64,000 nucleotides of DNA from Paracoccaceae bacterium (lineage in GTDB: Bacteria > Pseudomonadota > Alphaproteobacteria > Rhodobacterales > Rhodobacteraceae): assembly GCA_022843025.1 (NCBI GenBank), contig JALHOL010000003.1, positions 310,001 through 374,000 of the forward strand. Reading direction: 5' to 3'. Below, in pieces: positions 1 through 64,000 of the stretch; the stretch's first letter is position 1, and the number at the start of each line of letters is the position of its first letter. Below the pieces are notes generated by a model. That model searched no databases. It saw only the letters and a list, made by a program, of their open reading frames with translations, and was not told the DNA's origin. The translations under genes were made by a program, and so were the position numbers.

Positions 1-765
1 GGGCTGATCGTCGAACTGGACGCATCCAAGCTGCCGAACAAGGCCAATATCGCGCCGGAATGGGCGGATGTGGCCTGGGATCCGGGTCGTGCGCATACGA
101 TTCCGTGGCAGTGGGGATCGACCGGGGTGGCAGTGGATACTGCCGTGTATCCGGGCGACATCAACACCAGCGCCGTCTGGCTGGAGGTGCCGGAGGAGTT
201 GAAGGGCAAGATCAACGTGGTGCCGGAGATGAATGACATCGTGGCGATGGCCACGATGTATGCGGGTGGCGAGCCCTGTTCGGAAGATGCGGAAGTGCTG
301 AAAAAGGCGCGCGACCTGCTGGTGGCGGCCAAGCCCAACTGGATCAGCATGGATTACGGCGCGACCGAGCGGCTGTCGAACGGCGATTGGGCGGGATCGG
401 TGAACTGGAACGGATCCACCATGCGCGCGCGGATCGCCAATGCGACGGTGGCCTATGGCTATCCGAAGGAAGGCTATCCCCTGTTCATGGATTCGGTGGC
501 CCTGCTGTCGGATGCGCAGAATGTGGAAGAAGCCTACAAGTTCCTTGATTTCATCATGGTGCCGGAGAATGCCGCGATGATTTCTTCCTTTGCGCGTTAC
601 GCGAACGGGATTGCCGGATCGGAGGCCTTCATGCCCGAGGACATGAAGACCGCGCCGGAAGTTGTGATCCCGGAAGAGCACAAGGCGGCGGGCGTTTTCC
701 TGCCGACCTGCACCGGTAAGGCGCAGGAGTACATCACTGCGATCTGGACCGAATTGCAGAAGTGA
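1..765 (+). CDS. Extracellular solute-binding protein, PotD/PotF-like (5' partial)
   Basis: The frame is open from base 1, so the gene begins outside the window; 254 codons and a TGA are visible. The segment HTIPWQWGSTG and the C-terminal run FLDFIMVPENAAMIS are typical of periplasmic spermidine/putrescine-binding proteins of ABC importers (PotD/PotF). The missing N-terminus would hold the signal peptide. It would bind a polyamine or similar cation in the periplasm and deliver it to a PotABC-type transporter presumably encoded upstream. A strong hairpin follows the stop. The exact ligand cannot be read from the fragment. Confidence 0.85.
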   Translation, partial: GLIVELDASKLPNKANIAPEWADVAWDPGRAHTIPWQWGSTGVAVDTAVYPGDINTSAVWLEVPEELKGKINVVPEMNDIVAMATMYAGGEPCSEDAEVLKKARDLLVAAKPNWISMDYGATERLSNGDWAGSVNWNGSTMRARIANATVAYGYPKEGYPLFMDSVALLSDAQNVEEAYKFLDFIMVPENAAMISSFARYANGIAGSEAFMPEDMKTAPEVVIPEEHKAAGVFLPTCTGKAQEYITAIWTELQK

Positions 766-774
766 TCCAGCGGA

Positions 775-808
775 GTGCCGCCCCCGCAAGGGGCGGCACA
801 TGTCTTTT
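775..808 (+). terminator. Rho-independent terminator after the PotD-like gene
   Basis: A perfect 10-bp GC-rich stem (775-784 with 790-799, loop CGCAA) starts 9 nt after the stop codon and is followed by TGTCTTTT. The T-tract is short but well placed, so this probably ends the polyamine-transport transcript. Confidence 0.7.
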
Positions 809-814
809 AGGTCA

Positions 815-840
815 CGGGCGCGGGCCTTCGCCCGCGCCCG
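815..840 (+). terminator. Second GC-rich hairpin, possible backup terminator
   Basis: A perfect 11-bp inverted repeat (815-825 with 830-840, loop CTTC) lies 15 nt after the first hairpin. It has no T-tract, so it may be a backup terminator or only a stable structure ahead of the amidase gene. Confidence 0.4.
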
Positions 841-894
841 TTCCAGTTGGGGCGCTGCCCCAAACCCCCGGGGAATTGATCCAAGATGTAGACC

Positions 895-2319
895 ATGGAG
901 ATTTGTGAACTTTCGGCATCACGCCTTTCACGGCTGATCGCGACGGGAGAGGTGCGGCCATCTGAGGTGATGGAGGCCACGCTGGCGCGGGTGGCGGCGG
1001 TCAACGGGGCGGTGAATGCCATCGTTTCAATGCCGGATGCGGATGTGCTGATGGATCAGGCGCGGGCGGCGGATGATGCGCCGCGCCGGGGCTGGCTGCA
1101 CGGAATTCCCATGGCCGTGAAGGATCTGGTGGCGGTCAAGGGGATACGCACGACCTGGGGGTCGCCGATCTTTGCCGATCACGTTCCGGTGGCCGATGAC
1201 CTGTTGGCAGCGCGGATGCGGGCGGCGGGGGCGATCTACATCGGCAAGACCAATACGCCGGAATGGGGGCATGGCAGCCATAGCTTCAACCCGGTGCATG
1301 GGGTGACGCGCAATCCCTATGACCTGACGCGCACGGCGGGGGGATCGTCGGGGGGCGCGGCGGTGGCGCTGGCGTGCCGGATGGTCGCGGTGGCCGACGG
1401 GTCGGACATGATGGGATCGCTGCGCAATCCGGCGGGGTGGAACAACGTTTATGGTTTCCGCCCGTCCTATGGGTTGGTGCCGGCCGATGCGGTGGGGGCG
1501 ACGTTTCTGGCCACGATGGCGACCGAGGGGCCGATGGCGCGGACGGTGGAGGATGTGGCGCGGCTTTTGGAGGTGCAGGCGGGGGTGAACCCGGAAGTGC
1601 CCTTCGGGCGTGCGGCGGAGCCGTTTGGTGACCTGCTGGACATCGATATGCGGGGCAAGCGGATCGGCTGGCTCGGCGATTGGGGCGGCGCCTATGGGTG
1701 TGAGCCGGGGATAATTGAGCTGTGCGAAGCGGGGTTGCGGGTGTTCGAGGAGATGGGGGCGGTGGTGGAGCCGGTGGCTCCCCCCTTTCCGGCGGAACAG
1801 CTGTGGTTTGCCTGGACGACGATCCGGGCGATGCTGAATGCGGGCGACAAGCAGGCGATGGCGGCCGACCCGGCCAAGCGGGCGCTGATCAAGCCGGAAA
1901 GCCTGTGGGAAATCGAACAGGGAACGAAGGTTTCGGCGGCGGAGTTTCATGCCGCGAACGTCATTCGATCACGCTGGTATGCGCGGGCGGCCAAGCTGTT
2001 CGGCGACTATGACGCGCTGGTGATGCCGACGGCGCAAGTCTGGCCTTTTCCGGTGGAGTGGCGCTGGCCCCAGTCGATCAACGGCCGGGCAATGGACACT
2101 TATCACCGCTGGATGGAGGTGATGATACCGGTGGGCCTGGCGGGGTTGCCCGCGTTGAATGTGCCGGTGGGGTTTGGCGCGCAGGGGCTGCCGATGGGGA
2201 TGCAGGTCTTCGGAGCTTTTGGAGCGGATGCCAAGGTGCTGGCCATGGGGCAGCAATATCATCTGGCGACAGATTGGCCGGGGCGGCGCGCGCCACTCTT
2301 GGAAACAACGGCGCTATAG
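895..2319 (+). CDS. Amidase (amidase signature family)
   Basis: A 474-residue amidase-signature hydrolase that cleaves carboxamides to acid and ammonia. The Ser-cisSer-Lys triad can be placed: Lys76 in AVKD, Ser151 in the GGSSGG loop and the nucleophile Ser175 in GSDMMGS, with the expected 24-residue spacing between the serines. The DGSDMMGSLRNPA segment and the full length fit aliphatic or aryl amidases of this family. It follows a polyamine-type binding protein, so it may act on an imported amide, but the substrate is unknown. Its stop (CTATAG junction) lies tail to tail with the next gene on the other strand, overlapping by 6 nt. Confidence 0.9.
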   Translation: MEICELSASRLSRLIATGEVRPSEVMEATLARVAAVNGAVNAIVSMPDADVLMDQARAADDAPRRGWLHGIPMAVKDLVAVKGIRTTWGSPIFADHVPVADDLLAARMRAAGAIYIGKTNTPEWGHGSHSFNPVHGVTRNPYDLTRTAGGSSGGAAVALACRMVAVADGSDMMGSLRNPAGWNNVYGFRPSYGLVPADAVGATFLATMATEGPMARTVEDVARLLEVQAGVNPEVPFGRAAEPFGDLLDIDMRGKRIGWLGDWGGAYGCEPGIIELCEAGLRVFEEMGAVVEPVAPPFPAEQLWFAWTTIRAMLNAGDKQAMAADPAKRALIKPESLWEIEQGTKVSAAEFHAANVIRSRWYARAAKLFGDYDALVMPTAQVWPFPVEWRWPQSINGRAMDTYHRWMEVMIPVGLAGLPALNVPVGFGAQGLPMGMQVFGAFGADAKVLAMGQQYHLATDWPGRRAPLLETTAL

Positions 2320-2853
2320 ATCGTAGCGGGCGAGTTCGCTGTAGACGCTGCCCTGCTTTGTCTGGCGGGACTCGAACAAGATGAAGTGATCGACCTGCCA
2401 TGCGGGTGTGGTGAAGGTGCTGCCCGCCGCAATGGCGCGTTCGAGACGGAAGGTATCTTCGGTTCCCGGGGGGAGGAAACGGCCGAGCGTGACATGGGGG
2501 TGGAAGCGGCGGCTTTCCGTGACGATCCCGGCGCTGCGGGCGGCGTGGTCGAGTTTCGCTTGCAGGCGGGTGAGCGGTTCGGAGGGGGCAACGCCGGCCC
2601 AGGCCGCGCGGGGTTTTGTGCCACCGAAGAGGCCGAGGGATTTCAGGGACAGTGGAAAGGGTGGAACGCGGGTTTGAGCGAAGCGTTCATGCGCGGCCTC
2701 CAGCACGGGTTCGGGCTGTTCGCCCAAGAAAACGAGGGTGAGGTGGAAGCCGTCAGGATCGGTCTTTTTCGGCAGGGGCAGCAGGAATTGCTGCACGCGC
2801 AGCGCGGAGAGGGCCTCTTCTGGAAGGGGAAGCGCGAGGAAAGCGCGGATCAT
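2314..2853 (-). CDS. thpR: RNA 2',3'-cyclic phosphodiesterase (2H / 2'-5' RNA ligase family)
   Basis: A 179-residue 2H-phosphoesterase. Both catalytic HxTx motifs are present: HLTL at residues 37-40 and HVTL at 120-123. The family opens RNA 2',3'-cyclic phosphates and can join tRNA halves in vitro; the cellular role is poorly known. I chose ATG 2853 over longer starts because it begins at the conserved IRAFLAL strand and overlaps the upstream HDAC-family stop by 4 nt (ATGA), indicating translational coupling. Upstream in-frame sequence is proline-rich and lies inside the neighbour. Confidence 0.88.
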   Translation of the reverse strand: MIRAFLALPLPEEALSALRVQQFLLPLPKKTDPDGFHLTLVFLGEQPEPVLEAAHERFAQTRVPPFPLSLKSLGLFGGTKPRAAWAGVAPSEPLTRLQAKLDHAARSAGIVTESRRFHPHVTLGRFLPPGTEDTFRLERAIAAGSTFTTPAWQVDHFILFESRQTKQGSVYSELARYDL

Positions 2854-3983
2854 CGGCGGGCCAGATGGGCGAGGCGGTCGCGGATTTCGGGGCGGACGGG
2901 GCCTTCGCGCGGGGGGTCGAGAAGCGTGGTGAGCATGTGCGGTTCCGGAGCCGGTCGGGTGCCGCCGCCCCATGACAAGGCGCGGAGAATGGCGGCCGCA
3001 TCGTCGGGCAGGTGGTCGGGGATTTCAAGGCCGTTGAGCGCGGCCCAGAGTGCCGTCCAGCAGCGGCCCACGGACCATGGGTTGTACCCGCCACCGCCCA
3101 GCAGCAGGAGACGGGGCGTGAGGGGGCGGATTTCGGTAAGCGCCTCAAGATAGGCGCGGTTGGACAGGGCGAGGCGGGAGAGCGGGTCTTCCATCAGGGA
3201 GTCGGCCCCGGCTTGCAGGACGATGGCCTGCGGCCTGTGCGCGGCGAGGCGGGGGAGGATGAGGCCATGGAGGACGGCGCGGGCCTCGGTATCGTTGTAG
3301 CCGCGCGGGACGGGGAGGTTGAAGGCGTTGCCCCCGGCATCATCGGAGAGTGCGCCGGTAAAGGGCCAGCGGTTTTCTTCATGGACCGAGATCATCAGCA
3401 GGTCGGGATCGCCCGCAAAGGCGGGCTCTACACCATCGGGGTGGTGGGCGTCGATGTCGATATAGGCGAGGCGTTGCAGCCCTGCATGGCGCAGCGCCAT
3501 GAGGGCGAGGACAGGGTCGTTGAGGTAGCAGAACCCATTGGCGCGATCGGGCAAGCCGTGATGGGTACCACCGCCAGGGACGTGGATCGCGCCCGCCGTA
3601 TGGGTGGCAAGCAGTTCGGCGGCAAGGATGACGCCGCCTGCGCCGGTGGCGGGGCGGCGGAACATTTCCGGGAAGATCGGGTTGGAGGTGGTTCCAAGGT
3701 GGTAGCGGGCGCGGGTGTCGGCATCGACATGGCCGGTCGCCTCGGCCTGTTGGAGGGCAGCGATATAGGCGGGCGTGTGATAGGCGGTCAGCGCGGCGGG
3801 CTTGGCGCGCGGGCTTTGGCGGAACCGGTCCGGCGGCAGCCAGCCCAAGGCGCGGGCAAGGTCCATCACGGTAGAGACGCGGGGCACGCGCAGGGGGTGG
3901 GTCTGCCCGTAGGAGGAGCCGCGATAAATGCCCGAGCCGAGGAAAAGCGGCCCCGGAAGGGCCACCGGAGCGGCAGATGTCAC
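2850..3983 (-). CDS. Histone deacetylase family protein (AcuC/HDAC-like deacetylase)
   Basis: A 377-residue arginase-deacetylase-fold protein. The metal and active-site segment DIDAHHPDG corresponds to the DxDxHHGDG motif of class I HDAC and AcuC enzymes, with Pro in place of the usual Gly. GGGTHHG supplies the catalytic His pair, and GADSL and GGGGYNPW carry the other conserved segments. Bacterial members deacetylate proteins, acetylpolyamines or small amides. It starts at GTG 3983, overlapping the glutathione peroxidase stop by 4 nt (GTGA), and overlaps the downstream RNA ligase-like gene by 4 nt, so the three form a tight operon. The substrate is unknown. Confidence 0.88.
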   Translation of the reverse strand: MTSAAPVALPGPLFLGSGIYRGSSYGQTHPLRVPRVSTVMDLARALGWLPPDRFRQSPRAKPAALTAYHTPAYIAALQQAEATGHVDADTRARYHLGTTSNPIFPEMFRRPATGAGGVILAAELLATHTAGAIHVPGGGTHHGLPDRANGFCYLNDPVLALMALRHAGLQRLAYIDIDAHHPDGVEPAFAGDPDLLMISVHEENRWPFTGALSDDAGGNAFNLPVPRGYNDTEARAVLHGLILPRLAAHRPQAIVLQAGADSLMEDPLSRLALSNRAYLEALTEIRPLTPRLLLLGGGGYNPWSVGRCWTALWAALNGLEIPDHLPDDAAAILRALSWGGGTRPAPEPHMLTTLLDPPREGPVRPEIRDRLAHLARR

Positions 3984-4513
3984 GGCAGCAGGGCTTCGAT
4001 CTTTTGCACGACGGGGGCGGCGGTGGGGCGCGTCACGCTGCCCCAGGTGGCGACAACCGCGCCATCGCCATCCAGCAGAACCTTGTTGAAGTTCCAGTTG
4101 GGTTCAAACCCTTCGGTCGTGGCGAGCCACTGGTAGAAGGGGTGGGCAGCCGCGCCACGGACGGGGGTGATGTCCGTCATCGGGATGGTCAGGTCGAAGT
4201 TGACGGCGCAGAATTCCTTAACCTCATCCGCGGAGGCGAGTTCCTGGCGGAAATCATCCGAAGGCACAGCAAGGACGACGAGGCCACGGGTAGCGTATTC
4301 ATCATGCAGGGCCTGAAGATCATCGAACTGCGCGGCAAACCCGCAAAGCGAAGCGGTGTTGACCACCAGAACCGGCTGCCCCTTGAAGGTATCAAGGTCG
4401 ATGGTTCCGCCGTCAATCGAGGGAAAGCTGAACCCGGCGACTGCGGCCACAGGCAGAAGAGCCAGCGCAGCAGACGCGAGGGTAGTGGACATCGCACGAG
4501 GAAAAAGGCGCAT
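3980..4513 (-). CDS. Glutathione peroxidase family protein, exported
   Basis: A 177-residue thiol peroxidase of the GPx family with an N-terminal signal peptide (MRLFPRAMSTTLASAALALL to about residue 26), so a periplasmic form is likely. The peroxidatic cysteine is Cys57 in NTASLCGF, and the WNFNK segment holds the conserved Trp and Asn. The family reduces hydroperoxides using glutathione or thioredoxin. It is the first gene of the GPx, HDAC-family and RNA ligase-like set. ATG 4492 (MSTTL) is an alternative start that also keeps the signal. Confidence 0.88.
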   Translation of the reverse strand: MRLFPRAMSTTLASAALALLPVAAVAGFSFPSIDGGTIDLDTFKGQPVLVVNTASLCGFAAQFDDLQALHDEYATRGLVVLAVPSDDFRQELASADEVKEFCAVNFDLTIPMTDITPVRGAAAHPFYQWLATTEGFEPNWNFNKVLLDGDGAVVATWGSVTRPTAAPVVQKIEALLP

Positions 4514-4571
4514 CGCGGCTTCCTGAAATGGCTTGGCTTTACGTTATCAGGCGCAAGATAAGGCGGGGAGG

Positions 4572-4594
4572 GCCAAGGTCAACGCGACCTTGGC
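4572..4594. repeat. 9-bp inverted repeat between the GPx and NUDIX genes
   Basis: GCCAAGGTC-AACGC-GACCTTGGC is a perfect dyad in the 270-nt divergent region 4514-4783. There is no T-tract on either side, so it is more likely an operator or mRNA structure than a terminator. The rest of the gap shows no gene, only a small CCACT-CTCGG-AGTGG hairpin at about 4688-4702. Confidence 0.4.
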
Positions 4595-4783
4595 ATGGAG
4601 CGAATGGCGGCACGGGCGTGAAATGCTGTCGTAAGTGGCATATTGCCGACAAAATCCAAAGAAAACCACGTAAAATCCGCAGGAAAACCACTCTCGGAGT
4701 GGAAGTTCGGGGCGCGACCTATCATATACGAGGACAAAGCAGCGATCCGGATGAGAAACCGGGTTGAAAGATCGGGCGAGCAG

Positions 4784-5275
4784 ATGAAACGGAGCCAGAC
4801 AAGCCAATTCCTTTCCCTGGGGGAGGACGGACCGCGCAACCAGTTTGCTGCGTTGTGCTGGCGACTGCATCGCGGGCGTGTCGAGGTGCTGCTGATCACC
4901 AGCCGCGATACCGGGCGGTGGGTCATTCCCAAAGGCTGGCCCGTCGCAGACAAGAGCCCGGCCGAATCCGCCGCGCAGGAGGCCTGGGAAGAGGCCGGGG
5001 TGCGTGGACAGGAAGGTAAGGATGCGTTGGGCCTGTATACCTATGACAAGCTGCGCGGCACCAAAGAGGCGCTGCCCTGTGCGGTGTCAGTCTTTCCGTT
5101 GCGGGTAGAGGAACTTGCGGCGCGCTTCCCCGAACGCAAGGAACGCCGCCGCCGCTGGTTCGGGGCGGACAAGGCCGCCAAGCTGGTGGCCGAGCCGGAA
5201 TTGCGGGCGCTGTTCCAGAAGCTGGCGCATGATCCTGCAGTCCTGACCCAAGCCACGGCAGGACCTGCGACCTGA
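4784..5275 (+). CDS. NUDIX hydrolase
   Basis: The NUDIX box runs from GWPVADK through AQEAWEEAGV, with Gln in place of the usual Arg of the REUXEE core. The preceding LLITSRDTGRWVIPKGWP segment is typical of the diadenosine/diphosphoinositol polyphosphate hydrolase-like NUDIX group, which cleaves nucleoside diphosphates linked to another moiety. ATG 4784 gives 163 residues; ATG 4751 and 4643 are in frame upstream but add poorly conserved residues. Its substrate is not predictable. Confidence 0.82.
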   Translation: MKRSQTSQFLSLGEDGPRNQFAALCWRLHRGRVEVLLITSRDTGRWVIPKGWPVADKSPAESAAQEAWEEAGVRGQEGKDALGLYTYDKLRGTKEALPCAVSVFPLRVEELAARFPERKERRRRWFGADKAAKLVAEPELRALFQKLAHDPAVLTQATAGPAT

Positions 5276-5368
5276 CCGCGACCCGTGACGCGTGGCTTGA
5301 TTTCCGGACCGATCTGCATAGGTCGGGAGGATGAGACGAGACTGCCCCTTGCAACCCGGTGATCCGTG

Positions 5369-5794
5369 ATGATCCGCTTCAGCCTGAAATGTGCCAAGGA
5401 CCACAGCTTTGAAAGCTGGTTCCCGTCGGGCAGCGCGTTCGACACGCTCAAGGCGGCGGGGCATGTGGCCTGCCCGGTCTGCGGATCGGGTGAGGTCGAA
5501 AAGGCGCTGATGGCCCCCAGCGTGGCGGCCCTGCGCGGCGAGGCGGAGCGGCCTTCGCTGGGCGCGCCGGCGACCGAGCTTGAGGCGGCGCTGGCCGCGT
5601 TACGCCGCCAGGTCGAAGAGAATTCCGATTACGTGGGGATGGACTTTGTCACCGAGGCACGGCGCATGCATGCCGGTGAGGTACCTGAACGCGCCATCCA
5701 TGGCGAGGCGCGGGCGGATGAGGCGCGCAAGCTGCTGGAGGATGGGGTGCCCGTCACCCCCCTGCCCTTTCTGCCTGCGCGCAAGGCCAATTGA
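5369..5794 (+). CDS. DUF1178 family protein
   Basis: A 141-residue protein of the DUF1178 family, common in alphaproteobacteria and without known function. The N-terminus has the family layout: MIRFSLKC, a CPVCGSG zinc-ribbon-like pair and a conserved HSFESWFPS segment. A zinc-binding role is inferred from the cysteines only. ATG 5369 is preferred over the adjoining GTG 5366. Confidence 0.85.
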   Translation: MIRFSLKCAKDHSFESWFPSGSAFDTLKAAGHVACPVCGSGEVEKALMAPSVAALRGEAERPSLGAPATELEAALAALRRQVEENSDYVGMDFVTEARRMHAGEVPERAIHGEARADEARKLLEDGVPVTPLPFLPARKAN

Positions 5795-5828
5795 CGCCAC
5801 CCGATTGGGGCGTGATTGCCATGAACGG

Positions 5829-5836
5829 TTAACCAT
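5829..5836 (+). promoter_or_regulatory. TTAACCAT, candidate CtrA half-site
   Basis: The 8-mer TTAACCAT matches the short CtrA recognition motif described in alphaproteobacteria. It lies 64 nt before the Hint-domain gene, embedded in CGGTTAACC. An 8-mer can occur by chance in 64 kb, so position is the main support. Confidence 0.35.
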
Positions 5837-5899
5837 TTTCCCCGCGGCCGATGTGCGCGCGCCCTAATCTCGTCACAGTTCGGGGCGAGTCTTCCACCT

Positions 5900-6568
5900 G
5901 TGCCAAGTGAACGGGTGATTGTGATGCCAGACCAGATGCAGGATGAACGGGTGGATGCGGCGCTGGCGCTGGCAGTCCATGTGTTCCAGACCACGGAACT
6001 GGCCTGTTTCGCCCGGGGAACGCGGATCGAGACGGCGACGGGATTTGTCGCGGTCGAGGATTTGCGCGACGGCATGATGATCGAAACCATGGATCATGGG
6101 ATGCAGCCGGTGCGGCGGGTGCTGTCAAAGCTGGTGGACGGGCGCGGTGCGCTGGCCCCGGTGGAGATCGCGACCGGGGTTCTGGGCAATGTGCGGCCGG
6201 TGCGGGTATCGCCGCATCACCGGATGGTGGTGTCGGGCTGGCGCGCGGAATTGCTGACCGGCGAGCCGGAGGTTCTGGCGGCGGCGGCCGATCTGGTGGA
6301 TGGCGACCGGGTGCAGGTGGTGCCGCAGGAGCGGGTGGAGTACTTCCATCTGCTGTTTGACCGGCACGAGATCATCTTTGCCGAAGGGGCGGCCACGGAA
6401 AGCTATCACCCCTTTGCACAGGATGCGGCTGAGTTGGCACCGGACACGCTGGCCGAGCTTCTGGCCGTGTTTCCCGATCTGGGCCGGGCCTTCTGGGAAG
6501 GCACGTTGCTGGGCGGGACTGCGCGGCCCTGTGCCAGCCGGACCGAGGCGGCTCTGCTGCTGGCCTGA
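5900..6568 (+). CDS. Hint (hedgehog/intein) domain protein
   Basis: A 222-residue protein with a Hint domain of the type common in Rhodobacterales. CFARGT at residues 36-41 supplies the intein/hedgehog-like nucleophilic Cys, and VSPHHRMVVSG matches the second conserved block. The domain is a self-processing fold, but no C-terminal His-Asn and no extein follow, so it is not a splicing intein. GTG 5900 is used; ATG 5924 is an in-frame alternative. A candidate CtrA half-site lies upstream. Function unknown. Confidence 0.82.
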   Translation: MPSERVIVMPDQMQDERVDAALALAVHVFQTTELACFARGTRIETATGFVAVEDLRDGMMIETMDHGMQPVRRVLSKLVDGRGALAPVEIATGVLGNVRPVRVSPHHRMVVSGWRAELLTGEPEVLAAAADLVDGDRVQVVPQERVEYFHLLFDRHEIIFAEGAATESYHPFAQDAAELAPDTLAELLAVFPDLGRAFWEGTLLGGTARPCASRTEAALLLA

Positions 6569-6611
6569 TGGGGCCGCGCGATGCGCGACCCTGCCGATTA
6601 GATTTGGTTCG

Positions 6612-7523
<912 letters not shown>

Positions 7524-7595
7524 GGGGCGGGCTTTCAGCGCACAGGGAATGCCGCTATGCTGCGCCGTGATCCGGGCAAACCGGGCGGGCAGGAC

Positions 7596-8144
7596 ATGGG
7601 GCGGATGCAGAGAACAGCGATAGCAACGGGTCTGATGCTGGTGGTGCTGTGCGCCTGCCAGACGGCGGGCGTGCCACAGGCCCCCCGCAGCAGCGACCTT
7701 GCGCGCGAAATCGTGCGGCTGGACCGGCCCGGACCGCCCGCGCAGCCCGAAGGCGCGTGCTGGGAAAGCGACGTGACGCCTGCGGTGATCGAGACGGTGA
7801 CGGAACAGGTGGTGGTGACACCCGAAACGCGGGCCGAGGATGGCAGCGTGCTGACCCCTGCCAGCTATCGCACCAACACAAGCACACGCATCCTGCAGGA
7901 CCGCGAGGAGGTGTGGTTCCGCGCGCCCTGCCCGGCCGATTATACGGTGGGTTTCATGGCATCGCTTCAGCGGGCGCTGAAGGCGCGGGGCTATTACACG
8001 CTGGAACTAACCGGGCAGATGGATGCGGGCACGCGTGATGCGGTGCGGCGCTATCAGACCGAGCGGGGGCTGGACAGTGCGCGCCTGTCGCTGGCGGCGG
8101 CGCGGGAACTTGGGCTGCTGCCCACCGCGCTGGAGGAATTGTGA
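7596..8144 (+). CDS. Putative peptidoglycan-binding lipoprotein
   Basis: The N-terminus has a signal with a lipobox-like LVVLCAC run, so the mature protein is probably lipid-anchored. The C-terminal third (ADYTVGFMASLQRALKARGYY, then GQMDAGTRDAVRRYQTERGL) is a peptidoglycan-binding-domain-1 type repeat. The middle part has no recognised domain. ATG 7596 places the signal at the start; ATG 7557 would add a charged extension. It overlaps the HD-domain gene by 4 nt (GTGA). Confidence 0.75.
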   Translation: MGRMQRTAIATGLMLVVLCACQTAGVPQAPRSSDLAREIVRLDRPGPPAQPEGACWESDVTPAVIETVTEQVVVTPETRAEDGSVLTPASYRTNTSTRILQDREEVWFRAPCPADYTVGFMASLQRALKARGYYTLELTGQMDAGTRDAVRRYQTERGLDSARLSLAAARELGLLPTALEEL

Positions 8145-8776
8145 GCGTCTGGGCGGGCCGCGCCCGCGCGCGGATGGCCGCGCTGTGGGAGGGGGCATCG
8201 GACGGGGCGCATGATCTGGGCCATCTGGACCGGGTGTGGAAAAGCTGCCGCCTGATTGCGCTGGATGAGCCGGGGGCGGATGCGGACGTACTGGCAGCGT
8301 CGGCCTATTTCCACGATGCGGTGAACCTGCCCAAGGACAGCCCTGATCGGGCGCAGGCCTCGCGCCTGTCTGCGGATCTGGCGGTGCGGGAACTGGCGGC
8401 GATGGGGTTTGACGCAGGGCGAATGGCGGCGGTGCATCACGCCATTGCAGCGCACAGCTTTTCCGCCGGGATCGCGCCGGAAACGGTGGAGGCGCGCATC
8501 CTGCAGGATGCGGATCGGTTGGAGGCACTGGGGGCGATTGGGTTGGCGCGGATGTTCCTGATCGCCGGGCAGATGGGGGGCGCCTTGTTCCATGCCACTG
8601 ATCCGCTGGCGATGGAGCGGGCGCTGGATGATCGCCGCTATGCGCTGGACCATCTGGAAGTGAAGCTGTTCCCGGTGGCCGCCGCGATGCAGACGGCGAC
8701 AGGGCGGCGGATGGCAGAAGAACGGGCGGAATGGATGGAAAGCTTTCGTACCCGGCTGTTGCACGAGATCGGATAG
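8141..8776 (+). CDS. HD-domain phosphohydrolase
   Basis: A 211-residue HD-superfamily protein. HDLGHLDRV near residue 24, the YFHDAVN motif and a later LQDADRLEALGAIG segment provide the His and Asp metal ligands of the YedJ/YpgQ-like subgroup. These are metal-dependent phosphohydrolases, some acting on nucleotides; the substrate is unknown here. The GTG start overlaps the upstream stop by 4 nt, so it is co-translated with the lipoprotein gene. Confidence 0.82.
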   Translation: MSVWAGRARARMAALWEGASDGAHDLGHLDRVWKSCRLIALDEPGADADVLAASAYFHDAVNLPKDSPDRAQASRLSADLAVRELAAMGFDAGRMAAVHHAIAAHSFSAGIAPETVEARILQDADRLEALGAIGLARMFLIAGQMGGALFHATDPLAMERALDDRRYALDHLEVKLFPVAAAMQTATGRRMAEERAEWMESFRTRLLHEIG

Positions 8777-8805
8777 AAAAAGGGCGGCAGGTTGCCCCGC
8801 CGCCC
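8774..8805 (-). terminator. Terminator between the convergent HD and Do-protease genes
   Basis: GGGCGGC (8782-8788) pairs with GCCGCCC (8799-8805). Read on the minus strand the stem is followed by CTTTTTCTAT, a good T-tract, so it terminates the Do-protease operon. Confidence 0.65.
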
Positions 8806-8829
8806 CGGATGATGATGCTGTGACAGCCC

Positions 8830-10335
8830 TTACTGTTCGGCAGGGGCCATTTCTTCGACCGAGAGAGCCACGAAGCGCGGGTCGCCAGCACGACGTACCA
8901 GCAAAAGCAGCGACTTGCGGCCCGCATCGCGCGCCTCGGTCACCCTGTCTTCGAGATCGGAAAGGCGCGAAACGGGCTGTTGCCCTGCCTCGGTGATCAC
9001 GTCGCCTTCGCGGAGGCCTTTGCTATAAGCCTCGGACAGGGTGTCGACCGCAGTGACGGCCAGACCCTTGGCATCATCCGGCAGGCCAAGTTCAGCGGCG
9101 GTTTCCGCCGTCAGCGGCGCGAGGGTGAGGCCCAGGAGGTTCAGTTCAGCCGGGTCCTGCTGCGGGTCGGCGGCGGCGGGGACGACCTCGGAAGCCTCGG
9201 CCTCTTCGCGGCGGCCAAGGGTGACGGAAAGCGTTGTCGTCTCGCCTTCGCGCAGGACGATCACGGGAACGGCCGAGCCGACCGGGCTGTCGGCGACCTG
9301 ACGGGTCAGGTCACGGACAGAGCCGATTTCCTTGCCGTCGAAGGTGGTGATCACGTCACCTGCCTGCATCCCGGCGTCTTTGGCCGGACCGTCGGGGACA
9401 TCGGTGATGAGCGCGCCGGCAGAGGCTTCCAGCCCCATCGCCTCGGCCACGTCGGGCGTGACGTCCTGAATGCGGACGCCCAGCCAGCCGCGGCGGGTTT
9501 CGCCGAATTCACGCAGCTGATCGACGACCTTGGTCACCACATTGGAGGCCATGGAGAAGCCGATGCCGATAGAGCCGCCATTGGGCGACAGGATGGCGGT
9601 ATTCACGCCGATGACTTGACCGTCCATGTTGAACAGCGGGCCGCCCGAGTTGCCGCGATTGATGGCGGCGTCGGTCTGGATGTAATCGTCATAGGTGCCC
9701 GACAATTCGCGGCCACGGGCCGAGACGATGCCCGCGCTGACCGAAAAGCCCTGACCCAGCGGGTTGCCCATGGCCATGACCCAATCGCCCACGCGCATCA
9801 GATCGGAGTTGCCGAACTGGACGAAGGGAAGCGGTTCTTCGGACGTGACTTTCAGAAGCGCGATATCGGTCTTGGGATCGGTGCCGACGAGTTCGGCTTT
9901 CAGCCGGTCACCGGAGAAGAATTCGATCTCGATCTCATCCGCACCTTCGATGACGTGGTTGTTGGTGACGATGTAGCCGTCTTCGGAAATCACGAAGCCG
10001 GAGCCCAGCGCCTCGGACCGGCGGGGTTCTTGCGGGCCACCCTCACCATTGGGGGGCATGAAATCGCGGAAGAAATCCTCGAAGGGGGATCCTTCGGGGA
10101 CCATCGGGCCGTTTCCGGTAGGGGCGGCGACGACGGCAGAGGTGGTGATGTTCACCACGGACGGGCTGATCTGCTGGGCCAGGTCGGCAAAGCTGTCGGG
10201 GGCCGATTGCGCGCGGACGTCAAGCGCCGAACCCAGCGCCAGCGACAGGCCGAGCGCAAGGGCCAGAAACACGCGGGGGGTTGGGCGCTGCGCGGATTGG
10301 GCGCGAGCCTGAGGGGACAGAACGGTGGGATGCAC
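8830..10335 (-). CDS. degP: Do/DegP-family periplasmic serine endopeptidase
   Basis: A 501-residue HtrA/Do protease: signal peptide (RVFLALALGLSLALGSAL, residues 21-38), a chymotrypsin-like domain with triad His127 (NNHV), Asp157 (TDIALL) and Ser230 (GNSGGP), then two PDZ domains (about 275-365 and 400-495). It degrades or refolds damaged envelope proteins in the periplasm. GTG 10335 was chosen because AAAGGAG lies 6 nt upstream and the signal follows directly. It is the last gene after hflK, hflC and DUF2065; the 169-nt gap before it may hold its own promoter. Confidence 0.92.
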   Translation of the reverse strand: MHPTVLSPQARAQSAQRPTPRVFLALALGLSLALGSALDVRAQSAPDSFADLAQQISPSVVNITTSAVVAAPTGNGPMVPEGSPFEDFFRDFMPPNGEGGPQEPRRSEALGSGFVISEDGYIVTNNHVIEGADEIEIEFFSGDRLKAELVGTDPKTDIALLKVTSEEPLPFVQFGNSDLMRVGDWVMAMGNPLGQGFSVSAGIVSARGRELSGTYDDYIQTDAAINRGNSGGPLFNMDGQVIGVNTAILSPNGGSIGIGFSMASNVVTKVVDQLREFGETRRGWLGVRIQDVTPDVAEAMGLEASAGALITDVPDGPAKDAGMQAGDVITTFDGKEIGSVRDLTRQVADSPVGSAVPVIVLREGETTTLSVTLGRREEAEASEVVPAAADPQQDPAELNLLGLTLAPLTAETAAELGLPDDAKGLAVTAVDTLSEAYSKGLREGDVITEAGQQPVSRLSDLEDRVTEARDAGRKSLLLLVRRAGDPRFVALSVEEMAPAEQ

Positions 10336-10504
10336 TCCGAACTCCTTTCGTTTGGCGGTGCCGCGCTGCCAATGGCCGGCACGGCGGAGCACGCTTGTGA
10401 TCATCAGGTAGGCGCTGCGGATTGCAATGCAAACCGGGTCGCGCTCTCTCAACAGCATGTGAACCCTTTGGGCAGATTGTTTCAAGAGGCGCAAAAGGCG
10501 CGCG

Positions 10505-10705
10505 CTAGGGGGCGCCTGCCAGCTGCCGCGCCGTCCAGACCAGCAGGACGCCTGTGGCAACGGCGGCAAGACCAAGGCTGCGGCGGCGTTCGGGGGACAG
10601 GGCGGTGAAGAAGGCCAGCAGTTGTTCGATACGTGAAGGGGCCAGCGCAAGCGCCAGCCCCTCGATCACCAGAACCAGGCCGAGGCCCAGTAGAAACCAG
10701 GTCAT
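10505..10705 (-). CDS. DUF2065 family small membrane protein
   Basis: 66 residues with two hydrophobic segments (about 3-23 and 45-62) around a polar loop; the MTWFLLGLGLVLVIEG start is characteristic of DUF2065 (YjeT-like). Its start overlaps the hflC stop by 4 nt (ATGA). Genes of this family commonly sit with hflKC in proteobacteria. Function unknown. Confidence 0.85.
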   Translation of the reverse strand: MTWFLLGLGLVLVIEGLALALAPSRIEQLLAFFTALSPERRRSLGLAAVATGVLLVWTARQLAGAP

Positions 10706-11604
10706 TCCGTCACGGGAACTTCGGGGTCGGTTGCGTTGCCGCGTCCGGCGTCCGAGCTCAGATAATCGAAGAATTCGCTGGTCGGCTCCATCACGATGGA
10801 GGAATTGCCCGGCTGCAACGCGCGCTCATACGACGTGAGCGAACGGGTGAAGGCGAAGAATTCCGGATCGCGGCCAAAGGCTTCGGCATAGATGCCGTTG
10901 CGTTCGGCGTCGGCCTCACCGCGGATGACGTCGGCTTCGCGGCGTGCATCGGAGGTGAGTTCCACCACCGTCCGGTCAGCAGAGGCGCGCACGCGCTGGG
11001 CCGCTTCGTTACCGCGGGCGATTTCATCGGCAGCCTCGCGTTCCCGTTCGGCCCGCATCCGGGCGAAGGTCGCCGAGAGGTTCTGATCCGGCAGGTCGGT
11101 GCGGGTGAGGCGGACGTCGATGACCTCGATCCCCAGATTCGCTGCCTGACGGCGGGCGATGTCGCGGATCTGGTTCATCAAGGCGGTACGATCCTCAGAC
11201 AGGACGCGGCTTGAATCGACCGAGCCGAGCACCTGCTGGATGGCAGGGTTGATGATGCCTTCGAGACGGCGCAGAGCCTGCGCCTCGCCCCCGGCGCCGA
11301 CCGCTTCGCGGAACTGCACAAGGTTGGCGATCCGCCAGCGGGCGAAAGCATCGACGACAAGACGGCGGTCGTCCAGCATGGTGACTTCGACCGGGGTGGT
11401 GGGCAGGCCGAGGATGCGGCCATCGTAACGGACCACGTCCTGGATCAGCGGGATCTTGAAGCCGAGGCCCGGGTCTATCTTGATCTGTTTGACCTGACCA
11501 AATTGCAGGACCAGCGCCTTTTCGCGTTCGTCCACGATAAAGACCGAGGACAGGGCCGTTGCGCCGATGATGGCGACGATGGGCAGAAGGATTGCGCTTT
11601 TCAT
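10702..11604 (-). CDS. hflC: Protease modulator HflC
   Basis: A 300-residue SPFH/band-7 protein with one N-terminal membrane anchor (ILLPIVAIIGATALSSVFIV) and a long alanine/glutamate-rich coiled segment (about 190-260). With HflK it forms the periplasm-facing complex that encloses and modulates the membrane protease FtsH. The HflK stop and HflC start overlap by one base (TGATG), which favours balanced synthesis of the two subunits. Confidence 0.93.
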   Translation of the reverse strand: MKSAILLPIVAIIGATALSSVFIVDEREKALVLQFGQVKQIKIDPGLGFKIPLIQDVVRYDGRILGLPTTPVEVTMLDDRRLVVDAFARWRIANLVQFREAVGAGGEAQALRRLEGIINPAIQQVLGSVDSSRVLSEDRTALMNQIRDIARRQAANLGIEVIDVRLTRTDLPDQNLSATFARMRAEREREAADEIARGNEAAQRVRASADRTVVELTSDARREADVIRGEADAERNGIYAEAFGRDPEFFAFTRSLTSYERALQPGNSSIVMEPTSEFFDYLSSDAGRGNATDPEVPVTE

Positions 11605-12812
11605 CAGTTGGTCGCTCCGGTCGCGGCGGCACCCTGAGCGGGGACCGGACGGTTAAGCTCGTTCAACGGCAGGAAGGGCACGACACCCTGACCGCCACCT
11701 TCCCCACTGGAGACGCCATCAAGGATGACCTTGTTCATGCCGCCCAGGACTTTTTCCATCGTTTCCAGATACATGCGGCGGCGGGTCACTTCGGGCGCCT
11801 TTATGTATTCCTCATAGACCGACAGGAAGCGGCTGGCTTCACCCTGCGCCACGTTGACGACCTGGGCGCGGTAGGCCTCGGCCTCTTCGAGCAGGCGGGC
11901 GGCTTCACCGCGGGCACCGGCGGTGACGCGGTTGGCGTAGGCGTCGGCCTCATTCTGGAGGCGTTCGCGTTCCTGTTGCGCGGCCTGCACTTCGCGGAAG
12001 GCGTCAATCACCTCGCCCGGAGGAGAGGCGCGTTGCAGGTTGACGCGGATGACGTTGATGCCGGCCTGATAGGAATCCAGTGTGTTCTGCACGTTGGTTT
12101 GCAGATCCGTGGCGATCACGCCCCGGTCACGGTTGAGAATGGGCGAAAGCTCCGAGCGGGCGATGATGTCGCGCATCGCGGATTCGGATACAGCGCGGAT
12201 CGTGTCATCGGGGTCTGCTAGGTTGAACAGAAAGGCCGAGGGATCGGCCACGTTCCAGACCACCTGAAAACCGATATCCACGATGTTCTGATCGCGGGTC
12301 AGCATCAGGCCATCGCCGATGGCCCCATCGCCCACAGCGCCGATATCGGTCGTGCGTTCGCCGGTAACGGAAACGATTTCCGCCGTAATCACCGGCCAGG
12401 GCGCAAAGTTCAAACCAGGATTACCGACAGCGGAGAATTCGCCAAGGAACAATTCGACAGATCGTTCTTCGGGACGGACTGTATAGAATGACATGAAGGC
12501 CCAGAGGCCGACCGCAGCCAATGCGCCGAGAAGCAGGCCCTGTTTGGTGACAAGCGGGCTGTTCGGATCGCGGCCACCGCCGCCGCCTGTTGGACCACGT
12601 CCACCGCGACCGCCCATCAGGACGCGCAGCTGTTCCTGACCTTTTTTCATGATCTCGTCGATTTCGGGGATCTGCGGGCCGCCCTCGCCCGGCCGGCGCG
12701 CACCGCGCCCGGGATCGCGTCCGCCGCTATCACGTCCGTTGTCGCGCCCGCCGTTCCGGTCATCATCGCCCGGGCCGCCGCCGCCGCCCCAAGGACCACC
12801 GCTTCCTGCCAT
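11604..12812 (-). CDS. hflK: FtsH protease activity modulator HflK
   Basis: 402 residues: a glycine/aspartate-rich N-terminus (about 1-45), a transmembrane helix near 93-112 (LLLGALAAVGLWAFMSFYTV), an SPFH domain and a coiled segment before a short C-terminal tail. It pairs with HflC to regulate FtsH. It is the first gene of the hflK-hflC-DUF2065-Do protease operon. Confidence 0.94.
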   Translation of the reverse strand: MAGSGGPWGGGGGPGDDDRNGGRDNGRDSGGRDPGRGARRPGEGGPQIPEIDEIMKKGQEQLRVLMGGRGGRGPTGGGGGRDPNSPLVTKQGLLLGALAAVGLWAFMSFYTVRPEERSVELFLGEFSAVGNPGLNFAPWPVITAEIVSVTGERTTDIGAVGDGAIGDGLMLTRDQNIVDIGFQVVWNVADPSAFLFNLADPDDTIRAVSESAMRDIIARSELSPILNRDRGVIATDLQTNVQNTLDSYQAGINVIRVNLQRASPPGEVIDAFREVQAAQQERERLQNEADAYANRVTAGARGEAARLLEEAEAYRAQVVNVAQGEASRFLSVYEEYIKAPEVTRRRMYLETMEKVLGGMNKVILDGVSSGEGGGQGVVPFLPLNELNRPVPAQGAAATGATN

Positions 12813-12888
12813 TGATCGTACCCTTTTTTTGTCGTCCGGCTTTAACTGTGTATGTCTGCGCCAAATTCAAGCAGTTGAATGCCCGCGT

Positions 12889-14247
12889 CTAGCCTTTTCG
12901 GGTCGGTTTGCGCATTGTCACCAACTCTTCCGAAATGGTGGGATGCACCGCAACGGTGCGGTCAAAGTCCTCTTTCGTGGCGCCCATGCCGATGGCGATG
13001 GCGGCAAGTTGGATCAATTCGCCGGCATCCGCTGCGACGATATGGCAGCCCAGAACCTTGCGCGTGGCGGCGCTGACGATGAGTTTCATCAGAACGCGGT
13101 CCTGCCGCCCGGCGAAAAGCGTCTTCATCGGGCGGAAGGTGGCGGCGTAAACCTCGATCTCTTCCTGTTCGCGGGCGGCCTCTTCCGACAGGCCAACGCT
13201 GCCCAGTTCGGGCTGAGTGAAGACGGCCGAGGCGATCAGGCTGTGATCGAAACGGGTGGGGATGCCGCGAAAGACGGTATCGGCGAAAGCGTGGCCTTCG
13301 CGGATGGCGACGGGCGTCAGGTTGACCCGGCCAGTCACATCGCCCACGGCAAAGATCGAGGGGACGGCGGTCTGCGAATAATCGTCGACGAGGATCTGCC
13401 CATTGCGGCCGAATTTCACGCCAAGCTCTTCCAGACCAAGGCCTGTGGCATTGGGTTTGCGGCCCGTGGCATAGAGGACGAGGTCAAACTCGCGTTCCGT
13501 ACCATCGGTGGCCACGGCGCGGATGCCAGTGGCGGTTTTCTCCAACCGGATGACATCGGTGCCGCAATGAATGGCGATGCCGCGCATCTGCATGGCGTTG
13601 GCGACGTGACCCCGGGCCTCATCATCAAAACCCCTCAGGATTTGCGCGCCACGGTAATACTGGGTGGTTTCCACCCCTAGGCCGTGCAGGATGCAGGCGA
13701 ATTCCGATGCGATATAGCCGCCGCCGACGACGAGGGCGCGTTTGGGCAGGGCATCAAGGTGAAAGATCTCGTTCGATGTGATGGCCAGTTCGCGGCCCGG
13801 AATATCGGGGATGAAGGGCCAGCCGCCAGTGGCGATCAGGATGTGCTTGGTGGTGAACACCTCGCCCGTGGCGATCCGAACGGTGTGCGGATTCACCACG
13901 GTGGCGCGGGCGTCGTGGATGATCACGCCGGCATTGGTGAGCGTGGTGCGATAGGCGCCTTCCAGACGGTCAAGCTCAGCCTCCAGCGCGGTGCGGAAGC
14001 GGGGCCAGTCGAACGTGCCGGCCTGCACCTGCCAGCCATAGGCGGCGGCATCTTGCAGCGTGTCAGGAAAGCCAGATGCAAAGACCATCAGCTTTTTCGG
14101 GACGCACCCCCGGATGACGCAGGTGCCGCCCATGCGGCTTTCTTCGGCAAGGCCAACCTTTGCCCCGCCTTCGCCTGATGCGATGCGCGCGGCGCGGACC
14201 CCGCCCGAGCCGCCGCCGATGACGAAAAGATCGTAGTCGAAGGTCAT
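12889..14247 (-). CDS. gor: Glutathione-disulfide reductase
   Basis: A 452-residue pyridine-nucleotide disulfide oxidoreductase. The FAD dinucleotide motif GGGSGG is at residues 11-16, the redox pair is Cys43-Cys48 in GGTCVIRGCVPKK, the NADPH motif is GGGYIA, and the C-terminal HPTISEE segment carries the base from the partner subunit. It reduces GSSG with NADPH in the cytosol. Start and rpiA stop overlap by 4 nt (ATGA). Confidence 0.94.
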   Translation of the reverse strand: MTFDYDLFVIGGGSGGVRAARIASGEGGAKVGLAEESRMGGTCVIRGCVPKKLMVFASGFPDTLQDAAAYGWQVQAGTFDWPRFRTALEAELDRLEGAYRTTLTNAGVIIHDARATVVNPHTVRIATGEVFTTKHILIATGGWPFIPDIPGRELAITSNEIFHLDALPKRALVVGGGYIASEFACILHGLGVETTQYYRGAQILRGFDDEARGHVANAMQMRGIAIHCGTDVIRLEKTATGIRAVATDGTEREFDLVLYATGRKPNATGLGLEELGVKFGRNGQILVDDYSQTAVPSIFAVGDVTGRVNLTPVAIREGHAFADTVFRGIPTRFDHSLIASAVFTQPELGSVGLSEEAAREQEEIEVYAATFRPMKTLFAGRQDRVLMKLIVSAATRKVLGCHIVAADAGELIQLAAIAIGMGATKEDFDRTVAVHPTISEELVTMRKPTRKG

Positions 14248-15029
14248 TCGATATCCGCGAAGATGTTGTCGGTGGGGGCGAATTCGACGAAATCCTCGCC
14301 TTCGGTCCCCTGATTGATGTCGCGCACCGTCACGCGGCCATCGCCGTGGCCGATGACCACGATATCGCAGATGTCGATGAACAGGCCGTTTTCGACGACG
14401 CCGGGAATCTGGTTCAGCACCAACGCCAATTGGCGCGGGTTGCCGATGCGCTTGAGATGGAGGTCGATGATGAAATTTGCCTCATCCGTGACCAACGGGC
14501 GGTCGCCGTTCATGCGCAGGGTGCAATCGCGGTTGAGCACGTCAAGGCTGACCAGCGTTTCCTCGATCAGCGCCTTGGTGGTTTGCCAGCCGAAGGGGAT
14601 CACCTCGACCGGGAGGGGGAAGGCGCCAAGCTGGCTGACCTCTTTCGCGGCATCGGCGATGACGATCATCTGGTCAGATGCAGTGGCGACGATCTTTTCC
14701 TGCAAAAGCGCAGCGCCGCCGCCCTTGATGAGCGCGAGATTGGGGTCGAACTCATCGGCCCCATCAATGGTGAGGTCGAGCCATTTCACCTCATCCAGCG
14801 TGGCGATGGGGATGCCGAGCGAAGCGGCAAGTTCCGCCGTGCGCGATGAGGTGGGGACACCCACGACCTTGAGCCCGTCTTCGCGAATACGCTCAGCCAG
14901 GCAGCGCACCATCCATGCGGCAGTGGAGCCGGTGCCGAGGCCAAGCTTCATCCCGTCTTCGACAAATTCGGTGGCGCGTTTGGCGGCAACGAATTTGGCC
15001 TTGTCGATGGGGGAAAGCTCTGCGGGCAT
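14244..15029 (-). CDS. rpiA: Ribose-5-phosphate isomerase A
   Basis: 261 residues matching RpiA: the GLGTGSTA phosphate-binding loop, DGADEFDP with catalytic acidic residues and KGGGAALL are all present. It interconverts ribose 5-phosphate and ribulose 5-phosphate in the pentose phosphate pathway. A GAAGGAG Shine-Dalgarno lies before ATG 15029. It is co-transcribed with gor, a plausible NADPH-supply pairing. Confidence 0.95.
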   Translation of the reverse strand: MPAELSPIDKAKFVAAKRATEFVEDGMKLGLGTGSTAAWMVRCLAERIREDGLKVVGVPTSSRTAELAASLGIPIATLDEVKWLDLTIDGADEFDPNLALIKGGGAALLQEKIVATASDQMIVIADAAKEVSQLGAFPLPVEVIPFGWQTTKALIEETLVSLDVLNRDCTLRMNGDRPLVTDEANFIIDLHLKRIGNPRQLALVLNQIPGVVENGLFIDICDIVVIGHGDGRVTVRDINQGTEGEDFVEFAPTDNIFADIE

Positions 15030-15117
15030 GGGGCAACTCCTTCGGACCTTGCCCGCTTATAGGCAAAGCGCGCGGGTCGTGTAAGGGTGAATTGCCGCCC
15101 TTTGCCCTGCTGGGCCG

Positions 15118-15669
15118 TCAGTCTGTGGCGGAAAGCGGCTGAAGGGCGCGGGTGAGTTCGGCAAGGCCCGTCTGCCCATCGGCATCGGTATCAAAGGCAG
15201 CGACGGCGCGCATCAGCCCTTCGTCGAGGGGGCGAGAGGCGCGGGCGACCCCGGCCTCGGCATGGGCGCGGAGTTCAGGGGGTGAGAGGGCGCCATCGGC
15301 ATCCGCGTCAGCGGCAGCGTGATCGCGCATCAGCCGGGCGCGGGCGGGCGGCGACAGAGTGGCAGCACGGGCAGTGACTTCGGGCGTGGTGAGTGTGCCA
15401 TCGGCATCGAGATCGGACTCGAGGAAGGGCCGCAGGGCGCGGGTGCGGAAAAAGGCGCGGTCCAGCGCGATGGCGGTCTCAATGACGGCAGGTGTGATGG
15501 TGCCGCCCGTGCCATGGCCATGGATCAGGTCCGTGGCCATGGCGGCGAACCGGTCAGGGCGGGCGAGGATGGCCTCGGCCACCTCGGGCGGGAGGGAAGC
15601 GGGAAGGAGGGCCGCCTCCTGCGCGGCCAAGGGGGCCGCGAGGAGGAGGAATGGAAATAGGGCGCGCAT
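15118..15669 (-). CDS. Exported EF-hand protein
   Basis: 183 residues: a signal peptide (MRALFPFLLLAAPLAAQ) followed by three EF-hand-like calcium loops, DLDADGTLTTPE, DADADGALSPPE and DTDADGQTGLAE. The first two and last have the DxDxDG pattern. It is probably a periplasmic calcium-binding protein; no enzymatic domain is visible. ACGGAGCAGTC precedes the ATG. Confidence 0.78.
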   Translation of the reverse strand: MRALFPFLLLAAPLAAQEAALLPASLPPEVAEAILARPDRFAAMATDLIHGHGTGGTITPAVIETAIALDRAFFRTRALRPFLESDLDADGTLTTPEVTARAATLSPPARARLMRDHAAADADADGALSPPELRAHAEAGVARASRPLDEGLMRAVAAFDTDADGQTGLAELTRALQPLSATD

Positions 15670-15836
15670 GACTGCTCCGTTCTAGAGGCTCACGAAGGTC
15701 AGGATGGGGGCGCGGGGTTAACGGGCGGTGAAGATCAGCGGGCAGATGTGCGGATTATGCTTTCCGGATGTCGCTTTCCGCAGCACGTGGCATGGTGGCG
15801 CGGCGCATTCTGGCGCGGCAGTCGGCGGGGGACCAT

Positions 15837-16493
15837 ATGTACAGGCTTTTCGGCGTTCAGGATTTCGCGAATCTGGCGGTGCATGTCGCGCTGGAAGAGG
15901 CGGGCGTGCCCTATGAGGCGGTGTTTCTGGATATGGATGCGGGCGATTTGCAATCGCCGGACCATCTGGCGCGGCATCCGATGGGGCTGGTGCCTGCGAT
16001 GCAGACGCCGGACGGGATGATGTTCGAGACGGGGGCGATCCTGCTGTATCTGGGCGAGCGGCACGGGTTGGCCCCGGCGCAGGACGCGGCGGAGCGGGGG
16101 GCGTTCCTGTCGTGGTTCGTGTTTGCGAATAACGGGCTGCATACGGCGGTGATGGACCTGATCCACCCCTACCGGGTGAGCGAAGATCACGCCCGTATTG
16201 TGGCCGAGGCGGCGCGGGTTCGGCTAATGGAGCGGATGGCGGTCCTGGAGGCGGTCGCAGTGACGCGGCCTGGCTGGCTGTCGCCGGATCAGCCGGGGGT
16301 TCTGGGAATTTACATTTCCATGCTTTTGCGCTGGATGCGGGCCTTCCCTTGGGCGCCCGATCTTGCCATTTCCGCACAGGACTTCCCTGCGCTGCACGCT
16401 GTGGCAGCCGCCTGCGAGGCGCGGCCTGCCACGCTGCGCGCGGCCGCGGCGAATGGGCTGCAAGGGCGGTTCTTCACCGATCCGGAGGTCTGA
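15837..16493 (+). CDS. Glutathione S-transferase family protein
   Basis: 218 residues. The N-terminal thioredoxin-like half ends with the glutathione-site PDGMMFETGAILLYLGE, and the C-terminal half is helical, as in GSTs. Start ATG 15837 opens at MYRLFGVQ; the longer ATG 15768 adds a segment without homology. It may conjugate glutathione or act in maleylacetoacetate-like chemistry; the substrate is unknown. sdaA starts 4 nt downstream, so they are probably co-transcribed. Confidence 0.82.
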   Translation: MYRLFGVQDFANLAVHVALEEAGVPYEAVFLDMDAGDLQSPDHLARHPMGLVPAMQTPDGMMFETGAILLYLGERHGLAPAQDAAERGAFLSWFVFANNGLHTAVMDLIHPYRVSEDHARIVAEAARVRLMERMAVLEAVAVTRPGWLSPDQPGVLGIYISMLLRWMRAFPWAPDLAISAQDFPALHAVAAACEARPATLRAAAANGLQGRFFTDPEV

Positions 16494-16497
16494 TCCC

Positions 16498-17877
16498 ATG
16501 TTCCTTTCGGTCTTTGACATGTTCAAGGTTGGGGTCGGCCCGTCTTCGAGCCACACGATGGGGCCGATGGTCGCCGGGGCGCGGTTTCTTGAGAAGATGC
16601 GCGCCTCGCCGTTTCACTTCCGGGGATTGCGGGCATCGCTGCATGGATCGCTGGCCTTTACCGGGGTGGGCCATGCCACAGACCGGGCGACGATCCTTGG
16701 TCTGGCGGGGTTCGAGCCGGCCACCTATGACGCCGCCAAGGCCGAGGCGGCGCTGGCGGATATCAAGGCGCGCGAGGTGATCGACGTGCCGGGGATGGGA
16801 GAGATGGCCTTTGATCCGGGGCGGGATCTGGTTTTCGACTATGGCCCCGCCCTGCCCGGCCATGCCAACGGGATGATCCTGCGCGCCACGGATGCGCAGG
16901 GCGACGTGATCATGGAAGAGACCTATTATTCCATCGGCGGCGGCTTTGTGCTGACGGCGGGGGAATTGGCCGATGCGGGGGGCTCCAAGGCTCGCGCGCG
17001 GGCAGATGTGCCCTATCCGTTTGAAACAGCAGATGAAATGCTGGCGATGGCCAAGGCTTCGGGGCTGAGCATTGCGCAGATGAAGCGGGCGAATGAGGTG
17101 AAGTTTCGGTCGGCGGCCGATCTGGACCGCGGGATGGAACGCATCTGGCAGGTGATGAACGATTGCATCACACGCGGGATGGCGGGTGAGGGCATCCTGC
17201 CCGGCGGGTTGAAGGTGCGGCGTCGGGCGAAGGGCATCCATGATGCGCTGATGGCTGAACGCGGGCTGAATATGACGCCGCCGCATGTGATCAACGACTG
17301 GATGTCGCTTTATGCGATGGCGGTGAATGAGGAAAACGCCGCTGGCGGGCAGGTGGTGACCGCACCCACGAATGGGGCAGCGGGGGTGGTGCCTGCGGTG
17401 ATCCGCTATTGGCTGGACCATGTGCCGGGGGCGTCTGCGTCGAAGGTCGGGGAGTTCATGCTGACGGCGGCGGCGGTGGGCGGGCTGGTCAAACACAATG
17501 CCAGCATCAGCGGCGCGGAATGCGGCTGTCAGGCAGAAGTAGGATCAGCGGCGGCCATGGCGGCGGCGGGCTTGGCCGCCGTGCTGGGCGGCACGCCGGA
17601 ACAGGTGGAAAACGCAGCCGAAATCGCGCTGGAACATCATCTGGGCATGACGTGCGACCCGGTGAAGGGCCTTGTGCAGGTGCCCTGCATCGAACGCAAC
17701 GGGCTGGGGGCGATCAAGGCGGTGTCGGCGGCATCGCTGGCGCTGCGCGGTGATGGCATCCATCTGGTGAGCCTTGATGTCTGCATCGAGACGATGCGCC
17801 AGACCGGGCGCGACATGCATGAGAAGTACAAGGAAACCAGTCTGGGCGGGTTGGCGGTCAACGTGCCGAACTGTTGA
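16498..17877 (+). CDS. sdaA: L-serine ammonia-lyase (L-serine dehydratase), single chain
   Basis: 459 residues, the fused beta-alpha form of the Fe-S L-serine dehydratase that converts L-serine to pyruvate and ammonia. The N-terminal [14 protein letters not shown] segment is the family signature. Cysteines in [21 protein letters not shown] and QVPCIERN provide the [4Fe-4S] site. ATG 16498 begins at the conserved [12 protein letters not shown]. Confidence 0.94.
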
Positions 17878-17880
17878 TCC

Positions 17881-18507
17881 CTAGCTTTGCGTGATCAGAT
17901 GGCCGGTGCTGGCGACGCGGGCATATAGCGCGAATTCGCCCGCATGGGCGGCGCGAAAGCGGTCCTCCAGCCCCGACGGCAAGGCCGGTGCAGAGCCGGG
18001 ATCACGAGGCGACCTGTTCTTGTGGTGCAGCTCCAGCTCCGTGCCGAGGCGGTCCTGTACGAAGGCAAGCAGCAGGTCCAGCCGGGCATAATCGAAGACA
18101 TGCGTCACCGGAGGGCCGCCGTCGAGAAAGCCGAGGAAGCGGTCCTGTCGGCCCAGCGCGGCATAGGGCGGGGGCGGATCTGACAGGCGCGCCTCGACGA
18201 ATTCGGCGAAGGTCAGCCCTTGCGTGGAATTGGGACGGCCTGCCAGCGCATCACGCTGTCGGTAGCGAAACCAGCTTTCCATCTGCTCCAACGGGTCACG
18301 CATCACGGCGAAGGTTTCCGGCGCGAAACCCAGTTCCTCGGTCAGCAAAGGGGCCCAGCGGCGGGCATAGACGGTGGCGTTCATATGCGGAAACTGACGC
18401 GCGGTTTCCGGGGTTTCGGCATAGGGGCCAAGCATCGCCCGTATCGCCTGCGAGGCCGTCTTGGGCGTGGCAAGATAAACGAGACGGGCCTTCGCAAGAA
18501 CCAGCAC
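17881..18507 (-). CDS. Sulfotransferase family protein
   Basis: 208 residues. YLATPKTASQAIR at the N-terminus resembles the 5'-phosphosulfate-binding loop of PAPS sulfotransferases, and RDPLEQMESWFRYR resembles the 3'-phosphate site. It would transfer sulfate from PAPS to an unknown acceptor. Start GTG 18507 is chosen because GGAGG lies 5 nt upstream and the loop begins directly after. It is convergent with sdaA with 3 nt between the stop codons. Confidence 0.75.
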   Translation of the reverse strand: MLVLAKARLVYLATPKTASQAIRAMLGPYAETPETARQFPHMNATVYARRWAPLLTEELGFAPETFAVMRDPLEQMESWFRYRQRDALAGRPNSTQGLTFAEFVEARLSDPPPPYAALGRQDRFLGFLDGGPPVTHVFDYARLDLLLAFVQDRLGTELELHHKNRSPRDPGSAPALPSGLEDRFRAAHAGEFALYARVASTGHLITQS

Positions 18508-18631
18508 ACCACACCTCCGTGCGAACTGGACGAAGAGTGGGGACGGATGAAGGCCAGAGCAAGGGGGGACGGCGCATCGAATGTCGCTTTTGCGATGGAC
18601 GAGGGCAAAGGCCGGGGTTAGCCAAGCGGGT

Positions 18632-19573
18632 ATGAGCCGCCAGCCTGACCGTATCGTTCCCGGCATCGTCCTGATGCTTGCCTTCTGCGCGCTGGCGCCG
18701 CTGCTGGATGTGTCATCAAAGCTGGCGGCGGAAAACGGCATCCCGGTGGGGCAGATCACCACAGCGCGGTTCGTGGTGCAGGGCGCGCTGATGCTGCCTG
18801 TGCTGTGGTGGATGGGCCTGCCCTGGGCGGTAAGCCCGCGGGTGCTGGGCTTTGTGTTTCTGCGGGCGGTGTTTCTGATCTTGTCGACCTTTTCTTTCGT
18901 GTCCGGCATCGCGGTGATGCCGGTGGCGGATGCGCTGGCGATTGCCTTTGTGGAGCCGTTCATCCTGCTGATTCTGGGCAGTCTGATCTTTGGTGATGAG
19001 GTGGGGCCGCGCCGGATTGCGGCAAGCGCCGTGGGCTTTGGTGGGGCGCTGTTGGTGATCCAGCCGTCGATTGCGGCCTTTGGCTATGTGGCGCTGTGGC
19101 CGTTGGGGACGGCGTTTTTCTTTGCCTTTTACATGCTGGTGACGCGGGCGATGGCGGCCTACATGCACCCGGTCACGATGCAGGCGCATACGTCATTCGC
19201 GGGGATGGTGATCTGCTTGCCGCTGATGGTGCTGTTTGACGGCACGGGCTGGGCGCAGTTGGACCCGGTGATGCCGGGCGGGTGGAACTGGCTGTGGCTG
19301 TTCGGCGTGGGGTTCTGGGCCGGGGTCAGCCATATGTGCATGACCTACGCGCTGAAATTCGCGCCATCGGCCACGCTGGCCCCGCTGCACTATTCCGAAA
19401 TCGTGGCGGCAGTGGCCTTGGGCTATCTGATCTTTGGCGATTTCCCCAATCCGCTGACCTGGGCAGGGATCGCGGTGATCGTGTCATCGGGGCTTTATGT
19501 CATCCACCGCGAGCGGATCAGCGCACGGGCAAAGCGGCAGGCGGCTGCCATGCCGCCCCCAGAAGCGATCTGA
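18632..19573 (+). CDS. EamA-family (DMT) transporter
   Basis: 313 residues with about ten hydrophobic helices in two EamA repeats, ending in a charged tail. RhaT/YdcZ-like drug/metabolite transporters of this group export small metabolites across the inner membrane. ATG 18632 is used. The last 56 nt overlap the 3' end of the thiamine pyrophosphokinase gene on the other strand. Confidence 0.88.
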   Translation: MSRQPDRIVPGIVLMLAFCALAPLLDVSSKLAAENGIPVGQITTARFVVQGALMLPVLWWMGLPWAVSPRVLGFVFLRAVFLILSTFSFVSGIAVMPVADALAIAFVEPFILLILGSLIFGDEVGPRRIAASAVGFGGALLVIQPSIAAFGYVALWPLGTAFFFAFYMLVTRAMAAYMHPVTMQAHTSFAGMVICLPLMVLFDGTGWAQLDPVMPGGWNWLWLFGVGFWAGVSHMCMTYALKFAPSATLAPLHYSEIVAAVALGYLIFGDFPNPLTWAGIAVIVSSGLYVIHRERISARAKRQAAAMPPPEAI

Positions 19574-20216
19574 GCGCGGCATCGAGCCGGGCGCGCGGCA
19601 AGATCACAAGCATGCCGGGGCCGTCCATTTCCAGTTGAACGGATGATGTTGTAACGCGGTTCGATGTGCCGATCAGGCCCGCCGGAGCGAAGGCAATCCC
19701 GTCGATAGGCCATTCCAGCCCGGTGCTGCGTCCGGTGACGGGGGCCATGGGAAAGAGCGACAGCCGGTCGCCGGGTTTGAGCATCAGGCGGAGGCTGGGC
19801 GGGGCGTGAAAGATCACGTCGCGCGGGCCGATGACGAGGGAGCGCCGGTCGCCATGGCGGACAAGACTGTTGAAAACGGCAAGCCCGTGATCGACCCGCG
19901 CGCCGGTGAAACCTAGCGCAAGCGTGAAGGGCGCATCGACAGACCGCAGCGCCTTGTCGAAATCCGTCGTCATCTGTTCGCGAATCGGGAACAGTCGCGC
20001 CGCGCCGAGCGTGGCCTTGGCGCGGTCGGAAATGGAATCGAAATCACCCACCACCGCCTCGGGCATGTAGCCTGCGGCAAGGGCCCGGTCGGCCCCGCCA
20101 TCTGCGGCAAGAATCCTTGGGGCACGGGCGGTTGCGAGGCGGAATTCCGCCTGTGAAACCGGGCCGCCGCCGACAAGGGTGACCCCATCGGTTGATTGGA
20201 CAATGGGGGCGTTCAT
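19518..20216 (-). CDS. Thiamine diphosphokinase
   Basis: 232 residues with the TPK motifs ADGGADRAL, VGDFDSIS and TTDFDKAL. The enzyme transfers pyrophosphate from ATP to thiamine to make the cofactor thiamine diphosphate. ATG 20216 is preferred over the upstream in-frame start at 20270. The C-terminal 18 codons overlap the convergent transporter gene. No TPP riboswitch was recognised upstream. Confidence 0.9.
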   Translation of the reverse strand: MNAPIVQSTDGVTLVGGGPVSQAEFRLATARAPRILAADGGADRALAAGYMPEAVVGDFDSISDRAKATLGAARLFPIREQMTTDFDKALRSVDAPFTLALGFTGARVDHGLAVFNSLVRHGDRRSLVIGPRDVIFHAPPSLRLMLKPGDRLSLFPMAPVTGRSTGLEWPIDGIAFAPAGLIGTSNRVTTSSVQLEMDGPGMLVILPRARLDAALRSLLGAAWQPPAALPVR

Positions 20217-20356
20217 TGCGATACTGTTTTCCGAATTGAGGCAGTTCGAGCGTTCGTGGGCCATAATCAATCCTTCAAATTACCCCTATCTGTCCATGAA
20301 AACGATCAGGAACGCGGTAAATTGGCGTAGTCGAACTGGCGGAAAGCGAGCATCCG

Positions 20357-22828
20357 ATGAACGGTGCGAGTAAAATTCTAACGGTCTCTTACGGGACCTT
20401 CTCATGTACCCTCGAGGGTTTCGAAGATCCCTTCAATACGATGAAGGCGATTGCCGAATACTTCCGCGATCTTGCGGCGGGGGACCGATATTTCGGGGCA
20501 GAGCCTCCGACGCCGGATGCAGCCATGCTGCATCAGATTGCGGAGCGCGAGATTCAGCGCCGGGTCGAGGCGAAGATCCAGGATAACGGGGTGGTGCTGC
20601 GGGCATCCGATGAGCCGGAGGCAGCGCCGATGACGGCATCGCCTTCGCAGCTTGCCGCGCCGGTCGTGGCCGAGGTTCCCGTGGCGGTGGCCCCCATGGC
20701 CGCTTCCGTGGCAGAGCAGCCCGCTGTGCAGCCGCCTGTGCAGCCTAGCGTGGCCCCGGCCAGTGCGCCGGCGACCGAGTCGGTGGTGGAAAAGCTGTCC
20801 CGTCTGCGGTCTGAGATCGCAGCTCAGCCGGGTGCCATAGCCCCTGCACAGACCGCGCCGGTGGTGAGCTTTGCGATCCCCGACTATCTGGAAGATCAGG
20901 ACGCCGAAACGCTTGAGGCTGCGGCGCTGGTCGATTTCCTGCCGGAAGATCTGATGTCGGATACCGGGATGGACCTGCCAGAGGATGTGGCAGAGGACGC
21001 CCCGGTCGAAGAGATGCGGACCGAAGCGCCGATGGGTGCAGAGGCGGATGTTTATGAGGAAGAGCCTGCCGATCTGGCCGCCGAACTGCCGGAGATCGAC
21101 TTCTCGGCCGTGACGGCAGAGGCGGAACCGGCTGCAGAGGTAGAGGCGGCAGAGACGGATGCGATTGATCTGGCATCGGTGATGGATGCGGTTGACGCGC
21201 CGTCCGAGGATGCCGCCGTTACTGTTGCCGAGGACCTGTCTGTGGCGGCAGTTGATGCCGAACCGGATCACGTGGACGACCTGCCCGAATCGCTGATGGC
21301 GGCGCTGTCGGATGAGGCAGAACCCGTTGCCATGGCGGCGTTGGACGACGACTATGAGGTTGAGGCCGACATCTGGGCCGAGACGGCGGCGGAAGTGGGT
21401 ACGGCAGAAGATGTTGCGCCGGAACAGCAGGCGGATGCAGGCGACGATAGTCTGATCGCATCGCTGGGCGCCGTGATGAATGCGGAACCTGAGGCCGAGC
21501 CGGTGGCGGAAACCGCTGCCGAGGAAGCCGTCGCAGAGGACGAATCGATCTGGGCGGAAACCTGGGCAGAGACGACCGAAGCGCAGGCGGAAGTGGTTGT
21601 GGAAGCTGAGGCCGCGCCGATTGCAGAGCCGGTGGCAGATGTTGATGCCGAAGCAGAGGCTGAAGCTGACGATCTGCGCGCGGCGATGATCGCGGAACAG
21701 GCCGAGGTTGAACCCGCGACTGTGACCGAGGATACATCCGGCGGCATGGAACTGCGCCCCGGTTCAGCAGAAAAGCTGCAGCGTGCCCGGGCGCGAGTCA
21801 TCCGCATCCGCAAAAGCGATGACGTGGTCGCGCCTGTTGCCGCAACGGTGGCAGAGCCGGAAGCGATGGTCGAGGAAGCGCCAATCTCTGCGGCAGCCTT
21901 TGCCGAAGTTGACACAGCCGTAGACGCAAACCTTGCATCAACGCCCCTGCTGTCGGCCGAGGATGAGGCCGAATTGCAGCGCGAACTGGCCGCCCTGCGG
22001 CGTGGCGAAGCGGAACAGGAAGCCGATGCCGTCGCCGCCCTGTCGCAACAGCAAGACAGCCGCCGCGGCTTTGAAGGACCCTCTGCCGATGAGGCGCTGA
22101 GCCGTCTGATGAAGCAGACCGACAACGAGATGGAAGGCAGCGAAACCAAGCGCCGCCAGTCGGCCATCCAGCATCTGAAGGCCGCCGTGGCGGCCACCGT
22201 GGCCGACCGCAAGGTGACCGGCGAAAAGGCGGGCGAGACGGAAACCGTGTCGCGGCTGGCGCGCTATCGCAACGATCTGGCAATGGCGGTGAAGGCCGCC
22301 CTGCCGGGCGGGCGCGGCACGGCGACGGGCGAACGCCCTGCCCCGCTGGTTCTGGTTTCTGAGCAGCGCATCGACCGGCCCCGCCCGATCAGCGCGCCCA
22401 ATGCCAGCGCAGCGCCTGCGCCGATCCGCCCGCGCCGCGTAACCTCGGCCGGGTTCGGCATGGCGGCGGCGACGGATCTGGACCTGTCGGACGATGAAGA
22501 AGAGGGCGACGACCTGTCGAACATGTTCGGCGACAGCAAGGGATTTGCCGAGTTCGTCGAAAAGATCGGGGCGTCGAGCTTTGAACAGATCCTTGAGGCA
22601 TCGGCGGCCTATCTGGCCGGTGTCGAAGGACGGCCGCATTTCAGCCGCCCGCAATTGATGCGGCATCTGACAGAGGTCATCCCGCAAGGGACGTTCCAGC
22701 GCGAAGATGGGCTGCGCAGCTTTGGCACCCTGCTGCGCGACGGCCGCATCGCCAAGGTGCGGCGCGGGCAGTTCATGCTGTCGGAAGAATCGACCTATCT
22801 GGCCGAAGCGCGCAAGCTCGCGCAGTAA
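20357..22828 (+). CDS. Large acidic protein with conserved N- and C-terminal segments, function unknown
   Basis: 823 residues. The N-terminal ~80 residues (ILTVSYGTFSCTLEGFEDPF, then an AEYFRDLAAGDRYFG segment) look like a compact conserved domain. Residues ~90-700 are Ala/Glu/Asp/Val-rich, strongly acidic and probably disordered, with one more basic stretch near 470-500. The last ~100 residues (FAEFVEKIGASSFEQILEA to the end, with GTLLRDGRIAKVRRGQF) look like a second folded, possibly winged-helix-like domain. I do not recognise a function; a scaffold is possible. It is monocistronic and ends at a strong terminator. Confidence 0.75.
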   Translation: MNGASKILTVSYGTFSCTLEGFEDPFNTMKAIAEYFRDLAAGDRYFGAEPPTPDAAMLHQIAEREIQRRVEAKIQDNGVVLRASDEPEAAPMTASPSQLAAPVVAEVPVAVAPMAASVAEQPAVQPPVQPSVAPASAPATESVVEKLSRLRSEIAAQPGAIAPAQTAPVVSFAIPDYLEDQDAETLEAAALVDFLPEDLMSDTGMDLPEDVAEDAPVEEMRTEAPMGAEADVYEEEPADLAAELPEIDFSAVTAEAEPAAEVEAAETDAIDLASVMDAVDAPSEDAAVTVAEDLSVAAVDAEPDHVDDLPESLMAALSDEAEPVAMAALDDDYEVEADIWAETAAEVGTAEDVAPEQQADAGDDSLIASLGAVMNAEPEAEPVAETAAEEAVAEDESIWAETWAETTEAQAEVVVEAEAAPIAEPVADVDAEAEAEADDLRAAMIAEQAEVEPATVTEDTSGGMELRPGSAEKLQRARARVIRIRKSDDVVAPVAATVAEPEAMVEEAPISAAAFAEVDTAVDANLASTPLLSAEDEAELQRELAALRRGEAEQEADAVAALSQQQDSRRGFEGPSADEALSRLMKQTDNEMEGSETKRRQSAIQHLKAAVAATVADRKVTGEKAGETETVSRLARYRNDLAMAVKAALPGGRGTATGERPAPLVLVSEQRIDRPRPISAPNASAAPAPIRPRRVTSAGFGMAAATDLDLSDDEEEGDDLSNMFGDSKGFAEFVEKIGASSFEQILEASAAYLAGVEGRPHFSRPQLMRHLTEVIPQGTFQREDGLRSFGTLLRDGRIAKVRRGQFMLSEESTYLAEARKLAQ

Positions 22829-22869
22829 CGGGATCGCGGGTCGAGAGCTGCCACTCAGACCCCAAGGGA

Positions 22870-22900
22870 AAAGGCGGACCGGGAACGGTCCGCCTTTTTT
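22870..22900. terminator. Strong bidirectional terminator
   Basis: An 11-bp stem, AAAGGCGGACC (22870-22880) with GGTCCGCCTTT (22887-22897), is followed by T-runs on both strands. It serves the acidic-protein gene on the plus strand and the DUF2842-purA side on the minus strand. Confidence 0.9.
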
Positions 22901-22915
22901 CCGTTCTACGGAGCG

Positions 22916-23152
22916 TTATTCGCCGCGGTTGGCGTTCGGATCATTCGGATCGGCCTGACCCACGCCGCGGAAAATGGACCGGAATGGCAACGCCCAGACG
23001 ATGCCCAGCACCACATAAACGATGAATTCGAGCCAGATCGGCGGGCGGTCAAACAGGCTGACGGTAAAGAGCGCCGCCGCGATATAGAGCGGCAACCCGA
23101 CCACAAGGATCAGGAGCGACAGGCGGCGGCGGGTCTTGTAGGACAGCGACAT
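22916..23152 (-). CDS. DUF2842 family membrane protein
   Basis: 78 residues with two transmembrane segments (about 11-31 and 41-58) and a charged C-terminus; the YKTRRRLSLLILVVGLPLY start is typical of DUF2842, an alphaproteobacterial family without known function. It lies 13 nt after purA and is probably its transcriptional partner. Confidence 0.85.
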   Translation of the reverse strand: MSLSYKTRRRLSLLILVVGLPLYIAAALFTVSLFDRPPIWLEFIVYVVLGIVWALPFRSIFRGVGQADPNDPNANRGE

Positions 23153-23165
23153 CGGTTTCCTTGGA

Positions 23166-24458
23166 TCAATCCTCGAACGGGTCGGTCACGAGGATCGTGT
23201 CGTCGCGTTCCGGCGAGGTGGAAAGTAGCGCGACAGGGCAGTGGATCAACTCTTCGATCCGGCGGACATATTTGATCGCCGCACCCGGCAGATCGGCCCA
23301 GGACCGCGCGCCGGCGGTGGATTGCGTCCAGCCTTCCATTTCCTCATAGATCGGGGTGACGCGGGCCTGAAGGTTCGCGGCAGTGGGCAAGTAATCCAGC
23401 CGCTGGCCATCAAGTTCATAGCCCACGCAGATTTTCAGCGTCTCAAACCCGTCCAGAACATCGAGTTTCGTCAATGCAATGCCCGACACGCCCGAGGTGG
23501 CGCAAGTCTGGCGCACCAGCACGGCATCGAACCAGCCGCAGCGGCGTTTGCGCCCCGTCACGGTGCCAAACTCATGCCCGCGTTCACCAAGGCGCGCGCC
23601 GTCGGCATCGAACAGTTCGGTGGGGAAGGGGCCTTCACCCACGCGGGTGGTATAGGCCTTGACGATGCCAAGGACGAAATCCACCGCAGTCGGGCCAAGC
23701 CCGGTGCCGGTGGCTGCCATGCCGGCCAGAGTGTTCGATGAGGTGACATAGGGGTAGGTGCCGAAATCCACATCCAGAAGCGCACCTTGTGCGCCTTCGA
23801 ACAGGATGCGCTTGCCGGCGCGGCGGGCATCGGTCAGCACTTTCCAGACCGGTTTGGCATAGGGCAGGATCTTGGGCGCGACCTCCATCAGTTGCGCCTT
23901 GAGCGCGACGGGATCGACGGGTTCCAGACCAAGGCCCGCACGCAGGGCGTTATGATGGGTGAGCAGACGGCCAATGCGGAGATCCAGCGTTGCCTCATCC
24001 CCTAGGTCGGCCACGCGGATGCTGCGGCGGCCGACCTTGTCTTCATAGGCGGGGCCGATGCCGCGCCCGGTGGTGCCGATCTTGGCCACCGCAGTCTGGC
24101 CTTCACGGGCGCGGTCCAGTTCGCCGTGGACAGGCAGGATAAGGGGCGTGTTTTCCGCGACCATCAGGTTGTCGGGGGTGACATCCACCCCCTGCCCGCG
24201 CAGTTTTTCAATCTCGGACAGCAGCGCCCAAGGGTCCAGCACCACACCATTGCCGATGACCGACAGCTTGCCGCCGCGCACGATGCCCGAGGGCAGCAGT
24301 GACAGCTTGTAGACATTGCCATCAATGACCAGCGTATGCCCGGCATTGTGGCCGCCCTGAAAGCGGGCGACGATATCGGCACGCTCGGAGAGCCAGTCGA
24401 CGATCTTGCCCTTGCCCTCGTCGCCCCATTGGGCGCCCACGACAACCACATTGGCCAT
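23166..24458 (-). CDS. purA: Adenylosuccinate synthetase
   Basis: 430 residues, normal length. The N-terminal [11 protein letters not shown] loop binds GTP, and GHNAGHT and TKLDVLDG are present. It joins IMP and aspartate with GTP hydrolysis to make adenylosuccinate in AMP synthesis. ATG 24458 begins at [12 protein letters not shown]; the longer reading frame upstream has no homology. Confidence 0.96.
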
Positions 24459-24544
24459 GACAGCGGTCCTTTCCCGGTCTGGTGAAACCGACTGTGCTAT
24501 AGCGGGGAGCGGGGGGGATGGGAACGGGGAAACGGTTCTTTGGA

Positions 24545-24598
24545 GGCCCGTCAGGGCCAAATTCGTTCGAACGAATTTGCAGATTTCTTCGAAGAAAT
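24545..24598. repeat. Palindrome cluster upstream of the VOC gene
   Basis: Three nearby dyads: GGCCC-GTCA-GGGCC (24545-24558), the perfect 20-bp palindrome AAATTCGTTCGAACGAATTT (24559-24578), and the perfect 16-bp palindrome ATTTCTTCGAAGAAAT (24583-24598). The AATT-type hairpin followed by a CTTT-type hairpin recurs at 28.2 kb and 61.7 kb. Confidence 0.7.
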
Positions 24599-24641
24599 TT
24601 GTTGCTTGCAGGGTCAGGCTCGGCGCGGCACGGTGGGCGCC

Positions 24642-25031
24642 ATGTTTCTTTACATCACCCTTGGCACCAATGATCTGGCGGCGGCGATCCGGTTCTATGA
24701 TCCGGTCTTGGCCACGCTGGGCCTGGTGCGTGCCCGCACGCTGGAGACGGAGGTGGGATATGCCGCGCCGGGCGACAGCCGATGCAGGTTGTGGGTGACG
24801 CAACCTTTTGACAGGCGACCGGCCACGGTGGGCAACGGGTCGATGCCTGCGCTGGTGGCTGAAAGCCGGGATGCGGTGGATGCGTTTTACCGGGCAGCGC
24901 TGGCGAATGGGGGCAGTGATGAGGGCGCGCCGGGGTTGCGGCCCTTTGGGCCATCCTTCTATGCCTGCTATGTGCGCGATCCGGATGGCAACAAGCTTTC
25001 CGCCGTTTGCGAAGGGCTGGCGGGGGTTTGA
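24642..25031 (+). CDS. VOC family protein (glyoxalase/dioxygenase fold)
   Basis: 129 residues with the paired beta-alpha-beta modules of the vicinal oxygen chelate superfamily. It opens with [20 protein letters not shown] and ends with [15 protein letters not shown], the usual last strand. Substrate and metal are unknown. ATG 24642 is chosen because the upstream frame crosses the palindromes. Its last 109 nt are repeated at 25822-25930 with 87% identity. Confidence 0.85.
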
Positions 25032-25064
25032 TCTGGATGCAGACGAGGTGGCAAAGGGACTTCG

Positions 25065-25682
25065 CTACTTCACCAACGTTCCCTGATGATAAACAATAAT
25101 GTGGATCGGCATGCCCTGCCGATCCAGCGCATAGGTGATCGTGCTGTGCAGAAGGCCCCGCCCTGCGGTCAGATCACCCCGTAGTGGTCCCGATAGTGGC
25201 CCTCTCCCTTCGATCATCCAAGTGAAGTCGTAGAGGTAGACCGGCATGCCCTGACGCCCATAACGCACCCCGCCTGAGCCATCGCCACCATCCATCCCCA
25301 TTTTCAGACCCGCCTCAGTCAGCCATGCCGCGATCCCCTCGGCAGACCCGATGGAAGCGAAGGCATGGTGCAGGCAGACGGTGAGTTCCGCGTTATCGCG
25401 CATCCCTTCCCAGTCAAAGGAAGATGGCTCCACCGGATATCCGGGTTTCAGACACTCCAGAATGCCCGGCCGTGCCATCAGCGCAGGCACCGCATTGATC
25501 CGACGGGCAAGGTAGATCTGGCGCGTTCCGGGCAGGATCGGCTTGCCGAACACCTGAACCGGATAGGTCTGCTGGTCGCTGAGGAGCTGGAAGCGGACCT
25601 CATCCGCAGTGGCATGGCCACCTGCCAAAGCAGTGGCCCACCCGACCAGAAAACCGAACACAGCACGCAAAGAAATCGTCAC
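25065..25682 (-). CDS. Uncharacterised exported protein
   Basis: 205 residues starting at GTG 25682, preceded by a GGGAG Shine-Dalgarno; residues 1-27 form a signal peptide (ISLRAVFGFLVGWATALAGG). The mature part has several aromatic and glycine-rich segments but no family I recognise. It lies entirely inside the segment bounded by the two copies of the VOC 3' end and on the opposite strand, so it looks like an insertion at this locus. Confidence 0.6.
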   Translation of the reverse strand: MTISLRAVFGFLVGWATALAGGHATADEVRFQLLSDQQTYPVQVFGKPILPGTRQIYLARRINAVPALMARPGILECLKPGYPVEPSSFDWEGMRDNAELTVCLHHAFASIGSAEGIAAWLTEAGLKMGMDGGDGSGGVRYGRQGMPVYLYDFTWMIEGRGPLSGPLRGDLTAGRGLLHSTITYALDRQGMPIHIIVYHQGTLVK

Positions 25683-25821
25683 ATACTCCCTGTGGTTGTG
25701 CGAAGGGTAGCGGCGGCCAAAAGCTGCGTCAACGCCAGTGCAGATGTGTCTGTCTTGGGTCGGGCACGGCGGCAAAATCTGCAAGTTCGTCGATGCTTCC
25801 CAATTCTGACCGGGCTAGGGC

Positions 25822-25930
25822 GGGCGCGCCGGGGCTGCGACCCTTCGGCCCGTCCTTCTATGCCTGCTATGTGCGCGATCCAGATGGCAACAAGCTGTCG
25901 GCCGTGTGCGAAGGCATGGAGGGGGCGTGA
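25822..25930 (+). pseudogene. Second copy of the VOC gene 3' end
   Basis: These 109 nt align without gaps to 24923-25031, with 14 mismatches. The encoded 35 residues differ at only 3 positions, so most differences are silent, which means the two copies diverged under coding constraint before coming together. No start or 5' portion is attached here. It is probably the original end of the VOC gene left next to secG. The surrounding 313-nt gap (25683-25995) holds nothing else except the secG promoter. Confidence 0.8.
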
Positions 25931-25939
25931 CGCGCCTAC

Positions 25940-25968
25940 TTGCGCCCTTTCCGGCTTGCGCCTAGATA
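25940..25968 (+). promoter_or_regulatory. Predicted sigma-70-type promoter of secG
   Basis: TTGCGC (25940-25945), 17 nt, then TAGATA (25963-25968), ending 27 nt before the secG ATG. The boxes match the vegetative consensus moderately. Confidence 0.4.
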
Positions 25969-25995
25969 GGCGCGTCAGTCTAGGGAAGCGCCTGA

Positions 25996-26379
25996 ATGGA
26001 AAACGTCGTCCTCACCATCCACCTGATCCTTGCGCTTCTGCTGGTCGGCATCGTGCTTTTGCAGCGGTCCGAGGGTGGCGGTCTGGGCATGGGCGGTGGC
26101 GGCAACAACCCGGCAGGGCGCAGCGCGACGACCGCGTTGCAGAAACTGACATGGCTGCTGGCCGCAGCCTTTATCGTAACATCGCTGACCTTGACCATCC
26201 TTGCGGCACGTGGCGCGGATTCGGGTTCGGTGATTGACCAGATCGGGGCCGAACAGCCCGCTGATGCGCCCGCCAGCCTTCCGGCCGGGTCCGAGCTGCT
26301 GCCGCCTGCGCCGACGGATGCACCGCTGGCACCGCCGCCGGCAGATGCCCCGGCCACGCCGCCGGCAGCCAGCGAGTAA
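25996..26379 (+). CDS. secG: Preprotein translocase subunit SecG
   Basis: 127 residues: two transmembrane helices (about 2-22 and 52-72) joined by the glycine-rich GGGLGMGGGGNN loop, then a proline/alanine-rich tail. SecG assists SecYE in protein export. secG followed by pyrG is a common alphaproteobacterial order. Confidence 0.92.
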   Translation: MENVVLTIHLILALLLVGIVLLQRSEGGGLGMGGGGNNPAGRSATTALQKLTWLLAAAFIVTSLTLTILAARGADSGSVIDQIGAEQPADAPASLPAGSELLPPAPTDAPLAPPPADAPATPPAASE

Positions 26380-26452
26380 CCACCACTTCTTGACGGATAA
26401 ACCACGAGCCAGACTGCATCTTGCGGTCTGGTTGCGCGCGGGCGCAAGCTGC

Positions 26453-26465
26453 GTTAAGGCTTAAC
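26453..26465. repeat. 13-bp palindrome GTTAAGGCTTAAC in the secG-pyrG gap
   Basis: A perfect dyad 71 nt before pyrG. The 157-nt gap also contains two GC-rich hairpins near 26410-26448, without a T-tract. An operator is possible but unsupported. Confidence 0.3.
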
Positions 26466-26536
26466 CCCCGTGATGATGCGATTCCCTGCGGGCGAATCGT
26501 GTTGGATTTGAACAACGAAATCGCGGGAGGCCATCC

Positions 26537-28180
26537 ATGGCGCGCTACATCTTCATCACTGGCGGCGTGGTTTCGTCCCTTGGCAAAGGGCTGGCATCAG
26601 CCGCATTGGGGGCATTGTTGCAGGCGCGCGGCTATACGGTGCGGTTGCGCAAGCTGGACCCCTATTTGAACGTTGATCCCGGCACGATGTCGCCCTTTGA
26701 ACATGGCGAGGTGTTCGTCACGGATGATGGCGCGGAAACCGATCTGGACCTTGGCCATTATGAGCGATTCACCGGCGTGTCGGCGCGGCAGAGCGACAGC
26801 ATTTCATCGGGGCGCATCTATTCCAACGTGCTGGAGAAGGAACGGCGCGGGGATTATCTGGGCAAGACCATTCAGGTCATTCCGCATGTGACGAATGAGA
26901 TCAAGAATTTCCTCCGCATCGGTGATGATGAGGTGGATTTCATGCTGTGCGAGATTGGTGGCACGGTGGGCGATATCGAAGGGCTGCCCTTCTTTGAGGC
27001 GATCCGCCAGTTCATCCACGAACGTCCGCGCGGCCAATCCATTCTGATGCACCTGACCTTGCTGCCCTATCTGGCGGCGAGCGGCGAGTTGAAGACAAAG
27101 CCCACGCAGCACAGCGTGAAGGAATTGCAGAGCATCGGCCTTGCGCCTGATGTGCTGGTCTGCCGGTCGGAGCATCCGATCCCGGAGAAGGAACGCGAAA
27201 AGATCGCGCTGTTCTGCAATGTGCGCAAAGAACATGTGATCCCGGCCTATGATCTGAAGACGATCTATGAAGCGCCGCTCGCCTATCACCGCGCGGGGCT
27301 GGATCAGGCGGTGCTAGATGCCTTTGGCATCACCCCCGCGCCGAAACCGAATCTGGCACGCTGGGAAGATGTGATGGACCGGCTGGTGCATGCCGAGGGC
27401 GAGGTGCGGGTCGCCATCGTGGGCAAGTACACCCAGTTGGAAGATGCCTATAAATCGATTGCCGAGGCGTTGACTCATGGTGGCATGGCCAACCGCACGC
27501 GGGTTCGCGCGCAATGGATCGACGCTGAGATATTCGAGCGCGAAGACCCCGCGCCGTACCTTGAGAATTTCCACGCCATTCTGGTGCCAGGCGGCTTTGG
27601 CGAGCGCGGCACCGAAGGCAAGATCAAGGCGGCGCAATTCGCGCGGGAAAAGAAGATCCCCTATCTGGGCATCTGTCTGGGCATGCAGATGGCGGTGATC
27701 GAAAGCGCGCGCAATCTGGCGGGGATGAAGAATGCCGGGTCGGAAGAATTTGACCACGAGGCGGGGGCGAAACGGTTTACGCCCGTCGTCTATCACCTGA
27801 AGGAATGGGTGCAGGGCAACCATGTCGTGGCGCGCAAGTTGAGCGATGACAAGGGCGGCACGATGCGGCTGGGGGCCTATACGGCGACGCTGGCGGAAGG
27901 ATCGCGCGTGGCGGGGGTTTACGGGACCACGACGATCGAGGAACGCCACCGCCACCGCTATGAAGTGGATATCCAGTATCGCGACAAGCTGGAAAGCTGC
28001 GGGCTGATCTTTTCGGGCATGAGCCCCGATGGGCGGCTGCCAGAGATCGTGGAGGTAAAGGATCACCCCTGGTTTATCGGGGTGCAGTTCCATCCGGAAC
28101 TGAAATCCAAACCCTTCGCCCCCCATCCGCTGTTTGCCGATTTCGTGCGGGCAGCGGTGGAGATGAGCCGGTTGGTGTGA
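26537..28180 (+). CDS. pyrG: CTP synthase
   Basis: 547 residues, normal length. The N-terminal synthetase domain opens with [16 protein letters not shown] (P-loop) and contains the [11 protein letters not shown] segment. The C-terminal class I glutamine amidotransferase domain has the nucleophile in GICLGMQ and the HPE end (QFHPELKS). It aminates UTP to CTP using glutamine and ATP. A GGGAGG Shine-Dalgarno lies before the ATG. Confidence 0.97.
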
Positions 28181-28185
28181 GGGAA

Positions 28186-28295
28186 CGCGAAATCTGACGT
28201 AGATTTCGCGACGTTTTCTGCGCGCAGAAAGGGAGGCGCATCCTTTGGGGTGCCGGAATTTGCGTCAAATTCCGACGCGGTCTTTGCGTCAAAGA
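28186..28295. repeat. Cluster of four palindromes after pyrG
   Basis: A 10-bp stem CGCGAAATCT/AGATTTCGCG (28186-28210), the perfect 16-bp palindrome TTTCTGCGCGCAGAAA (28215-28230), GGAATTT-GCGTC-AAATTCC (28255-28273) and TCTTT-GCGTC-AAAGA (28281-28295). The last two share the loop GCGTC. It fills much of the 276-nt gap between convergent pyrG and the TerC gene; no T-tract or gene is seen there. Confidence 0.7.
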
Positions 28296-28456
28296 ACCCT
28301 TTGCGACTCCAATAGCCCGCCTTGAGCGTGACATGCGTTTCACGCCCAAGGAACTTGCCCGGAACACGCTTAGGCGGCAGGTTTGCCGGAGCGTTCGTGG
28401 CTGACAAGGGTCCACTGGACCCTGTTTTCCCCGCGCAAGGTGCGCGGGGCCGCCAT

Positions 28457-29122
28457 TCACCCCACCATCCCCATCACCACGGGCTCGACCTCGTGCCAGC
28501 CTTCCCAGATCATCTTCAGCGCGACGTAGAAAATGATCGCAAGGCCGACATAGGCGATCCAGCGGTGCTTGTTCAGCAGCTTGGCGATGAAGCTGGCGGC
28601 AAGGCCCATCAGCGCGATCGACAGGGCAAGGCCGATCACCATCACCGAAGGGTGGTCATGCGCCGCCCCGGCCACGGCGAGGACGTTGTCGAGGCTCATC
28701 GAGACATCGGCCACCACGATCTGGATCGCGGCCTGGCGGAAGGTCTTTTTCGGCGCGCCGCCCGCGATGGTGCCATCGCGGTTCAGGTCTTCGCCCACCA
28801 GCGCCTCGGCCCCGGCCTCGTCGTCGCCATGCCCGCCTTCGCGCAATTCGCGCCACATCTTCCAGCAAACCCACAGCAAGAGGATGCCCCCTGCCAAGAT
28901 CAGCCCGGTGATCGCCATAAGCTGGGTGGTCATCAGTGCGAAGGCGATGCGCAGCACCGTTGCGGCAAGGATGCCGACAAGGATCGCCCGTGTCCGCATT
29001 TCGCGTGGCAGGCCCGCGGCGGCGAGGCCGATGACGACGGCATTGTCGCCCGCAAGCACAAGGTCGATCGCGATGACCTGGGCGAGCGCGGTCAACCCTT
29101 CGGTGGTGAAGATTTCCAGCAT
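28457..29122 (-). CDS. TerC family integral membrane protein
   Basis: 221 residues with about seven hydrophobic helices split by an acidic loop (about 85-130). The IDLVLAGDNAVVIGLAA helix and the later SLDNVLAVAGAA helix are the paired conserved Asp-Asn motifs of TerC/YjbE/YceF proteins, some of which export manganese or metallate nascent proteins. The metal role is inferred from the family. Confidence 0.88.
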   Translation of the reverse strand: MLEIFTTEGLTALAQVIAIDLVLAGDNAVVIGLAAAGLPREMRTRAILVGILAATVLRIAFALMTTQLMAITGLILAGGILLLWVCWKMWRELREGGHGDDEAGAEALVGEDLNRDGTIAGGAPKKTFRQAAIQIVVADVSMSLDNVLAVAGAAHDHPSVMVIGLALSIALMGLAASFIAKLLNKHRWIAYVGLAIIFYVALKMIWEGWHEVEPVVMGMVG

Positions 29123-29278
29123 GTCCCTCTGTCCCTTATGGGGTTTTGCCCTTGGCTACGCCTGCGGCTGCGGGCTGTCCATCACGCGCTTTGGCATGGG
29201 GTCAGAAAGATGCGAACTGCACCGTGGCGGCATCAGGCGGGCGTTGCACGGCGCGGCGTTCCCGGTTAGGCGAAGGGC

Positions 29279-30064
29279 ATGCTTTCCTATCAACACAGCT
29301 ATCACGCCGGGAACCTTGCCGATGTCCAGAAGCACGCGCTGCTGTGCTGGGTGCTGGACTATCTGACGCGCAAGGACAAGTCGCTGACCTATATCGAAAC
29401 CCATTCGGGGCGCGGGCTTTATGATCTGGGCAGCCCTGAGGCCAGCAAGACAGGCGAGGCCGCGCTGGGGATCGCGCGGGTTGAGGCGGCGTTCGATGCC
29501 GACCACCCCTATCGCCGGTCGCTGGCGGGTGTGCGAGCACTGCACGGCGCGCAGGCCTATCCGGGATCGCCCCTGCTGGCGGCAATGGCGCTGCGCGAAG
29601 GCGATGTGATGCATCTGGCCGAGTTGCATCCGCAGGAACATGCGGCGCTGTCGGCGCTGCTGTCGCCCTGGGGTGCGCATATCCAGAAGCGGGACGGGTT
29701 CGAAATGGCGATGGCCGTGACGCCCCCTACCCCGCGGCGCGGGATGATGCTGATTGACCCGTCCTATGAGGTGAAGGCCGATTACCAGACCATCCCCAAG
29801 CTGATCGGGCAGGTGGTCCGCAAATGGAATGTGGGGATCATCGCGCTGTGGTATCCGATCCTGACCGAGGGCGCGCATGGGCCGATGCTGCGGGCGCTGG
29901 AGACGGCGTTTCCCGGCAGCCTGCGGCATGAGTTGCGCTTTCCCCCGGTGCGGGATGGGCATCGGATGATCGGCACGGGAATGTGGATGCTGAACCCACC
30001 GTTCGGGATCGAAGAGGAATGCGCGCGGCTGGACGCGATGTTCCGGGGATTGGGCAATGCTTGA
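29279..30064 (+). CDS. rlmJ: 23S rRNA (adenine(2030)-N6)-methyltransferase RlmJ
   Basis: 261 residues opening with LSYQHSYHAGNLADVQKHA, the RlmJ signature, and carrying the methyltransferase catalytic motif as IDPSYE (DPPY type). It methylates A2030 of 23S rRNA using S-adenosylmethionine. Its 3' end overlaps the PhzF-family start by 8 nt. Confidence 0.92.
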   Translation: MLSYQHSYHAGNLADVQKHALLCWVLDYLTRKDKSLTYIETHSGRGLYDLGSPEASKTGEAALGIARVEAAFDADHPYRRSLAGVRALHGAQAYPGSPLLAAMALREGDVMHLAELHPQEHAALSALLSPWGAHIQKRDGFEMAMAVTPPTPRRGMMLIDPSYEVKADYQTIPKLIGQVVRKWNVGIIALWYPILTEGAHGPMLRALETAFPGSLRHELRFPPVRDGHRMIGTGMWMLNPPFGIEEECARLDAMFRGLGNA

Positions 30065-30971
30065 GTTTCGCACGCTGGATGTGTTCACCACCCTGCCCTT
30101 CACGGGCAATCCACTGGCCGTGGTGCTGGGCGCGGATGGGCTATCGATGGCGCAGATGCAGACCATCGCGCGGGAGTTTAACCTTTCGGAAACCATTTTC
30201 GTGATGGCCCCACGCGACCCCGCCCACCGGGCGCGGGTGCGCATTTTCTTTCCCACGGCGGAAATTCCCTTTGCGGGCCATCCCACAATCGGTTGCGCCA
30301 TCTTGCTGGCCTCCATGGATGCCGGACTGGAGGATGCAGGTTTGAGCGATTTCGAACGGCATCTTGTGCTGGAGGAAGAGGCGGGGCTGGTTCCTGTTAC
30401 CGTCTGGCGGAAAGGCGGGTTGATGGAGGCGGAGTTCACCGCGCCGGTCGTGCCGCATGGCACGGAGGGGTTGGTGGCCGAGGACCGGCTTGCGCCCGCT
30501 TTGGGGTTGGAGCCGGGTGAAATAGGTTTTGGCGCGCATCGGCCGGGCATCTGGCAGGGCGGACCGCGGTTTCTGTATGTGCCGGTTGCCTCGCTGTCCG
30601 TGTTGGCCCGGGCGCGGGCGATGCAGCCGCATTGGGATGCGGTGATGGCGGCGGCTGGGGTCGACAGCGCCTATCTGTATACGCCGGGAGCGGAGTGCGA
30701 TTTCCGCGCGCGGATGTTTTCGCCGACGGCCGGCATCCCGGAAGACCCAGCCACCGGGTCGGCCACGGCGATCCTTGCGGCGCAGTTGCGTGCGACCGGA
30801 GTGTTGGCGGATGGGGCGAACCGGTTCCATCTGCGGCAGGGGGTGGAAATGGGGCGAGCCTCGGATCTGTTCCTGTCGGTTGATGTTGTGGGCGGTGCGG
30901 TACAGGCCGTGCGCATCCGGGGGGCGGCGGTGCCGGTCTCAGAGGGCAGGATCACAGTGCCGCAGGCGTGA
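30057..30971 (+). CDS. PhzF family isomerase/epimerase
   Basis: 304 residues of the PhzF/diaminopimelate-epimerase fold. Glu45 in NLSETIFV corresponds to the catalytic acid of PhzF, and PEDPATGSA is the conserved second-half motif. The reaction is unknown for most members. It overlaps rlmJ by 8 nt and is probably co-transcribed. Confidence 0.88.
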   Translation: MLEFRTLDVFTTLPFTGNPLAVVLGADGLSMAQMQTIAREFNLSETIFVMAPRDPAHRARVRIFFPTAEIPFAGHPTIGCAILLASMDAGLEDAGLSDFERHLVLEEEAGLVPVTVWRKGGLMEAEFTAPVVPHGTEGLVAEDRLAPALGLEPGEIGFGAHRPGIWQGGPRFLYVPVASLSVLARARAMQPHWDAVMAAAGVDSAYLYTPGAECDFRARMFSPTAGIPEDPATGSATAILAAQLRATGVLADGANRFHLRQGVEMGRASDLFLSVDVVGGAVQAVRIRGAAVPVSEGRITVPQA

Positions 30972-31019
30972 AAGCAGGGCGGCTTGCCGCCGCCCGTTGT
31001 GCCGCCTATTCTTCATTTC

Positions 31020-31457
31020 ATGTTGCAAGCGATCCTGCGCGCGCTGAGCGCCCCCGAACCCACCCGCCTGCCCCAACCCGATGCCCGCTTGGCCTTGGCG
31101 GCGCTTTTGGTACGGGTGGCGAAAACCGATGGTCTTTATTCGGCGGAAGAGGCCGAACGGATCGACCGCGTGCTGATGACGCATCATCAGATTGGCCCGT
31201 TCGAAGTGGCCAAGCTGCGGGCCGAGGCGGAAGAGTTGGAGAACATCGCGCCGGATACGGTGCGGTTCACCCGCGCGCTGAAGACTGCCACGGCTTTGGA
31301 GGATCGGTCCGCGCTGATGGAGGCGCTGTGGTCTGTCGCGCTGGCCGATGGGGTGCGCGATGCCGAGGAAGACCGCCTGCTGCGGATGGTGGCCTCCCTT
31401 CTGGGCCTGACGGATGTGGAATCTGGGCTGGCGCGACAGCGGGCCGAACGGGCCTGA
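31020..31457 (+). CDS. TerB-like (tellurite resistance B fold) protein
   Basis: 145 residues, all helical, with the two TerB-type halves (LAALLVRVAKTDGLYSAEE and LWSVALADGVRDAEEDRLL) whose acidic positions bind metal in relatives. The role outside tellurite operons is unknown. ATG 31020 is preferred; upstream residues are unconserved. Confidence 0.75.
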   Translation: MLQAILRALSAPEPTRLPQPDARLALAALLVRVAKTDGLYSAEEAERIDRVLMTHHQIGPFEVAKLRAEAEELENIAPDTVRFTRALKTATALEDRSALMEALWSVALADGVRDAEEDRLLRMVASLLGLTDVESGLARQRAERA

Positions 31458-31515
31458 GGTCTGACCTCATTCTCTGATGTTTTCAGGATGAGTACGGCGA
31501 TGCGCGGCATCGCCC

Positions 31516-31543
31516 TTGCCGATGCGTTCGGTCTTGCTATTTA
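31516..31543 (+). promoter_or_regulatory. Predicted promoter of the Mo-hydroxylase operon
   Basis: TTGCCG (31516-31521), 16 nt, TATTTA (31538-31543). The -10 element lies inside the candidate TetR operator, an arrangement expected for repression. Confidence 0.4.
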
Positions 31544-31557
31544 TCGTTCGATAGATA
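31538..31557. promoter_or_regulatory. Candidate TetR operator A (TATTTAT-N6-ATAGATA)
   Basis: A 20-bp dyad, TATTTAT-CGTTCG-ATAGATA, with one mismatch, 33 nt before the Mo-hydroxylase FAD subunit. It has the same arms and 6-nt spacing as dyads at 52993 and 55244, the last beside the TetR gene. Confidence 0.65.
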
Positions 31558-31590
31558 ATCTTTCCAGGAAGCGGGATCGGGGGCGGCGGC

Positions 31591-32406
31591 ATGAAGGCTT
31601 CACACTTCGACTATGTCCGCGTCCAGTCAGTCGAGGATGCGGTCCGGGTGATGGCGGATTCGGACGGCGAGGCGCGGTTTCTGGCCGGTGGGCAGAGCCT
31701 GATCCCTGCGTTGAACTTTCGGCTCGATCGTCCCGGCCTGCTGATTGACCTGAATGCGGTGACCGCGCTTTCGGGCATCCGGCGAGAAGGGGATCACATC
31801 GTTATCGGCGCCCTGACCCGCCATGCCGAGGTCGAGCGTCACCCTTTGATCGCCGCCCATCTGCCGCTGCTGGCCGAGGCCGTGCAGCATGTGGCCCATT
31901 CTGCCATCCGCAACCGGGGCACTTTTGGCGGCAGCCTTGCACTGGCTGATCCCGCGGCGGAGATGCCAGCCTGCGCGCTGGCGCTGCGGGCGGTGATCCA
32001 TGTGCAAGGGCCAAAGGGGCGGCGCAGTATTCCGGCTGATGCGTTTTTTGAAGGCAGCTATGCCACCGCGCTTGCGCCCGGCGAACTGCTGACCGAAGTG
32101 CATATCCCCCTGCCCGATCCGGCGGCGCGGCACGGCTTTGCCGAATTGACCCGGCGGCGGGGCGATTACGCGATGGCGGGGCTGGCGCTGATGGCGGGGC
32201 CAGAGGCGCGGGTGGTCTGGTTCGGTCTTGCCGACAGGCCGCTGCGCGATCTGGGGGCCGAGGCCGCACTGGCGCAGGGGCCGATTGCTGCTGCGGCGGC
32301 GGCGCTTGACGGGGCGGAGGTCTGGGGGGACCTGCACAATTCGGCCGAGACCAAGGTTCATCTGGCACGGGTCATGATCCGCCGCCTGCTGGAGCGCATG
32401 ACATGA
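31591..32406 (+). CDS. Molybdenum hydroxylase, FAD-binding medium subunit (CoxM-like)
   Basis: 271 residues with the two FAD-binding segments of the xanthine dehydrogenase family: AGGQSLIPALNFR and TFGGSLALADPAAEMP. It accepts electrons from the Fe-S subunit and passes them to an acceptor. It is first in an operon with the Fe-S and Mo subunits, with a 4-nt ATGA overlap to the next gene. A candidate TetR operator precedes it. Confidence 0.9.
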   Translation: MKASHFDYVRVQSVEDAVRVMADSDGEARFLAGGQSLIPALNFRLDRPGLLIDLNAVTALSGIRREGDHIVIGALTRHAEVERHPLIAAHLPLLAEAVQHVAHSAIRNRGTFGGSLALADPAAEMPACALALRAVIHVQGPKGRRSIPADAFFEGSYATALAPGELLTEVHIPLPDPAARHGFAELTRRRGDYAMAGLALMAGPEARVVWFGLADRPLRDLGAEAALAQGPIAAAAAALDGAEVWGDLHNSAETKVHLARVMIRRLLERMT

Positions 32407-32861
32407 GGGTTACCTTCCGCCTGAATGGCGAAGCCACGGTGATCGAGGCCGAACCGCGCCAAAGCCTCGCCGATGCGGTGCGCGCGGCGGGGTTCACTGG
32501 AACGCATCATGGCTGTGAACATGGGGTTTGCGGCGCCTGCACCCTGCGCGTGGACGGCGTGGCGGTGCGGGGATGCCTGATGCTGGCAGTGCAGGCAGAG
32601 GGGGCCGAAGTGGTGACGGTCGAGGGGTTGGATACGCCCGATCTGAAGGCGGCTTTTGTCCGCCACAATGCCCTGCAATGCGGATTTTGTACGCCGGGGA
32701 TGTTGATGACCGCAGCGGAATTGCTTGAATCCAGCCATGTGCCGGACCGCGCTGAAATCCGCGATCACCTGTCGGGCAATTATTGCCGCTGTACCGGCTA
32801 TCAGGCGATTGTCGATGCCGTGGAAGAGGTGGCGCAGGCGCGTCATGGGGCCAAGCCATGA
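32403..32861 (+). CDS. Molybdenum hydroxylase, [2Fe-2S] small subunit (CoxS-like)
   Basis: 152 residues. The plant-type cluster ligands are Cys38, Cys43, Cys46 and Cys58; the second cluster ligands are Cys93, Cys96, Cys128 and Cys130 (CGFCTPG and CRC). This is the standard eight-cysteine layout of xanthine dehydrogenase-type small subunits. It overlaps both neighbours by 4 nt. Confidence 0.95.
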   Translation: MRVTFRLNGEATVIEAEPRQSLADAVRAAGFTGTHHGCEHGVCGACTLRVDGVAVRGCLMLAVQAEGAEVVTVEGLDTPDLKAAFVRHNALQCGFCTPGMLMTAAELLESSHVPDRAEIRDHLSGNYCRCTGYQAIVDAVEEVAQARHGAKP

Positions 32862-35206
32862 CTCAGATCGGCCGCGCCTTACCCCGCCCCAATGCGCGCC
32901 GTCTGGTGGAAGGCGCGGGCCGGTTCGTGGGCGATCTTACCCCGCCCCGGATGCTGCACGCGGTCTTTGTCCGGTCGCCCTATGCCCATGCGGTGATCAC
33001 CGGGATGGATCTGGACGCCGCGCGCGCCGCGCCGGGGGTGGTGGCGGTCTATGACGGGGCCGACATGGCCACCCAGATCACGCCCTGGGTGGGCGTGCTG
33101 ACGCATATGATGGGCATGCGATCACCGCCGCAGCCAGCGCTGGCGGTCGGGCGCACGCATTGGCAGGGTGAGCCTGTGGTGATGATCGTGGCCAGCAGCC
33201 GCGCCCTTGCTGAGGATGCCGCCGAACTGGTGACGGTGGACTATGATCCCCTGCCCCCGGTCACGGACATGGAAGCTGCGCTTGCCCCCGACGCCGCGGT
33301 GATCCACCCCGACCTCGGGTCGAACCTGTGCTGGGAGAAGCGTATCGATGTGGGCGCGGTGGACGCGGCTTTTGCCGATCCGGCCAATACGGTGGTGGAA
33401 CGCCGGTTTGTCTTTGGCCGCCATACGGGCGTCACGCTGGAACCGCGCGTCATCACGGCCGATTATGACGCAGCGCAGGATCAGTTGACGATAAACTACT
33501 CGGGCCAGGTGCCGCATATGATGCAGGAGGTTCTGGCAACCCATCTGGGCCTGCCGCAATCGCAGGTGCGGATCGTGGCGCAGGATGTGGGCGGTTCCTT
33601 TGGGATCAAGATCCACACTTACGGCGACGAGGTGGCCGCCTGCGCCGCAGCCCGCCTGCTGCGCCGCCCGGTGCAATTCGCAGCGGACCGCTATGAAAGT
33701 TTCCAAAGCGACATCCACGCCCGCGATCACCGGGTGACAGCCCGCGCGGCGATGGCGCCTGACGGGCGCCTGCTGGCCGTGGATGTGGATGACATCACGG
33801 GGATCGGCCCCTATTCCGTCTATCCTCGCTCCTCGGCGATTGAGGGAAATCAGGTCATCAACCTGATCGGCGCGCCATACACCCTGCCCGCTTATCGCGC
33901 CCGGTTGCGGGTGGTGTTTCAGACAAAGGTTCCCACCTGCCAATACCGCGCTGTGGGCCATCCGATTGCCATGGCGGTGATGGAAGGGCTGATGGACGAT
34001 CTGGCCGCTGCAACGGGCCGCGATCCGGTGGTGCTGCGGGAGATGAACCTGATCCCGGATGATGCCTATCCGGTGCGTTCGCCGCAGGGGATGCTCTATG
34101 CCGATCTGTCGCATCAGGCCTGCCTGACCCGCCTTAAGGAACTGATGGGCTATGACGCGCTTTGCGCGGAACGCGACGCGATGCGGGCGCGCGGCGCCTA
34201 TCGGGGGATCGGGATCGTCAGCATGGTAGAGATCACCAACCCGTCGCCGATGTTTTATGGGGTGGGCGGGGCGCCGGTTGCGGCACAGGATGGGGCGGTC
34301 GTGCGGCTGGATGCGTCGGGTGCGATGCATCTGTCCAGTTCCGTCACTGAACAGGGACAGGGAACGGAAACGATCCTCGCCCAGATCGCCGCCGATGTGC
34401 TGGGCCTGAGGGCCGATGATATACGGGTACAGACCGGGGATACCGCACATATGCCCTATGGCGGTGGCACCTGGGCCTCACGCGGGGCGGGGATCGGGGG
34501 CGAGGCGATGCGCGCGGCCAGCGTGGCACTGCGCGAGCAAGTGTTGGAATTGGCTGGGGCTGTTCTGCAATGCCCGCCCAGCGCCTTGGCTCTTGCAGGC
34601 GGTGCGATCATTGATGCCGCAAGCTCGACAGAGCGCATGACCCTGCGCGAGTTGGCGCGGATGGTATATTTCCGGGGCAACGAGCTTCCTGCCGGACAGG
34701 CGGCTGAGCTGATCGCCAGCCGTCATTTCCGGGTTGAGGGGATGCCATTTGTGTTCAGCAACGGGGCGATGGCATCCTATGTCGAGGTGGATGTCGAAAC
34801 CGGGCTGGTCACGCTTTTGAACCACTGGGTGGTGGAAGATGTGGGCACCATCCTGAACCCCAAGCTGGTGGATGAACAGATCAGGGGCGGTGTGGTGCAG
34901 GGCATAGGTGGCGCCCTGTTCGAGGAATGCCTGTTCTCTGACGATGGCCAGCTTTTGACCGCGACGATGGCCGATTATCTGGTGCCGATGGCGGGTGAGA
35001 TGCCGGATATCGAGATCGCGCATGTGGTCACGCCCACCCGCACCTCGGCTCTTGGGGCCAAGGGTGCGGGCGAGGCGGGGACCTCGGGCGCACCGGGCGC
35101 GGTGATGAATGCCGTGAACGATGCGCTGCGTCCGCTGGGCGCGCAGATCAGCCAGATGCCCATGACGCCAGAACGCATTTTGCGCAGCCTTGGTCTGGTG
35201 CCATGA
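32858..35206 (+). CDS. Molybdenum hydroxylase, molybdopterin large subunit (CoxL-like)
   Basis: 782 residues of the aldehyde oxidase/xanthine dehydrogenase large-subunit family. Recognisable segments are GRFVGDL at the start, QDVGGSFGIK, the GQGTETILAQIAADVLG strand and the GAKGAGEAGTSGAPGAV active-site loop with a probable catalytic Glu. The CO-dehydrogenase-specific VAYXCSFR loop is absent, so this is a hydroxylase of an unknown, probably aromatic or N-heteroaromatic, substrate. ATG 32858 overlaps the previous stop by 4 nt. Confidence 0.9.
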   Translation: MTQIGRALPRPNARRLVEGAGRFVGDLTPPRMLHAVFVRSPYAHAVITGMDLDAARAAPGVVAVYDGADMATQITPWVGVLTHMMGMRSPPQPALAVGRTHWQGEPVVMIVASSRALAEDAAELVTVDYDPLPPVTDMEAALAPDAAVIHPDLGSNLCWEKRIDVGAVDAAFADPANTVVERRFVFGRHTGVTLEPRVITADYDAAQDQLTINYSGQVPHMMQEVLATHLGLPQSQVRIVAQDVGGSFGIKIHTYGDEVAACAAARLLRRPVQFAADRYESFQSDIHARDHRVTARAAMAPDGRLLAVDVDDITGIGPYSVYPRSSAIEGNQVINLIGAPYTLPAYRARLRVVFQTKVPTCQYRAVGHPIAMAVMEGLMDDLAAATGRDPVVLREMNLIPDDAYPVRSPQGMLYADLSHQACLTRLKELMGYDALCAERDAMRARGAYRGIGIVSMVEITNPSPMFYGVGGAPVAAQDGAVVRLDASGAMHLSSSVTEQGQGTETILAQIAADVLGLRADDIRVQTGDTAHMPYGGGTWASRGAGIGGEAMRAASVALREQVLELAGAVLQCPPSALALAGGAIIDAASSTERMTLRELARMVYFRGNELPAGQAAELIASRHFRVEGMPFVFSNGAMASYVEVDVETGLVTLLNHWVVEDVGTILNPKLVDEQIRGGVVQGIGGALFEECLFSDDGQLLTATMADYLVPMAGEMPDIEIAHVVTPTRTSALGAKGAGEAGTSGAPGAVMNAVNDALRPLGAQISQMPMTPERILRSLGLVP

Positions 35207-35231
35207 TGCCCCCTTTCAGGAGAGAACGCCG

Positions 35232-36062
35232 ATGATCATGGACACTGACGGCGGCACCCTCTTTGGCGTGGCCGCCATGCTTGTGGTGGCGGGGTTGGCC
35301 ACCGGGGTTCTGGCCGGCCTGTTCGGTGTTGGCGGCGGGGCGATCCTTGTGCCAGTCCTGTTCCTGTCTTTCACGCTGGTGGGGGTAGAAGAGGCGATTG
35401 CCATGCCATTGGCGGTGGGAACATCGCTGGCAGTGATCGTGCCCACCTCGATCAGTTCGGCGCGGGGGCATTTCGCCAAGGGCATGGTGGATATGGCCTT
35501 GGTGCGTGTCTGGGCGGTGCCGATACTGGCGGGTGTGATGGGTGGGGCGGTGCTGGCGCGGTATTCCGCGCCTTGGGTGTTCCAGTTGGTCTTCATTCTT
35601 GTGGCAGGGACCAATGCAACCAAACTGTTGCTGGGCAAGGCGAACTGGAAGATCGCGGATGATCTGCCGACCGGCTGGCTGTTGCGGTTTTATGGGTTCA
35701 TGGCGGGGCTTCTGTCGGCACTGATGGGCATTGGCGGCGGGGCGATCACCAATCTGGCGATGACGCTGCATGGCCGGCCGATCCATCAGGCGGTGGCAAC
35801 CTCCGCAGCCATCGGGGTGGTAATTTCGATCCCCGGGGCCATCGGCTATGCGTTGGCGGGGCTGGGCAAGGCCGGCTTGCCGCTCGGGTCCATCGGGTTT
35901 GTTTCGGCCCTTGGCTTTGTGCTGATCGTGCCAACCACGCTGCTGACCACGGCGATTGGTGTCCGGCTGGCGCATGCCATGTCGCGCCGGACGCTGGAAA
36001 AGGCCTTTGGCATCTTCCTGCTGGCGGTAAGCCTGCGCTTTCTGCATCTGCTGTTGACCTGA
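35232..36062 (+). CDS. TauE/SafE family permease
   Basis: 276 residues with eight or so membrane helices in two related halves, each with a glycine-rich LFGVGGGAILVP / LMGIGGGAITN signature. The family exports or imports sulfite, sulfoacetate or other organic anions. An AGGAGAG Shine-Dalgarno precedes ATG 35232. Its place in the Mo-hydroxylase operon suggests transport of the substrate or a product. Confidence 0.85.
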   Translation: MIMDTDGGTLFGVAAMLVVAGLATGVLAGLFGVGGGAILVPVLFLSFTLVGVEEAIAMPLAVGTSLAVIVPTSISSARGHFAKGMVDMALVRVWAVPILAGVMGGAVLARYSAPWVFQLVFILVAGTNATKLLLGKANWKIADDLPTGWLLRFYGFMAGLLSALMGIGGGAITNLAMTLHGRPIHQAVATSAAIGVVISIPGAIGYALAGLGKAGLPLGSIGFVSALGFVLIVPTTLLTTAIGVRLAHAMSRRTLEKAFGIFLLAVSLRFLHLLLT

Positions 36063-36075
36063 GAGAGGCTGACCC

Positions 36076-36639
36076 ATGCCCCGCCTGACTGATCTTGACG
36101 AAACCCACCTCAGCCCCGCGCAACAGCGCATCTTCGATGCCATCCGGTCCGGCCCGCGCGGGGTGGTCGAAGGCCCGCTGCGCGTGTGGCTCACAAGCCC
36201 CGGCCTTGCCGATACTGCGCAAGCGCTGGGGGCTTTCTGCCGCTATGGTACGTCGCTGCCGCCGCGATTGTCAGAACTGGCAATCCTAGTGACCGGGGCC
36301 TTCTGGGCATCGGGTTTTGAATGGGCGGTCCATGCCCCCATCGCCCACAGCGCGGGACTATCGGAAGACGTGATCGAGGCGATCCGTCAAGGCCGGATCC
36401 CGGCTTTTGCGCAGGAGGACGAGGCGATCATCTACGCCTTTGCCAGCGAACTGCACCGCGATCATAAGGTGCAACCCGCCACATATGCCCGCGCCACCGC
36501 CGCCTTTGGCGAACAGGCCGTGGTAGAGCTTGTGGGCATCCTTGGCTATTACACCTTGATTTCCATGACCATCAACGCCTTCGAGGTGCCCCTGCCCGCA
36601 GGCGCGCCCGATCCTTTCCCGAAGCAGGAGTCTGTCTGA
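36076..36639 (+). CDS. Carboxymuconolactone decarboxylase-like protein
   Basis: 187 residues of the CMD/AhpD fold. The usual CxxC of AhpD peroxidases is missing; the motif reads SGFEWAVHAPIAHSAGL, with Glu82, His86 and His91 as candidate active residues, closer to gamma-carboxymuconolactone decarboxylases. The reaction is unknown. It shares one base with the next start (TGATG). Confidence 0.8.
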   Translation: MPRLTDLDETHLSPAQQRIFDAIRSGPRGVVEGPLRVWLTSPGLADTAQALGAFCRYGTSLPPRLSELAILVTGAFWASGFEWAVHAPIAHSAGLSEDVIEAIRQGRIPAFAQEDEAIIYAFASELHRDHKVQPATYARATAAFGEQAVVELVGILGYYTLISMTINAFEVPLPAGAPDPFPKQESV

Positions 36640-37649
36640 TGCTGAACGCCGCAATCGTCGGTCTGGGCTGGTGGGGCAAGACGCTTGCCCGTGCAGCGCG
36701 TTCCGGGGGAGAGATCGCAATTGTCGCCGGGGCCACGGGCCGCCGTGCGTTGGCCGAGGATTTCGCCGCCGAGCAGGGGTTTGACCTGCTGGACAGCTAC
36801 GAACAGGTGCTGGCCGATCCGCGTGTCGATGCCGTGATCCTTGCCACACCGCATCTGGACCATGAGGCGCAGATGATCGCCGCCGCCCGCGCAGGCAAGC
36901 ACATCTTTGCCGAAAAGCCCTTTACGCTGACCAAAGCCTCGGCCGAGGCGGCGGTGGCGGCTATCCGCGCGGCGGGCGTGACCGTGGGTCTTGGCCATAA
37001 CCGCCGCTTTCACCCGCATATGGCCGATCTGAGACGCCGCGTGCGCTCGGGTGCTTTGGGCACTGTCCTGCATGTCGAAGGTACGATGACCGCGCCCAAC
37101 GGGCTGTTCCTGAAACCCGACAGCTGGCGTGTCGATCCCCGCCAGTCGCCTGCGGGCGGTATGGCGGGCCTTGGCATCCACATGGTTGACGGGATGATCG
37201 ACCTGTTCGGCCAGATCACCGAAGTCACCTGCCAAAGCCTGCACCGCGCCACGCCTGCGGGAACGCAGGATACCACGTCGATCCTGCTGGCCTTTGCCGA
37301 AGGGATGACGGGATATGTATCCTGCATGACGGCCACGTCGCCCAGCTATCGGTTCTGTGTCTATGGCTCAGCCGGGATTGCCGAAATCCGGGGACAGCAT
37401 CTGGATGAGTTCACCTTTGCCCCTGCCCCCGATGCGCCGTTGTCAGGCCATGCCACGGCGAAGCCGGTGGAGCGCCACAGCCTGCCCGGTTTCGATACAG
37501 TCGCGGCGGAACTGTCCGCCTTTGCAGCCGCCGTTGCCGGGCGCGCGCCCTTTCCCATCACCCCTGACGAAATGATCCATGGCGCGGCGGTGTTTGAGGC
37601 CATCGCCGCATCGGCGGCGGCCAACAGCACGGTGCAGGTCCAGCGGTGA
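36639..37649 (+). CDS. Gfo/Idh/MocA family oxidoreductase (copy 1)
   Basis: 336 residues with an N-terminal NAD(P)-binding Rossmann fold (VGLGWWGKTL) and the EKP segment FAEKPFTLT used for catalysis in this family. It oxidises or reduces a polyol- or sugar-like carbonyl. The N-terminus is nearly the same as that of the second Gfo/Idh gene at 44646-45650, so the two are paralogues in this island. It overlaps the YdcZ gene by 4 nt. Confidence 0.87.
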   Translation: MLNAAIVGLGWWGKTLARAARSGGEIAIVAGATGRRALAEDFAAEQGFDLLDSYEQVLADPRVDAVILATPHLDHEAQMIAAARAGKHIFAEKPFTLTKASAEAAVAAIRAAGVTVGLGHNRRFHPHMADLRRRVRSGALGTVLHVEGTMTAPNGLFLKPDSWRVDPRQSPAGGMAGLGIHMVDGMIDLFGQITEVTCQSLHRATPAGTQDTTSILLAFAEGMTGYVSCMTATSPSYRFCVYGSAGIAEIRGQHLDEFTFAPAPDAPLSGHATAKPVERHSLPGFDTVAAELSAFAAAVAGRAPFPITPDEMIHGAAVFEAIAASAAANSTVQVQR

Positions 37650-38092
37650 GCGCGAGTTTTGCCGTTGCCCTTGCGGGGCTGATCGCCGCTGGCGCGGTTC
37701 TGGCCATGCAGGCCCCGATCAATGGGGCGCTGGCGCGTGCGGCGGGCGATGCAACCTTTGCCGCCTGCATCAATTTCTTGGTGGGCTTTCTCGTGATGGG
37801 CTGCGTCGTTGTGCTGCGCGGGGCATGGCCTGCGACCGGTTTCATCGCCAATGCCCCGTCCTGGGCCTGGATCGGGGGGGCGCTGGGGGGATTTTACATC
37901 ACGATGATGGTGATGATGATCCCCATCACCGGGGCGCAGACGGCGGCCATGGCAGGAATCCTTGGCCAGTTGGTTATGGCGATGCTGCTAGATCATTTCG
38001 GGGCTTTCGGCCTGCCTGTACAGCCGATCACATGGCAGCGGATCGCAGGCCTTGCGATGGTGGCGGGTGGCGTGCTGTTGTCGCGCGCCTAA
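37646..38092 (+). CDS. YdcZ/DMT family small membrane transporter
   Basis: 148 residues with about five hydrophobic helices; AMQAPINGALARAAG and the C-terminal GVLLSRA helix are typical of YdcZ-type half-size DMT proteins. GTG 37646 overlaps the previous stop (GTGA). It closes the plus-strand operon and overlaps the convergent deacetylase-like gene by 4 nt. Substrate unknown. Confidence 0.82.
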   Translation: MSASFAVALAGLIAAGAVLAMQAPINGALARAAGDATFAACINFLVGFLVMGCVVVLRGAWPATGFIANAPSWAWIGGALGGFYITMMVMMIPITGAQTAAMAGILGQLVMAMLLDHFGAFGLPVQPITWQRIAGLAMVAGGVLLSRA

Positions 38093-38961
38093 AGCCCCAT
38101 TTCCCCGCGATACCATCCGGCGATTTCCTCGCCCGTCATCCAGACCACGCCGTCATGGCTGCGGATATGGTCAATCGCGCGCTCCAGATAACCGATCCGA
38201 TGCGGCACGCCCGACAGATAGGGATGCAGGCTAATCGCCATCACCCGCGGCTGGGTTGCGCCGTCCTGATAAAGGCGGTCGAACTGATCGATGCAGCGGT
38301 TCATGAACCCATCCGACGGCAGGTGCTGCACCGCATGCACCACGATGTCATTGGTTTCCACTGTATAGGGCACCTGCAACATCGGCCCGTGCTTGGTGTG
38401 CAGAACCGAGGGCAGATCGTCGATGGGCCAGTTGGCCACATATTCGATCCCTGCCGCGCGCAGATGATCCAGAGTTGCTTCCGTTTCCGTCAGACCGGGG
38501 CTTTCCCAGCCCACGGGGGCCTTGCCGGTGAAGCCTTTGATCGCGGCCACCGTGGCATCAATCGCCGCGCGCTGGTCATCCAGTTGGTGCATCGGGCGCT
38601 GCACAAAGCCGTGGCCCATGAACTCCCACCCGGCGTCGCGGGCGGCTTCGGCGATGCGCGGATAGCTGTTCACGATATTGCCGTTCAGCGCCATCGTCGC
38701 CCGCAACCCGCGCGATTGCAGCGCATCGAGGATGCGCCAGAAGCCTACCCGCATCCCGTATTCATGCCAGGCCCAGTTGGGCAAATCGGGCTGCAACGGA
38801 TTGCCCATGGGCGGGGTCAGCACCTGCCGTGGCATCGGGCGTTCCAGCGCCCATTCTTCGATGTTCACGATGAACCAAACCGCCACACGCGCCCCGCCGG
38901 GGAGGGTGAGCTTTGGGCGGTCAGGGAACGCCTCATAGGGCGCGCGGTCGCTCATGCGCAT
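38089..38961 (-). CDS. Polysaccharide deacetylase family protein (PuuE/allantoinase-like)
   Basis: 290 residues of the NodB-type carbohydrate esterase 4 fold. The segment GWEFMGHGFVQRPMHQLD and the late SLHPYLSG motif resemble the PuuE-type allantoinase and N-carbamoyl/peptidoglycan deacetylase subgroup rather than chitin deacetylases. It would hydrolyse a C-N bond of an amide or cyclic ureide, which would fit N-heterocycle breakdown. The substrate is not known. Confidence 0.82.
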   Translation of the reverse strand: MRMSDRAPYEAFPDRPKLTLPGGARVAVWFIVNIEEWALERPMPRQVLTPPMGNPLQPDLPNWAWHEYGMRVGFWRILDALQSRGLRATMALNGNIVNSYPRIAEAARDAGWEFMGHGFVQRPMHQLDDQRAAIDATVAAIKGFTGKAPVGWESPGLTETEATLDHLRAAGIEYVANWPIDDLPSVLHTKHGPMLQVPYTVETNDIVVHAVQHLPSDGFMNRCIDQFDRLYQDGATQPRVMAISLHPYLSGVPHRIGYLERAIDHIRSHDGVVWMTGEEIAGWYRGEMGL

Positions 38962-39029
38962 CGGGCAGGTCTTTCCTTGTCAGGTCTCAGGGGAAAGGGC
39001 CGCAAGCCAAAGGCCAGCGGCCCAAAGGA

Positions 39030-40124
39030 TCAGAGCGACAGGCCCAAAAGCCGTGCGGCAGTGCCGCCGGCGACTTTGGCGGTGTCCTCGGTCGAAAGCC
39101 CGGCGCTGATCACATGTTCAACCGGATCGTAATCGCACATGTCATAGGGGTAGTCGGTCCCCATCACGATCTTGTCGGCCCCATAAACCTTGACCAGATA
39201 TTCCAACTGATGCGGGGTGAAGACCACATTGTCGAAATAGACCTTGCGCAGGTAATGCGTCGGCGGATGCGGCAGGTCGGCATGGCTGTCCTTGCGTGCG
39301 CCCCAGGCATGATCGATCCGGCCGGAATAGGAGGGCAGATAGCCGCCGCCATGCACTGCCAGAATCTTCAGATCCGGCATCCGCTCCAAAGTGCCGGAGA
39401 AGATCAGGTGATGCAGGGCAATCGTTGTTTCCAGCGGGTTCCCGATCACGTTCGAGAAGTAGTAATCATGGAAGCGGTCGCCATGGGTGAACCCGTTGGG
39501 ATGGATCATCACCAGTGCGCCCAACTCTTCCGCGCGCTTCCAGAAGGGCGCGAATTGCGGGGCGGCGAGTTCAGCGCCATGGACGTTCGTCAGCACCTCC
39601 ACGCCTTTGAACCCCAGCGTGTTCATGCAGTATTCAAGTTCTTTCACCGCCTCGGCTGCGTCCTGCATGGCCACGGTGCCAAGCCCGGCGAAGCGATCCG
39701 GGCGCTTGGCGACAAAGCCTGCAATCCCTTCGTTCACCATGCGGCTGGCCTTGACGGCATTTTCGACGGGGACAGAGTAATAGCATTGGAACGGCGGCGG
39801 GGCGACGACCTGAAAATCAATCCCCATCGCATCCAGCACGGCCAGGCGGTCATCCATATCGACCATGGCAACCTTGCGGTCGGCGTCCTGGGTCATGTTG
39901 ATCGACTTGGTTTCCGCATTGGAATGCCGGACCATGGCGATATCGGTCATCACCAGATGCGGGGCGATATAAGCGGCGGCCTCAGGGACGGCGACGTGTG
40001 CGTGAATATCCACCGTGGGCGTTTTCAAACGCTTTGCGCCGTCGGGCCGCTGGCGGGCAGCGGTCGGCCCGTAGCGGTTTACGTAATCGCCGCGATCGGC
40101 CGTATCTATCGTGCTATGAGACAT
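39030..40124 (-). CDS. ACMSD-type amidohydrolase/decarboxylase
   Basis: 364 residues of the amidohydrolase superfamily. Metal ligands can be placed at His41-x-His43 (DIHAH), His208 (IHPNG), His258 (VHGGG) and Asp324 (GTDYP). This arrangement matches aminocarboxymuconate-semialdehyde decarboxylase and related aromatic-acid decarboxylases, which remove CO2 from unsaturated or aromatic acids. An AAGGA Shine-Dalgarno precedes ATG 40124. It fits a ring-cleavage or aromatic-acid step in this island. Confidence 0.87.
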   Translation of the reverse strand: MSHSTIDTADRGDYVNRYGPTAARQRPDGAKRLKTPTVDIHAHVAVPEAAAYIAPHLVMTDIAMVRHSNAETKSINMTQDADRKVAMVDMDDRLAVLDAMGIDFQVVAPPPFQCYYSVPVENAVKASRMVNEGIAGFVAKRPDRFAGLGTVAMQDAAEAVKELEYCMNTLGFKGVEVLTNVHGAELAAPQFAPFWKRAEELGALVMIHPNGFTHGDRFHDYYFSNVIGNPLETTIALHHLIFSGTLERMPDLKILAVHGGGYLPSYSGRIDHAWGARKDSHADLPHPPTHYLRKVYFDNVVFTPHQLEYLVKVYGADKIVMGTDYPYDMCDYDPVEHVISAGLSTEDTAKVAGGTAARLLGLSL

Positions 40125-40207
40125 GGAACAGTCCTTTTGAGGGTCGGAGTAATGCCAATCGGACCGCCTGAAGGCGCAATTCCGTGGTGAAGATCAGGAT
40201 GCGTGAC

Positions 40208-40231
40208 GGGCAGCCCCGATGGGGACTGCCC
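40208..40231. terminator. Hairpin between the ABC binding protein and amidohydrolase genes
   Basis: GGGCAGCCCC (40208-40217) pairs with GGGGACTGCCC (40221-40231) with one bulged base. No T-tract follows on the minus strand, so it may only attenuate transcription or protect mRNA. Confidence 0.4.
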
Positions 40232-40239
40232 GCGCAGGG

Positions 40240-41274
40240 TTACTTGTTGGCTTCAAGCCAGGCTGCTGCCTCGGCCTCGACCTCGGCGCGGTCGAAATCA
40301 TTGGCGGCAGCGATGTAGGTGTCGTTGAGGAAGGTGGTCACATCCACCTGTTCCGGCACGGCACCTGACGAGACGAGACGCGGCTGAAGCGCGGTCCAGA
40401 CGTCGGATTGCAGATCACCCAGACGCTCGGTCGTCGATACGTTCATGCCGATGGACATATCGAGGAACAGTTGACCTGCCGCCTCGTTTTCCCATTCAGC
40501 CGGCACGCCCTTGCGCAGCGCCTGCGCCACCATTTCCGGGTTCACGGAAGCCACATACATCCCCTTGGACCAGGCCTTGAGGAAACCTTCGATGGCGTCA
40601 CGCTTCTCTTCGATGGTGTCGGCATTCACGGCGAAGGTGTTCGCCGGGCTAGCCAGCATTTCGGGCGGCGTGATCAGGCGGACGTTGATCCCATTGGCGT
40701 TGAGCGAGATCCAGTCCGGGGCCGCGCCGGAAATGGCCGAGACCTGACCGTCGCGGATCGCGGCGGCAAGCGTCGGACCGCTTTCACCCAAAACCACGGT
40801 TTCCACATCATCAATCGACTTGCCCACCACATCGAGCGATGCCTGAAGGAAGGCGCGGTCACGGTCAGAGACGAGACCAACAGTCGTGCCGGCAAGATCG
40901 TCAACCGAGTCATATTCGCTGGTATCCAGAACACCGATGGCTTCGGGCGCGTTCTGCATCACTTCATAGACGGTGTTGATATTGGCGCCGGCCAGCCGCG
41001 CGTTGATCGTTTCGACCGGGTCCAGCATGGCCAGATCGGCCTGCCCGTTCTGCACGAAGGCGACATAGGGGATCGAGGTGTCGGACGGCAGCAGGTTCAC
41101 CTCCACCCCTTCTTCGGCGAAGTAGCCAAGCGCCTCGGCCACGACGAGCGGAAAGAAGTTGGTCGACCGCGGCAGCGGGTTGATCATGTTGACCGGGGTC
41201 AACTCTTGCGCGACAGCGGGCACCGTTACCACCGCCAGCGCGGTGCTCAGCATCAAGGTCTTGAAGATCGTCAT
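40240..41274 (-). CDS. ABC transporter substrate-binding protein (NMT1/SsuA type)
   Basis: 344 residues with a signal peptide (MTIFKTLMLSTALAVVTVPA) and the NMT1/THI5-SsuA fold, as in binding proteins for sulfonates, taurine, thiamine precursors and aromatic carboxylates. A GGGAGG Shine-Dalgarno lies before the ATG. It is the last gene of an ATPase-permease-permease-binding protein operon and presumably supplies the island with its substrate. Confidence 0.88.
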   Translation of the reverse strand: MTIFKTLMLSTALAVVTVPAVAQELTPVNMINPLPRSTNFFPLVVAEALGYFAEEGVEVNLLPSDTSIPYVAFVQNGQADLAMLDPVETINARLAGANINTVYEVMQNAPEAIGVLDTSEYDSVDDLAGTTVGLVSDRDRAFLQASLDVVGKSIDDVETVVLGESGPTLAAAIRDGQVSAISGAAPDWISLNANGINVRLITPPEMLASPANTFAVNADTIEEKRDAIEGFLKAWSKGMYVASVNPEMVAQALRKGVPAEWENEAAGQLFLDMSIGMNVSTTERLGDLQSDVWTALQPRLVSSGAVPEQVDVTTFLNDTYIAAANDFDRAEVEAEAAAWLEANK

Positions 41275-41326
41275 TGGTCGTTCCTCCCAGAATTTTTGTT
41301 GATTTTTCGTGACTTGTTTTCGCCCC

Positions 41327-42172
41327 TTACTTTTCCGCGTCCGATTTCCAGGCCCGGGCGCGGGCGCGCGACACCGCCGACAAGCGCGCTTCCCGACGCC
41401 AGAACACGATCCGGTCGTCCAGGAATTCCATCGTGTAGAACAGCAGCAGCCCGATCAGCGTCATGCTCAGCAGCGTGGCAAGCGACGACGCCATATCCAG
41501 AGAAAAGGAGAAGCGGGCCATCAGGACGCCCACGCCTGCGGTGGCCTGCGCGAATTCGGCCACGACCGCGCCGATCAGCGCCGTGGTCAGCCCGATCTTC
41601 AGCCCGGCAAACATCAGCGGCAGCGCCGCAGGCACCCGCAGTTGCAGAAAAACCTGCCGCCGGGTGGCGCCGAAGGAACGGAACAGTTCTTCCCGGTCCG
41701 GATCGGTCTGGCGAAGGCCGGTCAGCGTGTTCACGAAGATCGGGAAAAAGCAGATCACGGCAGCAAGGGCGATTTTTGATCCCATGCCATAGCCGAACCA
41801 TGCGATGATGATGGGCGTCAACGCGATCCCCGGTGTCACGTTCAGCACCACCGCATAGGGCGAGACATAGCGTTCAAAACCCTCGGAAAGCGATGACGAC
41901 ACAGCAAGCGCAATCGCCACACCCGCCCCAATCAGAAAGCCGAAGACGGCCTCGGCCAGGGTGATGAAGAAGTGTTCGTAGATCGTGCCTTTGGTCACAT
42001 ACAGTTCGACGATGGCCCCTAGAATGGCGCTGGGGCGCGGCACCATGATCGTGTCGATCGTCCCGGATGCGACGGCCCATTCCCACAGAACGATTAGCGC
42101 CGCGAAGAGCATCAGATGCGGCAGGATGCGGAACAGCCAGTAAAGCCATGCCTCTGGTTCACGCATGGGCAT
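41327..42172 (-). CDS. ABC transporter permease (SsuC-like)
   Basis: 281 residues with six hydrophobic helices and the cytoplasmic EAA loop, here ELFRSFGATRRQVFLQLRVP. It forms half of the membrane channel, paired with the adjacent permease. The start overlaps the neighbour's 3' end by 14 nt. C-terminal helices are followed by a charged tail. Confidence 0.88.
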   Translation of the reverse strand: MPMREPEAWLYWLFRILPHLMLFAALIVLWEWAVASGTIDTIMVPRPSAILGAIVELYVTKGTIYEHFFITLAEAVFGFLIGAGVAIALAVSSSLSEGFERYVSPYAVVLNVTPGIALTPIIIAWFGYGMGSKIALAAVICFFPIFVNTLTGLRQTDPDREELFRSFGATRRQVFLQLRVPAALPLMFAGLKIGLTTALIGAVVAEFAQATAGVGVLMARFSFSLDMASSLATLLSMTLIGLLLFYTMEFLDDRIVFWRREARLSAVSRARARAWKSDAEK

Positions 42173-43028
42173 TCCCTTTCTGTGACATGGCCCAGGCGCG
42201 GGCGCGCTTGGCGCCCACGCGGCGCAGACCGGCCTCGTTCTTCCAATAGGCGATGTGGTGATCGAGCATTTCCATGCCCTTGAAGATCAGGAACCCGATC
42301 AGCGTCAGGGTCAGGATGCAGGCAAAGGCCGAGGCCATGTTCAGGTTGCGCGTATAGGTCAGGATCAGGGTTCCGATGCCCTGATCGCGCTGGATGAATT
42401 CCGCCACCAGCACGCCCGACAGCGCGGATGTCAGCGCCAGCCGTTCGCCTGCCATGATCACCGGCACGGCTTCGGGCAGCACCAACTTGCGCAGAACCTG
42501 CATCTTGGAGGCGCCCAGAGACCGCATCAGTTCCATCCGGTCGCGATCGACGTTGATCACACCTGACAGCGTGTTGATGAAGGGCGCGAAGAAACAGACC
42601 AGCATGATGATGGCGATCTTTGACGTCACGCCAAAGCCCAGCGCCGCAATCAGCAGCGGTGCCACCGCGATGCGGGGGGTGGCTTCCAGCACGATCACGT
42701 AAGGTTGCAGGAACCGCCGCACCACGGCGTTCATGCCCACCACCGCGCCCAGCCCGATGCCAAGAAGTGATCCTGCAGTAAAACCTGCCAGCACCAAACC
42801 GAGCGAGACGTAGAGGTGATACCAGATGTTCCCTTGGCTGACATAAATCCGCCAGACCGAAGTGAGGATCGCGCTGGGTGCGGGAAAGAACAGCGGGTCC
42901 AGCCAACCCATCTGCGCGCCCAGTTCCCACAACAGGATCAGCGTCAGGAAGATGCCCAGATGGGTGAACAATCGGCGTTGCCGAAGGCTGGTCGCGCCTG
43001 TCGCGGGGATGGCTGTCATCTCTGCCAT
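42159..43028 (-). CDS. ABC transporter permease (SsuC-like)
   Basis: 289 residues, six helices, with the EAA loop ELMRSLGASKMQVLRKLVLP. It is a paralogue of the downstream permease, suggesting a heterodimeric channel. ATG 43028 shares one base with the ATPase stop (TGATG); an upstream TTG would add only one residue. Confidence 0.88.
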   Translation of the reverse strand: MAEMTAIPATGATSLRQRRLFTHLGIFLTLILLWELGAQMGWLDPLFFPAPSAILTSVWRIYVSQGNIWYHLYVSLGLVLAGFTAGSLLGIGLGAVVGMNAVVRRFLQPYVIVLEATPRIAVAPLLIAALGFGVTSKIAIIMLVCFFAPFINTLSGVINVDRDRMELMRSLGASKMQVLRKLVLPEAVPVIMAGERLALTSALSGVLVAEFIQRDQGIGTLILTYTRNLNMASAFACILTLTLIGFLIFKGMEMLDHHIAYWKNEAGLRRVGAKRARAWAMSQKGNAHA

Positions 43029-43816
43029 CAATGTGTTCCCAGAATATCGCGCACTTCGGCCACCAGCGCATTGAATTCGGGTGTCAGGGTCAGTTCGGGC
43101 GTGCGGGGCCGGGCAAAGGGCACGTGCACCATGCGCGCCAAACGGCCGGGGCGCGGCGTCATCACCATCACCTCATCCGCCAGAAAGATCGCCTCGAGGA
43201 TGTTGTGGGTCACGAACAGCGTCGTAGCCCCCACCTCGCCCACGATGCGCATCAATTCGATGTTCAACCGTTCGCGCGTGAATTCATCCAGCGCGCCAAA
43301 GGGTTCGTCCAGCAACAGGATATCCACACCCGTCTGTAACAGCCGCGCCAGCGCAACGCGCTGTTGCATGCCGCCCGACAACTGGCTGGGAAAGGAAAAG
43401 GCGAAATCCTTCAGCCCGACCATGGCAAGCAATTCGGCCGCGCGGGCCTTGTCCGCCGCCGTGACAGACCGCTGGATTTCGACAGGAAGCAGCACGTTTT
43501 CAATCGCCGTGCGCCATTCAAGAAGGGTGGCGCGCTGAAACATCATGCCGACATCGGTATGCGGGCCGGTCACATCGCGGCCATGCACGGTCAATTGCCC
43601 GGATGTGCGGTCGATCAGGCCCGCGATCAGACGCAACAAAGTGGATTTTCCGCAACCCGAAGGCCCCACAAGCGACACGAAGGATCCGGCCTGAATCGAG
43701 AAGCTGGCCCCTTCCAGCGCGATCACGCTGCCGCCGCCGAACGACTTTCCGACACCCCGTCCTTCGATCACGGTTCTGCTTTGCGCCATCGCGTCCATTC
43801 TTCCCAAAGGCTGCAT
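43028..43816 (-). CDS. ABC transporter ATP-binding protein (SsuB-like)
   Basis: 262 residues: Walker A GPSGCGKST, signature LSGGMQQRVALARL, Walker B DILLLDEPFGALD and a switch His in VTHN. It powers the two permeases. ATG 43816 has a GGGGAG Shine-Dalgarno 8 nt upstream; GTG 43825 is also in frame but overlaps that Shine-Dalgarno. Confidence 0.92.
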   Translation of the reverse strand: MQPLGRMDAMAQSRTVIEGRGVGKSFGGGSVIALEGASFSIQAGSFVSLVGPSGCGKSTLLRLIAGLIDRTSGQLTVHGRDVTGPHTDVGMMFQRATLLEWRTAIENVLLPVEIQRSVTAADKARAAELLAMVGLKDFAFSFPSQLSGGMQQRVALARLLQTGVDILLLDEPFGALDEFTRERLNIELMRIVGEVGATTLFVTHNILEAIFLADEVMVMTPRPGRLARMVHVPFARPRTPELTLTPEFNALVAEVRDILGTH

Positions 43817-43880
43817 CGTGTTCACTCCCCGGTTCCTCCCGACACAGCCAGCCGATATGCCACGCTGCTTTGTTTCGACC

Positions 43881-43908
43881 TTGCCTGATATATCAGAGAT
43901 TCAGGCAA
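43881..43908. promoter_or_regulatory. Candidate GntR operator before the ABC operon
   Basis: Two nested dyads: TTGCCTGA-N12-TCAGGCAA (43881-43908) and the perfect palindrome CTGATATATCAG (43885-43896). It lies in the 111-nt gap between the GntR stop and the ABC ATPase start. Read on the minus strand, 13 of 14 bases match the motif in front of the GntR gene. Confidence 0.6.
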
Positions 43909-43927
43909 TAAAAAACGCAACCCCCAT

Positions 43928-44572
43928 TCAATCCACAATTGGCCGCTGACCGAGCCCACGCATGATGGAGCCGCGCGATTTTCCGACGTGCCGCGTCACC
44001 ATCCGCGCCGCCGCAGCGCCATTGCGCGCCTGCAGGGCATCGATGATCTCGTTATGGTCGGCCAGCGGGTCCGCAAGGGCATCCTCGCGCCGCAGGGTCG
44101 ACAGAGAAACAAGACAGAGGCGATCATAGACCTCCATCAGGCGGCGGGTTTCCTCGGCCAGCCGCCGGTTGCCGGTCATATCTGCCAGACCATAGTGAAA
44201 CGAGCGATTATAGGCTGCAAACGCAGAAATAGACGTCAAATCTGTGGTACGAAAGGCATCCAGACTCGCCAGTTGCGCATCCGTCGCCTTATCCGCCAGC
44301 AGCCGCACCACGCCCGTTTCCAGAATGGCGCGCAGTTCCAGGATATCATCCGCATCCGCCACTGAAATCGGTTTGACCCTGTGGCCCCGCCGCGGCTCGA
44401 TCTCGATCAGGCCTTCGAATTCCAGTTTCTGCATCGCGTCGCGCACCGGCGATTTGGACACGCCGTAGCGCCGCGCCAGTTCGTTTTCGCGCAATTCCTC
44501 GCCCGGTCGAAGTTGGCAGGACAGGATTTCACCCCGAACCATTTCAAAGACCCTGTTTCGAACTAGGCTCAC
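43928..44572 (-). CDS. GntR family (FCD-domain) transcriptional regulator
   Basis: 214 residues: an N-terminal winged helix (about 1-70; PGEELRENELARRYGVSKSPVRDA) and a C-terminal helical FCD domain with metal/ligand-binding residues (for example FHYGLADMTGNRRL). FCD-GntR proteins usually repress catabolic or transport genes and respond to a carboxylic acid. GTG 44572 is chosen because AGAGAGG lies 9 nt upstream; longer frames start at 44605 and 44641. Confidence 0.86.
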   Translation of the reverse strand: MSLVRNRVFEMVRGEILSCQLRPGEELRENELARRYGVSKSPVRDAMQKLEFEGLIEIEPRRGHRVKPISVADADDILELRAILETGVVRLLADKATDAQLASLDAFRTTDLTSISAFAAYNRSFHYGLADMTGNRRLAEETRRLMEVYDRLCLVSLSTLRREDALADPLADHNEIIDALQARNGAAAARMVTRHVGKSRGSIMRGLGQRPIVD

Positions 44573-44583
44573 TGATTCACACC

Positions 44584-44597
44584 TCTCTGATATTTCA
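44584..44597. promoter_or_regulatory. Second candidate GntR site, before its own gene
   Basis: TCTCTGATATTTCA lies 12-25 nt upstream of the GntR start and overlaps its Shine-Dalgarno region. It repeats the minus-strand motif at 43885-43898 with one change, suggesting autoregulation. Confidence 0.5.
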
Positions 44598-44645
44598 AGA
44601 AGCATGATTTGCGGAGATGCTTGCGTCAAGGCTGCTTTCATCGCC

Positions 44646-45650
44646 CTAGCTGTCTTTTGCCAGGCGGATCGTGCCGCCCCCTGCCGCCGAGGCGACGATC
44701 GCCTCAAGGATCGCGATGTTGCCGACCAGCTGCTCGGGCGTGAAGCTGTAGCTGGCCCTGCCCTGCGCGGCTTGCGCGAACAGGTCAAGATTGGCGCGCA
44801 CGGAATCCGTCCAGTCATAGGTAATCACGCGCGGCGGTTGCCCGGTGACCTGCACCGTCAGGGTCGATGGGCCGGGCGTATCCGGATGGGTTTCGTTGCG
44901 GTATTCGGCCCAGGCCTTGGTGCCAAACACGGTAAAGCGAAGGTAAAGCGGCGTGTAGAGCACCGCGTTCAGATAGGCCGTCGGGCCAGAATGGAACCGG
45001 ATCAAGGCTGAGACTACATCGCCGTTGTCGCCGGGCAGCACGCGCTTGGCCGTCATCGCCTGCACTTCCGAAGCCGGGCCAAACAGGTTCACAAAGGCAT
45101 CCGACAGATGGATCCCCATCGCCGTATAACCCGCCGCCGGGCTTTCGGTGGCGCTGCGCCGCCAATCGGTGACCGGCACGTTGATCAGCTTGTCATGGCT
45201 GAAGTTGCCCTCGGCATGCATGATCTCGCCCAATTCGCCGGCGCGGACCATGCGTTCCACTTCCAGCATCGCGAGTTCGAACCGCCGCTCATGCCCCATG
45301 CCCAGCACGACTTGCTTTTCCTGACACAGCGCCACTGACGCCCGCGCCTCGGCCACGTTCAGCGCAAGGGGCTTTTCGCAAAACACATGCTTGCCCGCAT
45401 GGGCCGCCGCCGCGATCTGCTGCGTGTGCAGGCTGTTGGGCGTGGTCAGGATAACGGCATGGATGTCCGGATCAGACAGCACCGCGGCGTAGTCGCCCGT
45501 CACCGGCACGCCGTATTTCGCAGTGTATTCCCCCTGCTTTTCAGGGAACAGATCCACCGCCCGCGTGATGCGCATCTCGGTTGATGCCTGCATCCGTTCG
45601 GTGATGGTCTTGCCCCACCAGCCAAGGCCAATGACTGCTGCATTCAACAT
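44646..45650 (-). CDS. Gfo/Idh/MocA family oxidoreductase (copy 2)
   Basis: 334 residues with the Rossmann motif VIGLGWWGKTI and the catalytic CEKPLALN segment. The first residues almost duplicate the copy at 36639-37649. It lies 13 nt after the HisD-like gene, as the last gene of the minus-strand dehydrogenase run. Substrate unknown. Confidence 0.87.
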   Translation of the reverse strand: MLNAAVIGLGWWGKTITERMQASTEMRITRAVDLFPEKQGEYTAKYGVPVTGDYAAVLSDPDIHAVILTTPNSLHTQQIAAAAHAGKHVFCEKPLALNVAEARASVALCQEKQVVLGMGHERRFELAMLEVERMVRAGELGEIMHAEGNFSHDKLINVPVTDWRRSATESPAAGYTAMGIHLSDAFVNLFGPASEVQAMTAKRVLPGDNGDVVSALIRFHSGPTAYLNAVLYTPLYLRFTVFGTKAWAEYRNETHPDTPGPSTLTVQVTGQPPRVITYDWTDSVRANLDLFAQAAQGRASYSFTPEQLVGNIAILEAIVASAAGGGTIRLAKDS

Positions 45651-45663
45651 GGTCCCGTCCCCT

Positions 45664-46971
45664 TCATTCCGCCGCCGTGCCATAGGCCACGTTGCGCCCG
45701 CCATAACGGCGGACACGCACATTGGCCTGTTCGGCATGGCCGACAAATCCTTCCAGCATGCACAGGCGCGAACAGGCCTCGCCCACCAAGGCGCTGGCCT
45801 CATCCGTCAAGACGCGCTGATAGGTGCAGGTCTTCAGGAACTTGCCCACCCACAGCCCGCCGGTATAGCGCGCAGCCCCCCGCGTCGGAAGCGTGTGGTT
45901 CGTGCCGATCACCTTGTCGCCGTATGCCACGTTCGTGCGCGGCCCCAGAAACAGCGCGCCGTAATTGGTCATGTGGGTCAGGAAGTAATCCGGGTCGCGC
46001 GTCATCACCTGCACATGTTCCGAAGCGATGCGGTCGGCCTCGGCCACCATCTCGTCCAGACTGTCGCAAACGATAACCTCGCCGTAATCCTTCCAGGCTT
46101 GCGCGGCGATCCTAGCCGTCGGCAAGATGGCAAGCAGGCGTTCCACCTCGGCCATCGTGGCACGCGCCAGCGCCTCGGAATTCGTCAGCAGCACGGCGGG
46201 GCTGGTCGGCCCATGCTCGGCCTGACCCAGCAGATCGGTGGCGCAAAGCTCCGCATCCACGCTGTCATCCGCGATCACCAGCGTTTCCGTGGGCCCAGCG
46301 AACAGATCGATCCCCACCCGCCCGTAAAGCTGCCGCTTGGCTTCGGCTACAAAGGCATTGCCCGGCCCCACTAGCATATCGACGGGCGCGATGCTTTCCG
46401 TGCCCAGCGCCATGGCCCCCACCGCCTGCATTCCGCCCAGCACGTAAATCTCATCCGCGCCCGCCATATGCATCGCGGCCACGATGGCCGGATGCGGTGC
46501 CCCATGGAACGGCGGGGCCGAGGCGATGACTCGCTTTACTCCCGCAACCTTGGCCGTCACCACCGACATATGGGCCGAGGCGACCATGGGATACTTACCC
46601 CCCGGCACATAGCAGCCCACCGAATTCACCGGGATATTGCGATGCCCCAGCACCACGCCGGGCAGGGTTTCCACCTCGATATCCTGCAAGGCGGCGCGCT
46701 GATGCCGGGCAAAATTGCCGACCTGTTCCTGCGCGAAACGGATATCCTCCAGATCACGGCGCGACACTTGCGATATGGCCTTTTCAATCTCCACCTCTGA
46801 CAGGCGGAACTGCGCAGGCTCCCAGCCATCGAACTGCTTTGACAGGGCGCGCACGGCAGCATCGCCCTCGGCCCCAATGCGGGCGAGCGTCTCTTCGACC
46901 GTGCGGCGCACAGCGGCATCGGCCTCGGCCCGCACTTCGGCGCGCATCGCTGTTTTCAGATGGCGTGGCAT
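45664..46971 (-). CDS. Histidinol dehydrogenase family protein (HpsN-like)
   Basis: 435 residues of the HisD fold: [21 protein letters not shown] and the zinc-site [11 protein letters not shown]. The QAEHG variant, and its location in a catabolic cluster without other his genes, suggest a sulfopropanediol 3-dehydrogenase (HpsN)-like enzyme oxidising an alcohol to an acid with NAD, not histidine synthesis. The substrate remains inferred. Confidence 0.82.
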
Positions 46972-46986
46972 GGCCCTGTCTCCCTG

Positions 46987-47718
46987 TTATCGCGCGGTCC
47001 AGCCGCCATCGATCCGCAGGCTGTCGCCCGTGATCATCCGCGCCCCGTCTGACGCCAGAAACACCACGCCCGCCGCCACATCTTCGGGCCGGGCCAGTTC
47101 GCGCATCGGGATCATGTCCAGCACGCTGTCGCGAAAGGCGGCATCGGCGAACATCGGTTCGGTCATCGGCGTCAGCACAAAGGTCGGCGCCACCGACACC
47201 ACCCGCACCCCCGATGGCGCCAATTCCACGGCCATCGCCTTTGTCAGGCCTTCGATTGCATGTTTGGACATGCAGTAAACCGTGCGCTTGGCCGCCCCCA
47301 CATGCCCCATCTGCGAGGACATGTTGATGATCACCCCGCGCCCCGCACGCACCATCGCCCGCGCGCCCGCCTGCGCCACCTTATAGGCCGAGCGGATGTT
47401 CAACCCGATCAGATGATCCAGCGTCGCATCATCCATATCGACCATCAGCATGGGCCGATTGCCGCCCGCGTTGTTCACCAGAATATCCAGATCCGTCATT
47501 ACGGCGATGGCGTCATGCAGGCTTGCGTCCTGCACATCGCCCACCAGTGCGGTGATCTGCCCCGGTGCCTCGGCGGCCAAAGCGTCCAGATCGGCCCGCG
47601 TCCGCGCCACCGCCGTCACCCGCGCGCCCGCAGCAACCAGTGCCAGCGCAATGGCCCGGCCAAGGCCACGCCCCGCCCCCGTGACCACCGCATGCCGCCC
47701 TGCCAGCATCCGGGTCAT
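46987..47718 (-). CDS. Short-chain dehydrogenase/reductase
   Basis: 243 residues of a classical SDR: TGAGRGLG cofactor loop, NNAGG, the catalytic Ser (MSSQMGHV) and the YCMSK Tyr-Lys pair. It oxidises or reduces an alcohol/ketone with NAD(P). ATG 47718 overlaps the upstream GlcG-like stop by 4 nt (ATGA). Confidence 0.9.
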   Translation of the reverse strand: MTRMLAGRHAVVTGAGRGLGRAIALALVAAGARVTAVARTRADLDALAAEAPGQITALVGDVQDASLHDAIAVMTDLDILVNNAGGNRPMLMVDMDDATLDHLIGLNIRSAYKVAQAGARAMVRAGRGVIINMSSQMGHVGAAKRTVYCMSKHAIEGLTKAMAVELAPSGVRVVSVAPTFVLTPMTEPMFADAAFRDSVLDMIPMRELARPEDVAAGVVFLASDGARMITGDSLRIDGGWTAR

Positions 47719-48149
47719 GGTTTGCCGCAATCGCCGGTCAGGCCAGCCAGACCGATGCCTTCCATGGCACAAAGCTCGTCCATATCACCGGTATCGCCGC
47801 TGACGCCCACCGCGCCTATGATCCGCCCCGCCGCATCCCTCAGCAGCACGCCGCCCGGATTGGGCACCATACGCCCGCCCGAGGCTGCGGCCAGCGCGGT
47901 AAAGAAATTGGGGTTGTCCTGCGCGCGGGCAAAGAGTGTCCGGCTGGGCAACCCCATGCCAAGCGCGCCATAGGCTTTGCCATGCGCAATCTCACAGCGC
48001 AAAATCCCGCTGTTGTCGGACCGTTTCATCACCACGACATGGCCGCCTGCATCCAGCACGACCACGGTCAGCGGCTGCGCGCCCCTGCGATGTCCGGCGC
48101 TCAGTGTGCCGTCTGCGATCACTTCCGCCTCAGCCAATGTCACGCTCAT
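47715..48149 (-). CDS. GlcG/HbpS family protein
   Basis: 144 residues of the GlcG/HbpS/PduO-C fold; VVVLDAGGHVVVMKRSDN and the GVSGDTGDMDE end are characteristic. Members often sit in catabolic operons (glycolate, propanediol) and some bind heme or corrinoid; the role here is unknown. It overlaps both neighbours by 4 nt. Confidence 0.85.
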   Translation of the reverse strand: MSVTLAEAEVIADGTLSAGHRRGAQPLTVVVLDAGGHVVVMKRSDNSGILRCEIAHGKAYGALGMGLPSRTLFARAQDNPNFFTALAAASGGRMVPNPGGVLLRDAAGRIIGAVGVSGDTGDMDELCAMEGIGLAGLTGDCGKP

Positions 48150-49036
48150 GGCGTCTCCTCCGGTCCGGGGGCCATTTGTTGCAGCACTGCGAAGAGCGCC
48201 GCCGTATCTTCCTTGTGCCGTCCCTGCGCCAGGGCCGCCGTATAGAAGGGCAGGCTCGCCGCCATCAGCGGCACCGGACAGGCCACGTCGCGCGCGTGAT
48301 CCATGATCAGCGCGAGGTCTTTTTGGTAGACATCCATCTTCATCGTCGCAGGCTCATAACGGCCTTCGATCATGAGGGGGCCGCGCACCTCGAACATCCG
48401 CGAATTCCCGGCTCCAGACCGGATCGCCTCATAGACCATGCCAAGATCAAGCCCCGACTTTTCCGCCAAAAGCAGCGCCTCGGCGGCGGCCAGGTTGTGG
48501 ATCGTCACCAACAGGTTCGCCACCAGCTTCAGCTTCATGCCTGCGCCGAACGGCCCGACATGCCGGATATCCCGCGCCAGTGCGGCGAATACCGGGTGCA
48601 GCACAGCCACATCCGCCGCCTCGCCACTGGCAAACACCACCAGATCGCCCGTCGCCGCCTGCGCCCCTGTGCCCGAAACCGGGCAATCGAGCAGCGCCAC
48701 GCCCACCTCGGCGCAGGACGCCCGCGCGGCCTCTTTCGCCTCCAGCGGCAAGGTGCCCATCTCGGCAATCACCATGCCCACGCGCAGGTGGGGCCGCATC
48801 TCGGCCACCACGGCCTCCAGCGCTTTGACCGATGGCAGTGCCATCAGGATCACATCTGCCCCCTGCGCCACTTCGGCCGCCGTGGCGCAGCCGCGCCCAC
48901 CAAGACCGTCCAGCGCCATCCGCGCCGCCGGCACAGGATCAAAGCCCAGCACCGTGGTCCCGGCGCGGCGCAGGTTGGTGGCATAAGCCATCCCCATGAT
49001 GCCCAACCCGATCAGGCCCACGCGCGGCAGGGTCAT
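48146..49036 (-). CDS. 3-hydroxyisobutyrate dehydrogenase family NAD(P)-dependent oxidoreductase
   Basis: 296 residues of the beta-hydroxyacid dehydrogenase family: N-terminal GLIGLGIMGMAYATNL, the DCPVSGTGAQA substrate loop and the catalytic Lys in GAGMKLKLVANLL. It oxidises a short beta-hydroxy acid or reduces a semialdehyde. ATG 49036 overlaps the hydrolase stop by 4 nt. Confidence 0.88.
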   Translation of the reverse strand: MTLPRVGLIGLGIMGMAYATNLRRAGTTVLGFDPVPAARMALDGLGGRGCATAAEVAQGADVILMALPSVKALEAVVAEMRPHLRVGMVIAEMGTLPLEAKEAARASCAEVGVALLDCPVSGTGAQAATGDLVVFASGEAADVAVLHPVFAALARDIRHVGPFGAGMKLKLVANLLVTIHNLAAAEALLLAEKSGLDLGMVYEAIRSGAGNSRMFEVRGPLMIEGRYEPATMKMDVYQKDLALIMDHARDVACPVPLMAASLPFYTAALAQGRHKEDTAALFAVLQQMAPGPEETP

Positions 49037-49824
49037 GCGCTGGCCTCCAGCCAATCGGCAAGGGCGGCGTGAAACGCCTCGGGGTCTTCCATATTCGGGA
49101 TATGCGCCAGCCCTTCCAGCACGATCAGCCCGGCGCCAGGTGTGGCCGCCGCCATCGCCGCCATCGCCTCTTTCGGCGCGCCCATGTCCTCGGCCCCGAC
49201 CAGATACTGAACCGGCGGCTGCATCGATCCCAGATGGCGCAGGTAATCCAGCCCCATCAGGGCATTGGCGCAGCCAATGTATCCCGCAGCCGACGTGGCG
49301 CTGATCATCGCCGCCGCCCGCGCCTTGGGCTCTTCGGCACAGGCTGGCGTGAACCAGCGCGCCAAGGTGCCATCCACCAGTGCGGCGGTGCCATTCGCCT
49401 GCACCACGGCAATCCGGTCGATCCAGCCTTGCACGAAAGGGGGCGGATTGTCGGCCCGCGCATCGCAGACCACCATCCGCCGCACCCGGCCCGGATGCGC
49501 GAGGCCGAAACCCAGCGCCGTCATCCCGCCCAGAGACAGCCCGATCACATCTGCCTGTTCTGCGCCCACATGATCGAGCACCGCCAGCATATCGGCGACC
49601 AGCAGATCAAAGTCATAGGCCCCGTCCGAGGCCGTGCTTTGCCCATGCCCGCGCGTGTCATAGCGCACCACCCGGTGGCTGCGCGTCAGCACCTCCATCT
49701 GGTCGTCCCACATGGTCAGATCGGCCGCCAGCGAGTTTGACAGCAAAAGCCAAGGCTTGCCCGCCGATCCATCCACCTGCGCGGACAGCGTGGCCCCGGC
49801 CACCGGAACCGCGATGCGCGTCAT
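49033..49824 (-). CDS. Alpha/beta hydrolase (3-oxoadipate enol-lactonase-like)
   Basis: 263 residues with the nucleophile elbow GLSLGG (Ser97), oxyanion segment LLSNSLAADLTMWD, and a C-terminal His in LAHIPNMEDP. The SLAADLTMWDDQ and DTRGHGQS segments resemble PcaD-type enol-lactonases of aromatic catabolism. It overlaps the next gene by 4 nt on both sides, placing it tightly behind the LLM monooxygenase. Confidence 0.85.
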   Translation of the reverse strand: MTRIAVPVAGATLSAQVDGSAGKPWLLLSNSLAADLTMWDDQMEVLTRSHRVVRYDTRGHGQSTASDGAYDFDLLVADMLAVLDHVGAEQADVIGLSLGGMTALGFGLAHPGRVRRMVVCDARADNPPPFVQGWIDRIAVVQANGTAALVDGTLARWFTPACAEEPKARAAAMISATSAAGYIGCANALMGLDYLRHLGSMQPPVQYLVGAEDMGAPKEAMAAMAAATPGAGLIVLEGLAHIPNMEDPEAFHAALADWLEASA

Positions 49825-50918
49825 TCCGCAGCCTCGGCCACGGCGGAGTTCACCATCGGCAGCACCTTTTCCGCCAGCAGCACCTTGGACCGCCGCGCCA
49901 GCGCCACATCCGTCCAGTCATGCCCGGCGTAAAGCAGCGTGCCGAAGGGGCCGACCTGATCGCGGAAGGCCAGCAGTTCATCGGCTACTTTGTCGGGCGT
50001 GCCCCAAATCACCAGACGGTCCAGCACGTAATCCAGCGTCACATCATCATCCGACATGTTTGGATCATCCTTGAACAGGTTGGACCGCCCGTTCTTCTTC
50101 AGCTTGGTCACCAGCGATTTGTAGTAATGCACATAGGGCGACCCCGCCCCCAGCGCGTATTCCCGCGCGTTGTTCAGGTCATCGGCGACGAAGATGCTTT
50201 TCGCCACGCGCCAGTTGCCAAAATCCACCGCCCGCCCGCCCTCGGCGCAGCCCGCAGCATAGCTTTCACGATGCGTGGCCACCCATTTCGGCATCAGGAA
50301 GTTGGCCGAGATCGGATCCCACCCACGCGCCGCCGCCGCCGTCACCCCCTTGGAAAACGGCGCAACCGCCGTCACCACGATGGGCGGATGCGGGCGCTGC
50401 AAGGGCTTGCCGATCTTGCCCTGCCCGATCTCGCCCATCAGCGTCCGCTCGGTCGAAATGTTCCAGTATTTGCCCTTCAGGTTATAGGGCGCTTCCTGCG
50501 TCCACAGCGCCAGCACCATGTCGATGGCTTCAAGGAACATGGCGTTACGGTCATTGTCGAGGTTGCCAAAAATCTCGGCATCCGACAGCAGGCCGCCCGG
50601 GCTGATCCCGAAGTTGAACTTACCGTCCAGCAGGTGATCCAGCATCGCCAACTGGCCGGCCACATGCGCCGGATGGGCGTTGGGCAGGTTCACCGTGCCG
50701 GTGCCCATGCGGATATTCTTCACCCGCCCCGCCAGCGTCGCGATGAACAAGGCGCAGGAGGTGATGTTTTCCGCAAGGTCGGTGACATGCTCGCCGACAT
50801 AGCCTTCGGTAAAGCCCAGCTCATCGGCCAGAAGGAAGGCTTCCTGATCCTCACGCAGACACTGACGCCAATCCTTGGTCAACGGGTGGATCGGCATGGT
50901 GAAAAAGCCAAGCTGCAT
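49821..50918 (-). CDS. LLM-class flavin-dependent monooxygenase
   Basis: 365 residues of the bacterial luciferase-like TIM-barrel family (MQLGFFTMPIHP, LGFTEGYVGEH, GTGTVNLPNAHP). These two-component oxygenases use reduced FMN from a separate reductase to hydroxylate or oxidatively open their substrate. A GGAG Shine-Dalgarno precedes ATG 50918. A flavin reductase gene at 52041-52568 shares its promoter box, so it is the likely partner. Confidence 0.88.
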   Translation of the reverse strand: MQLGFFTMPIHPLTKDWRQCLREDQEAFLLADELGFTEGYVGEHVTDLAENITSCALFIATLAGRVKNIRMGTGTVNLPNAHPAHVAGQLAMLDHLLDGKFNFGISPGGLLSDAEIFGNLDNDRNAMFLEAIDMVLALWTQEAPYNLKGKYWNISTERTLMGEIGQGKIGKPLQRPHPPIVVTAVAPFSKGVTAAAARGWDPISANFLMPKWVATHRESYAAGCAEGGRAVDFGNWRVAKSIFVADDLNNAREYALGAGSPYVHYYKSLVTKLKKNGRSNLFKDDPNMSDDDVTLDYVLDRLVIWGTPDKVADELLAFRDQVGPFGTLLYAGHDWTDVALARRSKVLLAEKVLPMVNSAVAEAAE

Positions 50919-50966
50919 CGACGGTCTCCACTGCGGTGTGGGGGTCAAGCTAGGCCGCGCCAGACT

Positions 50967-50985
50967 TCAGCGGAAACGATAATAT
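50967..50985 (-). promoter_or_regulatory. 19-nt promoter/operator box before the LLM operon
   Basis: Minus-strand ATATTATCGTTTCCGCTGA matches 17 of 19 bases of a plus-strand box at 51972-51990 and lies 48 nt before the LLM start; the other is 50 nt before the flavin reductase start. A TGAT-N7-ATCA dyad lies just upstream. Probably a LysR-controlled promoter element. Confidence 0.6.
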
Positions 50986-50998
50986 ATGATGGCTGCTA

Positions 50999-51940
50999 TC
51001 AGATTTTTCGATTGGGCTCAGATGGCCCGATCAAGGACGTCCATTCTGCGTCGGCCCGGCGATATTCCTCTTCCAGATAACGCAGGAAGGCGGCGGCTGC
51101 CGGGCTCATCGCTTTGCGGGCAGGTTCAACCACCACATAACTGACCGTCAGTTCCGGTCCGGTGAGGGGATGCAGCCAACGATCACGTCCGTCGATATCC
51201 TTGCGGCAGATGGTGGCGGGCAGCACTGTGGCGTAATCGGACGTTGCCACCAGTTCCAGCGTGGCAAACATCGCGTCCATGTCGATGATCTTGCCGACCG
51301 TCAACCCGTTTGAGGCGATGAAATCATCCAGCCGGTCCCGGCGCACATTGCCCTTGGCGGGCAGGACCAGCCGCAGGGGTGTGACATCAGCCAGCCTCAC
51401 CGGCGTCAGATGCGGGATCGGTCCGCCGGGGCGGCAGACCAGAAATTCGCGATCCGTGCCCAGGTGGCGGCTGCGCATCCCCGTGCGCCCGCCATCCTGC
51501 GGCACCACGACGAAATCCGCCTCACCTTCGGCCAGACGATCCATCAGCGCGGCGGAATAAGCCTCGACCACCGTCACATCGACATTTGGATGATCGGCAA
51601 GAAAGCGGCTGAGCGTCGGGGCCAACACGCCGCGCGTGAAGGTGGGCATCAGGCCGATCCTGACCGGCCCGCTTATCGTGCCGGACAGGTTGCGCAATTC
51701 TGCCTCGGCCCCTTCCAGACGGCGCAGGATATCAACGGCGGTTTCGTAAAGGCGCTGTCCGGCATGCGTGGGGGTAACCCCCCGGGCGGAGCGGTCAAAC
51801 AACGTGGTGCCCAGCGTTTCTTCCAACTGCTTGATCTGCATCGACAAGCCAGATTGCGTGGCGTTCAGGCGCGTGGCGGCGCGGTTGAACGACCCTTCCT
51901 CGAAGATGCCCACGAAGGTCGACAATTGGCGAAAGTTCAT
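50999..51940 (-). CDS. LysR family transcriptional regulator
   Basis: 313 residues: N-terminal winged helix (MNFRQLSTFVGIFEEGSFNR; ATQSGLSMQIKQLEE recognition region) and a periplasmic-binding-protein-like effector domain. It is transcribed away from the flavin reductase gene, with an LTTR-like dyad between them. ATG 51940 has AAGGG 8 nt upstream; GTG 51949 is alternative. Confidence 0.92.
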   Translation of the reverse strand: MNFRQLSTFVGIFEEGSFNRAATRLNATQSGLSMQIKQLEETLGTTLFDRSARGVTPTHAGQRLYETAVDILRRLEGAEAELRNLSGTISGPVRIGLMPTFTRGVLAPTLSRFLADHPNVDVTVVEAYSAALMDRLAEGEADFVVVPQDGGRTGMRSRHLGTDREFLVCRPGGPIPHLTPVRLADVTPLRLVLPAKGNVRRDRLDDFIASNGLTVGKIIDMDAMFATLELVATSDYATVLPATICRKDIDGRDRWLHPLTGPELTVSYVVVEPARKAMSPAAAAFLRYLEEEYRRADAEWTSLIGPSEPNRKI

Positions 51941-51953
51941 GGGTATCACCCTT

Positions 51954-51979
51954 AATGATATCTATGGACAGATATTATT
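51954..51979. promoter_or_regulatory. LTTR-like dyad between lysR and flavin reductase
   Basis: AATGATATC-N8-GATATTATT is an inverted repeat with one mismatch in nine pairs, of the ATC-N-GAT type bound by LysR proteins. It lies 14-39 nt before the lysR start and 62 nt before the reductase start. Confidence 0.5.
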
Positions 51980-51990
51980 GTTTCCGGTGA
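51972..51990 (+). promoter_or_regulatory. 19-nt promoter/operator box before the flavin reductase
   Basis: ATATTATTGTTTCCGGTGA, 50 nt before ATG 52041; 17 of 19 bases match the box before the LLM operon at nearly the same distance. It overlaps the right arm of the LTTR dyad. Confidence 0.6.
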
Positions 51991-52040
51991 TTGCCCGCCA
52001 CGCCTATTTTTGCTGTGTCAAACATCAGGGCGGGTCGCGC

Positions 52041-52568
52041 ATGAACATCCCCAATTCCTTTGTTGCCGATGGCATGGCAGGCGATCTGCGCCCCTGCGAT
52101 CCGGCCAGCTATCGCGATGTGATGGGGGCCTTTGCCACGGGCGTCACAGTGATGACCCTTGGCACCGCCGATGGCTTTCGGCTGGGCGTGACGGCGAGTT
52201 CTTTCAACACCGTCTCGCTCGACCCGCCGCTGATCTTGTGGAGCTTGGCGCTCAAGGCGCCCAGTCTGGCCGAATTCAGGCGGCATGACCATTTCGCCGT
52301 GAACGTGCTTGCCGCCGATCAGAAGGATATCGCCCTGCAATTCGCACGGCCCTCGGAGGACAAGTTCGCAGGCATACCAACCGCGCAAGGCACGCTGGGC
52401 CTGCCCCTGATCGTGGGCGCGCTGGCCCATATCGAATGCCGGACGGTGGCCCGCTATCCGGGCGGCGACCATGAGATCATACTGGGCGAGGTTGTCAGCC
52501 TGCGCCGCGCCGATCGTGCGCCGCTGGTGTTTCAAAGCGGCGCCTTCCATGGCCTGACCCGCGCTTAA
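52041..52568 (+). CDS. Flavin reductase (HpaC/FMN-reductase-like domain)
   Basis: 175 residues of the flavin-reductase-like split barrel (MGAFATGVTVMTLGTADG, GVTASSFNTVSLDPPLILW, HDHFAVNVLAADQ). Such proteins reduce FMN or FAD with NAD(P)H for two-component monooxygenases. The only apparent client nearby is the LLM enzyme, with which it shares a promoter box. It is convergent with the cupin gene, overlapping by 4 nt. Confidence 0.88.
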   Translation: MNIPNSFVADGMAGDLRPCDPASYRDVMGAFATGVTVMTLGTADGFRLGVTASSFNTVSLDPPLILWSLALKAPSLAEFRRHDHFAVNVLAADQKDIALQFARPSEDKFAGIPTAQGTLGLPLIVGALAHIECRTVARYPGGDHEIILGEVVSLRRADRAPLVFQSGAFHGLTRA

Positions 52569-52963
52569 TCCAGCGGCAGAGGGCGGTTCGGGCTCAGCTT
52601 GTTCTCGACTGTGGTAAAGGTGAGCACGGTGTTGCCGATGTTTTCCAGATCATGCGTCATGAACTGGCCCGCCGCAAAATGCATGTGCCTGGTATCGCCG
52701 GGGGCATAGTCCATCTCCACCACACGGCCATCGGGATTGCGCGACCGCGCCCGCCCGTGGGAGGTGGCCACCCAGAAATAGTTCAGCACATGGGTATGGA
52801 ACGGCATCCGATCCCCCGGCGCGATTTCGATCAGCCAGATGCGGTATTCGGATGTTTCATCCACCAGACGCGAACCGACGCGGCCGTTGGCGCGCGCGCC
52901 AGCCGCCTCGGCCACCAACGCAGGCGACCAGTGCGGCGCTTGGGGATCAGCTTGGGCGGACAT
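52565..52963 (-). CDS. Cupin-domain protein
   Basis: 132 residues, a single-domain cupin with a PFHTHVLNYFWV metal motif and a second DTRHMHF/TH segment. It could be a small metal-dependent isomerase, dioxygenase or ligand-binding protein; the sequence does not decide. It is divergent from the FAD monooxygenase, with a candidate TetR operator between them. Confidence 0.75.
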   Translation of the reverse strand: MSAQADPQAPHWSPALVAEAAGARANGRVGSRLVDETSEYRIWLIEIAPGDRMPFHTHVLNYFWVATSHGRARSRNPDGRVVEMDYAPGDTRHMHFAAGQFMTHDLENIGNTVLTFTTVENKLSPNRPLPLD

Positions 52964-52975
52964 TGCAGCTCTCCG

Positions 52976-53004
52976 TTGCGTTTTGATGTTCTTATTTATA
53001 ATAT
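52976..53004 (+). promoter_or_regulatory. Predicted promoter of the FAD monooxygenase gene
   Basis: TTGCGT (52976-52981), 17 nt, TAATAT (52999-53004), a good vegetative-type promoter. The -10 sits inside the candidate TetR operator. Confidence 0.55.
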
Positions 53005-53012
53005 GATAAATA
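52993..53012. promoter_or_regulatory. Candidate TetR operator B (TATTTAT-N6-ATAAATA)
   Basis: A perfect dyad TATTTAT-AATATG-ATAAATA, extended by one more pair on each side (TTATTTAT/ATAAATAA). It lies 24 nt before the FAD monooxygenase start and 29 nt before the divergent cupin start. Confidence 0.7.
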
Positions 53013-53036
53013 ACGAAATCTGGCAAGGAAGTCTGG

Positions 53037-54251
53037 ATGTCTCGGCGTGCGGTCATCTGTGGCGGTTCTATCGGCGGGCTGTTCTGCGCCGCCTTTCTGC
53101 GCAAGGCCGGTTGGGACACGGTTGTTCTGGAACGGTCGCGCAGCGAACTGTCGGGGCGCGGCGCGGGGATCGTCACCCATGACCTTCTGCTGGATCTGAT
53201 TGCCCGCGCCGGGGCGCCAATCACCGAGTTGGGCGTGCAGGTGCAGGATCGGGTGGCCTTTGATTTGGCAGGTGATCGCGTCGCCACCCTGCCTTTGCCG
53301 CAGATCGTCACCTCATGGGACCGCGTTCATTCTCTGTTGCGCGCATTGGTGCCGGATGGTGGCTATCGCCTCGACAAGGCGGTGGCGCGCTATGATGACC
53401 ATGGCGACAGCGTCAAGCTGACCTGCGAAGATGGCAGCCAGTTCGAGGCTGACGTGCTGATCGGGGCGGATGGCTTCCGCTCTGCCCTGCGCGGACAGAT
53501 GCAGCCAGAGGTGCAGCCCGTCTATTCCGGCTATGTCGTCTGGCGCTGTCTGGCCCGTGAAGCGGACCTGCATCCCGACCTTCGCGATCAGGTGTTCGAC
53601 AGTTTCGGGTTTTTCCTGCCGCAGGGCACGCAGATCCTTGGGTATCCGATTGCAGGGCCCGGCAATGACCTGCGGCCGGGACACCGGCGATACAACTTTG
53701 TCTGGTATGCCCCGGTTGAGGCGGGCGAACTGGCCGACATGCTCACCGATGCAAAGGGCATCCATCACCCTGTCACCATCCCGCCGCCACTGGTGCGTGA
53801 TGATGTGCTGGACCGGATGCAGGGTTTTGCCCGCAACCATCTGGCCAAACCGTTCCTTGAGGTTCTCGCTCGGTCCGAGCGGCCCTTCTTCACCCCGATC
53901 TACGACCATCTCTCGCCCGTCTTTGCCGCCGGACGCGTGGCGCTTGCCGGGGATGCTGCCTGTGTCGCGCGGCCCCATGTCGGCATGGGGGTGACCAAGG
54001 CCGCCGCTGATGCCGAGGCGTTGGCGCGGCACCTGACGACCGGAACGGTGACGCAGGCGCTGGCAGCCTATGGCACCGAACGCCACGCCGCCGCAGCACT
54101 GGCCCATGCGACGGCGCAACGACTGGGCCGCTATATCTTTGCAGGGCCGGATCAGAGCAGCAACCAAGACGGCCGCAACAACCCCAACCTTGCCCGCATC
54201 ATGGCCGAGACGGCGGTAGTCCCCGCCGCCCCGGATTATCCCGTTACTTGA
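53037..54251 (+). CDS. FAD-dependent aromatic monooxygenase (2,6-dihydroxypyridine 3-hydroxylase-like)
   Basis: 404 residues of class A flavoprotein hydroxylases: CGGSIGG (residues 8-14) for FAD, IGADGFRS, and the second FAD motif LAGDAACVARPHVGMG. The YPIAGPGN and YNFVWYAP segments and the RPH-x-G loop resemble 2,6-dihydroxypyridine 3-hydroxylase, an enzyme of nicotine breakdown, more than PHBH. The likely role is ortho-hydroxylation of a hydroxy-aromatic or hydroxypyridine. AAGGAA precedes ATG 53037. Confidence 0.85.
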   Translation: MSRRAVICGGSIGGLFCAAFLRKAGWDTVVLERSRSELSGRGAGIVTHDLLLDLIARAGAPITELGVQVQDRVAFDLAGDRVATLPLPQIVTSWDRVHSLLRALVPDGGYRLDKAVARYDDHGDSVKLTCEDGSQFEADVLIGADGFRSALRGQMQPEVQPVYSGYVVWRCLAREADLHPDLRDQVFDSFGFFLPQGTQILGYPIAGPGNDLRPGHRRYNFVWYAPVEAGELADMLTDAKGIHHPVTIPPPLVRDDVLDRMQGFARNHLAKPFLEVLARSERPFFTPIYDHLSPVFAAGRVALAGDAACVARPHVGMGVTKAAADAEALARHLTTGTVTQALAAYGTERHAAAALAHATAQRLGRYIFAGPDQSSNQDGRNNPNLARIMAETAVVPAAPDYPVT

Positions 54252-55203
54252 TGGCCTGCGGGTTGATCGGCGACCCGCATCCCCCCGGCACGTTCATCGG
54301 CGGCGCGCAGAAGAAGAATTCGTAAACCCCATCCGCCGCGCAATCCTCGGCCAGTTCCTTGACGAAAAAGATTTCGCCCATCGTGATCCCGATGGCCGGG
54401 ATCACCACCCAATGCCAAGGCTGGTTCGCCTCATCCGTTTCATTCGGACGCACTTCGCAGCCCCAGGTATCGGCGCAGATCGCCGCGATATCGTGTTGGC
54501 GGATCCAGTAGGCCGTCTCGAAGGCAAGGCCCGGCGCATCGCCGCCCGCATAGCCGGTCCAGTCACCTTTGGCGAGGCAACGCTCCTGATGGCCGGTGCG
54601 CACGATCACGAAATCGCCGCGCCGGATGTCCACCCCCTGTGCCGCCGCCGTGGCATCAAGATCGGCGTTGGTGATCGGATAGCCATCGGGCAGGGAATCG
54701 ACCCCCTTCCACCGCGCCACATCCAGCAGGACGCCGCGCCCCACCATCTTGTCGCGGGTGTGTTCGATGCCGTTCTTCTTGGCCCCCTGCACGTCGACCA
54801 GCGTGGCCGGGTAGCCGTTCCACATCTTGTCATCGAGAAAGATATGCGCCAGCGCGTCCCACTGCGTTGAACACTGCATCGGCAGATTGATGGCATCATC
54901 GGCATAGCGCAGATAGGCCTTGCCATCCCCATCTTGCACGCCCGCCACCGCATCCGTGCCGGTCGCCAGCATCTGGTGCAGCGGGTTCCAGCGCCCCCCG
55001 AACAACCCCGACTGGATCTTTTCATCCAACGGCAGACCCAGCGCGAATGTCTTGCCGCGCTTGATCAGCTTTGCCGCGGCGGCCACATCTTCGGGCGTGA
55101 CTAGGTTCAGGGTTCCGATCTGATCCTCCGGCCCCCAGCGACCCCAGTTCGACAGTTCCTGCGCCGCCTCATAGATCTTGGCGCGATTGACCTTCATTGC
55201 CAT
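54244..55203 (-). CDS. Cyclase family hydrolase (kynurenine formamidase/isatin hydrolase-like)
   Basis: 319 residues of the metal-dependent cyclase family that includes kynurenine formamidase and isatin hydrolase, which open or hydrolyse amides and lactams. The metal segment is altered: STQWDALAH replaces the usual HxGTHxDxPxH, keeping Asp and the last His. ATG 55203 has GAGGAG 5 nt upstream. It overlaps the FAD monooxygenase 3' end by 8 nt and is divergent from TetR. Confidence 0.85.
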   Translation of the reverse strand: MAMKVNRAKIYEAAQELSNWGRWGPEDQIGTLNLVTPEDVAAAAKLIKRGKTFALGLPLDEKIQSGLFGGRWNPLHQMLATGTDAVAGVQDGDGKAYLRYADDAINLPMQCSTQWDALAHIFLDDKMWNGYPATLVDVQGAKKNGIEHTRDKMVGRGVLLDVARWKGVDSLPDGYPITNADLDATAAAQGVDIRRGDFVIVRTGHQERCLAKGDWTGYAGGDAPGLAFETAYWIRQHDIAAICADTWGCEVRPNETDEANQPWHWVVIPAIGITMGEIFFVKELAEDCAADGVYEFFFCAPPMNVPGGCGSPINPQAIK

Positions 55204-55243
55204 CCTCACTCCTCCCGCTATTCTTGCGGCGCTGCCGCGTTGT

Positions 55244-55263
55244 TATTTATCGCACGATAAAGA
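55244..55263. promoter_or_regulatory. Candidate TetR operator C (TATTTAT-N6-ATAAAGA)
   Basis: TATTTAT-CGCACG-ATAAAGA, one mismatch, lies between the cyclase start (40 nt) and the TetR start (58 nt). Beside the regulator gene, it is the site that suggests TetR binds the whole set. The inner CG..CG bases match those of site A. Confidence 0.7.
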
Positions 55264-55321
55264 AAACGCCATCAGCACGCAACGCAAGAGACAGCGCCCC
55301 CGGGCGGACAGGTGATGGAAC

Positions 55322-55981
55322 GTGACAGAGCCCGAAACGCAGCCAGACAGCCCGACCGACCTGTCCCCGCTTGCCCGCCGCACCCGCCTATCGCCCGCCG
55401 CGCGCAAGCAGGAAGTGCTGGCCGAGGCCATCCTGTATTTTGCCGATGAAGGCTTTGATGGCGGCACGCGCGGGCTGGCAAAGCGGATGGGGATCACGCA
55501 ACCGCTGCTCTATCGCTATTTCCCGTCCAAAGACGATCTGGTGAATGAGGTGTATCGCGCCGTCTACCTTGACCGCTGGCAAAGCGGCTGGGAGGACACG
55601 ATCCGTGACCGGCAGCTTCCGATTGAGACGCGGCTGCACCGTTTTTATCAGAGCTACACCTCGGTGGTGTTTGACCGGAACTGGCTGCGGATATTCTTCT
55701 TTGCCGGGCTGAAGGGCCTTGATCTGAACGCGCGCTACCTCCAGCGGGTGGAAAGCGCGCTGCTTGGCCCGATCTGGGCCGAAACCTGCATCGCCTTTGG
55801 TCAGCCCGCACCTGCGGCGCAGCAGACGGGGACACATGATCTGGTCTGGCAGATGCACGGCGCGATATTCTACCACGGCATCCGCCAGCAGATTTACGGC
55901 GATCGTTCGGTCAGCATCGACCAGACGATCTCGTTGGCCATAGAAACCTATCTGGGCGCGGCGCAGGATCACTTGGGGTGA
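55322..55981 (+). CDS. TetR/AcrR family transcriptional regulator
   Basis: 219 residues: an N-terminal helix-turn-helix (about 27-72, ending GITQPLLYRYFPSKDDLVNEVY) and a helical ligand domain. TetR proteins repress nearby genes until a small ligand binds. GTG 55322 is used. The neighbouring dyad and two more copies elsewhere mark its probable regulon. Confidence 0.9.
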   Translation: MTEPETQPDSPTDLSPLARRTRLSPAARKQEVLAEAILYFADEGFDGGTRGLAKRMGITQPLLYRYFPSKDDLVNEVYRAVYLDRWQSGWEDTIRDRQLPIETRLHRFYQSYTSVVFDRNWLRIFFFAGLKGLDLNARYLQRVESALLGPIWAETCIAFGQPAPAAQQTGTHDLVWQMHGAIFYHGIRQQIYGDRSVSIDQTISLAIETYLGAAQDHLG

Positions 55982-56001
55982 ACTGACCACAGGCCCTTTG
56001 A

Positions 56002-56018
56002 CCATGCACGCTGCATGG
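56002..56018. repeat. 17-nt hairpin between TetR and the PhnD-like gene
   Basis: CCATGCA-CGC-TGCATGG, a perfect 7-bp dyad with no T-tract, 21 nt after the TetR stop. Confidence 0.4.
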
Positions 56019-56041
56019 CTATGAACCAAAACAGGAAGACG

Positions 56042-56833
56042 ATGACTTTGCACCCAATCAGCGGACCCTTCGCCTCGCTGCCGATGTATGACCGCCCCGA
56101 ACTTCAAGCCGAGACGGATCGCTATTGGGCGCTGATCCGCGACGGTCTGGCGGCGCGCGGGATCGCCGCGCCCGAGGCATTGCGCCGGGGGGATGCCGTG
56201 TTGATGCCGCAATGGGAGAGCGCCGATCTGATCGTGTCGCAGACCTGCGGCTTTCCCTATCGGGCGCGGCTGCATGGCGGGGTGGAGCTGATCGGGACGC
56301 CGGATTTCGGCAATGACGGCTGCGCGCCGGGATACTACCGGTCCATCCTGATCGCACGGGCGGACGATCCGCGCAGCAGCTTTGCCGAGTTTGCAGGCGC
56401 GGCCCTGGCCTATAATGACGGGTTGTCGCAATCGGGATGGGCGGCACCGATCAACCATGCCGCAGCAACCGGCATCCGGCTGCGTCCGGGGGTGGAGACC
56501 GGATCGCATCGCGCCTCGGCCCATGCCGTGGCAGAGGGGCGGGCAGAACTGGCGGCGATTGATGCGCTGACCTGGTCGCTCTTGTGCGAGTTTGAAGACA
56601 TGTCGCGCGTCAAGGTGATCGGGGCGACAGACCCCACCCCCGCCCTGCCCTACATCACTGCGAAGGGGCGCGACGCCGAGGCCATCCGCGCGGCGGTGGC
56701 CGAGGCGATTGCCGCGCTGACCCCGGCAGATCGGGCAAGGCTGCGCCTGCGCGGGATCGTGCAGATTCCGGCATCGGCCTATCTTGCGGTGCCCATCCCG
56801 CCATCGCCTGAACAGATCGCGCAGGAAAACTGA
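56042..56833 (+). CDS. PhnD/SsuA/transferrin-type substrate-binding-like protein without signal peptide
   Basis: 263 residues of the PhnD-like two-lobed binding fold; SLPMYDRPELQ, SQTCGFPYRARL and GYYRSILIARADD are typical of this subgroup. No signal peptide or lipobox is present from ATG 56042 (AGGA upstream) or from the 9-residue-longer start, so the protein is predicted to be cytoplasmic. It may be an intracellular ligand sensor or carrier rather than an ABC binding protein. It follows TetR in the same direction. Confidence 0.75.
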   Translation: MTLHPISGPFASLPMYDRPELQAETDRYWALIRDGLAARGIAAPEALRRGDAVLMPQWESADLIVSQTCGFPYRARLHGGVELIGTPDFGNDGCAPGYYRSILIARADDPRSSFAEFAGAALAYNDGLSQSGWAAPINHAAATGIRLRPGVETGSHRASAHAVAEGRAELAAIDALTWSLLCEFEDMSRVKVIGATDPTPALPYITAKGRDAEAIRAAVAEAIAALTPADRARLRLRGIVQIPASAYLAVPIPPSPEQIAQEN

Positions 56834-56936
56834 TCAAATCGGCAGCGACCCGGCGGAAGTTGTGCCGAATGGCCGTTGCATTGCCCCGAATGATGCGCCT
56901 TACTCCACCACCACATTCACCAGCGCACCGAGCAAA

Positions 56937-57716
56937 GTGACAGATTACAGCCCCGATACGCCCGTCATCCGCATTCGCAACCTGCACAAGAGCTATGGTC
57001 AGCTTGAAGTGCTCAAGGGTGTGGATCTTGTCGCGCCGCGTGGGCATGTGATTTCGCTGATCGGATCTTCGGGTTCAGGCAAATCAACCCTGCTGCGCTG
57101 CTGCAACATGCTTGAGGAAAGCCAGGACGGCGAGATCGAGTTCGAAGGCGAGGCCGTCCGCTGGAAAGGTCACGGGTCGAGCCGCCATCCCGCCGACAAG
57201 GCGCAGGTCATGCGGATGCGCACGAACCTTTCCATGGTGTTCCAGCAGTTCAATCTGTGGTCCCACCTGACCATCCTTCAGAATGTGATGGAGGCCCCGG
57301 TCACGGTGCTGAAGCGCGATCCGAAAGAGGTAGAGGAAAAGGCCCGCGCCTATCTGGCCAAGGTGGGCATCGTGGAAAAATGCGATGCTTGGCCTGCCCA
57401 GCTTTCAGGCGGCCAGCAACAGCGGGCGGCCATTGCCCGCGCCTTGTGCATGGAGCCGCGCGCGCTGCTGTTCGATGAACCGACCTCGGCCCTTGACCCT
57501 GAACTGGAACAGGAAGTGGTCAAGGTCATCAAGGCGCTGGCCGAAGAGGGGCGCACGATGATCCTTGTCACCCATGACATGAAGCTTGCCGCCGATGTAT
57601 CGGACCATGTGATCTTTCTGCACAAAGGAAAGATCGAAGAAGAAGGTCCGCCCGACAGGCTGTTCGGCAATCCGCAGACCGAAAGGCTGCGCGGGTTTCT
57701 GTCTGCCACCGCCTGA
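56937..57716 (+). CDS. Polar amino acid ABC transporter ATP-binding protein (HisP/OccP-like)
   Basis: 259 residues: Walker A GSSGSGKST, FQQFNLWSHLTILQNVMEAP (HisP-type Q-loop region), signature LSGGQQQRAAIARAL, Walker B LLFDEPTSALDPE. The start is GTG 56937. It leads an ATPase, binding protein, permease, permease operon for basic amino acids or related amines. Confidence 0.92.
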   Translation: MTDYSPDTPVIRIRNLHKSYGQLEVLKGVDLVAPRGHVISLIGSSGSGKSTLLRCCNMLEESQDGEIEFEGEAVRWKGHGSSRHPADKAQVMRMRTNLSMVFQQFNLWSHLTILQNVMEAPVTVLKRDPKEVEEKARAYLAKVGIVEKCDAWPAQLSGGQQQRAAIARALCMEPRALLFDEPTSALDPELEQEVVKVIKALAEEGRTMILVTHDMKLAADVSDHVIFLHKGKIEEEGPPDRLFGNPQTERLRGFLSATA

Positions 57717-57758
57717 GGCGGCCAAAACAATAACCTATCAACCCAAGGGAGCTACCCA

Positions 57759-58490
57759 ATGAAGAAAATGATGCTTGCCACCGCGTTTCTGGCGCTGACT
57801 GCCGGCGGATCGCTGGCGCAGGACGTTGTCCGGATCGGCACTGAAGGCGCCTATGAGCCCTACAACTATATCGATCAGGCCACCGGCGAACTGACCGGGT
57901 ATGAAATCGAACTGGGTAACGAGCTGTGCAAACGCGCATCGCTGAACTGTGAATTCGTGCAGAACGCCTGGGATTCGATCATCCCGAACCTGCAGTCGGG
58001 CAACTACGACATGATCATGGCCGGCATGTCGATCACAGATGAGCGGGAAGAAGTCATCGACTTCAGCCAGAACTACATTCCCCCGGCCTCCTCGGCCTAT
58101 CTGGCCCTGACGGCGGATGCCAATGTCGGCGAAGGCGCCGTGGTGGCCGCGCAAACCGGCACGATTCAGGCGGGTTATGTGGCCGAATCCGGCGCGACCC
58201 TGCTGGAATTCGCGACCCCGGATGAAACCGTGGCCGCCGTGCGCAATGGCGAAGCGGATGCTGTCTTTGCCGACAAAGACTACCTCGCCCCGATCGCGGC
58301 AGATTCGAACGGCGAAGTCGTTCTGCTGGCCAATGAAGTGCAGCTTGGCGGCGGCGTTGGTATCGGCATGCGCGAAACCGACACCGAGCTGAAGGAAAAG
58401 ATGAACGCGGCCATCCAGTCGATGAAGGATGACGGCACGCTGAACACCATGATCACCAAATGGTTCGGCCCCGAAGCCGCGACCTTCTGA
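57759..58490 (+). CDS. Basic amino acid/amine ABC transporter substrate-binding protein
   Basis: 243 residues: signal peptide (MKKMMLATAFLALTAGGSLA), then the family 3 solute-binding fold with GYEIELGNELCKR and the signature WDSIIPNLQSGNYDMIMAGM. It captures Lys/Arg/Orn-type ligands in the periplasm. AAGGGAG precedes the ATG. Confidence 0.92.
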   Translation: MKKMMLATAFLALTAGGSLAQDVVRIGTEGAYEPYNYIDQATGELTGYEIELGNELCKRASLNCEFVQNAWDSIIPNLQSGNYDMIMAGMSITDEREEVIDFSQNYIPPASSAYLALTADANVGEGAVVAAQTGTIQAGYVAESGATLLEFATPDETVAAVRNGEADAVFADKDYLAPIAADSNGEVVLLANEVQLGGGVGIGMRETDTELKEKMNAAIQSMKDDGTLNTMITKWFGPEAATF

Positions 58491-58496
58491 TCAGGC

Positions 58497-58520
58497 GGGG
58501 GCGGCGATCACGCCGCCCCC
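58497..58520 (+). terminator. Intra-operon hairpin after the binding protein gene
   Basis: A perfect 10-bp stem GGGGGCGGCG / CGCCGCCCCC with an ATCA loop, then CTTTCC. It lies 7 nt after the binding-protein stop and could attenuate transcription or protect the mRNA 3' end, giving more binding protein than permease. Confidence 0.55.
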
Positions 58521-58529
58521 CTTTCCCCG

Positions 58530-59414
58530 ATGTTCGAATATTGCGCCGATCCTTCGCAACTGTCCGGCCTGACCTGGCTGAGCTGCTACCTGACCACAGG
58601 GACGCATTTCAATTTCTATTGGTCTTTCCTGACGGTGCTGATGCTGCTGGCCGTGACCGCGCCCACAGCGCTGGCCTTCGGCTTCGGCGGCGCGATGATG
58701 GCGCGGTCGCCCGTTTTGCCGGTGTCGCTGATCGGGCGCGGCTATATTGCCGCGGTGCGCGGCGTACCGGACATCGTCTATTTCCTGTTTTTCGTCATCG
58801 CGTTGGACCAAGGGCTGGAATGGGCCAAGCACCTGTTCGTCTGCGATGATCTGAGCCAGCCGGTCTGGCAGGGCACCGAGTTTCGGGTCTGTGCTGCGGC
58901 CAAGGTGCCTTTGGCAACATCCGCGGCGATCTGGCATTCGGCCTATGCCTTTGCGATTGCGGTCTTTACCTTTGCGCTGGTCTTCGGGGCCTTTGCCGCG
59001 AACGTCCTGTACGGCGCGATGCAGGCGGTGCCACGGGCGCAACTGGAAACCGGCGAAGCCTACGGCATGACCCAGCGGCAGGTGTTCCGCCGGATTCTGG
59101 TGCCGCAGATGTGGGTTTTTGCCCTGCCCGGCCTGTCGAATCTTTGGCTTATCCTGATCAAGGCGACGCCTTTGCTGTTCCTGCTGGGGATTCAGGACAT
59201 CGTCTATTGGGCGCGCGAATTGGGCAGCGCCAAGACAAGCGGGAACAACCCCTATCCGCATGGCGACTGGCGGGTGTTCTATTTCCTGGCCCTGCTGGTG
59301 TTCTACCTTGCCTTCACGCGGGTGTCGGAAATTGTGCTGGGTCGCCTGACGCAGCGCCTGTCCAGCGGACAGGCTACGCTGGGCGGCGAACAGTTGCGCA
59401 AGGCGGGGGCCTGA
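58530..59414 (+). CDS. Amino acid ABC transporter permease (HisQ-like)
   Basis: 294 residues with five to six membrane helices and the EAA loop ETGEAYGMTQRQVFRRILVP. It forms the channel with the next gene. An insertion of soluble sequence near 100-130 is notable. The next start follows the stop by one base. Confidence 0.87.
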   Translation: MFEYCADPSQLSGLTWLSCYLTTGTHFNFYWSFLTVLMLLAVTAPTALAFGFGGAMMARSPVLPVSLIGRGYIAAVRGVPDIVYFLFFVIALDQGLEWAKHLFVCDDLSQPVWQGTEFRVCAAAKVPLATSAAIWHSAYAFAIAVFTFALVFGAFAANVLYGAMQAVPRAQLETGEAYGMTQRQVFRRILVPQMWVFALPGLSNLWLILIKATPLLFLLGIQDIVYWARELGSAKTSGNNPYPHGDWRVFYFLALLVFYLAFTRVSEIVLGRLTQRLSSGQATLGGEQLRKAGA

Positions 59415-59415
59415 G

Positions 59416-60253
59416 ATGGAGCCGATGACCTGCTTTGAAACCATTCAGGCCTATGGTCTGCGCTCGCTCGGGATCGGTGAGCGGCTGCTGCCCCGGTCGG
59501 ATTTCACCCTGTGTCAGCATTTCACGCTGATCGGGTCAGGGATGATCTGGAATATCTATTTCGGCGTGCTGGCCCTGCTGTTCGGTTTCTTTTTGGCCAA
59601 TGCGCTTGCGCTGGCCAAGGCAAGCCGCAGCCCCTGGACGCGCAAACCCGCGGAATGGTTCATCTTCGTCTTCCGGGGATCGCCGCTCTTCATCCAGTTC
59701 TTTCTGGCCTATGAAATGCTGGTCCTGCTGCCCAAGGCCGGGATCAATGTCATGGGCATCACGATCGAAACCGCCTGGACAACCCGCGCCTGGGCCGGGG
59801 CGCTGTTCGTGCTGTTCCTGAACACGGCGGCCTATTCGGCCGAAATCTTCTATGGGGCGCTGAAATCCGTGCCCAAAGGCGATGTCGAGGCGGCGGATTG
59901 CCTATGGCCTTACGGGGTGGTCGCGGTTCCGGCGCATCCTGTGGCCCACGATGCTGCGGCTGGGATGGCCTGCCTACACGAACGAGGCGATCTTTCTGTT
60001 TCACGCCACGACGCTGGTCTACTTTTCGGGCTTTCCGGCGTTTCAGCAGAAGGGCGACGCGCTCTATTACGCCAACTTTTTTGCCGACAAGACCTTCAAT
60101 CCCTTCATCCCCTATCCCATCGTGGGGTTCTATTTCATCATCCTCACGCTGCTGCTGATCTGGGTGTTCAATCGCATCAACCGCTATCTGAACCGTCATT
60201 TGCCTTCAAATATGACGGGCAGAATCCGCTTGCGTGCGCAGGTGATCCGATAG
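59416..60253 (+). pseudogene. Amino acid ABC transporter permease (HisM-like), frameshifted
   Basis: The first 161 codons (59416-59898) encode an N-terminal permease half ending in SVPKGDVEAAD. One extra T (59898-59899, GATTGCC for GATGCC) shifts the frame; removing it restores AYGLTGWSRFRRILWP, the conserved EAA loop, and an open frame to TAG 60251-60253 (278 residues). As read, the protein is scrambled after residue 161. It is either a recent inactivating mutation or a sequencing error; both halves look well conserved. Confidence 0.85.
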
Positions 60254-60261
60254 TAACCTTG

Positions 60262-60273
60262 ATTTGATCAAAT
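60262..60273. promoter_or_regulatory. Palindrome ATTTGATCAAAT before the first GS-like gene
   Basis: A perfect 12-bp dyad 98 nt before the GS-like start, a plausible operator. Partial matches ACTGATCAAATC (56828-56839) and CTTTGATCACGG (61850-61861) occur near the ABC operon and the amidotransferase. The rest of the 117-nt gap has a CCGGCCGCCGGCCGG palindrome. Confidence 0.4.
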
Positions 60274-60370
60274 TCCCCGGCCGCCGGCCGGGTCTGCACA
60301 AGCTGCGGCGCAGGGCATGGGGCCCGGCGGACATGGGATCGAACACAGGGGAAGGATCGGGGCCGGGCAT

Positions 60371-61735
60371 ATGCTCCCCCGCCTGAAAAAAACGATGATG
60401 AAGGATTGGCTGAGAAAGCATCCCGATGTCCGCACCATTCGCGTCGCGGCCGTGGATCTGAACGGGCAGGCGCGCGGCAAACGCGTTCCGGCCCGCTTTG
60501 CGGAAAATGTGACCAAGAACGGGACGCGGTTCCCCTTTTCGGTTCTGAACCTGGATATCTGGGGCGAAGATATCGACGACAGCCCGCTGGTGTTTGAACA
60601 GGGCGATCAGGACGGGGTGTTGAAACCGACCGAACGCGGCTTCATGCCGATGCCTTGGCTTGAGGCGCCCACCGCGCTGCTGCCCATCTGGATGTTCCGT
60701 GAAAACGGCACGCCCTATGAGGGCGACCCCCGCCATGCGCTGCGGTCGGTGGTGGAAAAGTTCAAGGAACGCGGCCTGACGCCTGTCGTGGCCATGGAGT
60801 TGGAGTTCTTCCTGATCGACGACAGCGGCAAGACGATGCAGGTTCCCGCGTCACCCCGATCAGGCAAGCGGCGCAAAGCAGCGGAAACGCTGTCGATCCG
60901 GGCGCTGGATGCCTTTGATACCTTCTTCACCGATCTGTATGACGCCTGCGAGGCGATGGACATTCCCGCCGATACGACCACGTCGGAAACCGGGCTTGGC
61001 CAGTTCGAAGTGAACCTGATGCATTGCGACGATCCCTTGCGGGCCGCCGATGATGCCTGGCTGTTCAAGATGCTGGTCAAGGGTCTGGCACGGCGGCACG
61101 GCTTTGCCGCCAGTTTCATGGCCAAACCCTATCCGGAATATTCCGGGTCCGGCCTGCACACGCATTTCAGCCTGATCGACGAAGATGGCCGCAACGTGTT
61201 TGACTCAGGCGGTCCCAAGGGCACCGCGACGTTGCGATCGGCCGTGGCGGGCTGCCTGAACGCAATGCACGATTCCACGCTGATCTTTGCGCCGCATCAG
61301 AACAGCTACGAACGGCTGGTGCCGGGCAAGCATGCACCCACCGCGATCTGTTGGGGGTATGAAAACCGGACCAGCGCGATCCGTATCCCGGCCGGCAATC
61401 CCAGCGCGCGGCGGGTGGAACACCGCGTCGCGGGCGGGGATGTGAACCCCTATCTGATGTTGGCGGCCATCCTTGGCGCGGCACTGGACGGGATCACACA
61501 GGCGATGGAACCGCCCGCGCCGATCACCGGCAACGCCTATGCCGTCGAAGACTTGCCGCAGATCCCGGCCACCTGGGAGGCCGCGATCGAGGCGCTGGAG
61601 CACAGCAGCATCGTACCGCGCTTCATCCATCCGGAACTGATCAAGAACCTGATCCAGACGAAGCGGCAGGAACTGCACTACATCGGCGAGCTGAGCGAAA
61701 GTGAAAGGGTCGAACTCTATCTCGACACTGTCTGA
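60371..61735 (+). CDS. Glutamine synthetase family protein, gamma-glutamylpolyamine synthetase-like (copy 1)
   Basis: 454 residues of the GS fold: the LNGQARGKR start, VVAMELEFFL metal site, GSGLHTHFSL, ENRTSAIRIPAG and a final NPYLMLAA helix. PuuA-type enzymes ligate glutamate to putrescine or other amines with ATP, the first step of gamma-glutamylated polyamine breakdown. The start could also be ATG 60395. Confidence 0.87.
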   Translation: MLPRLKKTMMKDWLRKHPDVRTIRVAAVDLNGQARGKRVPARFAENVTKNGTRFPFSVLNLDIWGEDIDDSPLVFEQGDQDGVLKPTERGFMPMPWLEAPTALLPIWMFRENGTPYEGDPRHALRSVVEKFKERGLTPVVAMELEFFLIDDSGKTMQVPASPRSGKRRKAAETLSIRALDAFDTFFTDLYDACEAMDIPADTTTSETGLGQFEVNLMHCDDPLRAADDAWLFKMLVKGLARRHGFAASFMAKPYPEYSGSGLHTHFSLIDEDGRNVFDSGGPKGTATLRSAVAGCLNAMHDSTLIFAPHQNSYERLVPGKHAPTAICWGYENRTSAIRIPAGNPSARRVEHRVAGGDVNPYLMLAAILGAALDGITQAMEPPAPITGNAYAVEDLPQIPATWEAAIEALEHSSIVPRFIHPELIKNLIQTKRQELHYIGELSESERVELYLDTV

Positions 61736-61739
61736 GTGT

Positions 61740-61823
61740 GACGAGGCCTGAATTTTCGCAGAAAATTCGTTGGCCTCGTCCGGCATAGGGGGCAACGCTC
61801 TTTCTGCGAAAGAACAGCCCCCT
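61740..61823. repeat. Pair of nested palindromes after the first GS-like gene
   Basis: Element 1: outer arms GACGAGGCC/GGCCTCGTC (61740-61748, 61772-61780) around GAATTTTC-GCA-GAAAATTC (61750-61768). Element 2: outer arms AGGGGGC/GCCCCCT (61787-61793, 61817-61823) around CTTTC-TGC-GAAAG (61800-61812). The inner hairpin centres CGCAG and CTGCG are reverse complements. It fills most of the gap 61736-61878. Confidence 0.75.
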
Positions 61824-61878
61824 TGCCGAATGCGATTGTCAGGCACTACCTTTGATCACGGCAGAACAGGCGAACAGC

Positions 61879-62559
61879 ATGCGGATCGGCATTCTTCAGA
61901 CCGGCCTCGCCCCCGAGGCCCTTGCCCCCGAGATGGGGGATTACCCCGACATGTTCGCCCGCCTGTTGGACGGTCATGGCTTCACCTTCCAGACTTGGAA
62001 AGTTGTGGAAGGGGAGTTTCCCGCCTCTGTCCAGGATGCCGATGGCTGGCTGATCACCGGGTCGCGGCACGGGGTTTATGAAGACCATCCCTGGATCCCA
62101 CCACTGGAGGATTTCATCCGGGCGGCCTTTGCCGCGCGGGTGCCGGTTGTGGGCATCTGCTTTGGTCATCAGATCGTGGCGCAGGCCATGGGCGGCAAGG
62201 TCGAACGCTACAATGGTGGCTGGGCGGTGGGCGCGACCGAATATGATTTCGGCGGCGAAACACTGCGCCTGAACGCCTGGCACCGCGATCAGGTGATCCG
62301 TGTGCCAGAGGGCGCGCAGGTGATTGCCACCAACGAATTCTGCGCCAATGCCGCGCTTCTTTATGACGACCGCGCGCTGACGGTGCAGGCCCATCCGGAG
62401 TTTCGCCCCGATTTCATCGACGGCTTGATAAGGACAAGGGGCAAAGGGCTGGTTCCAGACGAGGTCATGGCAGAAGCCACGGCACGGATGGACCTGCCCA
62501 TTCAGGACAAGACCATGGCGGGGCGTATCGCCGCCTTCTTCAAGGAACCGCGCGCCTGA
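61879..62559 (+). CDS. Class I glutamine amidotransferase-like hydrolase (PuuD-like role)
   Basis: 226 residues with Cys94 in GICFGHQ and the His172-x-Glu174 pair in AHPEF, the class I glutaminase triad. Located between two gamma-glutamyl-amine ligases, it could hydrolyse gamma-glutamyl-aminobutyrate-like intermediates as PuuD does. ATG 61879 is preferred over TTG 61852. Confidence 0.82.
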   Translation: MRIGILQTGLAPEALAPEMGDYPDMFARLLDGHGFTFQTWKVVEGEFPASVQDADGWLITGSRHGVYEDHPWIPPLEDFIRAAFAARVPVVGICFGHQIVAQAMGGKVERYNGGWAVGATEYDFGGETLRLNAWHRDQVIRVPEGAQVIATNEFCANAALLYDDRALTVQAHPEFRPDFIDGLIRTRGKGLVPDEVMAEATARMDLPIQDKTMAGRIAAFFKEPRA

Positions 62560-62599
62560 CGGATGGGCGCGCGGGCAACCGCAAAACAAGAGATTACAC

Positions 62600-63955
62600 A
62601 TGTCCAAGTGGACCGAGAAACTGCCCGAAGCCGCGCGTGATTTCATCGCAGGCCGCCGGGTTGATGAAGTGGAATGCATCATCGCCGATATCGCCGGCGT
62701 GGCGCGGGGCAAGGCGATGCCCGCTTCGAAATTCGCCAAGCAGGCCAGCTATTTCCTGCCCAACTCGATCTTCCTGCAAACAATCACCGGGGAATGGGCC
62801 GACAATCCGTCAGGTGCCTTTACCGAACCGGACATGATCCTTGTGCCGGATTTCAGCACGGCCACCGCCGCGCCCTGGACGGCGGATGTGACGCTGCAAG
62901 TGATCCATGACGCGCAGGATCAGCAGGGCAATCCCGTCCCCACTGCCCCGCGCAACGTGCTGAAAAAGATCGTCGCGCTTTACAATGCCGAAGGCTGGCA
63001 GCCTATCGTTGCGCCAGAGATGGAGTTTTTCCTGACCGCCCGCAACCTTGATCCGAACATGCCGGTGATGCCGCCGATGGGCCGGTCCGGCCGCCGCGCG
63101 GCAGGAAAACAGGCCTATTCCATGAGCGCGGTCGATGAATATGGCAAGGTGATTGACGACATCTACGACTTTGCCGAAGCGCAGGGGTTCGAGATTGACG
63201 GCATCCTTCAGGAAGGCGGCGCCGGGCAGGTGGAAATCAACCTCGCCCATGGCGATCCGGTCGCGCTGGCCGATGAGATCTTTTTCTTCAAGCGCCTGAT
63301 CCGTGAGGCGGCGCTGCGGCATGACTGTTTCGCCACCTTCATGGCCAAACCGATCGAGGGCGAACCCGGATCGGCTATGCATATCCACCATTCGGTGGTG
63401 GATATGAAAACCGGCAAGAACATCTTTTCCGACAAGAAGGGCGGCGAAACGCCGGAGTTCCTGCATTTCATCGCCGGGATGCAGACCCACCTGCCCGCCG
63501 CCGTGGCCCTTCTGGCCCCTTACGTGAACAGCTATCGCCGCTACGTCCCCGATTTCGCAGCACCCATCAATCTGGAATGGGGGCGCGACAACCGCACCAC
63601 CGGCCTGCGCGTGCCAATTTCGGGGCCCGAGGCGCGGCGTCTGGAAAACCGCCTCGCAGGGATGGATTGCAACCCCTATCTCGGCCTCGCCGCCAGCCTG
63701 GCCTGTGGCTATCTGGGGCTGAAGGCGGGCAAGATGCCGCGTCCGGAATGCACGCAAGACGCCTATAACATGGAAACGGACCTGCCCTACAATCTGGGCG
63801 ATGCGCTGGATCTGCTGGAAGAAGATGCTGCCCTGCGCGAAGTGCTGGGGGTGGAATTCTGCAATGTCTATGACAGCGTGAAGCGCAATGAATACAAGGA
63901 ATTCCTGCAGGTCATCAGCCCGTGGGAACGTGAGCATCTGCTCTTGAACGTCTGA
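62600..63955 (+). CDS. Glutamine synthetase family protein, gamma-glutamylputrescine synthetase-like (copy 2)
   Basis: 451 residues of the GS fold: VECIIADIAGVARGKAMP, VAPEMEFFL, GEPGSAMHIHHSV, DNRTTGLRVP and NPYLGLAASLACG. It resembles PuuA and copy 1 but is clearly distinct, so the two may ligate different amines. Its stop shares one base with the next start (TGATG). Confidence 0.88.
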   Translation: MSKWTEKLPEAARDFIAGRRVDEVECIIADIAGVARGKAMPASKFAKQASYFLPNSIFLQTITGEWADNPSGAFTEPDMILVPDFSTATAAPWTADVTLQVIHDAQDQQGNPVPTAPRNVLKKIVALYNAEGWQPIVAPEMEFFLTARNLDPNMPVMPPMGRSGRRAAGKQAYSMSAVDEYGKVIDDIYDFAEAQGFEIDGILQEGGAGQVEINLAHGDPVALADEIFFFKRLIREAALRHDCFATFMAKPIEGEPGSAMHIHHSVVDMKTGKNIFSDKKGGETPEFLHFIAGMQTHLPAAVALLAPYVNSYRRYVPDFAAPINLEWGRDNRTTGLRVPISGPEARRLENRLAGMDCNPYLGLAASLACGYLGLKAGKMPRPECTQDAYNMETDLPYNLGDALDLLEEDAALREVLGVEFCNVYDSVKRNEYKEFLQVISPWEREHLLLNV

Positions 63956-64000
63956 TGCGCCTGAACCTGTTGCATGCCAATGACCGGGCGGGGGAATATC
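63955..64000 (+). CDS. Probable FAD-dependent oxidoreductase (gamma-glutamylputrescine oxidase-like), 3' partial
   Basis: Only 15 codons are visible (MRLNLLHANDRAGEY). The NLLxANDRxGxY start is what I recall from PuuB-type amine oxidases, and the position right after a PuuA-like gene fits. The gene continues beyond the window, so the call rests on context. Confidence 0.5.
   Translation, partial: MRLNLLHANDRAGEY

Follow-up and report, generated by a model that had tools for sequence, protein, structure and literature searches.

A rare palindrome and a TetR-type regulator point to a candidate pyridine-type catabolic regulon in Rhodobacterales and relatives

Does a single regulator govern catabolic genes lying well apart in the genome of a Paracoccaceae bacterium, and what might those genes degrade? 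A scan of the window (the whole stretch of DNA analyzed, 64,000 nucleotides) located three dyads at 31538-31557, 52993-53012, and 55244-55263, just where an earlier note had placed them. That note had called the arms identical, which holds for the dyad at 52993-53012 alone; the other two carry one mismatch each, ending in ATAGATA (31538-31557) and ATAAAGA (55244-55263). The full predicted operator is a 22-bp palindrome, TTATTTATC-N4-GATAAATAA, longer than the 20 bp first noted. The operators, with scores from a matrix for which relatives alone supplied the sites, and the genes around them are as follows.

31537..31558, no strand: predicted TetR operator 1, CTATTTATCGTTCGATAGATAA; 31.3 bits; 32 bp ahead of the ATG of the Mo-hydroxylase FAD subunit
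31591..32406, plus strand: Mo-hydroxylase FAD subunit (PF00941)
32403..32861, plus strand: Mo-hydroxylase [2Fe-2S] subunit (PF01799, PF00111)
32858..35206, plus strand: Mo-hydroxylase molybdopterin subunit; nearest solved structure, quinoline 2-oxidoreductase
38089..38961, minus strand: polysaccharide-deacetylase-fold hydrolase, by similarity like allantoinase PuuE
39030..52568, no strand: associated catabolic block, lacking a dyad of its own here
52565..52963, minus strand: small cupin-like protein, 132 amino acids, inferred start codon; no Pfam match; nearest solved structure, a cupin type-2 protein (E 1e-9)
52992..53013, no strand: predicted TetR operator 2, TTATTTATAATATGATAAATAA; 38.1 bits; between the divergent cupin and FAD monooxygenase genes
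53037..54251, plus strand: FAD monooxygenase, PRK07236 subfamily; nearest solved structure, 2,6-dihydroxypyridine hydroxylase
54244..55203, minus strand: PF04199 cyclase-family protein (81.9 bits; gathering threshold, 23.1)
55243..55264, no strand: predicted TetR operator 3, TTATTTATCGCACGATAAAGAA; 33.9 bits; between the divergent cyclase and tetR genes
55322..55981, plus strand: TetR/AcrR-family regulator, 219 amino acids, GTG start, recognition helix TQPLLYRYF (PF00440)

It seems quite probable that the TetR protein encoded at 55322 represses three promoters through the 22-bp palindrome and that the enzymes break down a pyridine-like N-heteroaromatic compound. In the mechanism that we infer, TetR binds the palindrome, as one dimer or two paired dimers, at the promoter of the Mo-hydroxylase operon and at those of the two divergent gene pairs, cupin/FAD monooxygenase and cyclase/tetR, most likely repressing these targets, its own gene included, and it would be released from the operators on binding the pathway substrate or an intermediate. 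The Mo-hydroxylase would most likely hydroxylate a pyridine-like N-heteroaromatic beside the ring nitrogen, the FAD monooxygenase would then hydroxylate the ring again, and the cyclase, perhaps together with the cupin protein, would open it. The whole scheme would parallel the lower pyridine pathway through which nicotine is broken down.

The enzyme set does have a precedent by homology. The nicotine cluster of Paenarthrobacter nicotinovorans pAO1, whose lower pyridine pathway comprises kdhABC, dhpH, and a PF04199 cyclase termed PKC, holds together homologs of the Mo-hydroxylase, of the FAD monooxygenase (2,6-dihydroxypyridine-hydroxylase type), and of the cyclase, and the statement in the earlier note that no described pathway had this set was thus too strong. 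The molybdopterin subunit is 36% identical to NdhC and 31% to KdhC, the FAD monooxygenase is 33% identical to DhpH, and the cyclase is 33% identical to the pAO1 cyclase over a full-length match. Homologs of the three enzymes of the lower pathway, which proceeds through 2,3,6-trihydroxypyridine, thus fall here in one predicted regulon, and its role is likely the catabolism of a pyridine-like ring. The two systems nevertheless differ: identities are only 31 to 36%, the pAO1 cupin has no match to that of the window, and the window adds a luciferase-like monooxygenase and the PuuE-like hydrolase, to which relatives add a TRAP transporter. The pAO1 cluster also holds an omega-amidase of the carbon-nitrogen hydrolase family, whereas the 40 window open reading frames scanned, which lie beyond the first 31 kb, include no nitrilase-fold amidase. 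Another close known system is the HpoH step in 2-hydroxypyridine breakdown by Rhodococcus rhodochrous PY11, as described in part of the published account (PMC6214936).

The cyclase differs from its pAO1 counterpart in a further respect, the replacement of both ligand histidines. Metal-dependent hydrolases of PF04199 (kynurenine formamidase/isatin hydrolase type) carry a metal-ligand motif, HxGTHxD, which reads HTGTHID in the pAO1 cyclase and QCSTQWDALAH in the corresponding region of the window protein. The motif was not kept in any of 52 tblastn hits: 48 read QxSTQWDALxH, 2 read QVGTQWDALCH, and 2 had the second histidine only, so that both histidines are absent from 50 of the 52. The amide or lactam hydrolysis first proposed for this protein is uncertain because it has other residues at two positions of that motif.

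The block at 39030..52568 encodes an amidohydrolase_2 protein, an NMT1-type ABC transporter, and GntR, GFO/IDH/MocA, HisD-like, SDR, HbpS, HIBADH-like, alpha/beta hydrolase, luciferase-like monooxygenase, LysR, and flavin reductase proteins. Three other loci (L158, L160, and L186) have the same block around tetR and two dyads. No dyad precedes the PuuE-like gene in this window; in some relatives that gene follows the luciferase-like gene in an operon with its own dyad.

The PuuE-like hydrolase might instead suggest a purine-like ring of the methylxanthine type, as might a Methylobacterium locus in which homologous TetR, Mo-hydroxylase, and FAD monooxygenase genes adjoin uraH and uraD. We regard this as unlikely, if deserving of some weight. 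No uraH- or uraD-type gene occurs among the 40 window open reading frames scanned, the FAD monooxygenase reaches only 83 bits against the urate hydroxylase HpxO model (cutoff, 500) and has 2,6-dihydroxypyridine hydroxylase as its closest solved structure, and the cyclase matches its pAO1 homolog over its full length. As for substrates with a pyridine ring, a homarine operon has been described in marine bacteria. For homarine and trigonelline, no open-access title or abstract opening among the matches listed named the genes considered here, and a search with annotation words found no open-access paper on this gene set.

The regulator itself has the N-terminal TetR_N helix-turn-helix (PF00440, 43.2 bits; cutoff, 24). 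Among solved structures, the closest to the profile of its orthologs are OpaR/HapR and kin, the Vibrio TetR-family group that includes LuxR and SmcR; it scores 33.3 bits against the HapR equivalog model NF040929, far from the cutoff of 350. A LuxR-family consensus shares 14 of 18 positions with the operator. Unlike the Vibrio master regulators, the window TetR is encoded within a catabolic locus and has three strong predicted sites genome-wide, and its half-site has T rather than G at base 6. According to part of the LuxR report, that protein binds a 21-bp dyad around 4 nonspecific base pairs and both activates and represses (PMC2628434); the 21- to 22-bp length and the 4-bp center are shared with the operator here.

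That kinship is an argument for a TetR bound at the dyads but activating, as the distant relative LuxR does at some promoters, and the promoter predictions are compatible with it. The earlier note had two dyads overlapping -10 boxes. A sigma-70 consensus scan, which is weak evidence in either direction, placed a -10-like box over the dyad at 52993 only (minus strand, cupin side), another near the dyad at 55244 and clear of it, and none at 31538, so that a consensus promoter overlaps the dyad at just one of the three sites. Activation is nonetheless improbable in our estimation, since across relatives the sites lie very close to start codons, as suits a repressor: in the 94 stretches described below, the median distance from site center to start is 39 for the cyclase and 40 for the FAD monooxygenase.

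Repression by TetR thus remains the preferred reading, and the comparative evidence ties the sites to this TetR type. Among the sampled family genomes, 15 have a TetR of the TQPL[LI]YRYF type, and every one of these has the site, versus 45 of 280 others (at most 2 mismatches; Fisher P = 9e-12); in one of the 15 (G243), the two sites are on a different contig from the tetR match, and in five family genomes second tetR matches were left out of the helix classification. From 540 relatives, the 80 best loci by TetR similarity were fetched, under a selection pattern that included QPLLYRYF; 64 of them have a site matching at least 15 of 18 positions, or 57 of 73 once 7 loci already used are set aside. 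The best match in the other 16 was 14/18 (10 loci), 13/18 (5 loci), or 11/18 (1 locus), against reversed-control maxima of 10 to 13.

Site placement was counted in 94 stretches, which are not 94 independent genomes: some neighbor one another in one genome, and near-identical loci with sequence in common were kept (L118/L119/L120, L141/L142, L157/L169, and L158/L186). Contigs duplicating others (L116, L123, L125, L128, L133, L140, and L175) were left out, and Rhizobium pRL8 entered as L188 in place of L089. Among 148 sites, 136 precede the estimated start of a query-set gene by no more than 350 bp, 12 are not upstream of any such gene, and none is inside a recognized gene; the reversed consensus had no match in 1.73 Mb. 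Conservation in orthologous loci, proposed at the outset as a check, is therefore seen ahead of the same genes across relatives, and the same predicted site precedes related genes in many bacteria that are marine or live in association with plants. A palindrome that precedes several catabolic transcription units and has been kept with them in relatives is what a regulon would present, and control of the Mo-hydroxylase, cupin/FAD monooxygenase, and cyclase genes by one TetR is strongly supported by this comparison. The distance of the Mo-hydroxylase operon from the other targets, pointed out earlier, is real here but is a local arrangement; in some relatives (e.g., L072, L075, and L079), these targets are found together in about 10 kb. 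Autoregulation is probably not general, since a site stands 1.3 kb or less from tetR in only 37 of the 80 loci (30 of the 73 new to the analysis); tetR was recognized in 90 stretches, and 17 sites precede it by no more than 350 bp.

The site also covaries with the protein. Pairing residue 64 with half-site base 6 gave Y-T 33, Y-A 3, Y-C 1, Y-G 1, F-G 23, and F-T 1, a pattern that goes back to roughly one or two evolutionary changes and counts one sequence twice (L021 and L097). Eight of 39 TetRs, all Y64, were left out, as their best site fell below 12/16. The 80 named loci were unfit for this test because their selection pattern contained QPLLYRYF. One LysR gene (50999) and one GntR gene (43931) also lie in the block, and the dyads could in principle serve either, tetR being a mere neighbor. 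This is very improbable: site presence tracks the TetR type across genomes, the operator letter tracks the TetR recognition helix, and while 64 of the 80 TetR-fetched loci have the site, a LysR gene was recognized in 25 and a GntR gene in 6 of them in the fetched flanks.

How rare is the operator against chance? With at most 3 mismatches, the window has 3 matches against 0.06 expected, a number reached by none of 100 shuffles, and the 3.9-Mb genome has 10, the backward control having 5. When no more than 1 mismatch is allowed, the three window dyads are the only ones in the genome, and a refined pattern, TATTTATC-N4-GATAAATA, occurs at 4 genome places versus 0 for its backward control (at most 3 mismatches). 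The relatives-only matrix, built from 40 sites in 18 of 21 stretches (L071 to L091 without L082, L083, and L086), ranks the three operators at the top of the window, the next match scoring 13.1 bits, and the best score in 30 simulated windows was 15.5 bits. A weaker core, TTATC-N4-GATAA, was dropped as an unspecific genome marker, having 9 places, the three dyads among them, against 11 in the control (at most 1 mismatch). For several members of the class that lie beyond the family, the pattern with 3 mismatches is no more, or hardly more, frequent than its backward control, so that genome-wide counts there carry little information. The motif is thus rare in this genome and tied to these genes, not common without a link to them, and although promoter regions are AT rich in a GC-rich genome and the short core is no commoner than its control, chance palindromes can be dismissed given the rarity of the dyads, the near-zero controls, and the conservation across orders.

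One relative has a published phenotype. The cox/cyclase region of pRL8 in Rhizobium johnstonii 3841 (pRL80021-38) encodes a TetR 43% identical to that of the window, divergent from a cyclase 74% identical, and contains Mo-hydroxylase, XdhC, and MoaA genes; XdhC and MoaA genes stand alongside in pAO1 as well. Dyads precede the cyclase (16/18), XdhC (15/18), and moaA (14/18) genes of pRL8. We equate the cyclase gene with pRL80036, which is 6- to 10-fold up in the pea rhizosphere; several genes of the region are pea-rhizosphere induced, and coxG/coxM mutants are less competitive, as given in part of the source (PMC3333776). No site of at least 12/18 precedes coxG/coxM, though these are also pea induced. 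In the same portion of that report, the genes are interpreted as encoding a CO-dehydrogenase-like enzyme and a formylkynurenine formamidase, with neither a regulator nor an inducer named for them (PMC3333776). Unlike the window, the pRL8 region fetched has neither an FAD monooxygenase nor a luciferase-like gene in its annotation.

A broader and decidedly tentative reading, which we hold to be possible and on balance doubtful, is that this regulon is common to Rhodobacterales and Hyphomicrobiales, under a catabolic cousin of the Vibrio quorum-sensing regulators, and that it serves a pathway for a pyridine-type marine and plant metabolite. If so, the metabolite would be abundant in the sea and in plants and its pathway uncharacterized, the ring-opening enzyme would be a cyclase-family member with a rewired active site, and a single Y64/F64 change in the recognition helix would select between two operator types. 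The pRL8 genes for fitness in the pea rhizosphere would then belong to the regulon and would not be CO dehydrogenase genes. The system offers a simple test of how TetR recognition helices shift in DNA preference. The operator also ties the predicted pathway to a published fitness effect in the plant rhizosphere, the biochemical basis of which is left open in the part of the source consulted (PMC3333776), and one rare operator may serve as a handle, from sequence alone, on the genes of an uncharacterized ring degradation pathway in many alphaproteobacteria.

Three palindromic dyads lie in the window, at 31538, 52993 and 55244, where the earlier note had placed them as the operators of one TetR regulon. 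Their arms had been described as identical, which holds for the dyad at 52993 only (TATTTAT/ATAAATA); the other two, at 31538 and 55244, have a single mismatch apiece. With up to 3 mismatches allowed, the window holds 3 matches against 0.06 expected, and the whole 3.9-Mb genome holds 10 places against 5 for a backward control. With at most one mismatch, the genome yields the window's three dyads and no other place. A matrix built from 40 sites of relatives, with the window left out, puts the same three at the top (38.1, 33.9, and 31.3 bits), the next place scoring 13.1 bits and the best of 30 simulated windows 15.5 bits. Genes were identified by Pfam, NCBIfam, and PDB searches.

Features of the window
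31591-35206, Mo-hydroxylase, three subunits
about 39-52.5 kb, intervening block: NMT1-type ABC transporter, luciferase-like monooxygenase, PcaD/RutD-like hydrolase, flavin reductase, several dehydrogenases
52565-52963, small cupin-like protein
FAD monooxygenase, nearest to 2,6-dihydroxypyridine hydroxylase
PF04199 cyclase, family by profile search
55322-55981, + strand, TetR regulator, family by profile search

The dyad was followed through 80 loci, the best 80 of 540 by TetR protein similarity. A site scoring at least 15/18 against the operator consensus was present in 64 and absent at that score in 16; leaving out 7 loci used earlier gave 57 of 73. In 37 of the 80, a site lay within 1.3 kb of tetR, against 0 of 400 simulated segments. 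Site positions were then counted in 94 stretches (1.73 Mb) relative to 41 query genes with estimated starts. There were 148 sites, 136 of them within 350 bp upstream of an estimated query-gene start and 12 elsewhere; no site lay deeper than 30 bp within a recognised gene, and a reversed-consensus control gave 0 sites in the 1.73 Mb. The dyads precede orthologous target genes in relatives, the conservation that the proposed regulon implied.

Sites upstream of selected query genes (a site between divergent genes is scored for both)
Cyclase: 51 sites; gene in 52 stretches
DctQ: 25 sites; gene in 28 stretches
DctP: 25 sites; gene in 29 stretches
Mo-hydroxylase FAD subunit: 24 sites; gene in 62 stretches
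tetR: 17 sites; gene in 90 stretches
FAD monooxygenase: 16 sites; gene in 24 stretches
Cupin: 14 sites; gene in 26 stretches

Seven loci, six from Afipia and one from Bradyrhizobium (L150, L165, L166, L172, L173, L178, and L181 near 7600), carry high-scoring dyads (16-17/18) that lie some 2.4 kb away from tetR and are not within 350 bp of any query-set gene start.

The type of TetR and the presence of the dyad go together across the family. Among 295 sampled genomes, 30 had a TetR match (E ≤1e-15) and 60 had a site (at most 2 mismatches). The recognition helix, read from the best match, was of the TQPL[LI]YRYF type in 15 of the 30, and all 15 had a site, against 45 of the remaining 280 genomes (Fisher P = 9e-12); sites occurred in 2 of the 15 TetR-matching genomes with another helix and in 43 of 265 genomes lacking a match. 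In one helix-type genome (G243), sites and tetR are on different contigs. Site context was read in 18 stretches from 14 of the family genomes, and 13 stretches, representing 12 genomes, had a site of at least 15/18. The two genomes without one (G035 and G279) both have a TetR with F at residue 64. Sites in the family stand before the genes for the Mo-hydroxylase, for the cyclase, and for the FAD monooxygenase/cupin pair; some relatives have a further site between a TRAP solute-binding gene and a TRAP-permease/luciferase-like operon. In three loci (L072, L075, and L079) the targets are packed into about 10 kb, which makes the window's 24-kb span a local arrangement.

Of 39 TetRs examined, 31 had near them a site of sufficient quality to be counted. 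Residue Y64 pairs with T at half-site position 6 in 33 of 38 half-sites, and F64 pairs with G there in 23 of 24. The F64 TetRs amount to a single clade of 11 and one further protein, so the pairing is consistent with a change of DNA specificity but does not prove it. When compared with solved structures, the TetR profile comes nearest to the Vibrio regulator OpaR, with HapR and its kin near (profile positions 14-183 of 217). Going by the LuxR-family consensus, the G at position 5 of the LuxR site presumably corresponds to base 6 of the 22-bp operator. The dyad bound by LuxR is 21 bp long with 4 nonspecific bp at its centre, and that G is critical (PMC2628434).

The sister F64 clade has a shifted dyad with TGATC-type half-sites beside tetR (L097, L021, L022, L025-L030, L032, and L036; L083). 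In L097 (Dinoroseobacter shibae pDSHI05, 9957-14452, also sampled as G035) and in G279 (L083) a Mo-hydroxylase operon is divergent from tetR, which looks like a parallel regulon that uses a different operator.

The intervening block has no dyad of its own in the matrix scan of the window. In L158 (Aurantimonadaceae bacterium, truncated by a contig end), L160 (Aureimonas fodinaquatilis), and L186 (Antarcticirhabdus aurantiaca), tetR and two dyads lie inside a block matching it, which ties the 39- to 52.5-kb block to the same pathway. The region downstream of tetR (56015-63952) holds a solute-binding/ABC transporter set along with two glutamine-synthetase-like genes, the first of these two nearest, below cut-off, to the NCBIfam models for glutamate--ammonia ligase and gamma-glutamylputrescine synthetase. 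Within the fetched flanks, these solute-binding and permease genes were recognised in 1 of the 80 loci, the closest relative, L108.

On three Rhizobium and Ancylobacter plasmids, tetR is divergent from the cyclase gene with the same dyad between them (16, 15, and 15 of 18). On pRL8 of Rhizobium johnstonii 3841, dyads precede the cyclase (16/18), XdhC (15/18), and moaA (14/18) genes; before coxG there is none of 12/18 or better. Old pRL8 tags were matched to present tags by gene order and product name; in our reading, pRL80036 is the cyclase gene. PMC3333776 calls it a formylkynurenine formamidase and reports it 6- to 10-fold up in the pea rhizosphere, with the adjacent SDR gene 2.5- to 3.5-fold up; it also gives the CoxMSL and CoxG genes as pea specific and coxG and coxM mutants as less competitive.

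The nicotine plasmid pAO1 groups kdhABC, dhpH, a PF04199 cyclase, a cupin, XdhC, and MoaA. The window cyclase is 33% identical to that of pAO1 over 304 positions, the FAD monooxygenase 33% identical to DhpH, and the Mo subunit 36% and 31% identical to NdhC and KdhC; the window cupin did not match the pAO1 cupin. The pAO1 cyclase has been proposed to open the pyridine ring, leading to ketoglutaramate (PMC6214936). Given these homologies and that proposal, the window enzymes most likely work like the pAO1 pyridine branch. Against simple membership count the cyclase motif, QCSTQWDALAH in the window and HTGTHIDSLNH in pAO1, and the lack of a nitrilase-type amidase among 40 window ORFs scanned. No substrate of the pathway appeared among the open-access papers listed by literature searches.

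In the pAO1 record (L210, 30748-34536) the NdhABC genes are labelled as subunits of "2,6-dihydroxypyridine 3-hydroxylase", apparently a slip for nicotine dehydrogenase, the name used in PMC6214936. On Methylobacterium radiotolerans pMRAD01 (L093, 3937-15754), uraH and uraD neighbour genes for a related TetR, a Mo-hydroxylase, and a FAD monooxygenase, and an NCS1 nucleobase transporter gene lies upstream; this arrangement suggests a route for purines or methylxanthines. The TetR, Mo-hydroxylase, and FAD monooxygenase genes are also close together in a second Methylobacterium record, which comes from a coffee root.

The regulon proposed in the earlier note is thus well supported by the comparison across genomes: the TetR is predicted to bind the dyads, which would mark a catabolic regulon under its control.
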